A stretch of DNA of 64,000 nucleotides from Odiellus spinosus (lineage: Eukaryota; Arthropoda; Arachnida; Opiliones; Phalangiidae): the NCBI GenBank assembly GCA_963920705.1, contig OY987226.1:30504424-30568423 (forward strand), written 5' to 3'. The position numbers and the translations under genes are program-made. A model generated the notes under the pieces. That model made no database searches and was not told the DNA's origin. It worked only from the letters and a program-made list of their open reading frames with translations. Every line of letters begins with the position of its first letter. Position 1 is the stretch's first letter. Positions 1-64,000 of this stretch are shown here, piece by piece.

Positions 1-2
1 TT

Positions 3-119
3 AACAATTTAAATATCCAATTAATTACTGAAATTTTTAATAATTCAACTTTTTTAAGTTTCGAATTTTGTAAGCAAATGGTGACTAGAATTATTTGCAT
101 TTCGAAACAATATTTGTAA
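3..119 (+). CDS. 3' end of PC4-like/HPSQ-motif protein, left-arm copy (partial)
   Basis: The window opens inside the last exon of this gene. The 38 codons before the TAA at 117-119 are identical in translation to the end of the complete mirror copy at 8242-9115. An AATAAA signal at 126-131 follows the stop, which suits a short 3'UTR. The rest of the gene, including the PC4-like region and promoter, must lie upstream of the window if the palindrome continues. See the right-arm copy for function. Confidence 0.85.
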   Translation, partial: NNLNIQLITEIFNNSTFLSFEFCKQMVTRIICISKQYL

Positions 120-273
120 ATACAAAATAAAATTCCGAATTTCAAACTCTTAAATATGACATTTCTTAATATTGATATCAAAAGTAGGCAAATAAAACTT
201 TCATATTCTGTTCATATCAAATGGGTAAGGATAATTTCCCCAGAGTGGAAAGGGTGAGAAAAAGGACTTAGAA

Positions 274-296
274 TTAATCAGTGACTCATTGTTTAA
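274..296 (+). promoter_or_regulatory. Shared upstream element with AP-1 core, zinc-finger gene
   Basis: A 23-bp block centred on TGACTCA lies about 80 bp upstream of the zinc-finger ATG. It matches the block at 1770-1792 upstream of the second gene at 21 of 23 positions. TGACTCA is the consensus AP-1 (Fos/Jun) site. Its reuse before two otherwise unrelated genes of one element suggests a common promoter element; mirror copy at 8065-8087. Confidence 0.6.
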
Positions 297-376
297 TTAT
301 CAAAGTTTAAGTTCTCACCAAGCAGCATCATCTCTTCCGGTAATACTAAAAGTCTTTAACTGAAGTTAGTTACATT

Positions 377-1536
377 ATGGTCATCTGTCGCAATTGTGGG
401 GCTAAGTTTTCCCAAGCTGGAAGCTTACTTCAACATGCTCGAGAAAAGCACGAGTATGAAGAATTCCCGTGTAAATTTTGCAACGTATACTTCACAAAGA
501 AGGAGCACCTCACCATCCATAGTCTATCCCGCCATAAGGAAGAAACGAGTCGTGAATACATCCTGAAACGAGCTCGATCCATGGAATCTATCGAGAACGT
601 TAAGAAGACGAAGATGAACGAGACTACATCCCAGACTATCGCCATAATCACATCTATCAACGATGTCCCGTCATCCTCCAGCGATGTCCCGTCCACTTCT
701 ACCGATGATCCATCATCACCCAACGATGTCTTATCACCTTCCAACGATGTCCCGATCACTTCAGCTGATGGTCCGTCCGTCCCCAACGTAGCTCCAGACG
801 TTTCATTTACCACATCATCAAACATCCAACCCGCTGAGAACCTTAACAACGACAGGAAGAATTCACATCAACCCTTCTGCCTATATGTATGTGCGAAGAA
901 CGAAATTTATTCGATGTTTATGGCCCAACACTCGTCGGGTCGTGAATTATCACTCCACGATTTATATAAAATACTTCCAATCGTCCAAGACTTGGAAGAA
1001 ATATTCGTAAAAAGTACAATGGAGTATTACGAAGATTTTATAGATGTATACGGGGATGATGAGGGCGAGTGGGATGACGTGCTGAATGATTCCTTAAACA
1101 TAATTATAGATCCGAGCGTCAAGTTATCATGGTTTCAATACAATAGAGTGTTGAATACAGAATACAGTGACCCACCCCCATACATCATAACAGGTAATCA
1201 CATTATCACATCGTACTATTCGGTGCGTAGGAAATATTTTGAGAAGTATCGAAGATTACGTATGTGTAGCGATTGCTTCCAGTTGAAGGCGTTATATCTT
1301 CCGAAGACGACGTTGATCACATTCAATACCACGGATACATAAACCCCGAAAACGTAGGAGAAATAGTCACCAACGTGTTTGCTACATGGTGTAACAATTG
1401 TTTACGTACGCCCTTATTTAAATTTTTGGATGATGTACGTTGTAAAGTATTAACTAAGTTTCATGTTGATAAAATTAATTTATTTACTACCGAAGAGAAT
1501 GACGACGTACGAACGGCTATAAAACGTAGCAAATAA
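377..1536 (+). CDS. Two-finger C2H2 zinc-finger protein, 356 aa, one intron (left arm)
   Basis: Exons 377-1193 and 1283-1536. The intron 1194-1282 (89 bp) has a GTAATC donor and a TTCCAG acceptor; splicing joins a one-base overhang to two bases and restores the frame, so the downstream ORF becomes the C-terminus. Seen: two tandem C2H2 fingers (C4, C7, H20, H25 and C32, C35, H48, H53), a low-complexity Ser/Pro linker with a repeated NDVPS-like unit (about 93-140), then an acidic C-terminal part with two further CxxC pairs that matches no family I recognise. The ATG at 377 gives intact finger 1. AATAAA at 1593-1598 is a likely polyadenylation signal. The fingers suggest a DNA-binding nuclear protein; the role in the element is unknown. 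An unspliced read would end at 1342 as 321 aa. Confidence 0.8.
1194..1282 (+). other. Spliceosomal intron of the zinc-finger gene (left arm)
   Basis: 89-bp GT-AG intron; removal changes frame by two and links the two overlapping ORFs. Mirror copy at 7079-7167. Supported by phase only, not by transcript data. Confidence 0.7.
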
Positions 1537-1769
1537 ATTTGCCATTTTCATGTACAATTTTCATGTGTATAATCAATAATAGTGTTTAATTCAATAAAAT
1601 GGGATATATTAATCTTTCTACTGAAAATCTCTTATTTTTTTCTAACTTCACCATCCTACGAACATTATCACGTTTATCTCTACAAATATTTTCTTATAAC
1701 GAGAAATAGTTTCTTTCCTTTCATCATTTAAAAATAAACAAGATTCAACTCAAACGTTGTTTCCCCATC

Positions 1770-1813
1770 TTAATCGGTGACTCATGGTTTAAGATAATAG
1801 GAGGGTATAAATA
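1770..1813 (+). promoter_or_regulatory. Core promoter of the Cys-rich gene: AP-1-type block plus TATA box
   Basis: The TGACTCA block (1770-1792) is followed 13 bp later by TATAAATA at 1806-1813. A probable start of transcription lies about 30 bp further on. Mirror copy at 6548-6591. Confidence 0.65.
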
Positions 1814-1915
1814 GTGAATTTTTCAAATCCTAATCATCACAACCTACAACCCCATCCTCGTCAAAAGGAAGAGAAAAAAGAAATCTTCACCTCCATCTCC
1901 AGAAAATTTCTATCG

Positions 1916-2323
1916 GTAAGCATGAAATATATTTTAACGCTGTTAAAATAGGTATTTACGTTAACTCTTAGTTGAAATATAAAATAGCTTTCTACACTAA
2001 ACTTTAGTTTAAATATAAAACAATATATTTTAACGTAGTATTTAAAGTAGTTATCTTCGCTAACTTTTAGTTTAAATTTAAAATAGTTTTCCACGATAAA
2101 CTCTAGTTTAAATATACAATAGTCTTCTTCGTTAACCTATAGTTTAAATATAAAATAGATATCTACGTTAATCTTTAGATAGGGTATAGAAATTGATTCA
2201 TAGTATTCCCAAGTCAATCCATATTTAGTTGAGAATTCATTATTGGGTATCAATTAGAGCGTATAGTTCAACTTCTTCAAAATCGTTATTTATCTCCAAA
2301 GTGATCATATATTTTGTCTTTAG
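1916..2323 (+). other. 5'UTR intron of the Cys-rich gene (left arm)
   Basis: GTAAGC donor at 1916 after a noncoding first exon (about 1838-1915) and a TTTTGTCTTTAG acceptor ending at 2323, 11 bp before the ATG at 2335. The intron is AT-rich and has six or so degenerate copies of a 'taaactnnagtttaaatataaaatag' type unit. The short reading frame 1861-2094 on the other strand is a by-product of that repetition. Confidence 0.6.
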
Positions 2324-2334
2324 ATCAATCAACA

Positions 2335-2619
2335 ATGGCCGAATGGTGTGAAGTACCCCGCAATTATCAACTCTCTTGCCCGAGATGGGATAACGATCTC
2401 GCGTCAGTTCCAGCTCTCGGGAAACTGCTACACTTTTACATGTCCCGTGATTGCTGTCAACACAGGAAGTGTGTATTGATTCAACAAAAGAAGTATTACC
2501 GTCCGTCATTATCGAGTGAACAGGCAGTAATGCCTGATGAGCGGTTGCTCTGCTGGTGGTGTTCAGGGTTTAAATATACGATAAAAAATATTTGTGATTG
2601 CATAAAAATAAATTGTTAA
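2335..2619 (+). CDS. Small cysteine-rich protein, 94 aa (left arm)
   Basis: The ATG at 2335 sits in good context (AACAATGG) just after a splice acceptor, with TATA box and noncoding exon upstream. An in-frame ATG at 2314 lies inside the predicted intron, so it is not preferred. Cysteines fall at 5, 15, 40, 41, 46, 73, 76, 87, 89 and 94, with a CxxC at 73-76, which suggests a zinc-binding or disulfide-rich fold. A basic Tyr/Lys stretch lies between the two Cys groups. No family recognised. The reverse-strand frame 2240-2509 overlaps it but has no promoter or splice signals. Mirror copy at 5742-6026. Confidence 0.6.
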   Translation: MAEWCEVPRNYQLSCPRWDNDLASVPALGKLLHFYMSRDCCQHRKCVLIQQKKYYRPSLSSEQAVMPDERLLCWWCSGFKYTIKNICDCIKINC

Positions 2620-4080
2620 TTAAAATTTTTATCGTAAATGAATCCAATCTCTGAAATTATTTATACTTAAGCCTACTATATTTAGTAAAGCCTACAAATA
2701 ACGTCGGATATCTAAGTTAGCCTATACCAATCTAGGATATATATATATATATATGACAATATTCAAGCTAATCGAAATAGAATAATAAAGGGGAATTATG
2801 AAATTGTTCGAGATAAATGAGTAAAAATGACTAAACACCGTCATAAAATGTCCAATCGTCGAGAAAAAATCGTGTGAAAAAGACGAAAAATCTCAATCTT
2901 TAAGCGTGACACAAATTAAAGGCGCAAGAAACGTCTAAGTATCGGGAGAGTCTAACTAACTAGATTAAGTAACAAAGACGGGAGTGTAAGCGTCGAACGC
3001 ATTGATAAAAATTGTAAATAGAAAATATGATAAATAAAACTGAAAAAAAGTACGTTGAAATTGATTAGCGGTGGGACAAATTAATTAAACCGTGAAAAAC
3101 GTCTAAGTATCGATAGAAGATAATAAGGTTGTGAAAGAAAATTGTTAATGTAATGAAAACATCAAAGACGCAGATAAATGATTGAAACCGGTGTAATATA
3201 TTAAAAAAACGGGAGTAAAATTGTCTAAAGACGCAGATAAATAATTGGAACCGGTATAATATATTAAAAAGACGGGAGTAAAATTGTCTAAGAGCCGTCA
3301 TAAAATGTATAAGCGTCGAACAAAATGATCTAAAATTAGGGAAAACGATAAAAATGTTTAAGTCGTGAAATAGTTTAACAAAGTTGGAAGATAAAACGTC
3401 CAAGTGTCGGGAAAATAACGAAGATGCGGATATTAATGTCGGAGACTCAAAACTAAATAGGAAAGGAGAGGGATTTTAATATTGAAATACCGAAAGAAGT
3501 TAACACTTGATTCGTAAAAATACAATGTTTCTGTAAAATAACAGAAACTCGACAAAAGCATTATTACTCTTTGGGTTAGTTTCTTGTACGTATTTTCTAC
3601 GAATACTATGCCGCGACGTGATGATAATTTAACCGCGCGTGTTTAAAATTTGAATCGCACACGTGAACCGCTTAACATAGAGATAAGCAAAAACACGACT
3701 ACAGTTTCTGGGACGTTTTTAGCAAGGCTCAATCGTAAAAAGAAGCAAAATCCGCTTTCAACCTTTTCACCAGTATACGATAAAACGACGAAAAATTTGT
3801 TTATTCGGTAAAACAAATTAACATAACCGTGAAAAAAAGTCTAAATATTGGAGAAGTTAATATAAAGCGGAATGAAACGTCTAAGTTTCGGCATAAACAA
3901 CAGCAATGTCGAAGAAGCGAAACAAAATAACAGGTCTAAATCAAGGGAGAAATTAAGAAAGACGTAAGAAAAACATCTAATTAACGAGATAAGGAAGCGA
4001 AGACGGGAATGAAAATGTGAAGGTACGTCATAAAATATCCAAGTGTCGAATCAAATTAACAAAATCGTGGGTAAAATTGT
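2620..4080. repeat. Gene-free arm interior with degenerate ~25-bp reiterations (left arm)
   Basis: No convincing gene. A degenerate word of the form 'aaacgtctaagtrtcggga' recurs at about 2848, 2928, 3100, 3298, 3390, 3835, 3868 and 4036, and a 60-bp unit is duplicated at 3170-3295. A (TA)n tract lies at 2740-2753. The block 3600-3700 has CACGTG followed by AGAGATAAG, shared with the 9.7-10.3 kb repeats. The frame 3065-3403 is a by-product of the reiterations. Mirror copy at 4281-5741. Confidence 0.65.
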
Positions 4081-4280
4081 TTTTAGTCACCATCCTCATC
4101 GTCGACGATTCTAACCTAACCTAACTTCGCGAAATTACATCAGGATGAATGGCGGGGCGCCTCTTTTCAATCTCCTTGGCGGATCGCCAAGGAGTTGACG
4201 GCGCCCCGCCATTCATCCTGATGTAGTTTCGCGAAGTTAGGTTAGGTTAGAATCGTCGACGATGAGGATGGTGACTAAAT
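4081..4280. repeat. Central nested hairpin of palindrome 1
   Basis: An outer stem (ggcggggcgcc 4151-4161 with ggcgccccgcc 4200-4210) encloses an inner perfect 9-bp stem (ctccttggc 4172-4180 with gccaaggag 4186-4194) and a 5-nt loop, ggatc. The connecting strands are unequal (10 nt at 4162-4171, 5 nt at 4195-4199), so an asymmetric bulge separates the stems. Outside are a self-complementary atcgtcgacgat and three TTAGG-like units in each arm. GC-rich stems in an AT-rich setting and the built-in asymmetry resemble hairpin telomeres (parvovirus-type or other hairpin-ended linear genomes); that link is inference. Confidence 0.8.
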
Positions 4281-5741
4281 ACAATTTTACCCACGATTTT
4301 GTTAATTTGATTCGACACTTGGATATTTTATGACGTACCTTCACATTTTCATTCCCGTCTTCGCTTCCTTATCTCGTTAATTAGATGTTTTTCTTACGTC
4401 TTTCTTAATTTCTCCCTTGATTTAGACCTGTTATTTTGTTTCGCTTCTTCGACATTGCTGTTGTTTATGCCGAAACTTAGACGTTTCATTCCGCTTTATA
4501 TTAACTTCTCCAATATTTAGACTTTTTTTCACGGTTATGTTAATTTGTTTTACCGAATAAACAAATTTTTCGTCGTTTTATCGTATACTGGTGAAAAGGT
4601 TGAAAGCGGATTTTGCTTCTTTTTACGATTGAGCCTTGCTAAAAACGTCCCAGAAACTGTAGTCGTGTTTTTGCTTATCTCTATGTTAAGCGGTTCACGT
4701 GTGCGATTCAAATTTTAAACACGCGCGGTTAAATTATCATCACGTCGCGGCATAGTATTCGTAGAAAATACGTACAAGAAACTAACCCAAAGAGTAATAA
4801 TGCTTTTGTCGAGTTTCTGTTATTTTACAGAAACATTGTATTTTTACGAATCAAGTGTTAACTTCTTTCGGTATTTCAATATTAAAATCCCTCTCCTTTC
4901 CTATTTAGTTTTGAGTCTCCGACATTAATATCCGCATCTTCGTTATTTTCCCGACACTTGGACGTTTTATCTTCCAACTTTGTTAAACTATTTCACGACT
5001 TAAACATTTTTATCGTTTTCCCTAATTTTAGATCATTTTGTTCGACGCTTATACATTTTATGACGGCTCTTAGACAATTTTACTCCCGTCTTTTTAATAT
5101 ATTATACCGGTTCCAATTATTTATCTGCGTCTTTAGACAATTTTACTCCCGTTTTTTTAATATATTACACCGGTTTCAATCATTTATCTGCGTCTTTGAT
5201 GTTTTCATTACATTAACAATTTTCTTTCACAACCTTATTATCTTCTATCGATACTTAGACGTTTTTCACGGTTTAATTAATTTGTCCCACCGCTAATCAA
5301 TTTCAACGTACTTTTTTTCAGTTTTATTTATCATATTTTCTATTTACAATTTTTATCAATGCGTTCGACGCTTACACTCCCGTCTTTGTTACTTAATCTA
5401 GTTAGTTAGACTCTCCCGATACTTAGACGTTTCTTGCGCCTTTAATTTGTGTCACGCTTAAAGATTGAGATTTTTCGTCTTTTTCACACGATTTTTTCTC
5501 GACGATTGGACATTTTATGACGGTGTTTAGTCATTTTTACTCATTTATCTCGAACAATTTCATAATTCCCCTTTATTATTCTATTTCGATTAGCTTGAAT
5601 ATTGTCATATATATATATATATATCCTAGATTGGTATAGGCTAACTTAGATATCCGACGTTATTTGTAGGCTTTACTAAATATAGTAGGCTTAAGTATAA
5701 ATAATTTCAGAGATTGGATTCATTTACGATAAAAATTTTAA
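4281..5741. repeat. Gene-free arm interior, mirror copy (right arm)
   Basis: Reverse complement of 2620-4080 with the same reiterated words and the duplicated 60-bp unit (5066-5190). No additional gene seen. Confidence 0.65.
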
Positions 5742-6026
5742 TTAACAATTTATTTTTATGCAATCACAAATATTTTTTATCGTATATTTAAACCCTGAAC
5801 ACCACCAGCAGAGCAACCGCTCATCAGGCATTACTGCCTGTTCACTCGATAATGACGGACGGTAATACTTCTTTTGTTGAATCAATACACACTTCCTGTG
5901 TTGACAGCAATCACGGGACATGTAAAAGTGTAGCAGTTTCCCGAGAGCTGGAACTGACGCGAGATCGTTATCCCATCTCGGGCAAGAGAGTTGATAATTG
6001 CGGGGTACTTCACACCATTCGGCCAT
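5742..6026 (-). CDS. Small cysteine-rich protein, 94 aa (right arm)
   Basis: Mirror copy of 2335-2619 with identical translation. Its 5'UTR intron maps to 6038-6445 and TATA box to 6548-6555. Same doubts and features as the left copy. Confidence 0.6.
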   Translation of the reverse strand: MAEWCEVPRNYQLSCPRWDNDLASVPALGKLLHFYMSRDCCQHRKCVLIQQKKYYRPSLSSEQAVMPDERLLCWWCSGFKYTIKNICDCIKINC

Positions 6027-6824
6027 TGTTGATTGATCTAAAGACAAAATATATGATCACTTTGGAGATAAATAACGATTTTGAAAAAGTTGAACTATAC
6101 GCTCTAATTGATACCCAATAATGAATTCTCAACTAAATATGGATTGACTTGGGAATACTATGAATCAATTTCTATACCCTATCTAAAGATTAACGTAGAT
6201 ATCTATTTTATATTTAAACTATAGGTTAACGAAGAAGACTATTGTATATTTAAACTAGAGTTTATCGTGGAAAACTATTTTAAATTTAAACTAAAAGTTA
6301 GCGAAGATAACTACTTTAAATACTACGTTAAAATATATTGTTTTATATTTAAACTAAAGTTTAGTGTAGAAAGCTATTTTATATTTCAACTAAGAGTTAA
6401 CGTAAATACCTATTTTAACAGCGTTAAAATATATTTCATGCTTACCGATAGAAATTTTCTGGAGATGGAGGTGAAGATTTCTTTTTTCTCTTCCTTTTGA
6501 CGAGGATGGGGTTGTAGGTTGTGATGATTAGGATTTGAAAAATTCACTATTTATACCCTCCTATTATCTTAAACCATGAGTCACCGATTAAGATGGGGAA
6601 ACAACGTTTGAGTTGAATCTTGTTTATTTTTAAATGATGAAAGGAAAGAAACTATTTCTCGTTATAAGAAAATATTTGTAGAGATAAACGTGATAATGTT
6701 CGTAGGATGGTGAAGTTAGAAAAAAATAAGAGATTTTCAGTAGAAAGATTAATATATCCCATTTTATTGAATTAAACACTATTATTGATTATACACATGA
6801 AAATTGTACATGAAAATGGCAAAT

Positions 6825-7984
6825 TTATTTGCTACGTTTTATAGCCGTTCGTACGTCGTCATTCTCTTCGGTAGTAAATAAATTAATTTTATCAACATGA
6901 AACTTAGTTAATACTTTACAACGTACATCATCCAAAAATTTAAATAAGGGCGTACGTAAACAATTGTTACACCATGTAGCAAACACGTTGGTGACTATTT
7001 CTCCTACGTTTTCGGGGTTTATGTATCCGTGGTATTGAATGTGATCAACGTCGTCTTCGGAAGATATAACGCCTTCAACTGGAAGCAATCGCTACACATA
7101 CGTAATCTTCGATACTTCTCAAAATATTTCCAACGCACCGAATAGTACGATGTGATAATGTGATTACCTGTTATGATGTATGGGGGTGGGTCACTGTATT
7201 CTGTATTCAACACTCTATTGTATTGAAACCATGATAACTTGACGCTCGGATCTATAATTATGTTTAAGGAATCATTCAGCACGTCATCCCACTCGCCCTC
7301 ATCATCCCCGTATACATCTATAAAATCTTCGTAATACTCCATTGTACTTTTTACGAATATTTCTTCCAAGTCTTGGACGATTGGAAGTATTTTATATAAA
7401 TCGTGGAGTGATAATTCACGACCCGACGAGTGTTGGGCCATAAACATCGAATAAATTTCGTTCTTCGCACATACATATAGGCAGAAGGGTTGATGTGAAT
7501 TCTTCCTGTCGTTGTTAAGGTTCTCAGCGGGTTGGATGTTTGATGATGTGGTAAATGAAACGTCTGGAGCTACGTTGGGGACGGACGGACCATCAGCTGA
7601 AGTGATCGGGACATCGTTGGAAGGTGATAAGACATCGTTGGGTGATGATGGATCATCGGTAGAAGTGGACGGGACATCGCTGGAGGATGACGGGACATCG
7701 TTGATAGATGTGATTATGGCGATAGTCTGGGATGTAGTCTCGTTCATCTTCGTCTTCTTAACGTTCTCGATAGATTCCATGGATCGAGCTCGTTTCAGGA
7801 TGTATTCACGACTCGTTTCTTCCTTATGGCGGGATAGACTATGGATGGTGAGGTGCTCCTTCTTTGTGAAGTATACGTTGCAAAATTTACACGGGAATTC
7901 TTCATACTCGTGCTTTTCTCGAGCATGTTGAAGTAAGCTTCCAGCTTGGGAAAACTTAGCCCCACAATTGCGACAGATGACCAT
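6825..7984 (-). CDS. Two-finger C2H2 zinc-finger protein, 356 aa, one intron (right arm)
   Basis: Mirror copy: exons 7168-7984 and 6825-7078, intron 7079-7167. Splice sites, fingers and C-terminus are the same as in the left copy. The one coding-frame difference noted, an Arg/Trp change, falls inside the intron when spliced, which fits selection on, or extreme youth of, the exons. Confidence 0.8.
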
Positions 7985-8241
7985 AATGTAACTAACTTCA
8001 GTTAAAGACTTTTAGTATTACCGGAAGAGATGATGCTGCTTGGTGAGAACTTAAACTTTGATAATTAAACAATGAGTCACTGATTAATTCTAAGTCCTTT
8101 TTCTCACCCTTTCCACTCTGGGGAAATTATCCTTACCCATTTGATATGAACAGAATATGAAAGTTTTATTTGCCTACTTTTGATATCAATATTAAGAAAT
8201 GTCATATTTAAGAGTTTGAAATTCGGAATTTTATTTTGTAT

Positions 8242-9115
8242 TTACAAATATTGTTTCGAAATGCAAATAATTCTAGTCACCATTTGCTTACAAAATTCGA
8301 AACTTAAAAAAGTTGAATTATTAAAAATTTCAGTAATTAATTGGATATTTAAATTGTTAATCGCAGTTGAAAAATTCATTTCTACACGCTCAACCCAATC
8401 ATAGGTTAAACAATCGTGCTGTAATTGCGATGGATGGTCAATGAGACACCCGTTACAGGAGTTTTTAATAAGTTCCGTTAGCTGTGAAACTACTATGTCC
8501 TTTATAGCTTGGTAGACTTTCTTAGTTTCGTTAAGCATGATTTCAACTTGTTGATGCTTTTCCAAGAGTTTCTCCCATAGAACTCTTCCGATGGCGAATC
8601 CATTTTTAGTGGGAAATAACATCCCATAGTTCTTCCCGTTTCCCGTCGTCATTTCACGGATATTAAGCATCTTCCGGTCCTGGTATGACTTGAGTTCCAC
8701 CCGTTTATTGTTTGACCCTTCCAAGAAAACTGATGAAGGACTTGCACCCTCGTTTTGGAAGTATTGCATGATTTCTTCCCTCATTCGGTATATTTGAAAG
8801 TACTCATTCTCGCTGAGATTAATTCCAGTGGATCCATCAGTAAATCCAAGTCTAATTTCACATTCGGGAGTAACTGCGACCGATTTGCTCGATGAGATTT
8901 CGAATACGTTCGTGTTGTCCCTGTAAATGATAGAAACGGCTAAGTTAATTGAGGTTTTATACTAATAATAAGATGTCAGGAATAAAAATTACTAAGTTAT
9001 TTAAGAACACAGTGAAAATTTCAAAGTTATTTAGGGTTAGGTTAATAATTTCTAAGTTATTTAGGGTGGCAGAAATAATTTCTAAGTTAATTTTAGAGTA
9101 AAATGGTACTTACAT
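8242..9115 (-). CDS. PC4-like ssDNA-binding/coactivator-type protein with Cys-HPSQ-His-Cys motif, 226 aa
   Basis: Exons 9114-9115 and 8242-8920. The first exon ends in AT, the second begins with G after a TTTACAG acceptor, so splicing the 193-bp intron (8921-9113, donor GTAAGT) creates the ATG; the frame is then open to the stop at 8242. Residues about 73-130 resemble the PC4/p15 (Sub1) fold: basic strand, 'IRE' strand, Gly/Lys-rich loop, 'NGFAIG' and a helix with Trp. Residues about 20-55 look like a second, weaker half of the same pattern (GINLS then helix). Residues about 153-171 have CNGC, then HPSQ, then HDC, a compact likely zinc site. PC4 proteins bind single-stranded or melted DNA and act in transcription or replication. 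The family call rests on pattern recognition only. An upstream in-frame ATG inside exon 2 (8784) would give 180 aa. Confidence 0.7.
8921..9113 (-). other. Intron that splits the start codon of the PC4-like gene
   Basis: 193-bp GT-AG intron between the AT and the G of the initiator. It contains degenerate 'tttctaagttatttagggt' repeats (8990-9100). Confidence 0.65.
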
Positions 9116-9188
9116 TTTTAGTGTTCTTGTGGATGACTGGAATACGGTTGATGGCAGCTTTAAATGACTTATCTAAAATATATCCTAG

Positions 9189-9196
9189 CTTTTATA
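9189..9196 (-). promoter_or_regulatory. TATA box of the PC4-like gene
   Basis: TATAAAAG on the minus strand, about 75 bp before the split start codon; leaves a noncoding leader of roughly 45 nt. Confidence 0.65.
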
Positions 9197-9204
9197 CCCA
9201 TAAA

Positions 9205-9410
9205 TAAGCGTCATATCTGTACTTAAAGTTGGGAAATAGATTTTACCAATGACGTATTGGGTTTTTACTAAGCGATTCAGCGTCAAATCAGTACTTGAGT
9301 TGGGAAATAGGTTTTACCAATGACGCGTAGGCTTTTACCAAGCGTCATATCAGTACTTGAACTTGGGAAATACGTTTTACCAATGCCGTGTAGGGTTTAA
9401 CCACGAGCTT
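9205..9410. repeat. Three ~68-bp tandem repeats
   Basis: The unit 'agcgtcatatcagtacttg' followed by 'gggaaatangttttaccaat' and 'gacgygtaggnttttac' occurs three times upstream of the PC4-like promoter. May be promoter-associated reiteration or simple tandem repeat. Confidence 0.7.
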
Positions 9411-9659
9411 TAATTGTATATATCATTAGGGTATTTCAATTTTCATACACGTTGTAATTAGGCCTAACTTTCCAATTTTAATTTGATTTCGTGGTGTTCG
9501 CCAACTTGTTTGAGTATTTTTCCGCATTTACTATAATGTTTTAGACAAATAATCGTATATTTGCAGTTTAAATTTATAGTTATGTTTACTTGGAGAAATT
9601 CTTCTAGTTATTTGTTAAGATATATTTGAATATCCATCTATTTATCTGGTGTGTTTTGA

Positions 9660-10440
9660 GATAGGACACGCAAGGACTTTTGTCGATAACATGATACTAC
9701 TGATAGGAGAACCGCGCGAAATTCGAAAACGATAAAGGCTTAAAGAGGTTTCAGTATAGGTTATAGATTCACATTTGCTTTAGCGCCTTATCATTTAAAC
9801 TGATATATGAACATAGAGATAAGAATCAAGAATATATCCATATATTTATTTTTCCAATGAGTTTTAAGATAATATCTGGCATAGGTGATAATACGATAGG
9901 AGACCCGCGCGAAATTCGAAAACGATAAAGGCTTAAAGAGGTTTCAGTATAAGTTATAGATTCACATTTGATTTGGCGCCTTATCATTTAAACTTCCAAT
10001 CACGTGATAACACCCGAAAATATGAACATAGAGATAAGAAGAATCGTGAATCAAAGACTTTTATTGACCCACGTCCGCGAGTATAGAGATAAGAGGGTAT
10101 CCCGCCTTCCCTTCTATTAACCGATAGTACGCGAATGTCTGCTCCAACGTGAACGATGTGGTGTTACGTAGAGATGAGGTTTCAGTATAGGTTATAGATT
10201 CACAATTGATTTCGCGCTTTAAAGTTTAAATTTTCAATCACGTGATAACGATCGATAATACCCGAATAAATAGAGATAAGCAGAACCGAGAATATAGATA
10301 AGGATGAAATATATCCGTTTCATAAAGACATTTATTCATCCCCACCTGCAGGTAAAGAGTTAATAGGGTATCTCCGCCTTCCCTTCTATTGACCGTTAGT
10401 ACGCGAATGACTGAAACAGCGTGAAAGATGTGGTGCTTAA
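9660..10440. repeat. Long tandem-like repeats with E-box/GATA block
   Basis: Three copies (about 9700, 9893, 10165) of a unit with ccgcgcgaaattcgaaaacg, a 'gaggtttcagtataggttatagattcaca' type stretch and 'gcgccttatcatttaaact'; a second unit (reading 'cgccttcccttctatt', 'tagtacgcgaatg') occurs at about 10108 and 10375. CACGTGATAAC and AGAGATAAG recur and also occur in palindrome 1 near 3655 and 3680, so these repeats probably belong to the same element. 9411-9660 holds nothing else recognisable. Confidence 0.65.
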
Positions 10441-10446
10441 AGAAAA

Positions 10447-10526
10447 GAACTGATATCTGAAACAGCTAAGTTGTTTACGTCACCACTCTCACAAGCAACA
10501 GGTCCCGGGTTCGATTCTCGGGAAAA
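10447..10526 (+). repeat. tRNA-like SINE head or tRNA pseudogene
   Basis: A degenerate A-box-like cagctaagttg and a good B-box-like ggttcgattct lie about 45 bp apart, with a cccggg/ctcggg T-stem-like pairing. They are followed at once by an A-rich tail (10524-10570). A true tRNA fold with acceptor stem is not visible, so this is best read as a tRNA-derived SINE fragment. Confidence 0.45.
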
Positions 10527-10570
10527 AAAAAAAAAAATAAAATAAAAAAATAAAATAAAAAAATAAAATT

Positions 10571-12358
10571 TTGAAGAAAAATGGCGTCGAAAAATGGCAC
10601 CATCGAGCACCATCGGCACCATCGGGCACCATCGGGAACCACTGGGGTAGAAATGGTAAAATCATACTACTAAGCTACAACTCAACGTTCCAGGAACTTA
10701 AGGGTAAACATATTAAAAAATACAATACCCTTCTTCAAGTAAAACTCATTAACCAATTATCCAACAAAGACCCGTTAAATACTATAGTGACAGACAATGT
10801 AATAAACCTTTCTCAAACAACTTTAGACAAAAATGAGATTAACTTATTAAGTTTAGGACTAAATTTCGTACCAAAACCAAAGATTTTGGATAAACTTACC
10901 ATTATAGTAGAAATTGAAAAAATGTTTATTAAAAATTACATTAAAGATAACGATACCACTGACATTATACATATCATTACAGATATGTTACATAAATTTA
11001 ACCTTAATAAATCGAAAGACAATTTAAACTCAGACTTAAGAAAATCGATTAAAACTTTAATAGATAAAAATGAAATCTCTATTATACCGGCAGATAAAGG
11101 AGGCAAGATTGCTATCCTCGACAAATCGATATACATACAAAAAATGAATAATTTAATTGTAGAGGGGCGATATATAAAATCGAAATGTTCCCTTCTTAAA
11201 CTTACGCGGGATGTCACGAACTTCACCATTAATCTAGCAAAATCAGGTCAGATAGATAATAAAACTAAATTCACTATGAGAGTCAGAGATCCTCGACTCC
11301 CTCATTTAAAAGGTTACATTAAATTACACAAAATCAACCACCCCATGAGACCAGTAGTAGATATGTCAGCAGCCCCCACAAATAACCTAGCAAAACACTT
11401 AGCTACCATTTTCAACAACCTAATTGACTCCCAACACATACTACTAAACACTGAGGAATTCGTTGAAAAAGTAGATTTATTGACCCTAACAAAAAACGAC
11501 CTAATGGTCAGTTTTGATGTAGTAAGCCTTTACCCTAGCACTCCAACCAACGAAACATTAATAATTCTAAAGACACTTTTACAAAAACATCCAAATTTAA
11601 AAAGTATTACTGAACTAAATATAGACAACATAATAAAGGCCACAGAATTATGTTTAAACCAAAATTATTTTGAATTTAATGATACCACCTACAAACAAAC
11701 TGAAGGCCTACCCATGGGATCAAGTATTTCACCAATTTTAGCAAACATATTCATGGTGCATTTGGAGGAATCAATCTTAAAACTAGATAATTTCTTTCCA
11801 AACGTATGGTGGAGATACGTTGACGACATTTTTTCTGTATGGAAACATGGAATAACTGAATTAAGATCTTTTCAAACGCGTATAAATTCAGCACATAAAA
11901 ATATAAAATTCACAATAGAATTAGAAGAAAACAACAAATTACCTTTTTTAGATGTCATGCTAAATAGAACAAACAACACAACTACAATTAACCACACCCA
12001 CTACCAAAAACCCACACACTCTAAAAAATTCCTTAATTATCTGTCCTACCATGCCTTCCATGTAAAAAATGGAATAGCAAAAGGTCTCACAAACAAAATT
12101 AATAACATTTCTAACAACCCAAGAAAAGACTTAGAAACAATTAAAAACCAACTTAAAAATAGCCAATACCCCACACATGTCCTCGATAGATTTATAAAAC
12201 CAAAACAAATAAAACAAATAAACACCAATAACATCATCACAACCACAATAGACAGAAAAGACGAGATATGGTTATTCCTTCCATACTACAAAGAATTCAA
12301 CGAAAACCTACAACGTAAACTTAAAAAATACAACATAAACTTAAAAAATACAACATAA
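10571..12358 (+). pseudogene. Penelope-like element: reverse transcriptase part, frame-broken at 3' end
   Basis: About 595 codons. The first 25 or so codons come from a 'caccatcgg' simple repeat and are not part of the family, so the element is 5'-truncated near 10640-10680. Seen: conserved N-terminal motif NLSQTTL followed by GLNFVP; ADKGG; an LHK-R-P motif region; SFDVVSLYP; GLPMGSSISPILANIF from residue 379; catalytic YVDDI at 416-420 (11816-11830); and PFLDV. These are the RT blocks of Penelope-like retroelements, which use a GIY-YIG endonuclease. The RT core has no internal stop. The frame ends early because of a 20-bp tandem duplication at 12320-12359. Confidence 0.93.
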
Positions 12359-12359
12359 A
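12320..12359 (+). repeat. 20-bp tandem duplication causing a frameshift
   Basis: CTTAAAAAATACAACATAAA occurs twice in a row (12320-12339, 12340-12359). With one copy the RT frame would run straight into the GIY-YIG frame; with two, a stop arises at 12356-12358. Confidence 0.9.
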
Positions 12360-12801
12360 GATCATTAATAAAAAAGCAAAAAACTTAAAAAACACACTAG
12401 TTAGATGGGAAAAAAACCGACAAAATAAAAATATAAAAAATAATATAGACACAATTGGAGTCATTTATAAAGTTAATTGTACATGTGGAAAATCTTATAT
12501 AGGAGAAACAGAAAGAAAATTAGGAGATAGATTAAAGGAACACAAACGAGACATTAAAAATGAAAACAAAAATAATGCCATCTATATGCATTTATTAAAT
12601 AGTGATTCCAACAGACATAAAATAGACCTAGAAAAAACAGAAATTCTAGCAAAAGAAAATGACTACCACCGTAGAAAAATCCTCGAATCTATCTATATTA
12701 AAAAATACTCACAAAATATGAACATTGAACCGGGTTTAATATTAAAAAACAAATGGAACATCCCCAAATTATTTTGTATAAACGCCCGCACTGATAAATA
12801 A
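12360..12801 (+). pseudogene. Penelope-like element: GIY-YIG endonuclease part
   Basis: Frame continuous with the RT before the duplication. Seen: GVIY at 12457-12468, then CTCG, SYIGET, an Arg/Glu/His segment (RLKEHKRDI), and a later Glu in a helix (RRKILESIYI), which is the usual order of the GIY-YIG nuclease of Penelope elements, including the CxC insertion typical of the animal Penelope group. Ends with TAA at 12799-12801, followed by about 130 bp of AT-rich 3' sequence. Together with the RT this makes one recently disabled element of about 2.2 kb. Confidence 0.9.
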
Positions 12802-13019
12802 GGTTAAAAAATAATGTCATTAAAATTGGTATATTAACCATGTAAAAATTAGCTTTTGTCAGATTGAATAACGAACCGCGGTTCGAAACTGTTTCCATTT
12901 TTAAAACTTAGAAATAAACCAGTTTTATTTTTAATTTCCTTCACGTGTACTTCTTAGCTAAATTATTTTATTATTTACTTATTTTAATATTCTCCGTGAT
13001 AAAAATAATGAATCTTTTT

Positions 13020-13325
13020 GATATATACGAAGCTAAACTTGAAATATACGAACCTAAACTTGATATATACGAAGCTAAACTAGATATATACGAAGCTAAA
13101 CTTGATATATACGAACCTAAACTTGATAAACTAGAAATATATTTGTTAAACTAGAAATATATTTGTTAAACTAGAAATATATTTGTTAAACTAGAAATAT
13201 ATTTGTTAAACTAGAAATATATTTGTTAAACTAGAAATATATTTGTTAAACTAGAAATATATTTGTTAAACTAGAAATATATTTGTTAAACTAGAAATAT
13301 ATTTGTTAAACTAGAAATATATGAA
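13020..13325. repeat. Two adjacent minisatellites (21-24 bp and 20 bp units)
   Basis: 13020-13125: about five 'gatatatacgaagctaaact' units. 13128-13325: about ten almost identical copies of aaactagaaatatatttgtt. The 21/24-bp period makes a reading frame (12945-13154) with heptad-like repeats, considered a by-product. 13331-13690 holds nothing recognisable. Confidence 0.9.
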
Positions 13326-13900
13326 GATAAAACCTGAATTATGTCCTGTTTGGCGCCCCATAATATGCGGCTTCAAGGAATTAAAGGTTAAATTCATAAG
13401 TGTAAAGTTTGTTGGAAAATAATTTAGGCTTAGCGACTATAGTTTGTAATAAACTGTAAATTACCACGAAATCTTTCGCGTTTCTTTCGATATGGTTTTT
13501 TAGGTACATTTTAACCGTCTAAATAGTTAAAAATATTTTTTCTTCGATTCTACCATCTGATTCAATATCTTTAAATCACTGAATCCTAAAAAGTAGCGCA
13601 TATACTTTCACGGCTTTCGCCGCGAAACGACTCAGCGTTGGGTTGGTTAGCTATGGTGTCAATGATTAAATTTTTCCGATAGCGTTACGCTACTTCGCCT
13701 AAAGCTGGCTTTTCACTGGGCAAAACCCCGCGATTTTTTTGGTTTTTCAAAAAAAAAGCAAAAAAAAAAAAAAAAAAACGTTTTTTTTGCGAATTCCGCA
13801 AATTTGCGTCTTGACGCCTATTTCTATTTTTGCGATATTTTAGACAGTTTTTTTTTTTCTAGAATCTCGGTCCAATCAGAGACCGCTTAGGGCTTACCTC

Positions 13901-14532
13901 ATATTAAGAAAAAAACTAGTACCAATGGCACTAGAAGGAATGATATTTGTGACTAAGGAAGAGTTGTTTGTGACAGATATTACAACTCAGAATGGGCAGA
14001 TATTAAATTACAACTCAGAATGGGAGATATTAAATTACAACTCAGAATGGGCAGATATTAAATTACATCTTGCAATGGACAGATAGAAGTTTTATTACAA
14101 CTCAGAATGGGCAAATATAAAATTTTCAAATCAGCGCAATTCAGCAAAACCTTTCACAAATAACTCTTCCCTTTATTTTAGTCATTCTCAAGTCGTAATA
14201 TGCATTATTTTTTCTTAAAGGAACTATGTGACATATGAAACACAAAATACTTATTTCAAAGGACAGAGTTATTTGTGAAAGGTTTTGCTGAATTGCGCTG
14301 ATTTGAAAATTTAATATTTGCCCATTCTGAGTTGTAATAAAACTTCTATCTGTCCATTGCAAGATGTAATTTAATATCTGCCCATTCTGAGTTGTAATTT
14401 AATATCTGCCCATTCTGAGTTGTAATTTAATATCTGCCCATTCTGAGTTGTAATATCTGTCACAAACAACTCTTCCTTAGTCACAAATATCATTCCTTCT
14501 AGTGCCATTGGCACTAGTTTTTTTCTTAATAT
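13901..14532. mobile_element. Foldback element with internal 24-bp repeats
   Basis: Arms about 13901-14185 and 14235-14532 are inverted copies starting ATATTAAG/CTTAATAT. Each arm holds three or four copies of 'ttacaactcagaatgggcag' plus 'atattaaa' (one arm copy has lost bases). The short loop lacks any gene. Confidence 0.88.
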
Positions 14533-15476
14533 CTGTCCCTTTGTGAAAACAAGTTTAATTCAAGTAGAAGTACCTAGGTGTTATAATTAATTTGATTTAA
14601 AATCTATACTTTGCATCGACCTCTCTTCGGAAATTCCTGCATAGTGGCTCCTTCTGACGTATGTCAGTCTCTCGAATTAACACGGAGTACACCGAAATAT
14701 TTTGCTTTTTTAAACGTAATAGTTAAAAAATGTGAAAGAAAATATCTCAGTTATTTTTGTTTTATTTTAAAAAATTAAAAGAGAACTAAATTAGCATTTG
14801 ACCTAAAACTTTGAAATTTCCCGGCAAAATATTTTTTAACTACAGATTTTTCTATCCGCTAAGAATATGTTGCCACCTAGTCTGCAGAACGCTTCTTTTA
14901 AAATCGAGAGGCAATTTAGTAAATCCTTATGCCACAATTAGTTATAAAAATATTTCCACTACCAATTTTTTATTTTTCATAGCCCTATATATAGATTACT
15001 ACAAGAGAAAAAAGTTTTCAATTTTAAAAATAATTGATCAGCAACTGTGTCTCGAACACTCAGACATCTGACCCACAGCCCGACTCGATACCGACTTAGC
15101 TACGACGAACGATGTGATGCTGATCGTAAAAATGATATTAATATCAGTTTGAAGGTACTAATCTAAGCCTTGTGAATTAAACTTAGTTTTATTAATATAT
15201 AAACCCACATGGTAAATAAAACTTGTAAGCAATTAAAATCCAACACTTAAATAAACAAAATGATATAATCAGAAAGAAAATAAGATCGTTTACGGTTTGA
15301 AAACGCGAAATATTAGCTCTTAAGCGGCAGGTTTTAGGGCAATCCGCCATCTTTTACTCTCTGCCTCGCCCGCCAATGTTCTCCCGCCTATCCACCTTTT
15401 GATTTCAGAGCGTTTGAACCGACATAATATTACCTGAGCGACGCGCTAGCCTTTTCGCTCTGTGATTTCTCTGACT

Positions 15477-15628
15477 GGGTTAAATTTGAAGATTTCATTG
15501 GCTGAAAGAAGTCGTGACGGAGTCCCAACGTTTACGTCTCGGTCCATCCCCCTGGGTTAAATTTGAAGATTTCATTGGCTGAACGAAGTCATGACGGAGT
15601 CCCAACGTTTACGTCACGGTCCATCGCC
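15477..15628. repeat. 76-bp direct tandem duplication
   Basis: Two copies of a unit starting ctgggttaaatttgaagatt, differing at four or so positions. A small perfect hairpin (ctccaacc/ggttggag) follows at about 15710-15729. 15843-16084 holds nothing recognisable except a poly-T tract. Confidence 0.85.
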
Positions 15629-16224
15629 TATCATCCCTAGTTTTTTCCCAATTTCACGTAGCCTTATTCTGTACAAAATTTTCTATGGCAAAGTAAGATC
15701 ACAAATATACTCCAACCTCTCGGTTGGAGTAATAAAAGGAGGCGCTTGTCAAATTCATCAGACGACGTCCATCGTCCATGCTTTTATTTTTAAGTTTTTA
15801 ACCCTTAGCATTGAAATTTGTGTTGAACTATTTAAAGATTAGATAAACAGCAGTCTAATTATCCAAGTATGGCTATAAGTTCAGAAGAATTAATAGGGGA
15901 GATAAGGAAGTATAATTAATTATGGGATAAAGGGAATAATCAATACAAGGATATTAAGATGAAGAAGAACCTCCATTTTTCCGAGAAAGAGCAGAAAAGA
16001 TTTTATTGATTTTTTTTTTTTTTTTTTTCGATTTGCGGGGAATCCGCGCGTTTAGCGCCCCACCCAGTAGAAACCCAAAACGAACATTTGCAAAAAAAAA
16101 AAAAAAACTTTTCCTTATTTTTGCACCGCGAAAAACCGCGCGGTTTTTGCCCAGTGAAAAGCCCGCTTTAAGCTCTTTTGGAAAAAGTGCTGAACTTTTG
16201 ATTGCGTAAAACCACTATCTTCTC

Positions 16225-16948
16225 TAAGCCTCGTTCATACGTTGGGCAAAATTGGTTCCTAAACCGGTACGAAGCGTTTTCTTTTTCCCCGGTTCACACG
16301 CTGACAAGTCGGTTCGCGGCCGTTCTTTCCGGCTCGACGTACGCTTAGGCTTAACGTCGTTTTAAAAAATGCCCAGCAGAATTGACGAATTCGAAATCAA
16401 GGATGAGGATGACTTCCAGGGGGAGCCATCATTGAGGCCACTCTTTACGCGCCGATCTCAGATCGGTTAAGAAATGTCTCTATCGTAGTTCCGATTGGCC
16501 AACCTATGACGAAGGAGAAAAACTAGGCGGTAACCCCTCCCCAAGAGCTTCGAGACTCGACGCGTTTCCCATAGCAACGGTGGATCGGTACGAGAGCGAG
16601 AGATAGTGAGGCGGGGGCGCCATGTATCGTGTTAATTCATCAATACATTTGTACCCCAACGGCCGTAGCCCCTGGATATCAGTTGGTTTATGAGTATGGA
16701 AATTTCGAATTCGTCAATTATAAATAATTATCTCAAACGAATTAGTAAATCGTGCTTTTAACTCGCTGATTAATTAATTTTGACAGAAAACATAATTCTA
16801 ATCGTGATATTCTAAGATTTGTCAGCAAACTTGTCTCCTCGCCTCGTTATTTTCGAAGCGGCGACTTGACCAAATTGCTTCCCGAACCAATACGAACTGA
16901 TTTCTCACGTTGGTTTGATAACCAGTTAGTCTATGTATGAACTAGGCC
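16225..16948. mobile_element. Non-autonomous TIR element carrying dispersed repeat copy 1
   Basis: Ends are weakly inverted (gcctcgttcatacgt and atgtatgaactaggc). The middle, about 16375-16715, is a copy of a ~300-bp dispersed repeat also found at 32540-32845 (minus) and 44375-44690 (plus), with shared words gacgcgtttcccatagca and gttggtttatgagtatgga. No ORF. Confidence 0.45.
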
Positions 16949-18420
16949 TCTCTGTGGGGAAAAAGGAACCGCTATAGCGATTTAAGAAATATCGTTAGAT
17001 ATTACTTTCTTATGGATAATGGAGGCGGAGAATTCAAAATATATATAGGTTAATAATCGAAAATATACTTTCGCGTAAATTAATTGGGACTTATTTTAAG
17101 TGTCAACTAATTAAACAGTGATTTTAAAATATTTATATTTAAAACAATTTCTAAATCCAATCGGAAATTTAAATCAAGATCTCTCTATTGTCACCTAGAT
17201 GTCGCTAAGAGCTCTACGATCTTCGATAGAACCTTCAGCCTTGGCGACGCGAAACTCTCGATTGACTTTTCATTACGAAATCTTGATAAGTGCAAATGTG
17301 CAAAAATAACTTTGTAGCTGGCATTTCGTGGCCTAGTATTAGAGAAGGCAGTGGTAAAACAAACAAAATAACAAAGTCTTGGACAAGGCCGGCATTCCTG
17401 CAACCGCTCTTGGAATATACCATGTTAAAGATGCAGCCAGCCAATAAAAATTCATTTCGATGAAGTAATCTTTTCCTGAGTATATATCTAGTCTGAAGAT
17501 CTCGGTCTCGCTTAGGCAGAATGGCTGAGCAAGGGCAAAACATTCTCTCTCTCTACACGCCCGCATTTACGAACTATTTTATAGCTTAACACTGGATACT
17601 ATTACGTTCTTTCTGTTGAAATAACGAGTCTAAATAATTACTCGCTACTAATTCTAACGTAAGTTTTAATGAGTTGTGGTTGAAACAAAATACAATAAAG
17701 TAATCTTTTCTTACTACGCCGCAGCGTTATATACATTTGTTCTCTGATACGCGACTGACCTCATTATAGTATTATTGTTCAGAGATAAAGGAAAAAGAAA
17801 AAGAGTTGGTCACCATGTGGCGACACTGTGCTGTTATGAACAGTAATGTTTTATTATTCAAATGTTCCGAGATGTCGCAATAACGCGAACACTTTCTCAG
17901 TTGAATAGGCAAGACGAGGAAATGAAACTAACAAAACGGTTTTAAAACTGCTACAGTGGCCCAGTTCTTGATCAGTGCTTTCTCTAATACTTGGCCACGA
18001 AATGCCAGCTACAACTTTGTTTTTTTGCCGTTTTTAATTTGCAATTTGTCTGAAGTAGATGTTTTTTTCCTGGGGATTACGTAATGTATAGCCGATCTCG
18101 AGTCTGGCGTCACCAAGAGCCAATTAAATCACTAGCAACATCTAGGTGATAATAAAAGGATCTTAATTTAAATTTATGATTGGATTTAGATATGTATTCA
18201 AGTATAAATATCTTCAAATCACCGTTTAGTTATTTGACACTTAAAAACAAATCCCAATTTACGCAAGAGTGTATTGTCGATTATAAACCTAACGTTTCTA
18301 TATATTTTAGAATTTTCCGCCTTTTTATTCCCATGAAAGAGACACCTAACGATATTTTTGAAATTGATACCGTCACCCCTCTCCCCGCTTTTTCCCCTAC
18401 GCGTAGGCCTAGTATTAGAT
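16925..18420. mobile_element. Long-TIR element, about 1.5 kb
   Basis: Inverted arms about 480 bp long (16925-17420, 17940-18420) start ctaggcct with gtgggg / cccctacgcg at the ends. Shared blocks include 'aatccaatcggaaatttaaat', 'cacctagatgtcgct' and 'ggcatttcgtggcc'. Identity roughly three quarters. The interior has no transposase; small frames in 17191-17566 overlap each other and look random. Confidence 0.65.
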
Positions 18421-18484
18421 ATGCCAAGGCTCTCAGTTATTTATTTTTGATATAAGTAATTTGATTTTTGTTTTCATGGATCAG

Positions 18485-18647
18485 AAGGTTGTTTTAGGGA
18501 AAACGCCACAATGGGCTGCCAGTCGCGTCAATATTTTGGCCGAAAATCTGTGGGATTTAATGGCTAGCGTTTTTGTAAGCGGATTAATTTATAAGTACGT
18601 TGCCATGGATTACGATTTTCTTCAAAATCCCTCTCAAATATGGAATG
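18485..18647 (+). CDS. TLC gene exon a
   Basis: Acceptor ...catggatcag before 18485 and donor GTAAGT at 18648. Encodes KVVLGKTPQW to SQIWN plus one base. A pattern of a membrane helix followed by Trp matches the start of the TLC domain. Confidence 0.65.
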
Positions 18648-21600
18648 GTAAGTTTATTTAGTTTTGATGATTTAAAATGAGGGTGAAAAGAAAAAGAAAA
18701 TAAAAATCTTATTTATTTCTTGGGAAGTAAGTCTGTAATAAAAAATCTAAAATTATACAGATTTTGGAATATCTTTAAACACGAAGTTGCGCAAATTTCT
18801 CGAGCCGATCGCGAGCATTTTTTATGCGGTATATTGGAAAAGACGTACATTTGAATATCCCCGCTTGTGAGCAAACTCGCAGTCATTGAAAACTCAAATC
18901 ATGTTTTTCACATCAGACTAGAACCGAAACATTCATAAGGTACCTTTTTTATCTAGTTCGCGACGACCCCTTATTAACGACGGCTTGTTTTCTGTATTGT
19001 ATATCTATGAAGATATAAGGAGTTTAACCCAGTATCTGCGGTAACGCGGATCAGCGTCTATCGATCGTGAAGCTATGCGGCATCGAGCGCGGTTCGGTTT
19101 TTTCGGGAGACCACTTGGTGGAAAAATCGATATATTGAAAAAAAAAAAAAAAAATAAAATAAATTTTAAATTTGTCTCTGACATCACGTCGTGACGTCTG
19201 GTGGAAAAGAGACGAAGGTTATTTCTATATATCGAATCGATAAAAATATTCGTTACATTTATAAGAGACGAAGTTTTTTTTGATTCGATGACGTACTTCG
19301 TCTTCTTGCACGACGCCAACGCCTATGCCGCAGTGAATACAGTACCTAGACCCCACTAGGGTTGGGTCTAGCTAAAAATGTTTCAATAAATTTCCACTAT
19401 GTCCCAACCTTGAAAAAGGCAATAAAAAAATAATGTGGCATTCGTGTATCAGATATTTGCGTGATTGCTTGTAGGATCGCGTGTTAATTGTTTTTTTATA
19501 TTCAGATTATAAACTCGATTCGGATCTTTTGGAGCGAGATTTCTGGACGTATCTGGTCGTGTCGACGTATTTCATTCATTCGCTCGCTGCGCTTTGTATT
19601 TACGAACGAAGAAATAACGATTTTTACACTTTGCTGGTCCATCATATTTTGACAGCGTCCGGTGCCGTTCTCTTTTACGTATTCAGGTATGAACGTGGAA
19701 AACCGAAATGACAGTCCCTGGGATTAATAGCGTAACTCTCGCTCAATGCTATAAATGTACGGAGCTACGAGTCAAGAGGGGTTGGCGTAATGCGCAACTT
19801 GAACCGTATTAATACCCAATGTTGAACATAATAAACAAGAATGCTATCCGCGCAATTCTCTTTGAACGAGAGTATTTACGAGAATTAGCTTTATCGTAGC
19901 AAAAGTCTACCACTTTATTCCGTAAAAGTAAACAACACCCGTAGCTTAAAGTGAGAATGCAACCTTATTACGAGAGAGTTTTTGCCGTCTAAATAGGCCC
20001 AATCCACCAGTAAATAAAAATTACAACAAATATTTAACTAGAAATGAATTGTAAAATTATCCGGAAAATTGGCTTAGCTAGATTCATGGAGATCCTGATC
20101 TCCCCGTATCAGATCTATCGACCAATGACGTTTTTCGATTAACCTTATATGGGGAGTTCGAAAGAAACCATGAAATCTTACACGCAAAAAAAAGTTGTTT
20201 TGGGGAGGGTTAAATTGCGTGCGGATTCTGCGGAATTTAATAACGTGCGGAGAAGAGGAAAAAATAGATTCGTTTCGTAAATGGATGCCCATTGCTTGTT
20301 AATCAAACAACTCTTTTATTCGTGGTAAAACAATTCAATAATAACACTTAATAAAAATTACACTAATACCACACCTTCACCAAGTATCTAAGAAAATAAT
20401 ATAATACGCGAGAGTCACTGAAGGCGCGCGAGACTCTCCCTTTATGAATAATTATAGGGATAATAATATTATTTAATATTATAAATTCCTATCTAAGAAA
20501 AGGTTTTAAGAATTTAAGCTCACGCGATTTAGTTACGCTCAATTTTAAGAGGTTAATTTTACGATATTTAACTTGGATATTACAGAAACGAATTAAGAAT
20601 TAAATTACATCAAAAATGTCTGTGAACAAAGACCCAGAAAGATCTGTTATGATTTAGGATGGCTGAAGTGTCAGATATGTTAAATTTTTTTTTTAAACGT
20701 AAGATTTAATTATAATCGCTATCTGACAGGATTTAGTCTAATTTCAAAACAACTGATTTTATTCACTCGCAAATATTTAAGAAAACACAACAGACGATTT
20801 TCTCCTATTTGACCATTAACATTAAATTTGGCTTAATTATCTTTCAGGGAAAAGTGTATTGAATTGTTTTTCTTTAGTATAATGCGAGTTCACCTTTCGT
20901 TTTCTTAGAGCCCTAATTGTCAAGACTCATACTTCAACAGATCGTTAAAAATACTCGCCGGTTTATAAGAATGGGGATCTTAAAGGGACTACCAGCGGTT
21001 TTTAAAGCGCCTTTATACTCGTCTTGTTTTCGAGCTTAGCAGACGACGTTGACCGTAACAAATTGAACAGTCAAAGAAGGATGATTTTAAACCGGGAAAA
21101 TTTCAGAAAAGATAGGCTTTTAAGTTATTCGTAAATTTTATTTTTCTTCGAGGAAACCCTTATAATTTTATTTATGATTCCCTTAAAAGAGACCACTTAT
21201 TAGAGCTAAAACTCTTAAATACGTAAGGATTGGTTTTGGCCATTGGCAACCTAAATTCGGCCTTAAATACGGAGAATTTTTATTCCGGATAAACTCCTTA
21301 TTTCAGCATGCATAATGTTATATGAACGAATTACCTAGTCTAAAGTTGGAATGTTAAACATGATTTATTTAAGTAGCTTTATAAGATTAAAGGTCGGTAT
21401 TCGAGTATTTGTCAATTATAAATTTAAGAATATTAATTATCCAAATACATATAGTTAAAAAAGTATCCATGATTAACGTTTAGCCCCTTTAAAGTCACAA
21501 ATCTCACAACCTTGGTTTGTTTACATATCGAGGACATAAATCAAAAGCTTTTTAATAATACTCATTGTAGAGAATATATGGCCTTTGAAAAAACGAAGTT

Positions 21601-24600
21601 GAGTAATTCCTGATTTCGGGATAGCAGGTGGTCTTTAACGAATATTCAAAGTAAGAATAAACAAGTTGGGAAACCAAAATATAACCTCCCCGACCCCGAC
21701 GTTAAGGTAACATAACCTAAACTAACCTAACCTTACCTAAAATAAAAGATGAAAAGAAATGTAGAGTATTGGAAGAGTAGAAGAAACAGCGTCCATTTCA
21801 ATCACACTTCTCTATTTCCCATTTATGTTACGGAGTATAAGTTTTTTCCCTTAACCTCAAGGATTCAGAGAATGCAAAAGAGTGTCCTGCGTTACCCATA
21901 ATTGTGTGCGGCAGGTCGTAGACTTCTTAATATACACCAAATGAAATGTCCTGCGGTACCCATAATTATATGCGGCAGGCCTAGATTTCTTAATAGACAC
22001 ACCAAATGAAATGTTTATTTTCTAAATAAATATGTAAAATACAAGTTCTTGTAATATAAATTAACACTTGAGTATAGGCTGTACTGTGTGATTATCTTTG
22101 ATAATCCACTGATTTGATAAAGACGAAGAATTTAGTCTGGGATGGTAAGGAACACAAGGAATGAAAACGACGAAGATATGGTAGCAAGTTCCTCTTGGAC
22201 AAACCAAGGAATATTGAAGACTGAATGTTCCATTTACAACCCATTGTCGGTAGATGATTGGTAATTACTTCCGGTACAATTTTCGTCTGAAATTCTTGAT
22301 TTGACGTGCTAATAGAGGACCATTACTGATATTCTCATCATACAAGTGATCCCAGTCAATGGAAGAATCCAAGGATTGAGCTGGTTGAGAGGTTATTTTC
22401 CAAACCGGTTACAAGACGTTAGCTTCCACTCCTATGATAAAAAATATCTTAAAAGACTGAAAGTAGACTAATTTCCATACCGTTAGTACTTATATTTGAA
22501 TAGCTCCTTTTATGTTTACAATTTCGAGGCCGTATGAAGAACTGCCGAGCTTTTACTGACTGTAGGTATCTCATATGTCGAGTCCGAAAACACTAACTGC
22601 TTGCACGTTTCAATTCTTCGTAGCCGGGCCGTCTCTTTCTGGTGATAAATGAAAGCCGTGTCGCTGCTCTGTTGACTTCAAATGGTGATAACATTCTATG
22701 CTGGTTGATTATCTCTCTTAAGTCATTATAGCTCTTTCGTCTGGTCTGGCCTCGTCTCCTCTCGTTCGTCTCGTCTCGTCTCCTGGTCTCGAAGTTCACA
22801 CTACATGGCTTATTTCGATTTTGAAAATAATCGGAAATGTTTCTTGGTTTTATATTGGAGAAAACTGAAGCCTATTTTTTTTTCCAACATCAGATATCCA
22901 TTTTTTCTTCAAAATTGTTGTTTTTTAATCACGGGAAACCTACTGTACTTTTGTTCAAGGAGAGTTTTCACCACTATCATTTTTCTTGTATCAATCCGCC
23001 TCAGGTTTAAATCTTATATCATTTCTATCTTGGATGCCCGTGTAAACGTACCTTTATTTAGATTCTTCAATCCGCCCCAAGTTTGCAGAAAGCCTTAGCC
23101 TATACTGCCCGTTATACCTTTGCTTTTTGGACTAAATGATATATGGAAAACAGCTATGCGCGTGTTGCCAACTCAAGCTGGTATTAAACGGTCAAATTTC
23201 ACAAAATTTTTGGACAATTTCTTAAATATCTTCTAAACTATCTCGAATTTTAAATTGATTTTTCAACTGAATTATTAATTAGATTAAGTTTAACCATTTT
23301 GATATTTTTAATTATAAAATAAATTAATATTGCGTTACATTTCCCTAAACGATATCACACCATAAGGCTCATTTGCATTCACTGATTTCACTCCAAAAAG
23401 GTAGTATATAAACCGATCGAAATCCTTCATTAGTCGAGCGAAGTGGCCATGAAGTTGGGAGGAAAACCCCCTCCCTTCAATGTCTAGACGATTCTTGATC
23501 TCTAGGCGCTTGGTTCGCAATGTTAATTTACCCATTGGTGGGGCGATGTTTGGAGAGTGGAAGATCGATGTGGACCATATTAGTGAGGGACGCCTCGCTA
23601 GTATGGCCCGCTGAGATCGGACACTGGAGGTTGGACCTTGGTGTGGAGATGGTCGGAGGTGATTATAACAGTGGGAGACGTCCCATTGCGTATAATCGCC
23701 TTCAACTGTCCAGCATCGAGGTTTGACCGTAAAGTGGATGGTGGAAGGTGATAATATGCAATTGAAGACGTCCTGTTGCATATCATTGCACGACACTTGA
23801 AACTTAATGTGGCAGCCACGCTTAAAGGAGGTAATTCCCGTTAAATTTGAACGATAAGCGGGTATGATAATGTCTCTAGACTTTTGGCTCCACGAGCTCG
23901 GTCACGTGATATCCGCTTACACAGGATATCCGCTTACACAGGAAGTGACACACACACACACACAGACACACACACAAAGTTCAGTCGGGGAGGTAAAAAT
24001 GTAAATCTTGGAGAATGAATTTTCGTCTAAGTTAGAATACCAGCCTTTTCTATCGAACAGAAAGTTTTATTTTCGTTGACACGTAATCCCTAAAAAATAA
24101 TTAAGCCAAATTTAATGATAAGGGTCAAATGGGAGAAAATCGTCTGTTATGTTTTTACCTCTCCGAGTGAACTTTAGTTCACGGAGAGGTTCTGTCCTGA
24201 TCGTGTGTGTGTCTGTCGTTCGCGGTGTTCGCAATTACGTCATCGCAAGAAAATTCACTACTTTTCTCATAGGTGGCGGTACAATTTCCAAATTTTGAAA
24301 TTTCCTATTTAAATAAAACATCTCACAGGTGGTCTCCCAGTTACTCTCCGCACTCGACGCTGCTTCGCTTTTGAGATAGCCATGCGAACGCTCTAACGAC
24401 TTTGCTATAAGCACTTGAAGGAATGTTAGATAAAAACCTCTTAAATCTGGAAGGGGTGCACTACGGAAGCCAGGCCGTGTTATATTAGCGCCGCTTATAA
24501 TGCTTTATATGTATCCAATTAAATAAAAAATTTAATTTAAATTACAAAATAAAATATTACTAGTCTTAAACGATCATAATATTATATTTAAATTTAATTA

Positions 24601-27600
24601 TATTTGTTAAAGGAATTTGCCATTAACTTTTTGTCACTAGGTCACGCTAGATTAGTAGGAAGTAGGACTACAGCAACATAACGAAATAAAGTCGTACGAT
24701 TTTTTAAAAATTTTAATTATGCTTGATTTAAATTCTATAATAATTAGTTCTAGTCCTCTCTCAAAAAATCATATTTAAATTTAATTATATTTTGTAAATT
24801 AACTTTCTATCTGTAGGCATGGAATAATTAGTAGCTTATGCTGTATGTGACACTAGTTTCCCTCGAACTCGGATTAAAGCTTACCTTAATACCTTTCAGT
24901 CAAGGAAGGTCAAACTCATTTAGTCATTTTCTATAATTTGTTTAATCACATCATTCTCTTTAATTCAGTCTTAGGTTTAAATTAATTAATAATAAATAAT
25001 CTAGAAATTCAGTTGTGCTTATTCTTGTAAAATCCATTTCAACTACAATTTGTTTAATCATAGTTAATTTGATTCTATCATCATTACGTTTAATTTAGTC
25101 CTATAGCTTGAAAATAATTTAATTATGGTTTTATTGTTTTAATTTTGGTTAGAATAATTTTAATTTAAGATAAACTTCAACTATTATGTATCTGTAAAAT
25201 AACAGAGGCTCGAAAATTAAGGTAGTGGTATGACGCGTCCGTGCTTGCATGGTGCGTGGGGTCTCTTCGTAGAATATTCGAGTCTTTCGAGAGATTGAAA
25301 ATATAACTAAACATGTAGCTGAATACGTCGCTCTCGGGACGCTCCTATTTTTAATTCACATTAGAATTTGACTAGTTATTTTAATACGATTTTTTCGTAT
25401 CATTTATGATTAATAAAATAGTATGTCTTTTTCTATCATAATATCATATTTAAATTTAATTTTATTTTGCAAATAAATATGATGTAAACGTTCTACCAGC
25501 ACTAGTTTCATCGTGTAAAAAGTGTAGCGGCAAAAGTAACCTTATACAGGGTGGAAACCTTCGCCGGCGTCCAGTCGAGATACTTCCCCTTGCGCATTGT
25601 TGTTATTCAGTGAAATGTTAAGGGATTTACAGGCGCTATTGGGATCAGTTCACTTCAGTTCCACTTAATAATCAAAGGTTTCAGTTTTAATGTAGAGAAA
25701 TGAAGTGAAATCAATGACGGATTTAATTTAATTAGGAAAGAAAAGATGTCACTTGCGGAAACCAAATAGCCCAAATTGAAGTTAATCAAACATTTCCAAA
25801 TTTAAACATTAAACTCTTCAAATTTAAAAACAAAGCATTACATTAAATGTTCAAAATGTCTTCCGTCGACATTGACACATTGCCGACAACGGAATTGCCA
25901 GTTTTCTCTTTCGCGAGTTAACATCTCGGGAGAAACGAGAGCAGCCGCTTGCGCCTTGCTGAATTCGGTCTCGAAGGCTATCAAGTGTTGGTGGCTCAGT
26001 GGCGTACACAAGGCTTTGTACATACCCCCAAAAGAAAAAATCCACCGGCGTTAAATCTGGCGAACGAGGTGGCCAAGCGACTGGACCACCACGACCTATC
26101 CATTGGGGACCGAATTCCGCGTCTAGCCAATCCCGAGAAACACGTGCAAAATGCGGTGGTCGAGGGAAAATCCCCATTGGCTAAGGGCGAATCATCACCA
26201 AGAAAACTGGAGGATAAACGTTTGGTGTGGATTGTTAGCTGATCGGGTAATTGGACCTGTTTTTCTCGAAGAACATCTAAACGGAGATCGTTACGTTGAT
26301 CTCTTAAACACCGTAGTGTCCGATGCCCTAAACGATCTTCCCTTAGCAGAACGAAGACGAGTCTGGTACCAGCACGATGGTGCACCACCGCATTTTGCAC
26401 GTGTTTCTCGGGATTGGCTAGACGCGGAATTCGGTCCCCAATGGATAGGTCGTGGTGGTCCAGTTGCTTGGCCACCTCGTTCGCCAGATTTAACGCCGGT
26501 GGATTTTTTCTTTTGGGGGTATGTACAAAGCCTTGTGTACGCCACTGAGCCACCAACACTTGATAGCCTTCGAGACCGAATTCAGCAAGCGGCTGCTCTC
26601 GTTTCTCCCGAGATATTAACTCGCGAAAGAGAAAACTGGCAATTCCGTTGTCGGCAATGTGTCAATGTCGACGGAAGACATTTTGAACATTTAATGTAAT
26701 GCTTTGTTATTAAATTTGAAGAGTTTAATGTTTAAATTTGGAAATGTTTGATTAACTTCAATTTGGGCTATTTGGTTTCCGCAAGTGACATCTTTTCTTT
26801 CCTAATTAAATTAAATTAAATCCGTCATTGATTTCACTTATGCATTTAATTTCTCTACATTAAAACTGAAACCTTTGATTATTAAGTGGAACTGAAGTGA
26901 ACTGATCCCAATAGCGCCTGTAAATCCCTTAACATTTCACTGGATAACAACAATGCGTAAGGGGAAGTATCTCGACTGGACGCCGGCGAAGGTTTCCACC
27001 CTGTATAGCAAGAAGTGTGCCACTCCTCTTTCTTATTTTAACCAAATTAAAATAATTTTTTAACATCGTATACCTGGTTTCATTAGTTTTAACCTCCCCG
27101 TCGTCTCTGTGTGTCTGTGTGTCTGTCACTTCCGGTGTAAGCGGATATCCTGTGTAACCGGATATCACGTGACCTAGCACGTAGAGCAAAAATCTTGGGA
27201 CTCAAGACGTAAACATGCCATCTTATCGTTCAATTCCGTTCAACGGGAATTCCTATAATCAGGCTGCCACATGGATAAGCTTCAGGTGTCGTGCGATTTT
27301 ATGCAACCGTGGACGTCTCCCATTGCATATTACCGCCTTCCACCATCCACATCAAACCTCGATGCTGGGCAGTTGAAGGCGATTATACACAATGGGACGT
27401 CTCCCACTGTTATAATCACCTCCGACCATCCTAACGCACCAAGGTCCAACCTTTAGTTTCCGATCTCAGCGGGCCATATTAGCGAGGCGTCCCTCAACTA
27501 ATATGGTCCACATCAACCATCAACTCGCCCCCTCTACGGGTCAGATTTGCGTTCGTAGCTACACTGAGCGCCTGGTGTAATAACTACCTCCAGACATTGA

Positions 27601-30600
27601 ACAGGGGGTGGGTTCCCCTTTCTTCACAGCTTTAAGTTACAGATACCTAATAATGTTTTTCGATCGCCTTATATACCACTTTTTTTACACTAACGCGTTG
27701 TAGCCTTATGGCGTGGTATCTTTCAGTGAATTGAAACGAAATGTTCATTTAAACTATAATTAAAATTTCTTAAATTACTTAACTTAGTCTAATTAATAAT
27801 TTCGCTGAAAATTAAATTAAAATTAAATGTTATTTTAGAAGATATTTAAGAAATTGTCTAAGAATTTTGTGAAATTTGTGTGTTCAATACCAGCTCGAGT
27901 TGGCAGCACGCGTTAAGCTATTTTCCATGTACCATTTAGTCCAAAAACATAGGTATAAAGGTATTGTAGGCTTAGGCTTGCTGCAAACTCAGGGTGGATT
28001 GGAAAACTAATACAGTTCAACTTCTACGCATATGGAAGTAGTCTTGTTTTTTATCTATTTTAATTGATTGATTTAATTTTTTTAGCTTAGCCTCAGTTAT
28101 TAAAATGTGTAGGTGTTTTTTTTTTATTTTGTTTATCGCATATATAAAAGCGTGAAATACTATTTCGGCCGTCAGAGAAAAAGCTGGGATCGAAGAGCTG
28201 GTTACCTTTTCACTCGCCGTACCAATTCACTAGTGTGATGGTAATTCGACAGCGGTTCTTAGCTGCTTCGACTGGCGTTTCTCTCCGTGGAGTGATACCT
28301 CCTTTACCTCGGTGTCGAGGAGAGCTAATACACGTGTGTTTGGGCTTCGTACTTGTACTTAACCTTAAGGCCTGCGTAAAAGCCTCATATAATGTAAGGT
28401 CTTATGGGTGATTTGCACTTGACATTTGGAGCGAATGTACCCGTATATCTAACTTAAACTTCTCCATTACCTACTTTGATTTTCATGTACTTGAGTTCCG
28501 TGACTGGAATGTGCTTTAAACCCAATCTTTAATAATTCGCCATTGAATAACAAACCAACTATTACCACGTAGGATAGGAGACATGATAATTGAGGTCTAC
28601 AAGTTGAATAACCTGCCACAAACTTGTTAATGCCTACCGTCGTTTATTTTCGGTGACGTTTTAGCTAGTGTGTAGTCACGTAAAATAACGTTTGTTTCAC
28701 AACTTGTGTTGTACACTAAAGCCATGTATAGGTTCAATTTGATATAACATTTTGCCTTTTCACGTTACTTGGTCTACAAATACTCTACAACCGTCAAAAT
28801 TCTGATATGGTTTTAAAAGAAGAACCTTGACCTTGTGTATTTAATCTCATATCGAGATTAAATGTTTTTCGCATCTAATTTTAATTGGTTTATCAATATG
28901 TTATTTGTATAGATATTTTTTTTAAGATTTCATATTTTTTAGATTAAAATAAATTTATTATTCAGGAAGATTTTGTAGAATCTAGTTCTCAGGATTACCG
29001 GTGTTGAAAATTTATTTTGCTAATGTTATCTTGATGTCTGTGTTTTCTGCCCGCTATTTGGTAGTAGTAAGATTAATATTTTTCATTTTAATTAATTGAG
29101 TTATTTGGCGTTTATTTGATAATTTGCTTTACTTAAATTGTTCGTGTAAGGGCTATTTTACATATTACCAAAGATTACTAATTTCAGTTGTCTTAATTCT
29201 GATTTTTTTGTTTTAATACTGAATTATGGACTGGATTATTTATCTTGAAATCTATGTGGTTATATCTTATTTATTTTCCTTTTTTTCTCTAGTTAGGTTT
29301 GGTTTTAAGTAGAGAATTATTTAGGGTTTTGTTGGTATACTGAAGAAATGCATATAGGTTCAATGTGATATAATATTTTGCCTATTGGCGTTACTTGGTC
29401 TGCAAATACTCTAGAGCCTTCAAAATTATTATATGGTTTTAAAAGAAGAACCTTGACCTTGCTTATTTCACTCGATACGCATTTATATTAAAATTAATTC
29501 ATTATTCAGCAAATTTTTTTTTGCACTTGACTTTTGGAGCGAATGTACCCGTATATCTAACTTAAACTTCTCCATTACCTACTTTGATTTTCATGTACTT
29601 GAGTTCCGTGACTGGAATGTGCTTTAAACCCAATCTTTAATAATTCGCCATTGAATAACAAACCAACTATTACCACGTAGGATAGGAGACATGATAATTG
29701 AGGTCTACATGTTGAATAACCTGCCACAAACTTGTATTTAATAGAATAACCGGCTGAGTACAGGGACTGGAAGTCTGCAACAGACTTCTAGTATTATTTT
29801 TTTCTTTTCGGCTGAATATTGAGAGAATTAGCTTTATGTACCGGGATAAACTTACTTCCTAGCCAAGCTGGAAACAATGTATTGGGACTTTGTTATAAGA
29901 ACAAGTTTCTAGCACGCGCTTTCAATTTCATTTTTTCAATTGCTCGCGTGTTTGCTATATTTGCGAATTTGTTTCGCACGAAAATGCCGCGTATACGCAA
30001 GGGTATAATTCACAAGAAACGCTGGATTTGAAGTAAATTCTTCATTAATATTTGCAATTTCTCGCGCAAAACGCCATTAATGTCTAGGCGACTTCCTTGC
30101 ATCTATCGCGTCTAATGCGCTCTCTTAAGGATATTAATTGGTGCATTCACGTCATCAGCGTAAAGATATAAATAGATTTACGAAGAACGCGTGCTGGTAT
30201 GTTTGGTAGATCTAAATGGCCAAAACGTTAGAGTTCTAATTTTTTTTTTTTCAATTTCTCCGAATGTCTAAAGTAAATAAGTGCGTGTAAACAAGCTAAG
30301 CTTCAATTTTGCACACCTTTAAAGCATAATAACGTCATTTAAGCAAAGGAACATATGTGTATTTGCGACTTGCGTAAAATCGAGTTCATCAGCACGCGAG
30401 TATGTGTAACCCACTAAATTTCAAGTCCGAAACCACTTTACGCGTGCAAAATATCAAAGCGATTCTGATATTCTTGGGAAAATCAGTTTAATGTATGGGG
30501 AAATACTGTAATTTTCTGGCAAATATTCGAACAGTGGCGTAAGAATTGGTTTTAATAACTAGCACGGGTTTTCAAATTAATATTTTATAAGCCTCGCACG

Positions 30601-33600
30601 TTTCCAAATGTATTTCACGCGAAATTGTTGCGTGTACGCATGCGCAGATCGAACCAGGTTATTTATACCACAATTTACAGTTGACTATCATTCTTAAACC
30701 GGATTGACATTGAATTTTCTTGTGTTTTAATTGGTATATATGATATGGTTCATCCTATAGTGAAATGTAGACCGAGTGGGGAAAAGAATCACGTGATTGG
30801 ATCTCTTAATGACTGCTAGTTTTAGTTTCACACTTTTCCCCACATGAAATTAATGTTTATCCCAATTAAGTATAGTAGAACTATGCTTTTTAATGCCTAC
30901 TGTCGTTTATTTTCGGTGACGTTTTAGCTAGTGTGTAGTCACGTAAAATAACGTTTGTTTCACAACTTGTGTTGTATACTGAAGCCATGTATAGGTTCAA
31001 TTTGATATAACATTTTGCCTTTTCACGTTACTTGGTCTACAAATACTCTACAACCGTCAAAATTCTGATATGGTTTTAAAAGAAGAACCTTGACCTTGTG
31101 TATTTAATCTCATATCGAGATTAAATGTTTTTCGCATCTAATTTTAATTGGTTTATCAATATGTTATTTGTATAGATATTTTTTTTAAGATTTTATATTT
31201 TTTAGATTAAAATAAATTTATTATTCCAGAAGATTTTGTAGAATCTAGTTCTCAGGATTACCGGTGTTGAAAATTTATTTTGCTAATGTTATCTTGATGT
31301 CTGTGTTTTCTGCCCGCTATTTGGTAGTGGTAAGATTAATATTTTTAATTTTAATTAATTGACTTATTTGGCGTTTATTTGATAATTTGCTTTACTTAAA
31401 TTGTTCGTGTAAGGGCTATTTTACATATTACCAAAGATTGCTAATTTCAGTTGTCTTAATTCTGATTTTTTTGTTTTAATACTGAATTATGGACTGGATT
31501 ATTTATCTTGAAATCTATGTGGTTATAACTTATTTATTTTCCTTTTTTTCTCTAGTTAGGTTTGGTTTTAAGTAGAGAATTATTTAGGGTTGTGTTGGTA
31601 TACTGAAGAAATGCATATAGGTTCAATGTGATATAATATTTTGCCTATTTCGCTGTTTCTTCTACTCATCCAATACTCTACATTTCTTTTCATCTTTTAT
31701 TTTAGGTAGGGTTAGGTTAGGTTAGATTACCTTAACGTCGGGGTCGGGGAGGTTATATTTTGGTTTCCCAACTTGTCTTGTTTAGCATTGTTATTTTAAT
31801 ACGATTTTTTCGTATCAGTTATGCTTAATAAAATAGTTTGTCTTCTGTTATCATAATATCATATTTAAATTTCATTTTATTTTGAAAATAAATATTATGT
31901 AAACGTTCTACCAGCAGGTTAATTCTTATAAACCGTGTAGCGGCAAAAGTAACAATATAGTAAGAAGTGTGCCACTCCTCTTTCTTATTTTAACCTAATT
32001 ATAAAATCAATTTTTAACATCGTCTACCTGGTTTCATTAGTTTTCTTGTTTACAATTAGACTTGGGACGAGGAGAGGTAATATTTTGGTTTCCCAACTTG
32101 TTTATTAAATATTTGCGAGTGAATAAAATCACTAATGTTTTGAAATTAGACTCTAAATCCTGTCAGATTGCGAATATAATTAAATTTTTTGTTTTAAAAG
32201 AAAATTTAACATATCTGACACTTCAGTCATCCGAAATCATAACATATCTTTCTGGGTCTTTGTTCTGAGACATTTTTGATATAATATCTGTTCCTTCAGT
32301 CTTACATTTTATAGTAAACTTATATATCAATAGACTTGTCCTTTAAAAGTATTCAGTTATACATTAATAATGTAATGTTCTTCCATATCGCGAGACTTTT
32401 TCTTTAAAAATCGTAAAATTTTTAGTTGTATATAAATACCAAAATCTTCAGTTGATGCAGCGAATTCTTTACATTTTCCCCATTGCCCTTTAAACTAAAT
32501 TTCATCACTTTTTAATGTTAACTGACGAAATTTCAAAACTCATAAACCAACTTCCATAGGCTACGGCCATTGTGGTACAAATATAATGATGAATTATCAC
32601 AATAAATGGTGCGCCTCCTCATTCTAATCTCTCGCTCTCGTACCTATCCACGTATTATGGGAAACCCGTCAAGTCTCGAAGCAAGAGGGGGAAAGGGTTA
32701 CCGCCCAGTTTGTCTCTCTCGTCATAGCTTAGTCAGAATAGGATCTGAATGGAAACTACGAGAGCGACATTTCTTAATAGATCCGCGCGTAAAGAGTGTA
32801 CCCCAATGACGCACTGCCCCTGCAAGTTCCTCTTCGAATATACCATTTAGCCATTACTTGGGGCGCTATAGCGGCATAGGGCGAACTTTCAATTGGTGAA
32901 AATGGCGGGGAAAAACCTGCATGGGGTAATGCGCGCCAAGGTTACGCGCGTCTCACTGAGCGAAGTTTTTTTTTATTCGCCACTAGTAGACGCCACTGTA
33001 CGGGCATGCGTACAGTGGAAGAGCTAAAAGGTGTATTCGTCTATATCTATGGCAGCCTCAGTTGATGCAGCGAAATTTTTACATTTTCCCCGAGCCCTTT
33101 AAACCAATTTTATATATTTTTCATAATTTTTGATGTTACGTTAATACTTCCGACATGTCGCAGTTGACACAGCGAAATCTTTACGTTATTCCCATTGTCC
33201 TTTTAAGCTAATTAATTTTTTTTATCATTTTTGATGTTAATAACTCCGGCAGCCGTAGTTGAGAGAGCGAAATCTTTATATTTTCCCCATTGCCCTTTAA
33301 ACCAAATTTAAATTAATATTTTCATCATTTTTGATGTTAATACGTCCGACAGCCGCATATAAATCTTTATACTTTCCCCGTTGCCCTTTAAGACAAATTT
33401 ACATTATTTTTTCATAATTTTTTATGTTAATACCTCCGACAGCCGCAGCGAAATCTGCATATTTTCCTCCATTGCCCTTTAAACCAAATTTAAATCAAGG
33501 TTCTTACAAAAATTCTGCGCATTATTAGGCTGGCTTATAGAGCCCTATTTTAGGGCGGGGTTTCGGTACGAGACCCTTCGACGATTTAGGGAGGGTTGAC

Positions 33601-36600
33601 AACGTGTATTCCCCACACCCTACGTTGATCGGAATTCTATATTGCGAAACAAGTAGTCCCGCGCTTAGAAGAACCTGCTTTTGAAAACCTCTGTGCCTAG
33701 ACTGCAGCTGATTGAAAAGATAACCCTTTAAAGAATTCAATGGTTCAAGGTTATTACAAAAATTCTGAGAATAGTTTATTTTAAAAGAATTTGACCATAT
33801 AGTTCAAGAGTAGAGGCAATGTAAGGACGGCTATAATAAATGGTACCTCAACAAGCAGCAACAGTCTGACTACATTTAGCATGAGGTAAATATTGCGTTA
33901 AACATTTTATAATTTAAAGAGAGCTGGAATGTTGAGTAAAAATACAGTGTTCTAGAAATAATGTTTTATTTTATTTATAAATTACTGGAGTGGGTAAATA
34001 ATGAATATATAATATTGTTGGCAAAGTTGTCAATTTTGCCTTGTAACGAGTTTTTTTTTTCTTTAAACGACATTATAACTATTAATTTCAAATCATAAAA
34101 TCATAAATTGAATATTGACAATTTACAAAAATTATAATTTTATAATAAATAGTATAAGGTTTTGGTCCGTAGCTCTTTTTTTAGTTTAGTTTTATATGAA
34201 TTTTATCGATGTATTACGCATTTAAAGTTTTCGAGTAATGTTAATTATCTTTTTAAAGTGAAGTTGTCACCACCTTTTTCGAACTTTTATAGTTTTATCA
34301 TACTATTAAAAACGCCATATTCAAAATCTTATACCTCGTGTTTTTAATAAACTTAAAAATGAAAATGTCAAAAATATATAGGTACTTTTTTAGATATATG
34401 ACGTAGTTTATTTCTGGAGCGATATTTTTCATACAAAGGGCAGGAATTTCTTGAGTAAAAAATTTCAATTTTGTTTAAAAATAGGCCGATCCGACGGGCT
34501 GATCATAATCAATTCACTGGCTAGAAAGCGTTATATTCAAAGCAAAAGAAATAAATATTATAATCTTCACACGCTAAATTAGACAAGCCCTTCGTTAAAC
34601 ACCAATAATGCGCAGAAATTTTGTAAGAACCTTGGTTAAAGAAATAATCTTCGCCTGGGGCTTCGTTCAGAGCGAGAAAAACAGACAGCAATAAAAAGAG
34701 CTATAAGCCACCTCTAAGTCAGTGCGCCCGAGGAATCGCACCTCAGTGACGTCACTGGCGTGCTGAAAAACTAGAAGGGAAAAGGAAGAGGCTTTTCAAA
34801 CAAGTTGGAGTTTTTTTTTCGGGAAAAAGCCCCCGTTGATTTAAATGAATTTTTTCATCATTTTTTATGTCAATACCTTCCCCATTGCCGTTCGCAATCT
34901 CAATCATTTTTAAAAACGAGAGTACTTTTAAGGCGGACAAATCAAAACGGTAGGATTATAGTTTATCTAACTAACCCAACAAACACCTTTTTCTGACTAA
35001 TTAGACCATGGGGAGTTCAAAAAAAATAGTTAAAAAAATATTGGCCCGCCGCAAATATTTAAAATTTTTTTTTGAAAATTTGAAATTCCCATGCTAAAAT
35101 CCCATAGAATGCGCCATAGGTTGGGTTAGGTTAGGTTAGGTTGGGTTAGAATCTATGGGATTTAGCACGCAAAATTTGAAGTTTACGTGTTAAATCCCAT
35201 AGATTCTGACCCAACCTAACCTAGCCTAACCTAACCTAACCTAACCTATGGCGCATTCTATGGGATTTTAGCATGGGAATTTCAAATTTTCAAAAAAAAA
35301 TTTGAAATATTTGCGGCGGGCCAATATTTTTTTAACTATTTTTTTTGAACTCCCCATGGTCTAATTAATCAGAAAAAAGTGTTTGTTGGGTTAGTTAGAT
35401 AAACTATAATCCTACCATTAAAACAATGATATTTTATGCAGAAGCCGATGAAACCCTCATCGGCTTCTGTTCTATGGGATTTAGATTTTTTGAAAACGAC
35501 TTACCTTTCAGATTTATTTTCTAATGCTTCCAGATATTTTTCAGGCTTTATTTTAAGACTAACTTCATAATTTTATACTGATTAGTTTGGCCACAATCTA
35601 TTTATAAAAAAGGCAAAAATATGAAGGCGGAGAAATTAAGTCATTAGCGTTCAATTTCCATAGCCTCCAAATCAAGCGCGCTCCTGCGCGTGAATTTAAA
35701 AACCTATAGAAAACCTAAGCCTAATTTGTCAAATGAGGCTTTGGATTTTGCCGACTCAATTTCTCCGCCTTACTATTTCCTCCGTTTTCATAAATAGATT
35801 GTGGGCCAACTAATTGGTGTAAAATTATGAAATTTGTCTTAAAATAAAGCTCGAAAATCAGAGTTTCAAAAATATCTGGAAGTATTAGAAAATAAATCCG
35901 AAAGGTAAGCCACTTTCAAAAAACCAAATCCCATAGAATAACATTACGAATTTGGCCATGAGTGAAACTAGCTCAGTACCAAACTAAAGTTCAACTTCAA
36001 AATTAATTTTAAAACACTTAGACTTAATATTTTTAAATGAAACTTGGAAGGGTACACGTTCGAACTTTAATCTTTTGTTTAAAATTAGTTCCAACTGTAA
36101 CAAATGATTATTTCGTTTAGTTATGCCCAGGGGCGTAGGAACGTTTTTCAGATTGGAGGGGGCAAAATCTGCAAAAATTTGAAAATTTTTTGGTTTTGTT
36201 GATACATTGAAATTTATTTTCAAATGCATATTTTTTCAGATGGGACGGGGGGGGGGCAATTATGATAATTTTCTTTTTAACAATAAAATTTAATTTAATT
36301 TTTCAAATAGTCCTAGTCCTACTACAAGTACTGTACAACACCAGGTATTGTATAATAATATTCAAATAATTCACTAGAGTCGAGATAGCTACTGCATGGT
36401 TAAAAAGAAACTATTAAATAAACGTTTTTAGGAGAGCTTTCGGACGTATATTTGTTATTTTTGTAAATTTTGTTATGTTCGAGTAGAAAAGGATTGAAAA
36501 GGAAGTCGGTACTCTAGTATGTCCGAAAGCTCTCATAAAACATATATTTAATAAACTGTTGCTTTTAACCATGCAGTAGCTGACTCTTAAATTATTTTAT

Positions 36601-39600
36601 TAATATTATACGTTATTCACCATGGTCAAGTTGGTCAACAAATTTTGTGTAAAATCCCGTGCATTGTATTGGCTCTACCCTGATTCGCCCAATCTCAATT
36701 GGCCCAATCCCAACTGGACCAATTCCCAATAAGCCCAATTCATTAAACCTAACCCAAACCAACCTAACCCAACTCAATCTTAAGTACTAGTTTCTTTTTT
36801 AATTTTGGTAAACTAACTCCACACAATCTACCCTATAAAACTTAACCCCAAAAACCTAACCTAACCCAAATTCAATCTAACCCAACCCAACCCAATCTAA
36901 AGAATAATTTATTAGTTTTGGTAACCTAACCTAACCCAACCCAACCTAACAATTTTAAGCGAAACGGGAAAAGGAATTTTTAGGTTGAGCGAAATGGAAA
37001 TAGATATTTCTGAACTAACTTAAAACGATTGGACGAAGTGGATCTGGGCGAATTGGGAATCCATAATTTTGGGCCAAATAATAATACGTTTGGGTGAAGT
37101 AGGATTGGGCAAAATGGGAAAAATTGAACAAAGTCAACAAACCATTGTATTTACCTTCATATTTGGATTTTTTGTCCACCAAATAGTCCGTAAGTTTTCT
37201 TTTTTTAGACATTACTTAATTTAAAACGTTAAAATTAGAGAATTCTTACAACAGCCTAACGGCGGGTTCAGCCTAGTCAGTTTTGGGCTTAATGTTTTTG
37301 AAGTATACTTTTAATGATTTAAGCGAAGCATGGGAATATCAATGTATTATGTTTTGACAGCTTTGAAAGCTAACCTTATTCATTTTTCTTCGGTCTTAGC
37401 CGATGAGTAACCACCTCTTTACAATACGGTGCTTTTTTTTATAGCAGCAAAATCTTTCTATATGAACATAATGAACTAGGTCTAGAAGTTACCAATGAAA
37501 TACATTTTTAGAGCTACAAGATTTTGATATAATATATTTCTCCATTATAAAGGATAATTATAAGTATTTCTTTAAATATTATTGAATGTTTAGCTGGGAA
37601 AATGTTTACTTCCAAAATAGAGGCGACAATTTAAATGTTTTGGAGATGGCAATCTAAATGTTTTGGAGATGGCAATCTAAATGTTTTGGAGGGGCAATCT
37701 AAATGTTTTGGAGGGGGCAATCTAAATGTTTTGGAGGGGGCAATCTAAATGTTTTGGAGGGGGCAATCTAAATGTTTTGGAGGGGGGCAATCTAAATGTT
37801 TTGGAGTGGGCAATCTAAATGTTTTGGAGGGGGCAATCTAAATGTTTTGGAGGGGGCAATCTAAATGTTTTGGAGGGGGCAATCTAAATGTTTTGGAGGG
37901 GGCAATCTAAATGTTTTGGAGGGGGCAATCTAAATGTTTTGGAGGGGGCAATCTAAATGTTTTGGAGGGGGCAATCTAAATGTTTTGGAGGGGGCAATCT
38001 AAATGTTTTGGAGGGGGCAATCTAAATGTTTTGGAGGGGGCAATCTAAATGTTTTGGAGGGGGCAATCTAAATGTTTTGGAGGGGGCAAGATCAACATTG
38101 GTAGGGGGCAATGCTCCCTGTGCCCCCCCCCCTAGTTGTTACGCCCATGGTTATGTCGCGAAGTGCACATGTCCTCGATAAAGTCGATTTTAATGTTATT
38201 TGAATGGGGAAATGGAGCGTTCTGATTTTAAGGAAATCAAAATTGCATAACAAATGATGATCAGCCCATAACGTGAACCCTGCCGGGTTCTCCGAATAAA
38301 ACTTCAATCTATTTTAATAATAACAATCACGGGTTTCGCAAGAGGGATATAAGCGCAAATCATATTGACTGAAGAATATCTAGCCGGGTTTGGGGCGAAT
38401 TCTTGATTTCCCGCGCCCTGGACTAGATATATTGTTTTGTTTTGTGGGTTTTGAAATAGCTGGGAGAGCTGTTGATTGTTTTATACTAACCTCTAAACCG
38501 ACTGAAAAACCTGAAGTTAGTTGCTTTCTTTTCTAGGCTATCCTAGAAGTTTCTAAGTAATTACTACAATTTTGAAATAATTAACTCTTTTTTTATAATT
38601 TACGTAAAAATTTGAAGTTTTATTTTTATGGTGCTCTTTTAGTGAGCATGCCCTTTTACTTAAGCTCCGAGAGAAATTATGCCTATTTGGCAATTTACAA
38701 TGTGGCCAAGAAAACCTTAATTGGCTCTGGCGACAAAAATGTTGGGTTAAAAATGTTGGATTTAAATAATGTACAGTTAATAAGAAAGTTTAGAGTGTTT
38801 AGAAAGGGTAGTATAACGTGGGAAAGTTTGATAGTTCAGGGTATTAGGATGGCGTAGTGCAACGGGGGGAAGATTTGAAAGTTTTTGGGGAATTAGTAAA
38901 AGAGAGAGAGAGGGAGGAGTAACTTCCAGTTGGATTGGACTTATAGAATTGGTGGGACAGAGGGTTGAAATCTATAGAAATGCGGGTGTGTTGCGAATTT
39001 TGAGGGAAAGTGTGACGAATTATATTTTAAAATGTTTGAGGCTAATAATAGTTTTAAAGGGAAGGAGAAGGAAGTATAATTGAAGGGAAAGTGAAACAAA
39101 TAAGTAAAATTACATAAAATATAAACAGATAATTCACACTGACTGAGAAGAACGTTAGAGATAGGTGATCGAGCACTTTAACTTAGGGCTGTGCGAGTAC
39201 TCAATCGAGTATCGAACCGATTACTTGGCTCGATACTCGAAAGTCGAGTTCAAAGACTGGAAAAAAATTCGAGTATTAGGTCTAGGCTCGATGAAGGCTC
39301 GAATCTGGTACTTGGGTTGGCGTAAAACCATTTTTCACGAAATTTACTTATAATATTTTGCAGTATATGTTTTAAAAAAGATTTTTTTAAAAAAGTTTAA
39401 CATAAAGGCCGGATAAGATAGAGAAAAGTGTCTTTGAACGAATAGAGATGAAAAAAATAGTCCCATAATCAGCGTGTGTGTGTATATGTGTGTATATGTT
39501 TATAGCCTCGATGCTACTAATTTTTAAGGTTTTAAACGTAACCTTCATTGCCAACTGGAGATGGTGACAAAAGGACGGTAGGTGAGACTGAGACCAGTTA

Positions 39601-42600
39601 GAATCTTTTACAGCTTTTGCCACGCTTGCTTCATTGTCTGTCGCACTTGCTCAATCTTCTGGAGCCATTTGAGGAAGCTTCGAGGGAACTATCCGGGGAC
39701 CGCTTTCCAACGATGAACCTTGCATTTCCCGCCTTACATTACATCTACAAGGCACTCACAGCCATAACCGAGATTCCTCAGGAACTAGAAACTAATTTGG
39801 CTTCCCAGACTACCGAAACGAACCAAATTAAAACGCGAATTTGCCGATTGACAATTCAATAATTTAAAGCAGAAAGCGTGTTTTTCCCGCTTTTTTTCGC
39901 AGTCTTTCAGGGCTGGAAATATTTTTAACACGAATTCAGTATAGAGGGCGTTAGTATATCGTAACAATACTTTAAAATAAGGCTAAGAACGTTATATGGC
40001 ACGGTTTTTGACTGTGTAAAAATGGAAATGCATTTGAAACTGAGTAAAATTTTACGAATTTAATATTTAAAGCTGAAATTTGTTATTTGTTTTATAATAA
40101 AAAACGTGCAATATGAAAATCAATTTTGGTAGCTTTTAACTTTTACAATGGTTGTTTTTATCCAGATAGAGCGGATAGTTGAAAATTTTGGGTACAGAGA
40201 AAATTGTACACATTATTCAGTGATTATCTACGGGTGGACGGACATTACCCGCCAGTTTCCCGCGATTAGCCGCGGGTGGACGGATACTACCCGCCACTGG
40301 TCGGAATTAGACTGAGGCCGGACGGAATTACACTCTTCGGGACGGAATTGGCCGCGTCGACTGACTTTGAAAAATGTTTCTTATCTTTTAGACCAATCAA
40401 AGTTTAGTAAAGCAAAGTAGCTTGAAATACGCGTAAAAGTTCAATTTATAAAAAGATATACCTAAATTTGACACGGTTACTATTGGGAGAGTTCTCTTCG
40501 TGATTTTATTAAAAGCGGACGGAATTACCAGCTACCACCATATATCATAAGCTGTGATATTTTTTATGATCGATTGGATTTAGCCACTTGATTAAATATT
40601 ATAAAACACGTTCTCATGACTAGTTTTTAATAATTAGGCTTAATAGTACCCGGAACCGCTTTTCAAATACTCGACAAGGCTCGAAAGCACATTTATAAAT
40701 ACTCGAGACTCGGCTCGATGCCTAAAAAACAGGACTCGCACAGCCCTACTTTAACTAGTTTTTTAAATAAGTATTCGAAAAAGTGAACTACCCCACTTTA
40801 AATACACATAAACGAGAGGGGAAATTACTAAAAACACCTTAATTTGGTAGATAAATTCGTCCTGACCTATTCTCTCGACAACTGATTTACGATTGATTAA
40901 TTATAGATTTAAATTTTAATCGTATCAATGAATATTAAAGAGGGATGAAACCGCGGCCAGTATAGCTAAACCCGTCCGTGAAAAGTCTGAAGATGACGTA
41001 GTTTTCCTCTCGCTTCTGTAACTAAAGATGCTAACTGAGATATTTTAGTGCGCACTCGCGTTACATACCTACATCCTCTCGCGTCAAATATCAGCAGGCT
41101 ATTTAATAGGCGCCTTAGCTTCATCTCTAGAATTTCGGATTTTCTTGGAAGAATCGGGTTGGGGAATTTTAAGCCTCAGTTTCATGATCGCTTGTAAGCT
41201 AAATTTTTACACGCTACACACGAACATCTAAACGAAACAGATATTTCGCGCTTCAAGCTCTGCTAAATTACGAGCGAAAAAAATACGCATTAGAAAATAT
41301 AGTAACAGCAAAGGGGGGAGGAAGAATTGGAAGCGGAAGCTGAGTTTGAACGACACGCGTTATAACGTGTCAAGGTTACTAGAGAATTTCTAATAACGTG
41401 TGGCCGCCGTTCCATGGCCCTTAATATTCCTTGATTGTACCTCCAATCAGCATAATTTCTATAATTTAGGCTACGGGGCGTTGTTTACTTTTATGGAATA
41501 AGTGATACGCCTTTTATCACTGACTATACGGTTGAGCAAACAGAAAATTGTTCGTCTCGGTTTTAATATTTCTTATTTTTACGAAGGCTTTATCACTTGG
41601 CAATGCTGTCCGCGTGCTATATGAAACCATCGTCACTTCCGCTGATAATGCGACGTATACTCGTCACGTGCAAAAAGGAAGAATTAAGGTCTTTATTTTG
41701 CGCAACTGAAACATTGCTTCTGGTCTCCTACGCCTTAATCTGGTAATCTCTTCGGATATACTATAGTGGTTCTACCCCGATTCGCCCAAAACATTTAGCC
41801 CAATTCCCATTTCGCCCAATCTCAATTGGCCCAATTCCCTATCAGCCCAATCCTATTTCGCCCAATCCCATTTCTCCTAATTTCATTTTTGCCCAATTCT
41901 TATTTCGCCCAATCCACTCCCAAGGCATATGCCGTCGCAAACAATTTCCTCTTGATCGGTTCTTTCGTCCTGTTTAATTATTTCTGCACTCTCTTCTTGA
42001 TGTAACTAAACAATTTACCTTAATAATTTTGGCAAACTAACCCAACCCAACCTACCTTAACCCAACCCAATCTATAGAACAATTTTCTTTATTAGTTTTG
42101 GTAACCTAACCTAATCTAACCCAACCTTACCTAACCCAACCTAACCCAAACCATCTTAACCCAACTCTATCTTAAGAACTATTTTCTTTATTAATTTTGG
42201 TAACATAACCCAACTCAACCCAACCTAGCCCAATCTACCTTAACCCAACATAATCTACCTTAACCTAACCCAATCTACCTTAACTCAACACGATCTACCC
42301 TAAAAAACCTAACCCAAAAAAACCCAACCCAACCAAAACCAATCTAAAGAGCAATTTACTTTATTAGTTTTGGTAACCAACCCTAACCCAACCTAACAAT
42401 TTTAGGCGAAACGGGAAAAGGAATTTTTAGGTTGAGCGAAATGGGAATAGATACTTCTGGACTAACTGATAAAACGATTGGGCGAAGTGGGACTGGGCGA
42501 ATTGGGACAAGGAAATTTGGTTTTGGGCGAATTGGGAATCGATAATTTTGGGCCAAATGATAATGCTTTTGGGTGAAATAGGATTTAGGATTAATCGAAA

Positions 42601-42989
42601 TGGGAATAGATAATTTTGGGCGAAATTGGAACAAACCACTATAGCGTGTGCTTATAATTAGTGACAAGGCGGCAAAATTGAAATTTTTCGAACAGGTTCT
42701 GGCTAAGATTGTACTTATTTCCATTAAAATCGATTCACGTTGCCGTATATTTTCCGGTCTTACGAAGACATTTGCTCGGTGATTGTCCTCATATGACGAG
42801 CATCGTGTCTCTCTTACTGTCGTTGCTTTTGCTCAACATTTTATGGTTTATCGTAAGTTTCCTAAACCCTGTCGTACTGAGTATTACGGTCTTATTGTAT
42901 TAATATGTTAATTTTTTCAGAATATTCTGATATTAGTGTATTCTAGACTAAGGAGAAAAAACTTCCGTAATCGTCGGAAAATCAATTAA
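18485..42989 (+). CDS. TLC-domain membrane protein, ceramide-synthase-like (5' end and a middle exon not found)
   Basis: Four exons fit together by splice phase: 18485-18647, 19506-19686, 42696-42852, 42921-42989 (stop TAA). Exon 1/2 joining makes one Asp codon; exon 3/4 is phase 0. Features in order: a helix rich in Trp/Phe, 'FWTYLVVSTYFIHSL' then ERRNNDF and LVHHILT (the TLC/Lag1 hallmark: a basic-Asp-Phe followed by two His), then 'RLYLFP', a Leu-rich last membrane segment, and a basic C-terminal tail (RLRRKNFRNRRK). Ceramide synthases make ceramide from sphingoid base and acyl-CoA in the ER. The expected exon with the later His-Asp pair, between 19687 and 42695, was not found; it may be diverged, lost, or missing. 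A possible start ATG at 18476 (MDQK) precedes exon 1, but family members have more N-terminal sequence. Other TLC proteins (TRAM, CLN8 types) are less likely. Confidence 0.65.
18648..19505 (+). other. TLC gene intron, 858 bp
   Basis: GTAAGT donor and TTTTTATATTCAG acceptor. A/T-rich; a poly-A tract at 19138-19156 and no recognisable element. The minus-strand frame 19005-19319 has no support. Confidence 0.6.
19506..19686 (+). CDS. TLC gene exon b (conserved core)
   Basis: Encodes YKLDSDLLERDFW, a membrane helix, CIYERRNNDFYTLLVHHILT and a further helix; donor GTATGA at 19687 after two bases of an Arg/Ser codon. The ERR..DF..LVHH..T pattern is the strongest evidence for the family. Confidence 0.8.
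19687..20589 (+). other. Intronic sequence without recognisable content
   Basis: AT-rich; I see no exon, RNA gene or clear repeat. Minus-strand frame 20074-20292 is unsupported. Confidence 0.5.
23060..23990. repeat. Inner inverted repeat, left arm
   Basis: Pairs with 27090-28010 at perhaps three-quarters identity over about 900 bp, including 'gggagacgtcccattgcgta' and 'gcgaggcgtccctc'-type words and a (CA)n tract at 23948-23976. The frames at 23335-23819 are overlapping by-products. Confidence 0.75.
24155..24192. repeat. Short hairpin
   Basis: acctctccg and cggagaggt flank agtgaac/gttcac; a 16-bp imperfect stem with a tiny loop. 24200-25540 is AT-rich and holds three copies of a 'catatttaaatttaatt' word (24575, 24768, 25442) shared with 31849; no gene. 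Confidence 0.65.
25838..26177 (-). pseudogene. Inverted duplicate of the transposase C-terminus
   Basis: Minus-strand copy of the last ~100 codons of 26196-26699, from PPHFARVSRDW on, with a frameshift near the RIQQ segment. Created by the inverted duplication that made the element palindromic. Confidence 0.8.
26196..26699 (+). pseudogene. Mariner-like transposase, C-terminal part
   Basis: Reads from NVWCG through GPVFLEEHLNG, then QHDGAPPHFARVSRDWLD, 'WPPRSPDLTPVDFFFWG' and an arginine-rich end with CRQC. The Asp of QHD and the Asp of PVD are separated by 41 residues, fitting the DD41D type. The first catalytic Asp and the N-terminal helix-turn-helix domains are missing, and the frame before about 26196 is the inverted arm. 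Not able to encode a full transposase. Confidence 0.85.
27090..28010. repeat. Inner inverted repeat, right arm
   Basis: Partner of 23060-23990. Starts with a (TG)n tract near 27107-27130 and 'gcggatatcctgtgtaaccg'. Small frames here are by-products. 28010-28412 has no gene. Confidence 0.75.
28413..31649. repeat. Direct A-B duplication, second copy interrupted
   Basis: A (28413-28627) recurs at 29521-29735 and B (28628-29387) at 30891-31649, both near-identical. In the first copy A and B are adjacent; in the second, 1155 bp lie between them. B itself begins and ends with a related ~115-bp stretch ('ggttcaatttgatataacat', 'gaagaaccttgacctt'), as in a unit bounded by short direct repeats. Confidence 0.85.
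29736..30890. mobile_element. 1155-bp insertion between A and B
   Basis: Defined by comparison with the uninterrupted copy at the 28627/28628 junction. No clear terminal repeats; a small hairpin (gaagtctg/cagacttc) near the left end. The 70-codon frame at 29819-30031 shows no family. Class unknown. Confidence 0.6.
32540..32845 (-). repeat. Dispersed repeat copy 2
   Basis: Reverse-strand relative of 16375-16715 and 44375-44690. The short frame 32606-32809 is a by-product. 32291-32540 and 32846-33050 show nothing else. Confidence 0.7.
33050..33496. repeat. ~90-bp degenerate tandem repeats, five copies
   Basis: Each unit has 'gcagcgaaatctttayattt', 'ccccattgccctttaaacc' and 'tcatttttgatgttaatac'. 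One outlying copy lies at about 32450-32520 and a partial one at 34838-34890, so the array was probably split by the TIR element at 33497-34638. Confidence 0.8.
33497..34638. mobile_element. TIR element, 1.14 kb
   Basis: Terminal inverted repeats of about 31 bp, caaggttcttacaaaaattc and further to gcgcattatt, with one mismatch. An internal third partial copy starts near 33747. No transposase; target duplication not clear. It sits inside the ~90-bp tandem array. 34639-34947 has no gene. Confidence 0.75.
34948..35417. mobile_element. Foldback MITE with TTAGG/CCTAA tracts
   Basis: Near-perfect palindrome: ggtaggattatagtttatc at the left and its complement at the right. Each arm holds a TTAGG-type tract (35118-35148 and complementary CCTAA at 35211-35247) flanked by 'aatcccatag' words. 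No ORF. Confidence 0.92.
35442..35468. repeat. Strong 11-bp hairpin
   Basis: gaagccgatga, loop aaccc, tcatcggcttc. Perfect stem between two foldback elements. Confidence 0.8.
35473..35943. mobile_element. Foldback element
   Basis: Inverted arms start ctatgggatttagatttttt and end ccaaatcccatag; they share 'aaataaatcygaaaggtaag' and 'ggcggagaaatt' words. It uses the same 'ctatgggatt' end word as the adjacent MITE interior. No gene; 35944-36119 nothing. Confidence 0.75.
36671..37143. mobile_element. MITE family M1, copy 1, with CCTAA tracts
   Basis: Perfect 8-bp target duplication ATTGTATT (36663-36670, 37144-37151). Ends GGCTCTACCC and CAACAAACC; arms made of 'ttcgcccaatc'-like reiterations, middle made of cctaaccc-type tracts. 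Second copy at 41768-42637. Nested in the hAT-like element. Confidence 0.8.
37625..38090. repeat. 23-bp minisatellite, about 20 copies
   Basis: ggcaatctaaatgttttgga plus ggg, nearly identical copies; first units read 'gatggcaat', later 'gggggcaat'. Lies at the 3' part of the hAT-like element. Confidence 0.95.
38158..39175. other. No supported gene
   Basis: Contains an 81-codon frame at 38612-38857 (starts MKFYFYGALLVSMPFYLSS) with a hydrophobic start, for which I see no family, splice context or promoter. A purine-rich stretch follows (38860-39080). Otherwise nothing. Confidence 0.4.
39184..40748. mobile_element. hAT-like element with perfect 8-bp target duplication
   Basis: Ends TAGGGCTGTGCGAGTAC and GACTCGCACAGCCCTA; perfect duplication CTTTAACT (39176-39183, 40749-40756). 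1565 bp. Contains one transposase remnant and a small tandem repeat 'gcgggtggacggayactacc' near 40230-40310. Subterminal 'ctcgatactcga' words recur at both ends. Confidence 0.9.
39617..39862 (+). pseudogene. hAT transposase fragment
   Basis: 'LLNLLEPFEEASRELSG' followed by DRFPTMNLAFPALHYI matches the conserved block of hAT (Ac-like, ZBED-type) transposases around the Leu-x-Pro-Phe and 'PT' motifs. The rest of the protein is absent, so the element is a deletion derivative. Confidence 0.75.
40965..41440 (+). repeat. Partial relative of the 44.1-44.8 kb repeat
   Basis: 'gtccgtgaaaagtctgaaga' at 40976 and 'gagtttgaacgacacgcgtt' at 41342 match 44133 and 44699; the middle dispersed-repeat part is lacking. 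41441-41757 has no gene. Confidence 0.7.
41768..42637. mobile_element. MITE family M1, copy 2, with long CCTAA tracts
   Basis: Ends GGTTCTACCCCGATTCGCCC and GGAACAAACC match copy 1 (36671-37143). Target duplication actatagt/actatagc (41760-41767, 42638-42645), 7 of 8. The middle (42030-42400) is degenerate cctaaccc. It stops 58 bp before exon c of the TLC gene. The minus-strand frames 42383-42724 are by-products. Confidence 0.8.
42696..42852 (+). CDS. TLC gene exon c
   Basis: Acceptor TTTTTCGAACAG before 42696, donor GTAAGT at 42853. Encodes FWLRLYLFPLKSIHVAVYFP, then MTSIVSLLLSLLLLNILWFI: the Arg-Leu..Phe-Pro motif and last membrane span of the TLC domain. Confidence 0.65.
42921..42989 (+). 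CDS. TLC gene terminal exon d
   Basis: After a 68-bp intron (42853-42920, acceptor AATTTTTTCAG). In phase 0 it encodes NILILVYSRLRRKNFRNRRK, IN and TAA: the end of the membrane span and a basic cytosolic tail. 42990-43350 has no further gene. Confidence 0.7.
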   Translation, partial: NILILVYSRLRRKNFRNRRKIN

Positions 42990-43351
42990 AGAGTTTATAT
43001 TTTGATTGAGCTAAGGAAAATGAACCGAAAATCCCTGAAAATTGATTGTATCGTGGATTTGGTAATGTTTAAATTAAAAATCATCGTGTTTATTAAAATC
43101 TTCAGCGAAAGTTCTTGCAAAGAGGGATCACGCGTTATTTTTCTATCGATTCAATATCGGTTTTATGGGTTTTGTCTATAAGTTAGAGAAATATTTTATA
43201 AACAAATAATATTCTGAAGCTGTCACAATTGCCTTTCAAGTCCTGTAGAATATATTTTAGTTTTTCACACTAGTTAAAAGCCATATTGAAAATTTTACGC
43301 AAATCGAAAGAAAACCCAAAAATTATATAGAGTTCCAACAATTTATTTATG

Positions 43352-43783
43352 TTTATAGCCAGTAGCACAGTTTCCCAAAAGCGCAGTTCCCCAAATCATT
43401 TCTCAACCAGAGACACTTGCACCTAATATCTTGAACATAAGACAAAATCTTTCATTGTTAATTTTAAGTTAATTTTAAATCTCTTTTTAAAAGAGTTTGG
43501 TATATAATGTCGAAAATCATAATCTCGAATGATTAAATAACCAAACTTTACCTAACCTACCCTACCGTAACCCAGCCCAAACCAACCTAACCTAACCTAA
43601 AATATTCTTGTAAATTTTCCAAAAACTGAACCCGCAATTATAAGAAAATGCGTTTATATGAAAACACCCTTTTGGAAGTGCACAAATGAGAACTGCTCTT
43701 TTGGGAAACTGCTCTTTTAGCAAAACTGCGCAAATGGGAACTGCTCTTTTGGCAGCTGCGCTTATGGCTACATACCTTTATGT
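43352..43783. mobile_element. Foldback MITE with CCTAA middle
   Basis: Imperfect inverted ends (tatagccagtagcacagttt / tggcagctgcgcttatggct); arms repeat 'gggaactgctcttttg'. cctaaccta tract at 43550-43600. No gene; 43784-43967 nothing. Confidence 0.65.
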
Positions 43784-43975
43784 AAAGGGTCTGAATAAAC
43801 CCTATTACTAACTTTTAGGGCTCGGGGGATTAATTTTGGTTTTGCGCTTTTAGGGAGAGCTTAATTAATTATATTTATCTTAGTCAACCGACTGAAAATA
43901 GTTTAAGTCGTCTTTTACTTTTCTATACCGTGACTTACTTTTAGTTCAAATTAGGATAAACACTTTTGTGTTTAT

Positions 43976-45498
43976 AAGAGACGAGTCGACCCGGAAAAAA
44001 ATTCTAAAAAAAAAAACCCGACCCGACCCGAAAAAAAAAATTCAAAAAAAAAAAAAACCCGACCCGGCTGGACCCGAAATTTTTTTTTAAAAAAAAAACC
44101 CGACCCGGCCCGACCCGACAAACGGCACTGACTAGTCCGTGAAAAGTCTGAAGATGACGTAGTTTCCTCTCTCGCTTCTGTAACCAAAGATGTTAAGTTG
44201 CTAACCGTTTTTTGGTGCGCACTCACGTGACATACTTACATCATCTAGCCTTAGACTCTTAGCTTAAATGGTTTAGTCTGCTCTCTCTCCTTCTCTAGCA
44301 AGGAGTCACGTAGCATTCGCGAAAAAGGATGCGCATTAGAAAATATATTTACAGCCAAGCGCGAAAAAAAGGGGGAATAGACGAATTCAGAATTGAAGAG
44401 GAACTTGCAGGGGCAGCCTCCATTGCAGTACACTCTTTACGGGCCGATCTCTTAAGAGATGTCAGTATTGTAGTTCCCATTCTGATCGGCTATACGCTAT
44501 GACGAGAGAGAGACAAACTAGCCCTCTACGCGTTTCCCATAGCAGCGGGTGTAATGCGTGGATAGGTACGAGAGTGAGGGGCAGGCGCGCCATCTATTGC
44601 GATAATTCATCATTATATTTGTACTACAAATGGCGTAGTCAATAGAAGTTGGTTTATGAGTATGGACATTCCGAATTCGTCAATTGGACGCAGAAGCTGA
44701 GTTTGAACGACACGCGTTATAACGTGTGGCCGCCATTCCATACCCCCTTAATATTCCCTGGCGACGCCAAGGAGGAAAATGAGAACTGCACTCACAGGTC
44801 ACGGCAGATATCACGATTTGGGTCGAAATGATCGAATTTCATATGATCGATTGAGTTAAAAAACTAACCTAACCTAACCTAACCTAAATATTTCGATCAT
44901 TTAATCCAAAAAACTGGTTTCGATCACTTAAAAGTCGATCAATTGGGACGATACCGATATCACACCGTGGGAGCGTGGGGTAGGCGATGGGATGGTTTAC
45001 AAACCGTAATTCCCACGAAGTAAGACATTTTCCTGCGACGTGCGTCCAAGAGCTAAGGCTAGAGGTATATGTAGAATTGTAGATACTAGGCTACTAGCTA
45101 AATGGTATTTTGAAATTAGTGTAGAGTCGAGCTATTTCATAAATATGTCTCGCGAGTCGCGACTCTCGCCTAAAGAAATCGCTTCAATTCTCCCTCTCAC
45201 GAAAATCAAGCTTAAGTATGAGATCCCGCCCGTGAAAAATAAAGCTGACTCGACCCAACCCGAATATTTTAAGGCAAAGAAAAAACCCGACCCGAATATT
45301 TTAAGGGGAAGAAAAAACCCGACCCGGCCCGGGCCCGATTGAAAATGAGCCCGGCCCGACCCGACCCGATATGAATTTCACGAAATAAAAGCGCGACCCG
45401 ACCCGGAATTTTTTTTTTAATTTTGTGCCCGACCCGACCAAAAACGGGTTCGGGTCGGGTCGAAAAACCCGATTTAATCGGGGCCCGACTCGTCTCTA
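43976..45498. mobile_element. hAT-like element with (CCCGA)n ends and nested repeat
   Basis: Inverted ends agagacgagtcg / cgactcgtctct (an extra ggcccg unit lies near the right end) and a perfect 8-bp duplication GTGTTTAT (43968-43975, 45499-45506). Low-complexity cccgacccgg tracts at 43990-44120 and 45260-45480 lie inside both ends. It carries the 44130-44770 repeat, with dispersed repeat copy 3 (44375-44690), and a short cctaa tract (44866-44886). No transposase. Confidence 0.8.
44375..44690 (+). repeat. Dispersed repeat copy 3
   Basis: Same family as 16375-16715 and 32540-32845, sharing 'acgcgtttcccatagca' and 'gttggtttatgagtatgga'. Confidence 0.75.
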
Positions 45499-45583
45499 GT
45501 GTTTATCGCCTTATCTTAACTCGAATTTCATCAGAAACCGTAATGTATTTTCCAATGGACCCGCGGCGCTTGATAACTGAAAT

Positions 45584-45606
45584 CGTCGTCGTCGTCGTCG
45601 TCGTTT
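45584..45606. repeat. Short (TCG)n microsatellite
   Basis: About seven consecutive TCG units. Confidence 0.9.
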
Positions 45607-45725
45607 TCCTTTCCCCACTGTCCAATGAATTCGAATTAATACAGACAAAGGTACTTTTGACAAAATTTGATAAAACTTCTTTCAGGTACAAGAGTATCTC
45701 TAGTTAAACACATATTTAAATAATG

Positions 45726-46250
45726 AAATATTGATTAAGGTATATGAAGTAATAGAAAGTAAGGTGCCTGAATAGGTTACAAAAGGGTGAAAATATAAGC
45801 TTAGCCGAGCTTTGTTAATTGCTTCAAAATTATAATCAAAAATTTTTTTTCTTAAACAGTAGAATGATAAGGAATATCCATTGAATTCGAGTTAATAGAG
45901 AGAAAGGTGCCAGAATGAGCTACAAAAGGGTGAAATCTTAAGCTTAGCCGAGCTTTATTAATTGCTTCATAATGGTGAACAAACATTTTATTTCTTAAAC
46001 AGTAGAATGATAAGGAATATCCATTGAATTAGAGTTAATAGAGAGAGAGAGTATAGTTTATTGAGTACAAGTGCTTCACTTGGTTAAACAAAGATTTCAA
46101 TGATGATAGATTGAAAAGGTATATGAAGTAATAGAGAGAAAGTTGCCTGAATGGGTTACGAAAAGGTTAAAACATAAACCTAGCCGAGCTTTATTAAGTG
46201 GTTCTAAATTGATAAACACTAATTTATTTAATTTATTAAACGGTAGATAA
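45726..46250. repeat. ~140-bp degenerate tandem repeats
   Basis: Three to four units, each with 'gagttaatagagagaaaggt', 'ttacaaaagggtgaaa', 'cttagccgagctttattaat' and 'cttaaacagtagaatgataa'. 46251-47130 has no supported gene; frame 46845-47036 has no family. Confidence 0.75.
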
Positions 46251-47130
46251 GCTTTTTTTAATGGTATTTTTTATCGGTAACAGAAAATTACATTCATTGG
46301 GTTCTTCTACTTATATCATGATCATCCAATTAAATTTACCTTAATTCACCGTAATTAAAAAGTAGGCAAGATTTTCTTATCATTTAACTATATCTCTTCT
46401 CGGCCTATTTAGGCGAGATTTACAGATGGCGGAATTTCGCGGGAAAAAGTGATCTCGAGCCTTTTAGGAACGATTTAAGACGTTCTTAAACGTTTAAAAA
46501 TATAGTAGCCGTTATTATTTGCCTATTTAAGGATTCTTATACTTTTTAGTTGGGCAATTAGGAGGTAAGTTAAGTATATGAAAGAAATATTTTTTGAGTA
46601 ATTGAAAGTACCAAATTATATTGATATAAAAATGCACGAACGCGTTTTTAAGCCTTGGATCATGTCGTACTGTAGCGTTTACGGGAGTACGCCAAGGCTT
46701 ACCTATCAGTGAAAGTCATGATGAGCTTTTTTTCTACGTATTCTTCGACAAAAAAGTTGTAACTTCTTTTGTAATGGTCTTGGGTATTATTCCGTTTCTC
46801 AGAGTACTCTTTTAAATCATTTTCGGAAAATATTAGAACATTTATTGTGGGGTGGAAGGCCTACTATGGGGAAAATGAACGTTTCTGGTACTCGCGCCGC
46901 GATGTTGTTCCGAATTGACGAAGGGCCACGCGATTGGCTAAAATTTATACGCTGCTACTGCCACCTTTGGAGAAGTTTTTACAATTTTATTTTATACATC
47001 TGCCCCTGTGAAAGGGTATTCTCCCTCAGCATATGAAGATAGGTGTATTACTTCGAATACCGTATCATTTTTTCATTACTGAAATCTTTAATTAACCTTG
47101 AGAAGCACTCATATCCGATAAAAACCTTCA

Positions 47131-47274
47131 AGGCCTAGGATTTCTTCTGCCTGTCATCCGCCTTTTTCACTGGAAGTGGGCTCGCGTTCTGTGCTATCCC
47201 TTTGTAGGCGAGGCTAGAGAAAGCCTGGAGGGTGAGCCCACTTCCAGGGAAGCAGGCAGAAGAAAGCCTAGGCC
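47131..47274. repeat. Foldback hairpin, 144 bp
   Basis: aggcctaggatttcttctgc pairs with gcagaagaaagcctaggcct and cactggaagtgggct with agcccacttccag. Loop about 60 bp. Confidence 0.85.
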
Positions 47275-47299
47275 TTTAAAGGGAAACATGGAGCTAAAA

Positions 47300-48850
47300 A
47301 CGGAACCTATTTTGAATTTTTTTTGAAATCACCGTGCCAAAAATCGTAATTTAGAATTTTTTCACAAATTTTAGAGACTTTTTTGGTGTTTAAATTAATT
47401 TCTAGAGTTTGTAAAAAATTTTTAATAAATATAAGATTGGTCTGTGTTTATATTTAATTCCGTGATAGAGCTTATAATGGTAGTTTTCGTACGTCAAATA
47501 GTGGGAAATGAATCGCTAAGCTTAGGTCGTCGTTACCCTACGCCCGCGGAGTTTCACGCTCTTTTCGCGAGACGCCATATAGCACGTGACTATTAGATTT
47601 AGAAATTTTTCATCTAAAAATGACTAGAAATGTTAAAGGGAAACTTGGAGCTAAAAATTATACAACTTTTTAATATATTTTCGGAATCACCTTGCCCAAA
47701 AATGTATTTGAGAATTTTTTAAGAATTTTTAGAGACGTTTTTGGTTTTTAAATTAATTTCTAAAGTTCGGTAAAATTTGAATTTTAGTAAATATAAAATC
47801 GGATCAATCTTATTATATCTACCCTTAACCGCGCTTGTAATGTGGTAACATTAAAATAATAGGCCGGCATTTGATGTCCAAGACCTTAAGTATCAAACGT
47901 CCGCCTATTCTTTTAACGTTACGACATTACAAGCGCGGTTAAGGGTAGAAATAACATGATTGGTCCGAAATTATATTTACTACAATTCAAAATTTACCAA
48001 ACTTTAGAAATTAATTTAAACACGAAAAACGTGTCTGAAAACTCTGATAAAATTCTCTAATACGTTTTTTGGCGTAGTAATTCCGAAAATAAATTAAAAA
48101 GGCGTACCATTTTTAGCGCCTAGTTTCCCTTTAAAGAATTTTGTTTTCGCGAAAAATTCTCGTACTTAAATTAATTCGTGAACAAACGTTGGTAACAATT
48201 TTTACAACAGCGACGAGCGCTACATTTGCGGATTTTCATATCTCATATAGGTCGAGATAATATGCGACTTTGAAGAAAATTGCCGACAAACGCCTCGGTT
48301 AGTCCTCCTTCTTAGCGTTAATTTGGCTAGGTTTGTCCACGCTCCCTATTTTTACACTTTCGGTTTAATAAACGGGACGTATGTAGCTGATATGTGACTG
48401 ATTTGAACGAAACATTTTTTTACGGTCAAATCTACCCGAGAGCACGCCATTTCTTTATTATTTTCCGCGTAAAATTGGTAATGGTTAATTTTACGAATTT
48501 TAAGGGATTTTTATAAACTTTTGAACGCTTCTGGACGCGTAATTTAGGATTTCTCGAAATCTTAAAAGGTTTTTATTCGTAAAACTCGCAAAATTTCTTG
48601 GGTCAAGTTAATATTCCGAGTCAGAATATGGAGCCATACTTTTCTAATTTTCATCAGATTTTTGAGTTACGGATGATTAGGTGGGGTTCAGTGTTTTGTG
48701 TCTGGCAAAATAAGCCCACCTTAAACGTTAGAGAAGGAATAATATTACCACGGAGAAAAACTGCTGATTAGATTAGTACATATATATTTAAATCGAATTT
48801 AGGTTTCAATAATTGGAATCCGTGCCAAACAACATAAACTACAAAAGGAA
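47300..48850. repeat. Repeat family R, copy 1 (contains foldback 47637-48132)
   Basis: About 1.4 kb is directly repeated at 62530-63890, with a partial third copy at 61500-62500. The inner foldback has 'aaagggaaacttggagcta' ends and a 24-bp perfect inner stem (ctacccttaaccgcgcttgt plus aatg, mirrored at 47922-47948). Followed by 'ttgggtcaagttaatattcc'-type sequence. No gene. Confidence 0.8.
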
Positions 48851-48999
48851 TACAAAAATTTAAATAAGTTAGCGGAGCACTCCAATATTAGGAAGCAGCC
48901 GTGCCAGGAATATCTCGAGTTCTGGAAGAAAATGTAGAGATAGGTTAATATTTTGGTTCCCTTTTTATTTAGCTAGATAAAAGCGCTCCTAATTTTTTA

Positions 49000-49170
49000 A
49001 AATAATTATTGTCTGATTTTTCCCTGACCTTTTTTGTCAATTTTCAAATTCCCTGACTTTTCCCTGACCTTTTGGGTCAATTTCGAAATTCCTTCACTTT
49101 CCCCTGACCTTTTGGGCCAATTTCCAAATTCCCTGACTTTTCCCTGACCTTTCGGGCCATTTGTTCAAAT
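49000..49170. repeat. ~57-bp 'ccctgacttttccctgacct' tandem repeats
   Basis: Four units with words ttttccctgacctttt and tcaatttycaaattccctg. Such words recur in many animal DNA transposon ends; here no TIR is evident. Confidence 0.85.
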
Positions 49171-49282
49171 TAATAATTTGCTATACCCTGTTTTTTAAAA
49201 CCAATTCTCACGCTACTGTTTGCAATTTATCGAGAAGATTACGTTTTTTCCCAAAGTATAAAGCTTGTTTTCGCAAGGTGAT

Positions 49283-49421
49283 CAACTGGTTCTCTGTTGC
49301 TATCGCAGTCCCTCTGCCCCTCTGGACTTCTTAAAGAGGCTATTGACGACTATTGAGCGCGCCAACAAGTTAGCGGACCGTCTAGTAGTATTGGGGGATT
49401 ATAATGCCCCGGAGATCCTCT
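49283..49421 (+). pseudogene. Non-LTR retrotransposon endonuclease fragment
   Basis: In one frame: LCCYRSPSAPLDFLKRLL, then LADRLVVLGDYNAPEI. The YRSPSAP and GDYNAP blocks are hallmarks of the APE-type endonuclease of non-LTR elements (Asp and Asn of GDxN are catalytic). Nothing of the RT follows. Clade not assignable. Confidence 0.75.
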
Positions 49422-49599
49422 ACTTTGTTTGAAAGGGCTTTTCGCTAATATTAAAATAGGGATGGAATTTTGTCTTTACGACAAGTGAAAACTAAAACGA
49501 GCGAAAACTGCTCAAATGGACGAGAAGCCACCACTCATATCAGCCAAACTGAAATGAGAATTTTAGGCTTTTTCAGGCGAGGCGTAAAATCCGTCAAAT

Positions 49600-50260
49600 A
49601 ACATAATCTCAAACCAGCACTAGGCGTTTTACTAGATTCTAAACAACCTAGACGTTATAACACGCGTCTAGACCGCGCTATACCTAAGAGAGTAATAGAA
49701 GAAATTAAAAAAAAAAAAAGTTTTTTTTTTTTTTTAAACTTCACGCCCTTAACCGTTTTTCGATTTAAATTTCTCTTTTTCTTAGATTTTTCTTTTCCCA
49801 GCATTTCTCTTGAAACTTTCCCTGTAATATACTAATTTGACTTTTTTGCTCCTCCTTTACGTCCCGCAATGTTTTGATTTGTTTTCGCAGGGAGTTCAGA
49901 TCTTCGTTAATAGTAGGTTTAACCAAAACAGACCTTTTTTATTTTTGCAAGAAAAGAGAATTGTAGCGTAAATTAAAGCGTACTTATTTCCTACCACGCG
50001 AAAACAAATCAAAACATCGCGGGGGCATTTAAGATGAGAAACAAGATCAGATTAGTATATTACAGGAAAAGTGTCAGGAGAAATGCAAAGAGCTGGGAAA
50101 AGAATAATCCGAGAGAATGAAATTTATTTGAACAGTTGACGGTTAAGGGGTGAGGTTAAAAAAACGCAATGTTTTAAATTTCTTCTATTACTCTCTTAGG
50201 TATCGCGCGGGTTTAGACGAAAGTTATAACGTCTAGGTTGTTGAGAATCTAGTGAAACTT
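49600..50260. mobile_element. Foldback element
   Basis: Arms about 49600-49925 and 49970-50260 pair through 'ctagattctaaacaacctag', 'gagtaatagaagaaatt' and 'gttttgatttgttttcgc'. A poly-A/poly-T pair lies at 49708-49733. No gene. Confidence 0.75.
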
Positions 50261-50519
50261 CTGGTGCAAGTTTGGGATTCTGTGGTTTGCCTGATACGTC
50301 GTAGCAAAATAACATCTACTATTATTTTCGTCCCTTCGTTGCTCTAAAATATTATCTTTACCCGTTAATACGCGCGCTTAGTTGTTAAAATATCGGAAAA
50401 TAGTACTACATGTATAATACCTGTAAAATCTGTTGGTACTCCAATAAACTTTCACCAAATAAAAAACCAATCCATTTACTGAAATTATCCCAGTTCTGGA
50501 GAACTATCAAGACTCCTAC

Positions 50520-50722
50520 AGGTACCGTAATATAGCGTTCCGTATTTGGGTGGATTATTCCGCTCTAATCACGAGAGACGATATAGCTATAATCAATTTC
50601 AGACTACCCTAATGGATTTCAGCATTTAACGAAGAAAAACTCGCTCTGAAATTGGCTATAGCCATATGGTCCTTCGCGTTACGGGTGGAATAATCCACCC
50701 GAGATACGGTAAACGGGCAAAG
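50520..50722. mobile_element. Short foldback element
   Basis: gtatttgggtggattattcc pairs with ggaataatccacccgagata; inner pair gctataatcaatttcag / ctgaaattggctatagc. 50723-51084 has no gene. Confidence 0.8.
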
Positions 50723-51123
50723 AGTTCCGAAACAACGACAAGACTGGAGTTGTATGATAATATAGTCTTTTGGGTTCAGCATCCTCGGCTATTTTTTTTT
50801 TCATTTTTTATTTTAAAAAATGATTACTGGGGCTAGCGAAGGCGGGTTGATTTGAATTCTCACACGTTATGTAAAGCGTTTTATAAAAAAATTTTACCCT
50901 CTCTTATAACTTCGGCTCATTTACTATCGATGAACTCCAGCGTATAACTAGCTAAGTATATCCAAACTTCCTCGAAGACATTTCTGAATTAAACTCGGTG
51001 AAACGAATTTATTTTAATAAACGAAGCAGTGAAGCTGAGAGCTTGTTTCGCTTCGCGCGCTTAAAAAAAGAAGAGGGGGGAGGCAGTATATAAATAATGA
51101 GCGTTTAAGAGAACGGGGTTGCA

Positions 51124-51780
51124 ATTTCCCATAGGGATAACATGGGGTTTCGGGTCCGTTGGCGTTTTCAGGAGCCGTTCATGCCGCGAGACAGGCGACC
51201 CTTAGCCGACGGGACTATATAGATTACCGTCGAATTTCGGGTGACGGGCTGGTCCGATATTGCCGGCTAAACGCGACAGCAGGAGGATTGTTCACTGATT
51301 AACATGGGGTTCTATGAGATATTATCGGCCTAACACTGAGCACGGGCGAACGTCGATTTCAATGGGATTATAATTTCTACCGGCTTCACGCGAGAGCGTG
51401 GTAAGGGCGGTCACTTTGACCGTTGACTCCGTTAAGCTATAACATGGGGTTCTATGAGATATTATCGGCCTAACACTGAGCACGGGCGAACGTCGATTTC
51501 AATGGGGTTATCATTTCTACCGACTTCACGCGAGAGCGTGATAAGGGCGGTCACTTTGACCGTTGAGCTATAACATGGGGGTCTATGGTAGCATCTCGTT
51601 ACAGTTGTACGCGGACACCGAGCATGGGGGGGCTACGTTTCGACCAACGATTTCAATGGGGTTATCATTTCCACCGGCTTCACGCGAGAGCGTGGTAGGG
51701 AAAGTGTTGTTATCGGCCTAACATGTCACTGAGCGTCGATTTCAATGGGCTTATCATTTAACGCGGGGGTCTGTGGGAGA
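51124..51780. repeat. 131-bp terminal repeats with IR3 motifs, left arm
   Basis: Units with 'aacatggggttctatgagat', 'acttcacgcgagagcgtg' and GGTCACTTTGACC (51409-51421, 51549-51561). Three copies are full or partial here; the mirror set in the right arm (59590-60360) has one extra. Confidence 0.88.
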
Positions 51781-51959
51781 ACGATATTTGGTAGGGTTCA
51801 AACGTACGACGATAGGAAAGAGCAAAGCCACGCTCGCTTATCAGTATGAATATTCGGGCTTCATTTTATTTATTTCCACGCTATCACAGTCGACAAGCTC
51901 GCGCACAAAATTTTACGATTTCAAATGTTTATCACCTCGAAATATATAGTTTTATTTAC

Positions 51960-53420
51960 ATACTTCCAATCAATCCTCCTCGTCTTATTCTGAATGAAAG
52001 ACGGTAAAATCTTTATAGATAAGCGCTCCTTTCATTTGTACGTATTGTGTAAAATCCGGAAATGAATTTGGACACTGAAAAAGGGTGAAACATATGGAAT
52101 AGGACTATCTTCTTCAAAAACTACACTAGATGGGTATTTTGTAGGTTGGGTAGGACATCGAGCGATTAGGCAGACTCGGAATTACGGTTATTCCGGTGGG
52201 GTGGTCACTTCAACCGTCGATCAATAACGTAAGGTTCTATGGGACCGTCAGTTTTGACTGTCTATTATTATTATCATGAGGGTGTATGGAAAGTCGTTAT
52301 TATTTTTTATACGACGACAGAGGACAGGACGACGGTACTTTGACCTCCGAGCTTAACAATTATCACGGGGGGTACTTATCATCTTGGTGCGTTGGAAAAT
52401 TTCCAGAGTACTTCAAACGTACGACGAAAGGAAGAGCGACACGGTACCCATTTTTAGGTTAATTTAGCTTCTCAAGACGTTAAATATCACATGGCTGGTA
52501 CACCCGGGGGAGAAAATTTTACGATTTCATATGTTTATATCCTTGAAATATATAGTTTTATTTACACACTCTAATTCAGTTCCTCGTGTTATTCTGAATG
52601 AAAGGAGGGTGAATTTTTGTAGATAAGCGTTCCTTTAACTTATAAGTATTTTGTTTATAAAATCCTGAAATGAATTTATATGACTAGAAAAGAGTGAAAC
52701 ATATGGAATAAGACTACTTCAAAATCGACACTTGAAGGGTATTTTGTAGATTCGGTAGGGCATCGAGCGATTAGGTGGACTCGGAATTACGGTTATTCTG
52801 GTGGGGGTGGTCACTTCAACCGTCGATCAATAACATAGGGTTCTATGGAACCACGAGTTTCGAACTGTCTATTATTATTATCATGAGGGTGTATGGAAAG
52901 TCGTTATTATTTTTTATACGACGACAGAGGACAGGACGACGGTACTTTGACCTCCGAGCTTAACAATTATCACGGGGGTACTTATCACCTGGGTGCGTTG
53001 GAAAATTTCCAGAGTACTTCAAACGTACGACGAAAGGAGGAGTGACACGGCACCCATTTTTATCATTTTTTGGTTAATTTAACCTTTCAAGATGTTAAAT
53101 ATCACTTTACCAGCATCTTTGATACACTCGGGGAGAGAAAATTTTACGATTTCATTTGTTTATATCCTTGAAATATATAGTTTTATTTACACACTCTCAA
53201 TCAATCCTCCCCGTGTTATTCTGAATGAAAGGCGGGTGAATTTTTAAAGATAAGCGGTCCTTTAATTTGCACGTATTGTATATATAAAACCCGGAAATGA
53301 ATTTATATGCCTAGAAAAGAGTGTAACATATGGAATAGGTCTATCTACTTCAAAAGCGATATAGATGTTTACGGGTATTTTGTATATTCGGTAGGGCATC
53401 GAGCGATTACATGGTCTCGG
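51960..53420. repeat. ~610-bp tandem repeats, left arm
   Basis: Three units, recognised by 'tattctgaatgaaag' at about 51987, 52593 and 53217 and 'catcgagcgattag' or 'catcgagcgattac' at about 52158, 52759 and 53397. Mirror set at 57943-59400. The frames at 52775-52963 and 58399-58587 lie in this repeat and are not convincing genes. Confidence 0.88.
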
Positions 53421-53430
53421 GATATTTACA

Positions 53431-53688
53431 CTACCAGGGAGACCGATGGGAATGCGTATTCAAATACTCGGCATTAAAAGTGGGTAGAGTAGGGTATTTT
53501 TCTGGATGATACAAGTTAATATGTCTCTCGAAATTCAGCGTAGAATTCGGGGGGAAACACCGGTTCTCTAGCCTATCCTTCAAATTAAGTGACCCTACAA
53601 ATGATACTTCACGTTGAACTGTACATACTATAGAAATACACGTCGGTTTTCTAATACTTGTAAATTTATGATTGGGAAGTGTATACAT
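53431..53688 (-). CDS. Possible 85-aa protein divergent from the 209-aa gene (left arm)
   Basis: Open in the left arm only: the right copy has one base fewer in a 5-6 base C/G run (left six at 53549-53554), which shifts the frame. The protein has several Cys and a C-terminal 'HINLYHPEKYP'; no family. The start lies 139 bp from the 209-aa gene, sharing an intergenic region with a TATA-like agatatatg. Could be spurious. Confidence 0.35.
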   Translation of the reverse strand: MYTLPNHKFTSIRKPTCISIVCTVQREVSFVGSLNLKDRLENRCFPPNSTLNFERHINLYHPEKYPTLPTFNAEYLNTHSHRSPW

Positions 53689-53827
53689 TTTTTGAAATAA
53701 AAATTAAATTAAATTTGTGTGTTTTACTAAGCGGTTGAGAATAAATAGCGTTTATTAGATATATGAAAGTATCACTCTCGCTACCCCGCCTTGAAGTAAC
53801 TACTAAATCATTTTCAAATTAAAAACC

Positions 53828-54524
53828 ATGGAATCTAAGACCGCACCAACCGTCTGTACTATCGTCTACAACGCGGCGTTAGGGTTAATAGCCCCTAATT
53901 TAGTACTAACATTTAAATTATTCGAAATAATTATCCGCAAATACCATCAATCCTGGCATAATGGGATTTCACTCGACGAACCCGCCTGTCAGATCAGGGT
54001 TGACCTACCATACCACGCTAATCTTGAAAACATCCGAAGGAATGGGTTAAAAAAAAGCCGCGAATTCATTACAGTAAGTTTCTAAACTACTATTTTATTT
54101 TTGTTTCTCTTTGTATTTATTTACGTTTCTTAACGTGGAGAAAATCTGCATGCCGGTAGACGGGGAGTCGGAAATGTCCGACACCCTCGCCTTCTTGGGG
54201 TTCCAAGTTGCATCACCCACATCAGTGGCTGCTCTCCCGATACCGGACACTACCCTTCAACCGGTCATTTCTACATCCGATGTATCGTCTTTCCAGCCTA
54301 CTCTAGTTACCCCCTCGACCGTACATTCACTGTCATCTTCGTCTACGTACAACATCTGGGATGCCGAGAGTGTGTCGGAATCGACCGTAGTCCCCGAATT
54401 AAGCTCCACCAACCTGAGGAAAAGGTCACAGGTTGTAGGGGAAGCTAAAAAGAAACAGAAGATGAAGCCCATCATAGAGACAGATGCGTTACAACGGATA
54501 ATTGATGAGACATTAAATATATAA
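53828..54524 (+). CDS. Spliced 209-aa protein of unknown family (left arm)
   Basis: Exons 53828-54073 and 54141-54524; the 67-bp intron (54074-54140) has a strong GTAAGT donor, a pyrimidine-rich tract and GTGGAG acceptor, and is phase 0. The N-terminal 82 residues hold a hydrophobic segment (about 10-35, 'ALGLIAPNLVLTFKLFEIII') and a conserved-looking 'PACQIRVDLPYH'. The C-terminal part is Ser/Thr-rich and ends with a basic cluster (RKR and KKKQKMK, about 175-191), a likely nuclear signal. ATG context is ACCATGG. AATAAA-type signal overlaps the stop. No family recognised. Confidence 0.65.
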
Positions 54525-54714
54525 ATAAAAATGATTAAAAATATGTTTATTCTCCCTTTTGCATTTTATTAAGCATACTTTCAGATATGATATCATATCC
54601 TTATAAATCAATGGTTCACTTTAAACTGGTGAACTAGGGAGGGTAAGACAAAGTTTGGGGGGTATTATCTCAAAATCGTTCATTTACAAGAATTTTTTCT
54701 TCCACGAAACAGCT

Positions 54715-54736
54715 CGTTTAGAAATATTTCTAAACG
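54715..54736. repeat. Perfect 22-bp palindrome
   Basis: cgtttagaaat mirrored exactly as atttctaaacg, surrounded by several 'cgatcgattttagtcgagtt'-like words between the two genes of the arm (54690-54960). Possibly a protein-binding site. Mirror copy at 56627-56648. Confidence 0.8.
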
Positions 54737-54993
54737 ATCGATTTTAGTCGAGTTTTTGAAACCTAAATAGTCGCTTTTAGTCGAGTTTTTTCCTACGTCT
54801 AATGTTAATCCTATGATAAAGTCGTTTCCTCATCGATCGATTTTGATAGAGTTTTTCAAAACTAATTGATCGCTTTTGTAGAGATAAAATTAAACTATCA
54901 ACTTAAAATCGATCGTTTAGGTTAACAATTACCATCCTAAAAGCGATTGTTTAAAAAGTGCTATACTGGGGTTAACACACACGCATCCATACG

Positions 54994-55191
54994 ATGAAGA
55001 TAGTACGCTTTAATAATACTATACAAATTTATCAAATTCCCGACGACGAAGACCGGCGGAATTACACTATATTAGACGCTATAAGATTTAGAAGGCGGAT
55101 TAACAAAATAGAATTATTATTAAAACCTCTATTGACAGAAAAACTTAGGATGATATATGATGAACCTCGCCCCTTCGATTCGATTAGTTGA
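54994..55191 (+). CDS. PPP1R15/GADD34-like minimal eIF2alpha-phosphatase regulator, 65 aa (left arm)
   Basis: Residues 2-6 (KIVRF) fit the PP1-docking RVxF motif. Then a short strand, DDEDR (17-21), a helix-forming stretch and RFRRRI (31-36), followed by an amphipathic helix. This is the order seen in the C-terminal core of PPP1R15A/B, which recruits PP1 to dephosphorylate eIF2alpha and restart translation; some DNA viruses have the same core as a small stand-alone protein. Host PPP1R15 proteins are much longer. TATA-like ttaaaaagtgc about 35 bp upstream; AATAAA at about 55256. The right-arm copy (56172-56369) is identical in translation. The family call is by motif only. Confidence 0.6.
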   Translation: MKIVRFNNTIQIYQIPDDEDRRNYTILDAIRFRRRINKIELLLKPLLTEKLRMIYDEPRPFDSIS

Positions 55192-55407
55192 TTTATAAAT
55201 AGGCAATCTAAATTTCTAGGGGTACTCCTTGAGATGTCTCTTCAAAACTGTAATTAAATAAAAAAGACTTGTAAATAATCGGAGTGTTTACGTATAAGGT
55301 TTTTCCGACTTTTTTCAAAAACGACTTTCACTACAAGAACTTTCTCACGGTACCCGGTTTTAAATAAGGTTTTTCCCCTCGATGCCAGAAAAGTTTTTTT
55401 TAAATAG

Positions 55408-55415
55408 TATATATA
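55408..55415 (+). promoter_or_regulatory. TATA box facing the spacer (left arm)
   Basis: TATATATA about 70 bp before the ATG at 55484. The mirror copy at 55948-55955 faces the spacer from the right. Confidence 0.6.
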
Positions 55416-55483
55416 CTCGAACTACAGCATCTGAAAACCATCATTCTACCGAATTCAGAACTATACCATACATAAATTAAAAT

Positions 55484-55963
55484 ATGTCGAACATCATAAT
55501 CGAGCTCGAGTATTTGAATGGGAGGAACCGTCGCAGAACTTTCGGGAATGGCCCCGACATAGTGATAAAGGAGGTGGCGATAGCTGCTGTAGACGTCTGT
55601 CCATCGGTAGCTGCATGGACCGTTGCTGCCCCGTATGCTGCTTCATCCATCCCCAACACCATTACAATCACCAACAGTTACATCACCCGGAATATACACG
55701 GGTTATCCTTTGAGGATGGTGATATACCGTACTGCCGATTGGAGGATCTCCTCCACCGGCATACGCGGCAAGCCGAGTCCCTATGGACAACCGGCGATCA
55801 CTATGTCGGGGCCATTCCCGAAAGTTCTGCGACGGTTCCTCCCATTCAAATACTCGAGCTCGATTATGATGTTCGACATATTTTAATTTATGTATGGTAT
55901 AGTTCTGAATTCGGTAGAATGATGGTTTTCAGATGCTGTAGTTCGAGTATATATACTATTTAA
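55484..55963 (+). CDS. ORF reading across the palindrome spacer, 159 codons
   Basis: Codons 1-27 lie in the left arm, about 28-104 in the unique spacer, and the rest is the antisense of the left-arm start, so the true 3' part may be spliced off or meaningless. The start (MSNIIIELEYLNGRNRRR) has a TATA box. From the right arm the same start reads only 32 codons (55879 down to 55781) before a stop, so only one orientation yields a long product. A Thr/Ile-rich middle; no family. Uncertain. Confidence 0.45.
   Translation: MSNIIIELEYLNGRNRRRTFGNGPDIVIKEVAIAAVDVCPSVAAWTVAAPYAASSIPNTITITNSYITRNIHGLSFEDGDIPYCRLEDLLHRHTRQAESLWTTGDHYVGAIPESSATVPPIQILELDYDVRHILIYVWYSSEFGRMMVFRCCSSSIYTI
55567..55796. 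other. Unique spacer of palindrome 2
   Basis: 230 bp not mirrored. Contains only the middle of the spanning ORF and a short foldback (ggaggatctcc). Analogous in place to the loop of palindrome 1 but much longer and without a GC-rich stem. Confidence 0.85.
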
Positions 55964-56171
55964 AAAAAACTTTTCTGGCATCGAGGGGAAAAACCTTATT
56001 TAAAACCGGGTACCGTGAGAAAGTTCTTGTAGTGAAAGTCGTTTTTGAAAAAAGTCGGAAAAACCTTATACGTAAACACTCCGATTATTTACAAGTCTTT
56101 TTTATTTAATTACAGTTTTGAAGAGACATCTCAAGGAGTACCCCTAGAAATTTAGATTGCCTATTTATAAA

Positions 56172-56369
56172 TCAACTAATCGAATCGAAGGGGCGAGGTT
56201 CATCATATATCATCCTAAGTTTTTCTGTCAATAGAGGTTTTAATAATAATTCTATTTTGTTAATCCGCCTTCTAAATCTTATAGCGTCTAATATAGTGTA
56301 ATTCCGCCGGTCTTCGTCGTCGGGAATTTGATAAATTTGTATAGTATTATTAAAGCGTACTATCTTCAT
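56172..56369 (-). CDS. PPP1R15/GADD34-like minimal regulator, 65 aa (right arm)
   Basis: Mirror copy of 54994-55191 with identical protein. Upstream and downstream signals are mirrored too. Confidence 0.6.
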   Translation of the reverse strand: MKIVRFNNTIQIYQIPDDEDRRNYTILDAIRFRRRINKIELLLKPLLTEKLRMIYDEPRPFDSIS

Positions 56370-56838
56370 CGTATGGATGCGTGTGTGTTAACCCCAGTAT
56401 AGCACTTTTTAAACAATCGCTTTTAGGATGGTAATTGTTAACCTAAACGATCGATTTTAAGTTGATAGTTTAATTTTATCTCTACAAAAGCGATCAATTA
56501 GTTTTGAAAAACTCTATCAAAATCGATCGATGAGGAAACGACTTTATCATAGGATTAACATTAGACGTAGGAAAAAACTCGACTAAAAGCGACTATTTAG
56601 GTTTCAAAAACTCGACTAAAATCGATCGTTTAGAAATATTTCTAAACGAGCTGTTTCGTGGAAGAAAAAATACTTGTAAATGAACGATTTTGAGATAATA
56701 CCCCCCAAACTTTGTCTCACCCTCCCTAGTTCACCAGTTTAAAGTGAACCATTGATTTATAAGGATATGATATCATATCTGAAAGTATGCTTAATAAAAT
56801 GCAAAAGGGAGAATAAACATATTTTTAATCATTTTTAT

Positions 56839-57535
56839 TTATATATTTAATGTCTCATCAATTATCCGTTGTAACGCATCTGTCTCTATGATGGGCTTCA
56901 TCTTCTGTTTCTTTTTAGCTTCCCCTACAACCTGTGACCTTTTCCTCAGGTTGGTGGAGCTTAATTCGGGGACTACGGTCGATTCCGACACACTCTCGGC
57001 ATCCCAGATGTTGTACGTAGACGAAGATGACAGTGAATGTACGGTCGAGGGGGTAACTAGAGTAGGCTGGAAAGACGATACATCGGATGTAGAAATGACC
57101 GGTTGAAGGGTAGTGTCCGGTATCGGGAGAGCAGCCACTGATGTGGGTGATGCAACTTGGAACCCCAAGAAGGCGAGGGTGTCGGACATTTCCGACTCCC
57201 CGTCTACCGGCATGCAGATTTTCTCCACCTTAAGAAACGTAAATAAATACAAAGAGAAACAAAAATAAAATAGTAGTTTAGAAACTTACTGTAATGAATT
57301 CGCGGCTTTTTTTTAACCCATTCCTTCGGATGTTTTCAAGATTAGCGTGGTATGGTAGGTCAACCCTGATCTGACAGGCGGGTTCGTCGAGTGAAATCCC
57401 ATTATTAAAGGATTGATGGTATTTGCGGATAATTATTTCGAATAATTTAAATGTTAGTACTAAATTAGGGGCTATTAACCCTAACGCCGCGTTGTAGACG
57501 ATAGTACAGACGGTTGGTGCGGTCTAAGATTCCAT
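56839..57535 (-). pseudogene. 209-aa protein gene, right-arm copy with nonsense codon
   Basis: Same exon-intron layout (exons 57290-57535 and 56839-57222), but codon 4 is TAG where the left arm has AAG. Other changes include a four-base difference altering Trp-His to Phe-Asn and one change next to the acceptor. Exon 2 alone is still open. So the right copy probably cannot make the full protein. Confidence 0.75.
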
Positions 57536-57942
57536 GGTTTTTAATTTGAAAATGATTTAGTAGTTACTTCAAGGCGGGGTAGCGAGAGTGATACTTTCAT
57601 ATATCTAATAAACGCTATTTATTCTCAACCGCTTAATAAAACACACAAATTTAATTTAATTTTTATTTCAAAAAATGTATACACTTCCCAATCATAAATT
57701 TACAAGTATTAGAAAACCGACGTGTATTTCTATAGTATGTACAGTTCAACGTGAAGTATCATTTGTAGGGTCACTTAATTTGAAGGATAGGCTAGAGAAC
57801 CGGTGTTTCCCCCGAATTCTACGCTGAATTTCGAGAGACATATTAACTTGTATCATCCAGAAAAATACCCTACTCTACCCACTTTTAATGCCGAGTATTT
57901 GAATACGCATTCCCATCGGTCTCCCTGGTAGTGTAAATATCC

Positions 57943-59400
57943 CGAGACCATGTAATCGCTCGATGCCCTACCGAATATACAAAATACCCGTAAACATCTA
58001 TATCGCTTTTGAAGTAGATAGACCTATTCCATATGTTACACTCTTTTCTAGGCATATAAATTCATTTCCGGGTTTTATATATACAATACGTGCAAATTAA
58101 AGGACCGCTTATCTTTAAAAATTCACCCGCCTTTCATTCAGAATAACACGGAGAGGATTGATTGAGAGTGTGTAAATAAAACTATATATTTCAAGGATAT
58201 AAACAAATGAAATCGTAAAATTTTCTCTCCCCGAGTGTATCAACGATGCTGGTAAAGTGATATTTAACATCTTGAAAGGTTAAATTAACCAAAAAATGAT
58301 AAAAATGGGTGCCGTGTCACTCCTCCTTTCGTCGTACGTTTGAAGTACTCTGGAAATTTTCCAACGCACCCAGGTGATAAGTACCCCCGTGATAATTGTT
58401 AAGCTCGGAGGTCAAAGTACCGTCGTCCTGTCCTCTGTCGTCGTATAAAAAATAATAACGACTTTCCATACACCCTCATGATAATAATAATAGACAATTC
58501 GAAACTCGTGGTTCCATAGAACCCTATGTTATTGATCGACGGTTGAAGTGACCACCCCCACCAGAATAACCGTAATTCCGAGTCCACCTAATCGCTCGAT
58601 GCCCTACCGAATCTACAAAATACCCTTCAAGTGTCGATTTTGAAGTAGTCTTATTCCATATGTTTCACTCTTTTCTAGTCATATAAATTCATTTCAGGAT
58701 TTTATAAACAAAATACTTATAAGTTAAAGGAACGCTTATCTACAAAAATTCACCCTCCTTTCATTCAGAATAACACGAGGAACTGAATTAGAGTCTGTAA
58801 ATAAAACTATATATTTCAAGGATATAAACATATGAAATCGTAAAATTTTCTCCCCCGGGTGTACCAGCCATGTGATATTTAACGTCTTGAGAAGCTAAAT
58901 TAACCTAAAAATGGGTACCGTGTCGCTCTTCCTTTCGTCGTACGTTTGAAGTACTCTGGAAATTTTCCAACGCACCAAGATGATAAGTACCCCCCGTGAT
59001 AATTGTTAAGCTCGGAGGTCAAAGTACCGTCGTCCTGTCCTCTGTCGTCGTATAAAAAATAATAACGACTTTCCATACACCCTCATGATAATAATAATAG
59101 ACAGTCAAAACTGACGGTCCCATAGAACCTTACGTTATTGATCGACGGTTGAAGTGACCACCCCACCGGAATAACCGTAATTCCGAGTCTGCCTAATCGC
59201 TCGATGCCCTACCCAACCTACAAAATACCCATCTAGTGTAGTTTTTGAAGAAGATAGTCCTATTCCATATGTTTCACCCTTTTTCAGTGTCCAAATTCAT
59301 TTCCGGATTTTACACAATACGTACAAATTAAAGGAGCGCTTATCTATAAAAATTTTACCCGTCTTTCATTCAGAATAAGACGAGGAGGATTGATTGGAAG
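57943..59400. repeat. ~610-bp tandem repeats, right arm
   Basis: Mirror of 51960-53420. No added content. Confidence 0.88.
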
Positions 59401-59589
59401 TATGTAAATAAAACTATATATTTCGAGGTGATAAACATTTGAAATCGTAAAATTTTGTCCGCGAGCTTGTCGACTGTGATAGCGTGGAAATAAATAAAAT
59501 GAAGCCCGAATATTCATACTGATAAGCGAGCGTGGCTTTGCTCTTTCCTATCGTCGTACGTTTGAATCCTACCAAATATCGTTCTCCCA

Positions 59590-60360
59590 CAGACCCCCGC
59601 GTTAAATGATAAGCCCATTGAAATCGACGCTCAGTGACATGTTAGGCCGATAACAACACTTTCCCTACCACGCTCTCGCGTGAAGCCGGTGGAAATGATA
59701 ACCCCATTGAAATCGTTGGTCGAAACGTAGCCCCCCCATGCTCGGTGTCCGCGTACAACTGTAACGAGATGCTACCATAGACCCCCATGTTATAGCTCAA
59801 CGGTCAAAGTGACCGCCCTTATCACGCTCTCGCGTGAAGTCGGTAGAAATGATAACCCCATTGAAATCGACGTTCGCCCGTGCTCAGTGTTAGGCCGATA
59901 ATATCTCATAGAACCCCATGTTATAGCTCAACGGTCAAAGTGACCGCCCTTAGCACGCTCTCGCGTGAAGCCGGTAGAAATGATAACCCCATTGAAATCG
60001 ACGTTCGCCCGTGCTCAGTGTTAGGCCGATAATATCTCATAGAACCCCATGTTATAGCTCAACGGTCAAAGTGACCGCCCTTACCACGCTCTCGCGTGAA
60101 GCCGGTAGAAATGATAACCCCATTGAAATCGACGTTCACCCGTGCTCAGTGTTAGGCCGATAATATCTCATAGAACCCCATGTTAATGAGTGAACAATCC
60201 TCCTGCCGTCGCGTTTAGCCGGCAATATCGGACCAGCCCCTCACCCGAAATTCGACGGTAATCTATATAGTCCCGTCGGCTAAGGGTCGCCTGTCTCGCG
60301 GCATGAACGGCTCCTGAAAACGCCAACGGACCCGAAACCCCATGTTATCCCTATGGGAAA
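59590..60360. repeat. 131-bp terminal repeats with IR3 motifs, right arm
   Basis: Mirror of 51124-51780 with one extra 131-bp unit (unit starts at 59791, 59922, 60053). GGTCAAAGTGACC at 59802-59814, 59933-59945 and 60064-60076. Confidence 0.88.
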
Positions 60361-60400
60361 TTGCAACCCCGTTCTCTTAAACGCTCATTATTTATATACT

Positions 60401-61499
60401 TATTTAGGTGAGAAGCTCTTAATTTAACCTACGTAAATACGTTCTACGACATTTGGGAGTTTCATCGTCCTGTTATAGAGCAAGTAGAACTGATGAAATT
60501 TGGCTTCCTGAATGAACAAAATTCTCCGCGGATTAGCTAAATTGTCTCGCTTCACCAATTTAACTCCAGTACAGAATGCCTATATAAAGATAAAGGAGCT
60601 ATTAAAAGTTTTGCAGCGAATACAATAATCATAATTCTAATAAAGGAGATTTCTTTCGTATAATCACCGTCAATTTTTGGTATTTGGTTTATTTGCGTCG
60701 AAAGATCATATTCCGATTTTAAGGTGGAGTACTTTTTATTAAACCTAAACCCACCAAATTGACTAGTAACTCCAATATTATAGTTGAGATATAGCAATTT
60801 TGGTCCTAAAAATTCTGACTCAGCGTACTGTTTCGCCTACGTAAGGTTATTTTTTTTAGTTTAAAAAAAGTGCTAGTTTTTGAGAAATTTAGCCATTTGT
60901 AGTGCTCGAAAATTGATACAAAATGTTAAATTTCGAAAAATATCGTCAAAGGAACTATTTTATAATTTGAGCAAAAATATTTCTTGAATTAATTTCTCTA
61001 GGGTACGCGTAACTAATTATGACGCCACGGGATGACATGATCACGTCACTGGATGACACGATGACGTCACTGGATGACATTTTTTTGGCGGCAGACATGG
61101 AATTCTCTATGTATGGCTTGCTTTTTCTAATGTTTTATGATATTAGTCCGTTTTGAACGGATTTTATTTTTATTCCAACAACAAAGACACCTAAAACGTA
61201 ATATATTTTAATATATTCAACAGATTTTAAGTAAATCTTGCACATATATATTTCATCCGGTAGAGTTATTAGTGATAGTTTTTAGGAGTCTTTCTTTAGT
61301 TAAGAATTAAAAAAAATATTGTAATATTTTTAAGAAATATACTGGAATTATTTCACAAAGAATAAATAACAATTAATGTTATCAAATTTATATAAAAAAT
61401 TCCTTTAGTTTTTTTAGTACTTTTTACTCGCTAAGTCTTTTCCAAAATTAGTTTAAAAATTTCTTTCTTAGTTTTTAGATTTCAAAATTTCCCAACCAA
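60401..61499. other. No supported gene
   Basis: AT-rich, unrelated to the palindrome. A short 'tgacgtcactggatgaca' tandem word at 61040-61080. Frame 60552-60797 on the minus strand is unsupported. Confidence 0.5.
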
Positions 61500-62500
61500 A
61501 AATGTCTAGGAAAGTTAAAGAATTTCATAAATGTTAAAAGGCATAGTTTTCACGAACATTTCTCGAACTTAAGTGTATTTAATTAATCCGTGAGCCAACG
61601 TTGAGCGAAATAAATATTACTATTACTTCTGTATTTTTATTGGTTTGGAATTTTATTTCTACTCTTTTAAGGGTTTGATCTGAGCGTTTTTTTAAGGGTG
61701 AGAAGCAAACTCTTTTTTCTATAATAAATACAAATGTTTCGAGGAGAAAAAAAATTATGCATACGCCTTAACCTTAGGGCGTGCGAAACGAACCGTGAAA
61801 AAGTGAATGCGAAATGGATCGAGCCGAAGGGGATCGGGAAAAGGCCCGAGACCAAGGGAGTACGAAAAGCGAAAAATATAAAAGAATAATCGAGAAATAA
61901 AAATTCGAATAATGAAAAGTCGGAGAATAAGAAACACCCTATAAAACCACGCGAAATGTATAGTTCTTTTCAGCCCAAGAGTGTTTCACGGTCAAGTCAT
62001 AAAACTCTCAAGGCTCCCACTAGTTCCCTAAAAATACCTAAAATACCTACTTTTTTTTTAAGTTCCCCCTAAACCACCCAAAAATCGTGGTTTTGGAATT
62101 TAAGCGATTTTTTTACAACTTTTGAACGCTCCTAGAGAAACATAATTTAAGATTTCTCGACAATTAAAAGGTTTTTATTCGTAAAACTCGCATTCTTGGG
62201 TCGAGTCATACTACGGTGCTAAAATTACTTTTTCATGTTTCGAGTTACTAACGATTTAGGGATTTCAGTGTCGTGTATCTGAAAAAAATAGTTTACCATT
62301 TAAAAATAACTTTAATTTTCAAAATATGATATTCTACAAATTTTCTGTTGGTGTAATCTCAGTACGTAGGTATTTAAAACGAATTTAGCTTTCAATTTTT
62401 GGTTTTCATGAATTAATTCGGGAAAACTCTCCCTTTTCGGGGCACAAGACACGAGCTACTGTCCATCTACTCGTGACTTAATATAAGGATTTCTCAAAAG
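61500..62500. repeat. Repeat family R, partial copy
   Basis: 'aacttttgaacgctcc', 'taatttaagatttctcga' and 'tttttattcgtaaaactcgc' (62116-62190) match 48500-48600 and 63525-63600. The stretch 61780-61935 is a reiterated 'gaaaaagcgaa' type sequence; its minus-strand frames are by-products. Confidence 0.6.
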
Positions 62501-62529
62501 TGCGATGCAAAATTTGTTTTTCGTGATTC

Positions 62530-63890
62530 TTGGGAAAAAAAGAGCTTATAATGATTGGTTTTCGTACGTCAAATAGTGGGAAATGAATCGCTAAGCTTTG
62601 GTCGTCGTTACCCTACGCCCGCGGAGTTTCGCGTTCTTTTCGCGAGACACCATATCCCCCGTGACTACTAGATTTAGAAATTTTCCATCGAAAAATGACT
62701 AGAAAAGTTAAAGGGAAACTTGGAGCTAAAAATTATACAATTTTTTAGTATATATTCGGAATCACCTTCCCCAAAAATGTATTTGAAAATTTTTACAGAC
62801 GTTTTTGGTTTTTAAATTAATTTCAAAAGTTTGGCAAAATTTGAATTTTAGTAAATATAAATTCGGACCAATCGTATTATATCTACCCTTAACCGCGCAT
62901 TAAAATAATAGGCCGGCGTTCGATGCCCAAGACCTTAAGTATTTTAACGTTACGACATTACAATCGCGGTCCGAATTTATATTTACTACAATTCAAAATT
63001 TACCAAAGTTTAGAAATTATTTTAAACACGAAAAACGTGTCTAAAAATTCTGATAAAACTCTCTAATACGTTTTTTGGCACGGTGATTCGGAAAATAAAT
63101 TAAAAAGCGTACCATTTTTAGCTAGAAGTTAGTCTTTAAAAAATTTTGTTTTCGCGATAAATTCTCGAACTTACGTTGAACGAACAAAATTACGTTCATA
63201 TATATTTTTACAACAGCGACGAGCACTACATTTACGGATTTTCATATCTCATATAGGTCGAGATAATATGCGATTTTCAAGGAAATTGGCGACAAACGCC
63301 TTGGTTATATAGTCCTCCTTCTTAGCGTTAACTTGGCTAGGTTTGTCTACGCTCCCTATTTTTACACTTTCGGTTTAATAAACATGACGTATGTAGCTGA
63401 TATGTGACTGATTTGATCGAAACATTTCTTTTTACGGTCAAATCTACCAGAGAGCACGCCATTTCTTTATTACTTTCCGCGTAAAATTGGTAATGGGTGA
63501 TTTTACGAATTTTCAGGAATTTTATCAACTTTTGAACGCTTCTGGACGCGTAATTTAGGATTTCTCGAAATCCAAAAATGTTTTTATTCGTAAAACTCGC
63601 AAAATTTCTTGGGTCAAGTTAATATTCTGAGTCAGATTAAGGAGCCATAGCTTTCAAATTTTCATCAGATTTTCGAGTTACGGATGATTAGGTGAGGTTC
63701 AGTGTTTTGTGTCTGGCAAAATAAGCCCACCTTAAACGTTAGAGAAGGAATAATATTACCACGGAGAAAAATTGCAGATTAGATTGTGATAGTATAATTA
63801 CTACATAGCTATTTAAAACGAATTTAGCTTTCAATAATTGGTTTTCGTATATTATACGGGAAAAACTATTCCCTTTTGGGTTGCGCAAGA
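62530..63890. repeat. Repeat family R, copy 2
   Basis: Same orientation as 47460-48850, with shared words ttttcgtacgtcaaatagtg, gtcgtcgttaccctacgccc and aaagggaaacttggagct. The inner hairpin is partly deleted here (62885-62970). 63891-64000 shows nothing recognisable. Confidence 0.85.
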
Positions 63891-64000
63891 CGAAACCCAA
63901 GGATAAATTGACGGAATTTCTAAAAACCGGGGATTCCAAATCTCGAAAAGGTACGCTCTTTCAGCTACGGTTGTGCTTCGCCGGGGCACAAATTGTAAAA

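Follow-up and report, generated by a model that had tools for sequence, protein, structure and literature searches.

The window analysed here, 64,000 nucleotides of Odiellus spinosus contig OY987226.1, carries two giant palindromes (Table 1). The genome measures 443 Mb, and its contig C286 holds a COX1 frame with ten TGA codons, as would suit an animal mitochondrion. Their near-identical inverted arms, described in a first-pass annotation, were recovered by self-alignment in both cases. Palindrome 1 proved to be larger than first described, with its true ends at C2:30502113-30515094, so that the window edge cuts the element. Inside the window, its arms (1-4161 and 4200-8360) are 100% complementary around a 38-nt spacer, and positions 4081-4280, taken as a single strand, form a single long hairpin (z -31). 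A reverse transcriptase ORF at 10571-12358 (PF00078) was considered as part of palindrome 1 and rejected, because its Penelope-like part (type assigned by eye) lies beyond the tip, even though the frame begins inside the terminal repeat.

The arms of palindrome 1 contain a PC4-like gene, a C2H2 zinc-finger gene and a small predicted gene. The last of these has the TATA promoter module also seen in the predicted polymerase gene of the longer relatives, and its predicted 5' intron contains 36-bp repeats. Of the small spliced genes with TATA boxes proposed earlier, the TATA boxes are present and the splicing is read by eye. The earlier statement that polymerase, integrase and capsid genes are missing agrees with Pfam for the window ORFs tested, which leaves the palindromes without the full asymmetric Maverick gene set, but the first ~148 residues of the zinc-finger gene show a 41% match to the N-terminus of the longer relatives' predicted polymerase gene. 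A protein search returned no relatives of the zinc-finger gene, nor did scans of viral contigs with PC4, zinc-finger and protease queries.

Palindrome 2 consists of arms at 51085-55566 and 55797-60400, matching in pieces of 98-100% identity around a 230-nt spacer. Outside the core region the arms diverge by ~0.6%, and their tandem-repeat numbers are unequal. Its centre cuts its central gene, whose frame then reads through mirrored antisense sequence as far as 55963. This central gene lies 145-336 bp downstream of a second-lineage protease in all 24 loci listed, a count that covered 70 of 141 central-gene matches and 24 protease matches of 33-36% identity. At C18:1660130-1660590 lies a non-palindromic relative that is 95-97% alike in the portion read and has native sequence past the point where palindrome 2 turns. 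The turn coincides with a 4-nt inverted repeat, TGAT/ATCA, seen by eye, which could be chance. No TSD was found, as the flanks GGAGGC and TATTTA differ, and the tip reads AGTATA, with a single AGT instead of an (AGT)2-type end. C18:1660228 and C275:984067 were considered as palindromic copies of palindrome 2, a reading that was rejected: opposite-strand matches do not prove a palindrome, since every copy sharing that upstream DNA gives them, and the C18 sequence continues natively.

Table 1. Coordinates of features in and around the two palindromes (window positions unless a contig is named)
Feature	Position	Strand	Remarks
Palindrome 1, whole	C2:30502113-30515094 = window -2310..10671		12,982 bp; self-alignment, exact tips
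Palindrome 1, in-window part	1..10671	.	whole element starts 2,310 bp before window
PC4-like gene, left copy	C2:30504000-30504539 = window -423..116	+	
C2H2 zinc-finger gene, left copy	377..1342	+	
Small predicted gene	1801..2619	+	left coordinates by symmetry; splicing by eye
94-aa ORF, left copy	2335-2619	+	within gene 1801..2619
Palindrome 1 centre	4162..4199	.	asymmetric, 38 nt
94-aa ORF, right copy	5742..6026	-	
C2H2 zinc-finger gene, right copy	7019..7984	-	
PC4-like gene, right copy	8242..8784	-	predicted ssDNA-binding; PF02229 E=4e-7
Right arm, outer end	10372..10671	-	tip AGTAGTATGATTTTACC...; also on two PC4-plus-protease elements
TSD, right-hand copy	10672..10677	.	AAGCTA; perfect 6-bp, same AAGCTA on left side
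Palindrome 2	51085..60400	.	9,316 bp
Left tip	51085..51109	+	AGTATATAAATAATGAGCGTTTAAG
Subterminal tandem repeats, left arm	51300..51566	.	reported period 140
Two-exon predicted gene, left copy	53828..54524	+	splicing by eye
65-aa ORF, left copy	54994..55191	+	
Central gene, native part	55484..55807	+	residues 1-108, matched by homologues
Palindrome 2 centre	55567..55796	.	230 nt
65-aa ORF, mirror copy	56172-56369	-	by symmetry
Two-exon predicted gene, mirror copy	56839-57535	-	
Subterminal tandem repeats, right arm	59776..60185	.	period 131; more units than left
Right tip	60376..60400	-	AGTATATAAATAATGAGCGTTTAAG inverted

Family 1 across the genome

The two palindromes had been called unrelated in sequence, which holds for their genes, but the tips of palindrome 2 have the 13-mer ATGAGCGTTTAAG in common with those of C2:18206317-18218089. 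The latter is another family-1 palindrome. The view that such structures form a recurring class of integrated, virus-like elements, non-autonomous and arranged head to head, is supported for family 1, of which more palindromes were found in the genome; for palindrome 2, the copies read include no second palindromic one. The zinc-finger, PC4, protease and central-gene searches cover the best-scoring candidates, and absences refer to the matches listed. Among these, zinc-finger genes form 22 convergent pairs and no divergent pair (106 places, reduced from 125 matches by removing secondary fragments). PC4 genes form 29 convergent pairs at 27 loci and one divergent pair (150 places); the 29 count the C73 and C9 loci twice and include a doubtful one at C5:2257218, whose arms have 86% and 42% identity to the query. 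Palindromy itself was seen at 9 of 14 loci read. In eight further centres, four (L050-L053) lack symmetry where the middle was predicted and one (L055) consists of an AT repeat, so not all convergent pairs are shown to be palindromic.

Perfect 6-bp TSDs, mutually different, flank all eight family-1 elements read at both tips, namely six palindromes and two elements with shorter inverted ends (the C12 mini element, TACGAA, and C2:31063410, TATCCG, both by eye). Seven of these eight have AGTAGT tips, and one (C6) has AGTAGG. The six copies read share the 38-nt core, which differs by 1 nt in one of them and is inverted in one. A parvovirus-like flip/flop was considered for the inverted core of the C6 copy and rejected: since the palindrome is near-perfect, inverting its core is equivalent to inserting the element in the other orientation. 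Arm mismatch in six elements is 0.08-0.17% within an element versus 0.42-3.9% between elements, and stops are common to both arms at C149:3638740/3647400, C5:2876855/2882896 and C2:18208358/18215146. This low mismatch, together with the stops, indicates that one of the arms serves as the template for rewriting the other. One family-1 centre turns inside a polymerase-like 3' exon, at the 6-nt inverted repeat ACTCAA-14 nt-TTGAGT.

Longer relatives and their predicted genes

The larger relatives with a replication gene that the first-pass annotation had called for were found, the gene being a predicted polymerase. In these relatives, the zinc-finger gene continues into predicted family-B polymerase exons, followed by an adenovirus (adenain)-type protease. 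Polymerase motifs occur in order in the L046/L047 exons (by eye), with a weak profile match to PF03175 in one exon (E=0.022), and the predicted polymerase gene of family 1's parent gives a weak BLAST match (E=0.003) to a PF03175 protein. The other three polymerase-like exons had no Pfam polymerase match, the exon tried against PDB had none, and the exons tried against NCBIfam and PHROGs had none. PF03175 also led to a polymerase family, for which 77 of the 571 candidates were scored; the matches listed do not include the element linked to the gene of palindrome 1, and the ORF read from this family shows no clear likeness.

An adenovirus-type cysteine protease, a Maverick feature, is present in the putative parent. 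It matches PF00770 at E=0.001, just under the Pfam cut-off, has a homologue (P0016) with PF00770, and gives weak PDB matches to adenain and ASFV S273R; His, Gln and Cys are invariant in seven sequences. A fragment in a parent-type element weakly matches a capsid profile (PF21738, E=0.022). Two unpaired PC4-plus-protease elements, C5:2930731 and C5:5796827, start with palindrome 1's terminal repeat; the shared tip refers to these element starts, and the polymerase-like exons were read in another element, C5:12316001-12322300. Among the matches listed (150 of 151 PC4 and 139 of 150 protease), a protease lies at most 12 kb from 69 PC4 places, none of them paired, and inside 0 of the 29 PC4 pairs. 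This, with the Pfam result for polymerase, integrase and capsid, marks the palindromes as derivatives and not as full Maverick members. At the level of sequence, family 1 retains three things: the tip, the PC4-like gene and a 5' portion of the predicted polymerase gene. It lacks the protease side, and its arms are maintained as copies of one another.

Origin of the palindromes

The favoured explanation, likely as a whole, is that palindrome 1 is an integrated, non-autonomous Maverick derivative holding one end twice, head to head, and palindrome 2 the same from a second lineage. The case is firm for palindrome 1 and probable for palindrome 2; both probably arose as snap-back products and would depend on mobilisation in trans. 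During strand-displacement replication, a 3' end would fold back where a short inverted repeat allows it, and copying would then proceed to the same tip again; the product would be a linear inverted dimer whose two ends each bear an origin and an integrase site. Polymerase and integrase, and perhaps capsid as well, would come in trans from full Mavericks, and every new copy would pass through a hairpin or single-arm intermediate, in which one arm is rewritten from the other. The bias towards the PC4/polymerase end may reflect a cis signal (packaging or promoter) located there, by analogy with adenovirus and AAV defective genomes.

Other origins have to be weighed against this. Inverted chimeric reads are a known sequencing artefact, and their collapse into palindromes during assembly would create such arms; this is scarcely credible here, given different perfect 6-bp TSDs at all eight family-1 elements read at both tips, palindromes that end at the tip with the flank excluded, and one common centre in six copies that are themselves 0.4-3.9% apart. 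Ordinary inverted duplications, with arms kept alike by chromosomal gene conversion and no special replication step, are unlikely. The limits of the duplication coincide exactly with transposon tips, it was inserted as a unit with TSDs, and a single centre occurs at six sites; arm identity and the stops in both arms fit conversion as well as copying, but the arm divergence and differing repeat numbers of palindrome 2 show that conversion would be at least incomplete.

A separate foldback-type transposon class, with its own transposase and captured Maverick genes, is highly improbable: tips and TSD length are as reported for Mavericks, the tip is common to PC4-plus-protease elements, and Pfam found no transposase in the arm ORFs tested, against which stands the resemblance of the long inverted arms and subterminal tandem repeats to Galileo-like elements. 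That the palindromes are autonomous, forming their own hairpin-replicating virus lineage, is very unlikely. Their long near-perfect central hairpin would suit such a lineage, and at C5:5286872 polymerase-like coding sequence extends in each arm as far as the centre, so that a large part of the polymerase may remain encoded in some palindromes. Palindrome 1, however, retains the N-terminal part only, several palindromes have stops in both arms, and the PC4 pairs lack a listed protease.

If the palindromes are snap-back Maverick derivatives, they constitute a fossil record of defective Maverick genomes. They would then show that Mavericks replicate by strand displacement as linear DNA, fold-back errors included, that Maverick gene products work in trans, and which Maverick end has the essential cis signals. 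A broader and rather doubtful proposal would make them self-perpetuating Maverick satellites: snap-back half-genomes of more than one origin and at least two lineages, rewriting their arms through a hairpin at each jump, parasitic on full Mavericks and perhaps acting as heritable anti-Maverick silencing loci. Transcription into a palindrome centre would give a long hairpin RNA against Maverick PC4 and polymerase genes, and satellites may therefore double as RNA-silencing loci.

Comparison with known systems

Left-end symmetric defective genomes of adenovirus arise from a protein-primed linear genome and carry an inverted duplication of the end with the origin and packaging signal; unlike the palindromes, they are not heritable insertions. 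Foldback transposons of the Galileo type share very long inverted repeats and subterminal tandem repeats with the palindromes, but differ in termini and transposase. The 5' snapback subgenomes of AAV, which are defective interfering particles, carry one end in duplicate, together with the promoter and a portion of the replication gene (PMC8235507). The palindromes likewise place an end with a promoter and part of a predicted replication gene head to head, a likeness of layout only; AAV is a parvovirus, whereas the palindromes are fixed in the genome with TSDs and amplified.

The titles and abstract beginnings retrieved from open-licence PMC articles yielded no description of palindromic Mavericks. 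PMC8097293 states that particles of Mavericks "have not been observed", so a bias towards one end, of the sort seen in packaged defective genomes, offers a testable lead. A PC4-like gene is absent from the Maverick gene lists consulted in PMC4028283 and PMC8097293. Vertebrate Mavericks are described with 5'-(AGT)2//(ACT)2-3' ends and 6-bp TSDs (PMC8097293). The palindromes differ from Maverick/Polinton elements (polintoviruses, adintoviruses) in having no protease side, one end twice and a unique centre, but resemble them in the AGT-repeat tips and 6-bp TSDs of family 1, whose relatives carry a predicted polymerase and an adenovirus-type protease.

Family 1: copies, tips and insertion marks

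The giant palindromes with near-identical inverted arms described by the first-pass annotation are both real, but palindrome 1 is larger than described, extending beyond both arms found in the window and crossing its edge. Its left flank carries an inverted match to the reverse transcriptase ORF that adjoins it, so that palindrome 1 seems to be nested inside an inverted pair.

Coordinates of the features discussed (plain numbers, window positions; C numbers, contigs of the same genome, C2 carrying the window)
Feature	Position	Details
Palindrome 1, arms in window	1-4161; 4200-8360	complementarity 100%, self-alignment
Palindrome 1, whole (neighbouring DNA included)	C2:30502113-30515094	12,982 bp; AAGCTA on each side
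Reverse transcriptase ORF	10571-12358	PF00078 E=8e-10; Penelope-like by eye
Inverted match to this ORF, left of palindrome 1 (L009)	C2:30499864-30501944	
Third, smaller inverted repeat	25519-27031	weak DDE_3 match (E=0.064); possibly mariner-like
Tandem repeat	37620-38089	23-bp unit, 20 copies, 97% matches
Palindrome 2	51085-60400	9,316 bp; centre 230 nt
Family-1 palindrome	C17:3433808-3447039	TSD GCTGGA; sits in an apparent tRNA-Gln gene (by eye)
Miniature	C12:7229741-7232222	2.5 kb, both tips, TSD TACGAA; apparently a deleted form
Relative with shorter inverted ends	C2:31063410-31070937	TSD TATCCG
Element read for polymerase-like exons and protease	C5:12316001-12322300	
ORF with dUTPase-like stretch, by eye (L041)	C1:3345561-3345878	no Pfam match
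Block resembling palindrome 1 inner arm (L040)	C1:3334001-3344000	present twice, ~2 kb apart
Relative of palindrome 2	C18:1660130-1660590	two stretches, 225 and 104 bp, 95-97% alike

The zinc-finger protein encoded in the arms of palindrome 1 has at least 125 matches in the same genome (443 Mb, 286 contigs), or 106 places once secondary fragments are removed, the listed counts being lower bounds. In this genome, contig C286 bears a COX1 frame containing ten TGA codons, which points to an animal mitochondrion. Among the matches listed, zinc-finger places less than 20 kb apart form 22 convergent pairs (44 of the 106 places) and no divergent pair, and the PC4-like protein, at 150 places, forms 29 pairs in convergent orientation, at 27 separate loci and with one pair doubtful, versus 1 divergent. 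A convergent gene pair is by itself not yet proof of a palindrome. Six of the 14 family-1 loci read are palindromic along their entire length, three (L048, L049, L054) have a symmetric centre, four (L050-L053) show no symmetry at the predicted middle, and L055 has an AT repeat there. The proposal of a recurring element class is borne out for family 1 by the convergent pairs and by these six full-length palindromes, in the window and elsewhere. The zinc-finger copies on C6, C11, C12, C3 and C5 include several palindromes in which the frame breaks at residue 198/199 in each arm, reflecting either a broken gene or frameshifting.

All six palindromes read at their tips are flanked by perfect 6-bp target site duplications (TSDs), each different: AAGCTA, TATAGA, CAAGTA, GCTGGA, AATATA and CCTCGG. 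Two relatives whose inverted ends are shorter, the miniature and C2:31063410-31070937, also carry TSDs, read by eye. The tip starts with AGTAGT in seven of these eight elements and with AGTAGG in one. Vertebrate Mavericks (Polintons, virus-like DNA elements) are described in PMC8097293 as having 5'-(AGT)2//(ACT)2-3' ends and 6-bp duplications, so AGT-repeat tips and 6-bp TSDs are common to both. Judged by these sequence marks, family 1 is inserted in the Maverick manner; its insertions are fixed in the genome, and fixation does not imply activity.

The probable parent element and the end retained

In longer relatives, the zinc-finger gene runs for about 600 residues; beyond introns placed by eye, it leads into a domain of the endonuclease-VII type (PF02945, E=4e-7). 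Exons downstream carry the motifs DCNNLYG, NNAVFG and TDTDSL in that order, which by eye suggest a family-B polymerase; in the profile search one exon matched PF03175 weakly (E=0.022) and the remaining ones matched no polymerase. Larger relatives thus carry a predicted replication gene of the kind sought, a putative polymerase recognised by eye and by that one weak match. A numerous PF03175 family in the same genome, with open frames of up to about 1,300 aa and more, is not the polymerase tied to palindrome 1. Behind the predicted polymerase gene, on the opposite strand, lies a predicted adenovirus-type protease (PF00770, E=0.001, under the cut-off) with weak PDB matches to adenain and ASFV S273R, and its presumably catalytic His, Gln and Cys are invariant in seven sequences. 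A fragment likewise behind the polymerase on the opposite strand gave a weak double-jelly-roll match.

The PC4-side tip was read in two other elements: C5:2930731 and C5:5796827, which carry PC4 and protease, both begin there with palindrome 1's terminal repeat. In the zinc-finger gene of palindrome 1, the N-terminal ~148 residues match that predicted polymerase gene at 41%, and the remainder matches a different gene, found at C1:3343956. The inner arm of palindrome 1 still matches the polymerase-protease interval at two short places, 35 and 49 bp long, and a promoter module (GTGACTCAT...GGGTATAAATA in the small gene) is common to palindrome 1 genes and the polymerase gene.

A listed protease lies within 12 kb downstream of 69 of the 150 PC4 places, in 41 cases on the opposite strand and in 28 on the same one. 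Among the matches listed, none of these 69 belongs to a convergent pair, no listed protease falls within any of the 29 pairs, and 25 of the 150 places are neither paired nor protease-linked. Palindromes and full elements are mutually exclusive within the lists examined; since pairs lack the protease and protease-linked places are unpaired, palindromes retain the PC4/polymerase end and lose the other. This one-end bias suggests a cis signal at the PC4/polymerase end. The palindrome 1 type is not a full Maverick. Copies whose polymerase gene is truncated have reached several sites, so the enzymes for spread were most likely supplied in trans by full Mavericks.

Centres and arm likeness

One centre is common to six family-1 copies, which argues that this family arose once and then spread. 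Other palindromes turn at different points. C17:4925956 shares the core of palindrome 1; the centre of C12:8012151 has no match to palindrome 1's arm. An inverted core in one copy was considered as flip/flop and rejected, as it equals insertion in the other direction. At C5:5286872 the turn (ACTCAA-14 nt-TTGAGT) falls within a polymerase-like 3' exon, 158 of 160 flanking positions pair, and the stretch immediately before still encodes native-gene residues by eye. A junction of this kind would arise from a 3' end that folded back on the 6-nt inverted repeat and was then copied into a head-to-head element, and such fold-back copying is the probable origin of the palindromes.

Across six elements, arms differ by 0.08-0.17% within an element, and elements differ from each other by 0.42-3.9%. 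Stop codons are common to both arms at C149:3638740/3647400, C5:2876855/2882896 and C2:18208358/18215146. Arms more alike than elements, together with shared stops, indicate that one arm has been rewritten from the other. This is explained if each mobilisation copies the element through a hairpin, one arm being re-templated from the other; the rival explanation attributes the arm likeness to gene conversion in the chromosome, with no hairpin copying.

Palindrome 2 and known defective genomes

Palindrome 2 carries different genes, including one at its centre, and no TSD was found at its ends. The two palindromes had been called unrelated in sequence, but the tips of palindrome 2, AGTATATAAATAATGAGCGTTTAAG, have 13 nt in common with those of a family-1 palindrome. 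Its arms differ by 1.0% overall and by about 0.6% when the core-bearing stretch is left out. The central protein has at least 141 matches, mostly to residues 1-108. Proteases of a second lineage share 33-36% identity with the first; at 24 of 24 listed loci, a central-gene homologue follows them 145-336 bp behind on the same strand, a count resting on 70 of the 141 central-protein rows. The C18 relative runs on natively where palindrome 2 turns back, at a 4-nt inverted repeat (TGAT/ATCA, by eye), so the centre of palindrome 2 cuts the central gene. For the same reason, C18 is rejected as a second palindromic copy; it is a close non-palindromic relative of arm and centre, and a lead to the parent element. 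Palindrome 2 is probably the same kind of derivative, from a second Maverick lineage, but it has no TSD and is the single palindromic copy known.

Left-end symmetric defective adenovirus genomes exist, and the palindromes may be likened to them. The 5' class of AAV snapback defective genomes, as described in PMC8235507, keeps the promoter and part of rep; the palindromes would work alike, family 1 retaining one end with a promoter and part of a predicted polymerase gene.
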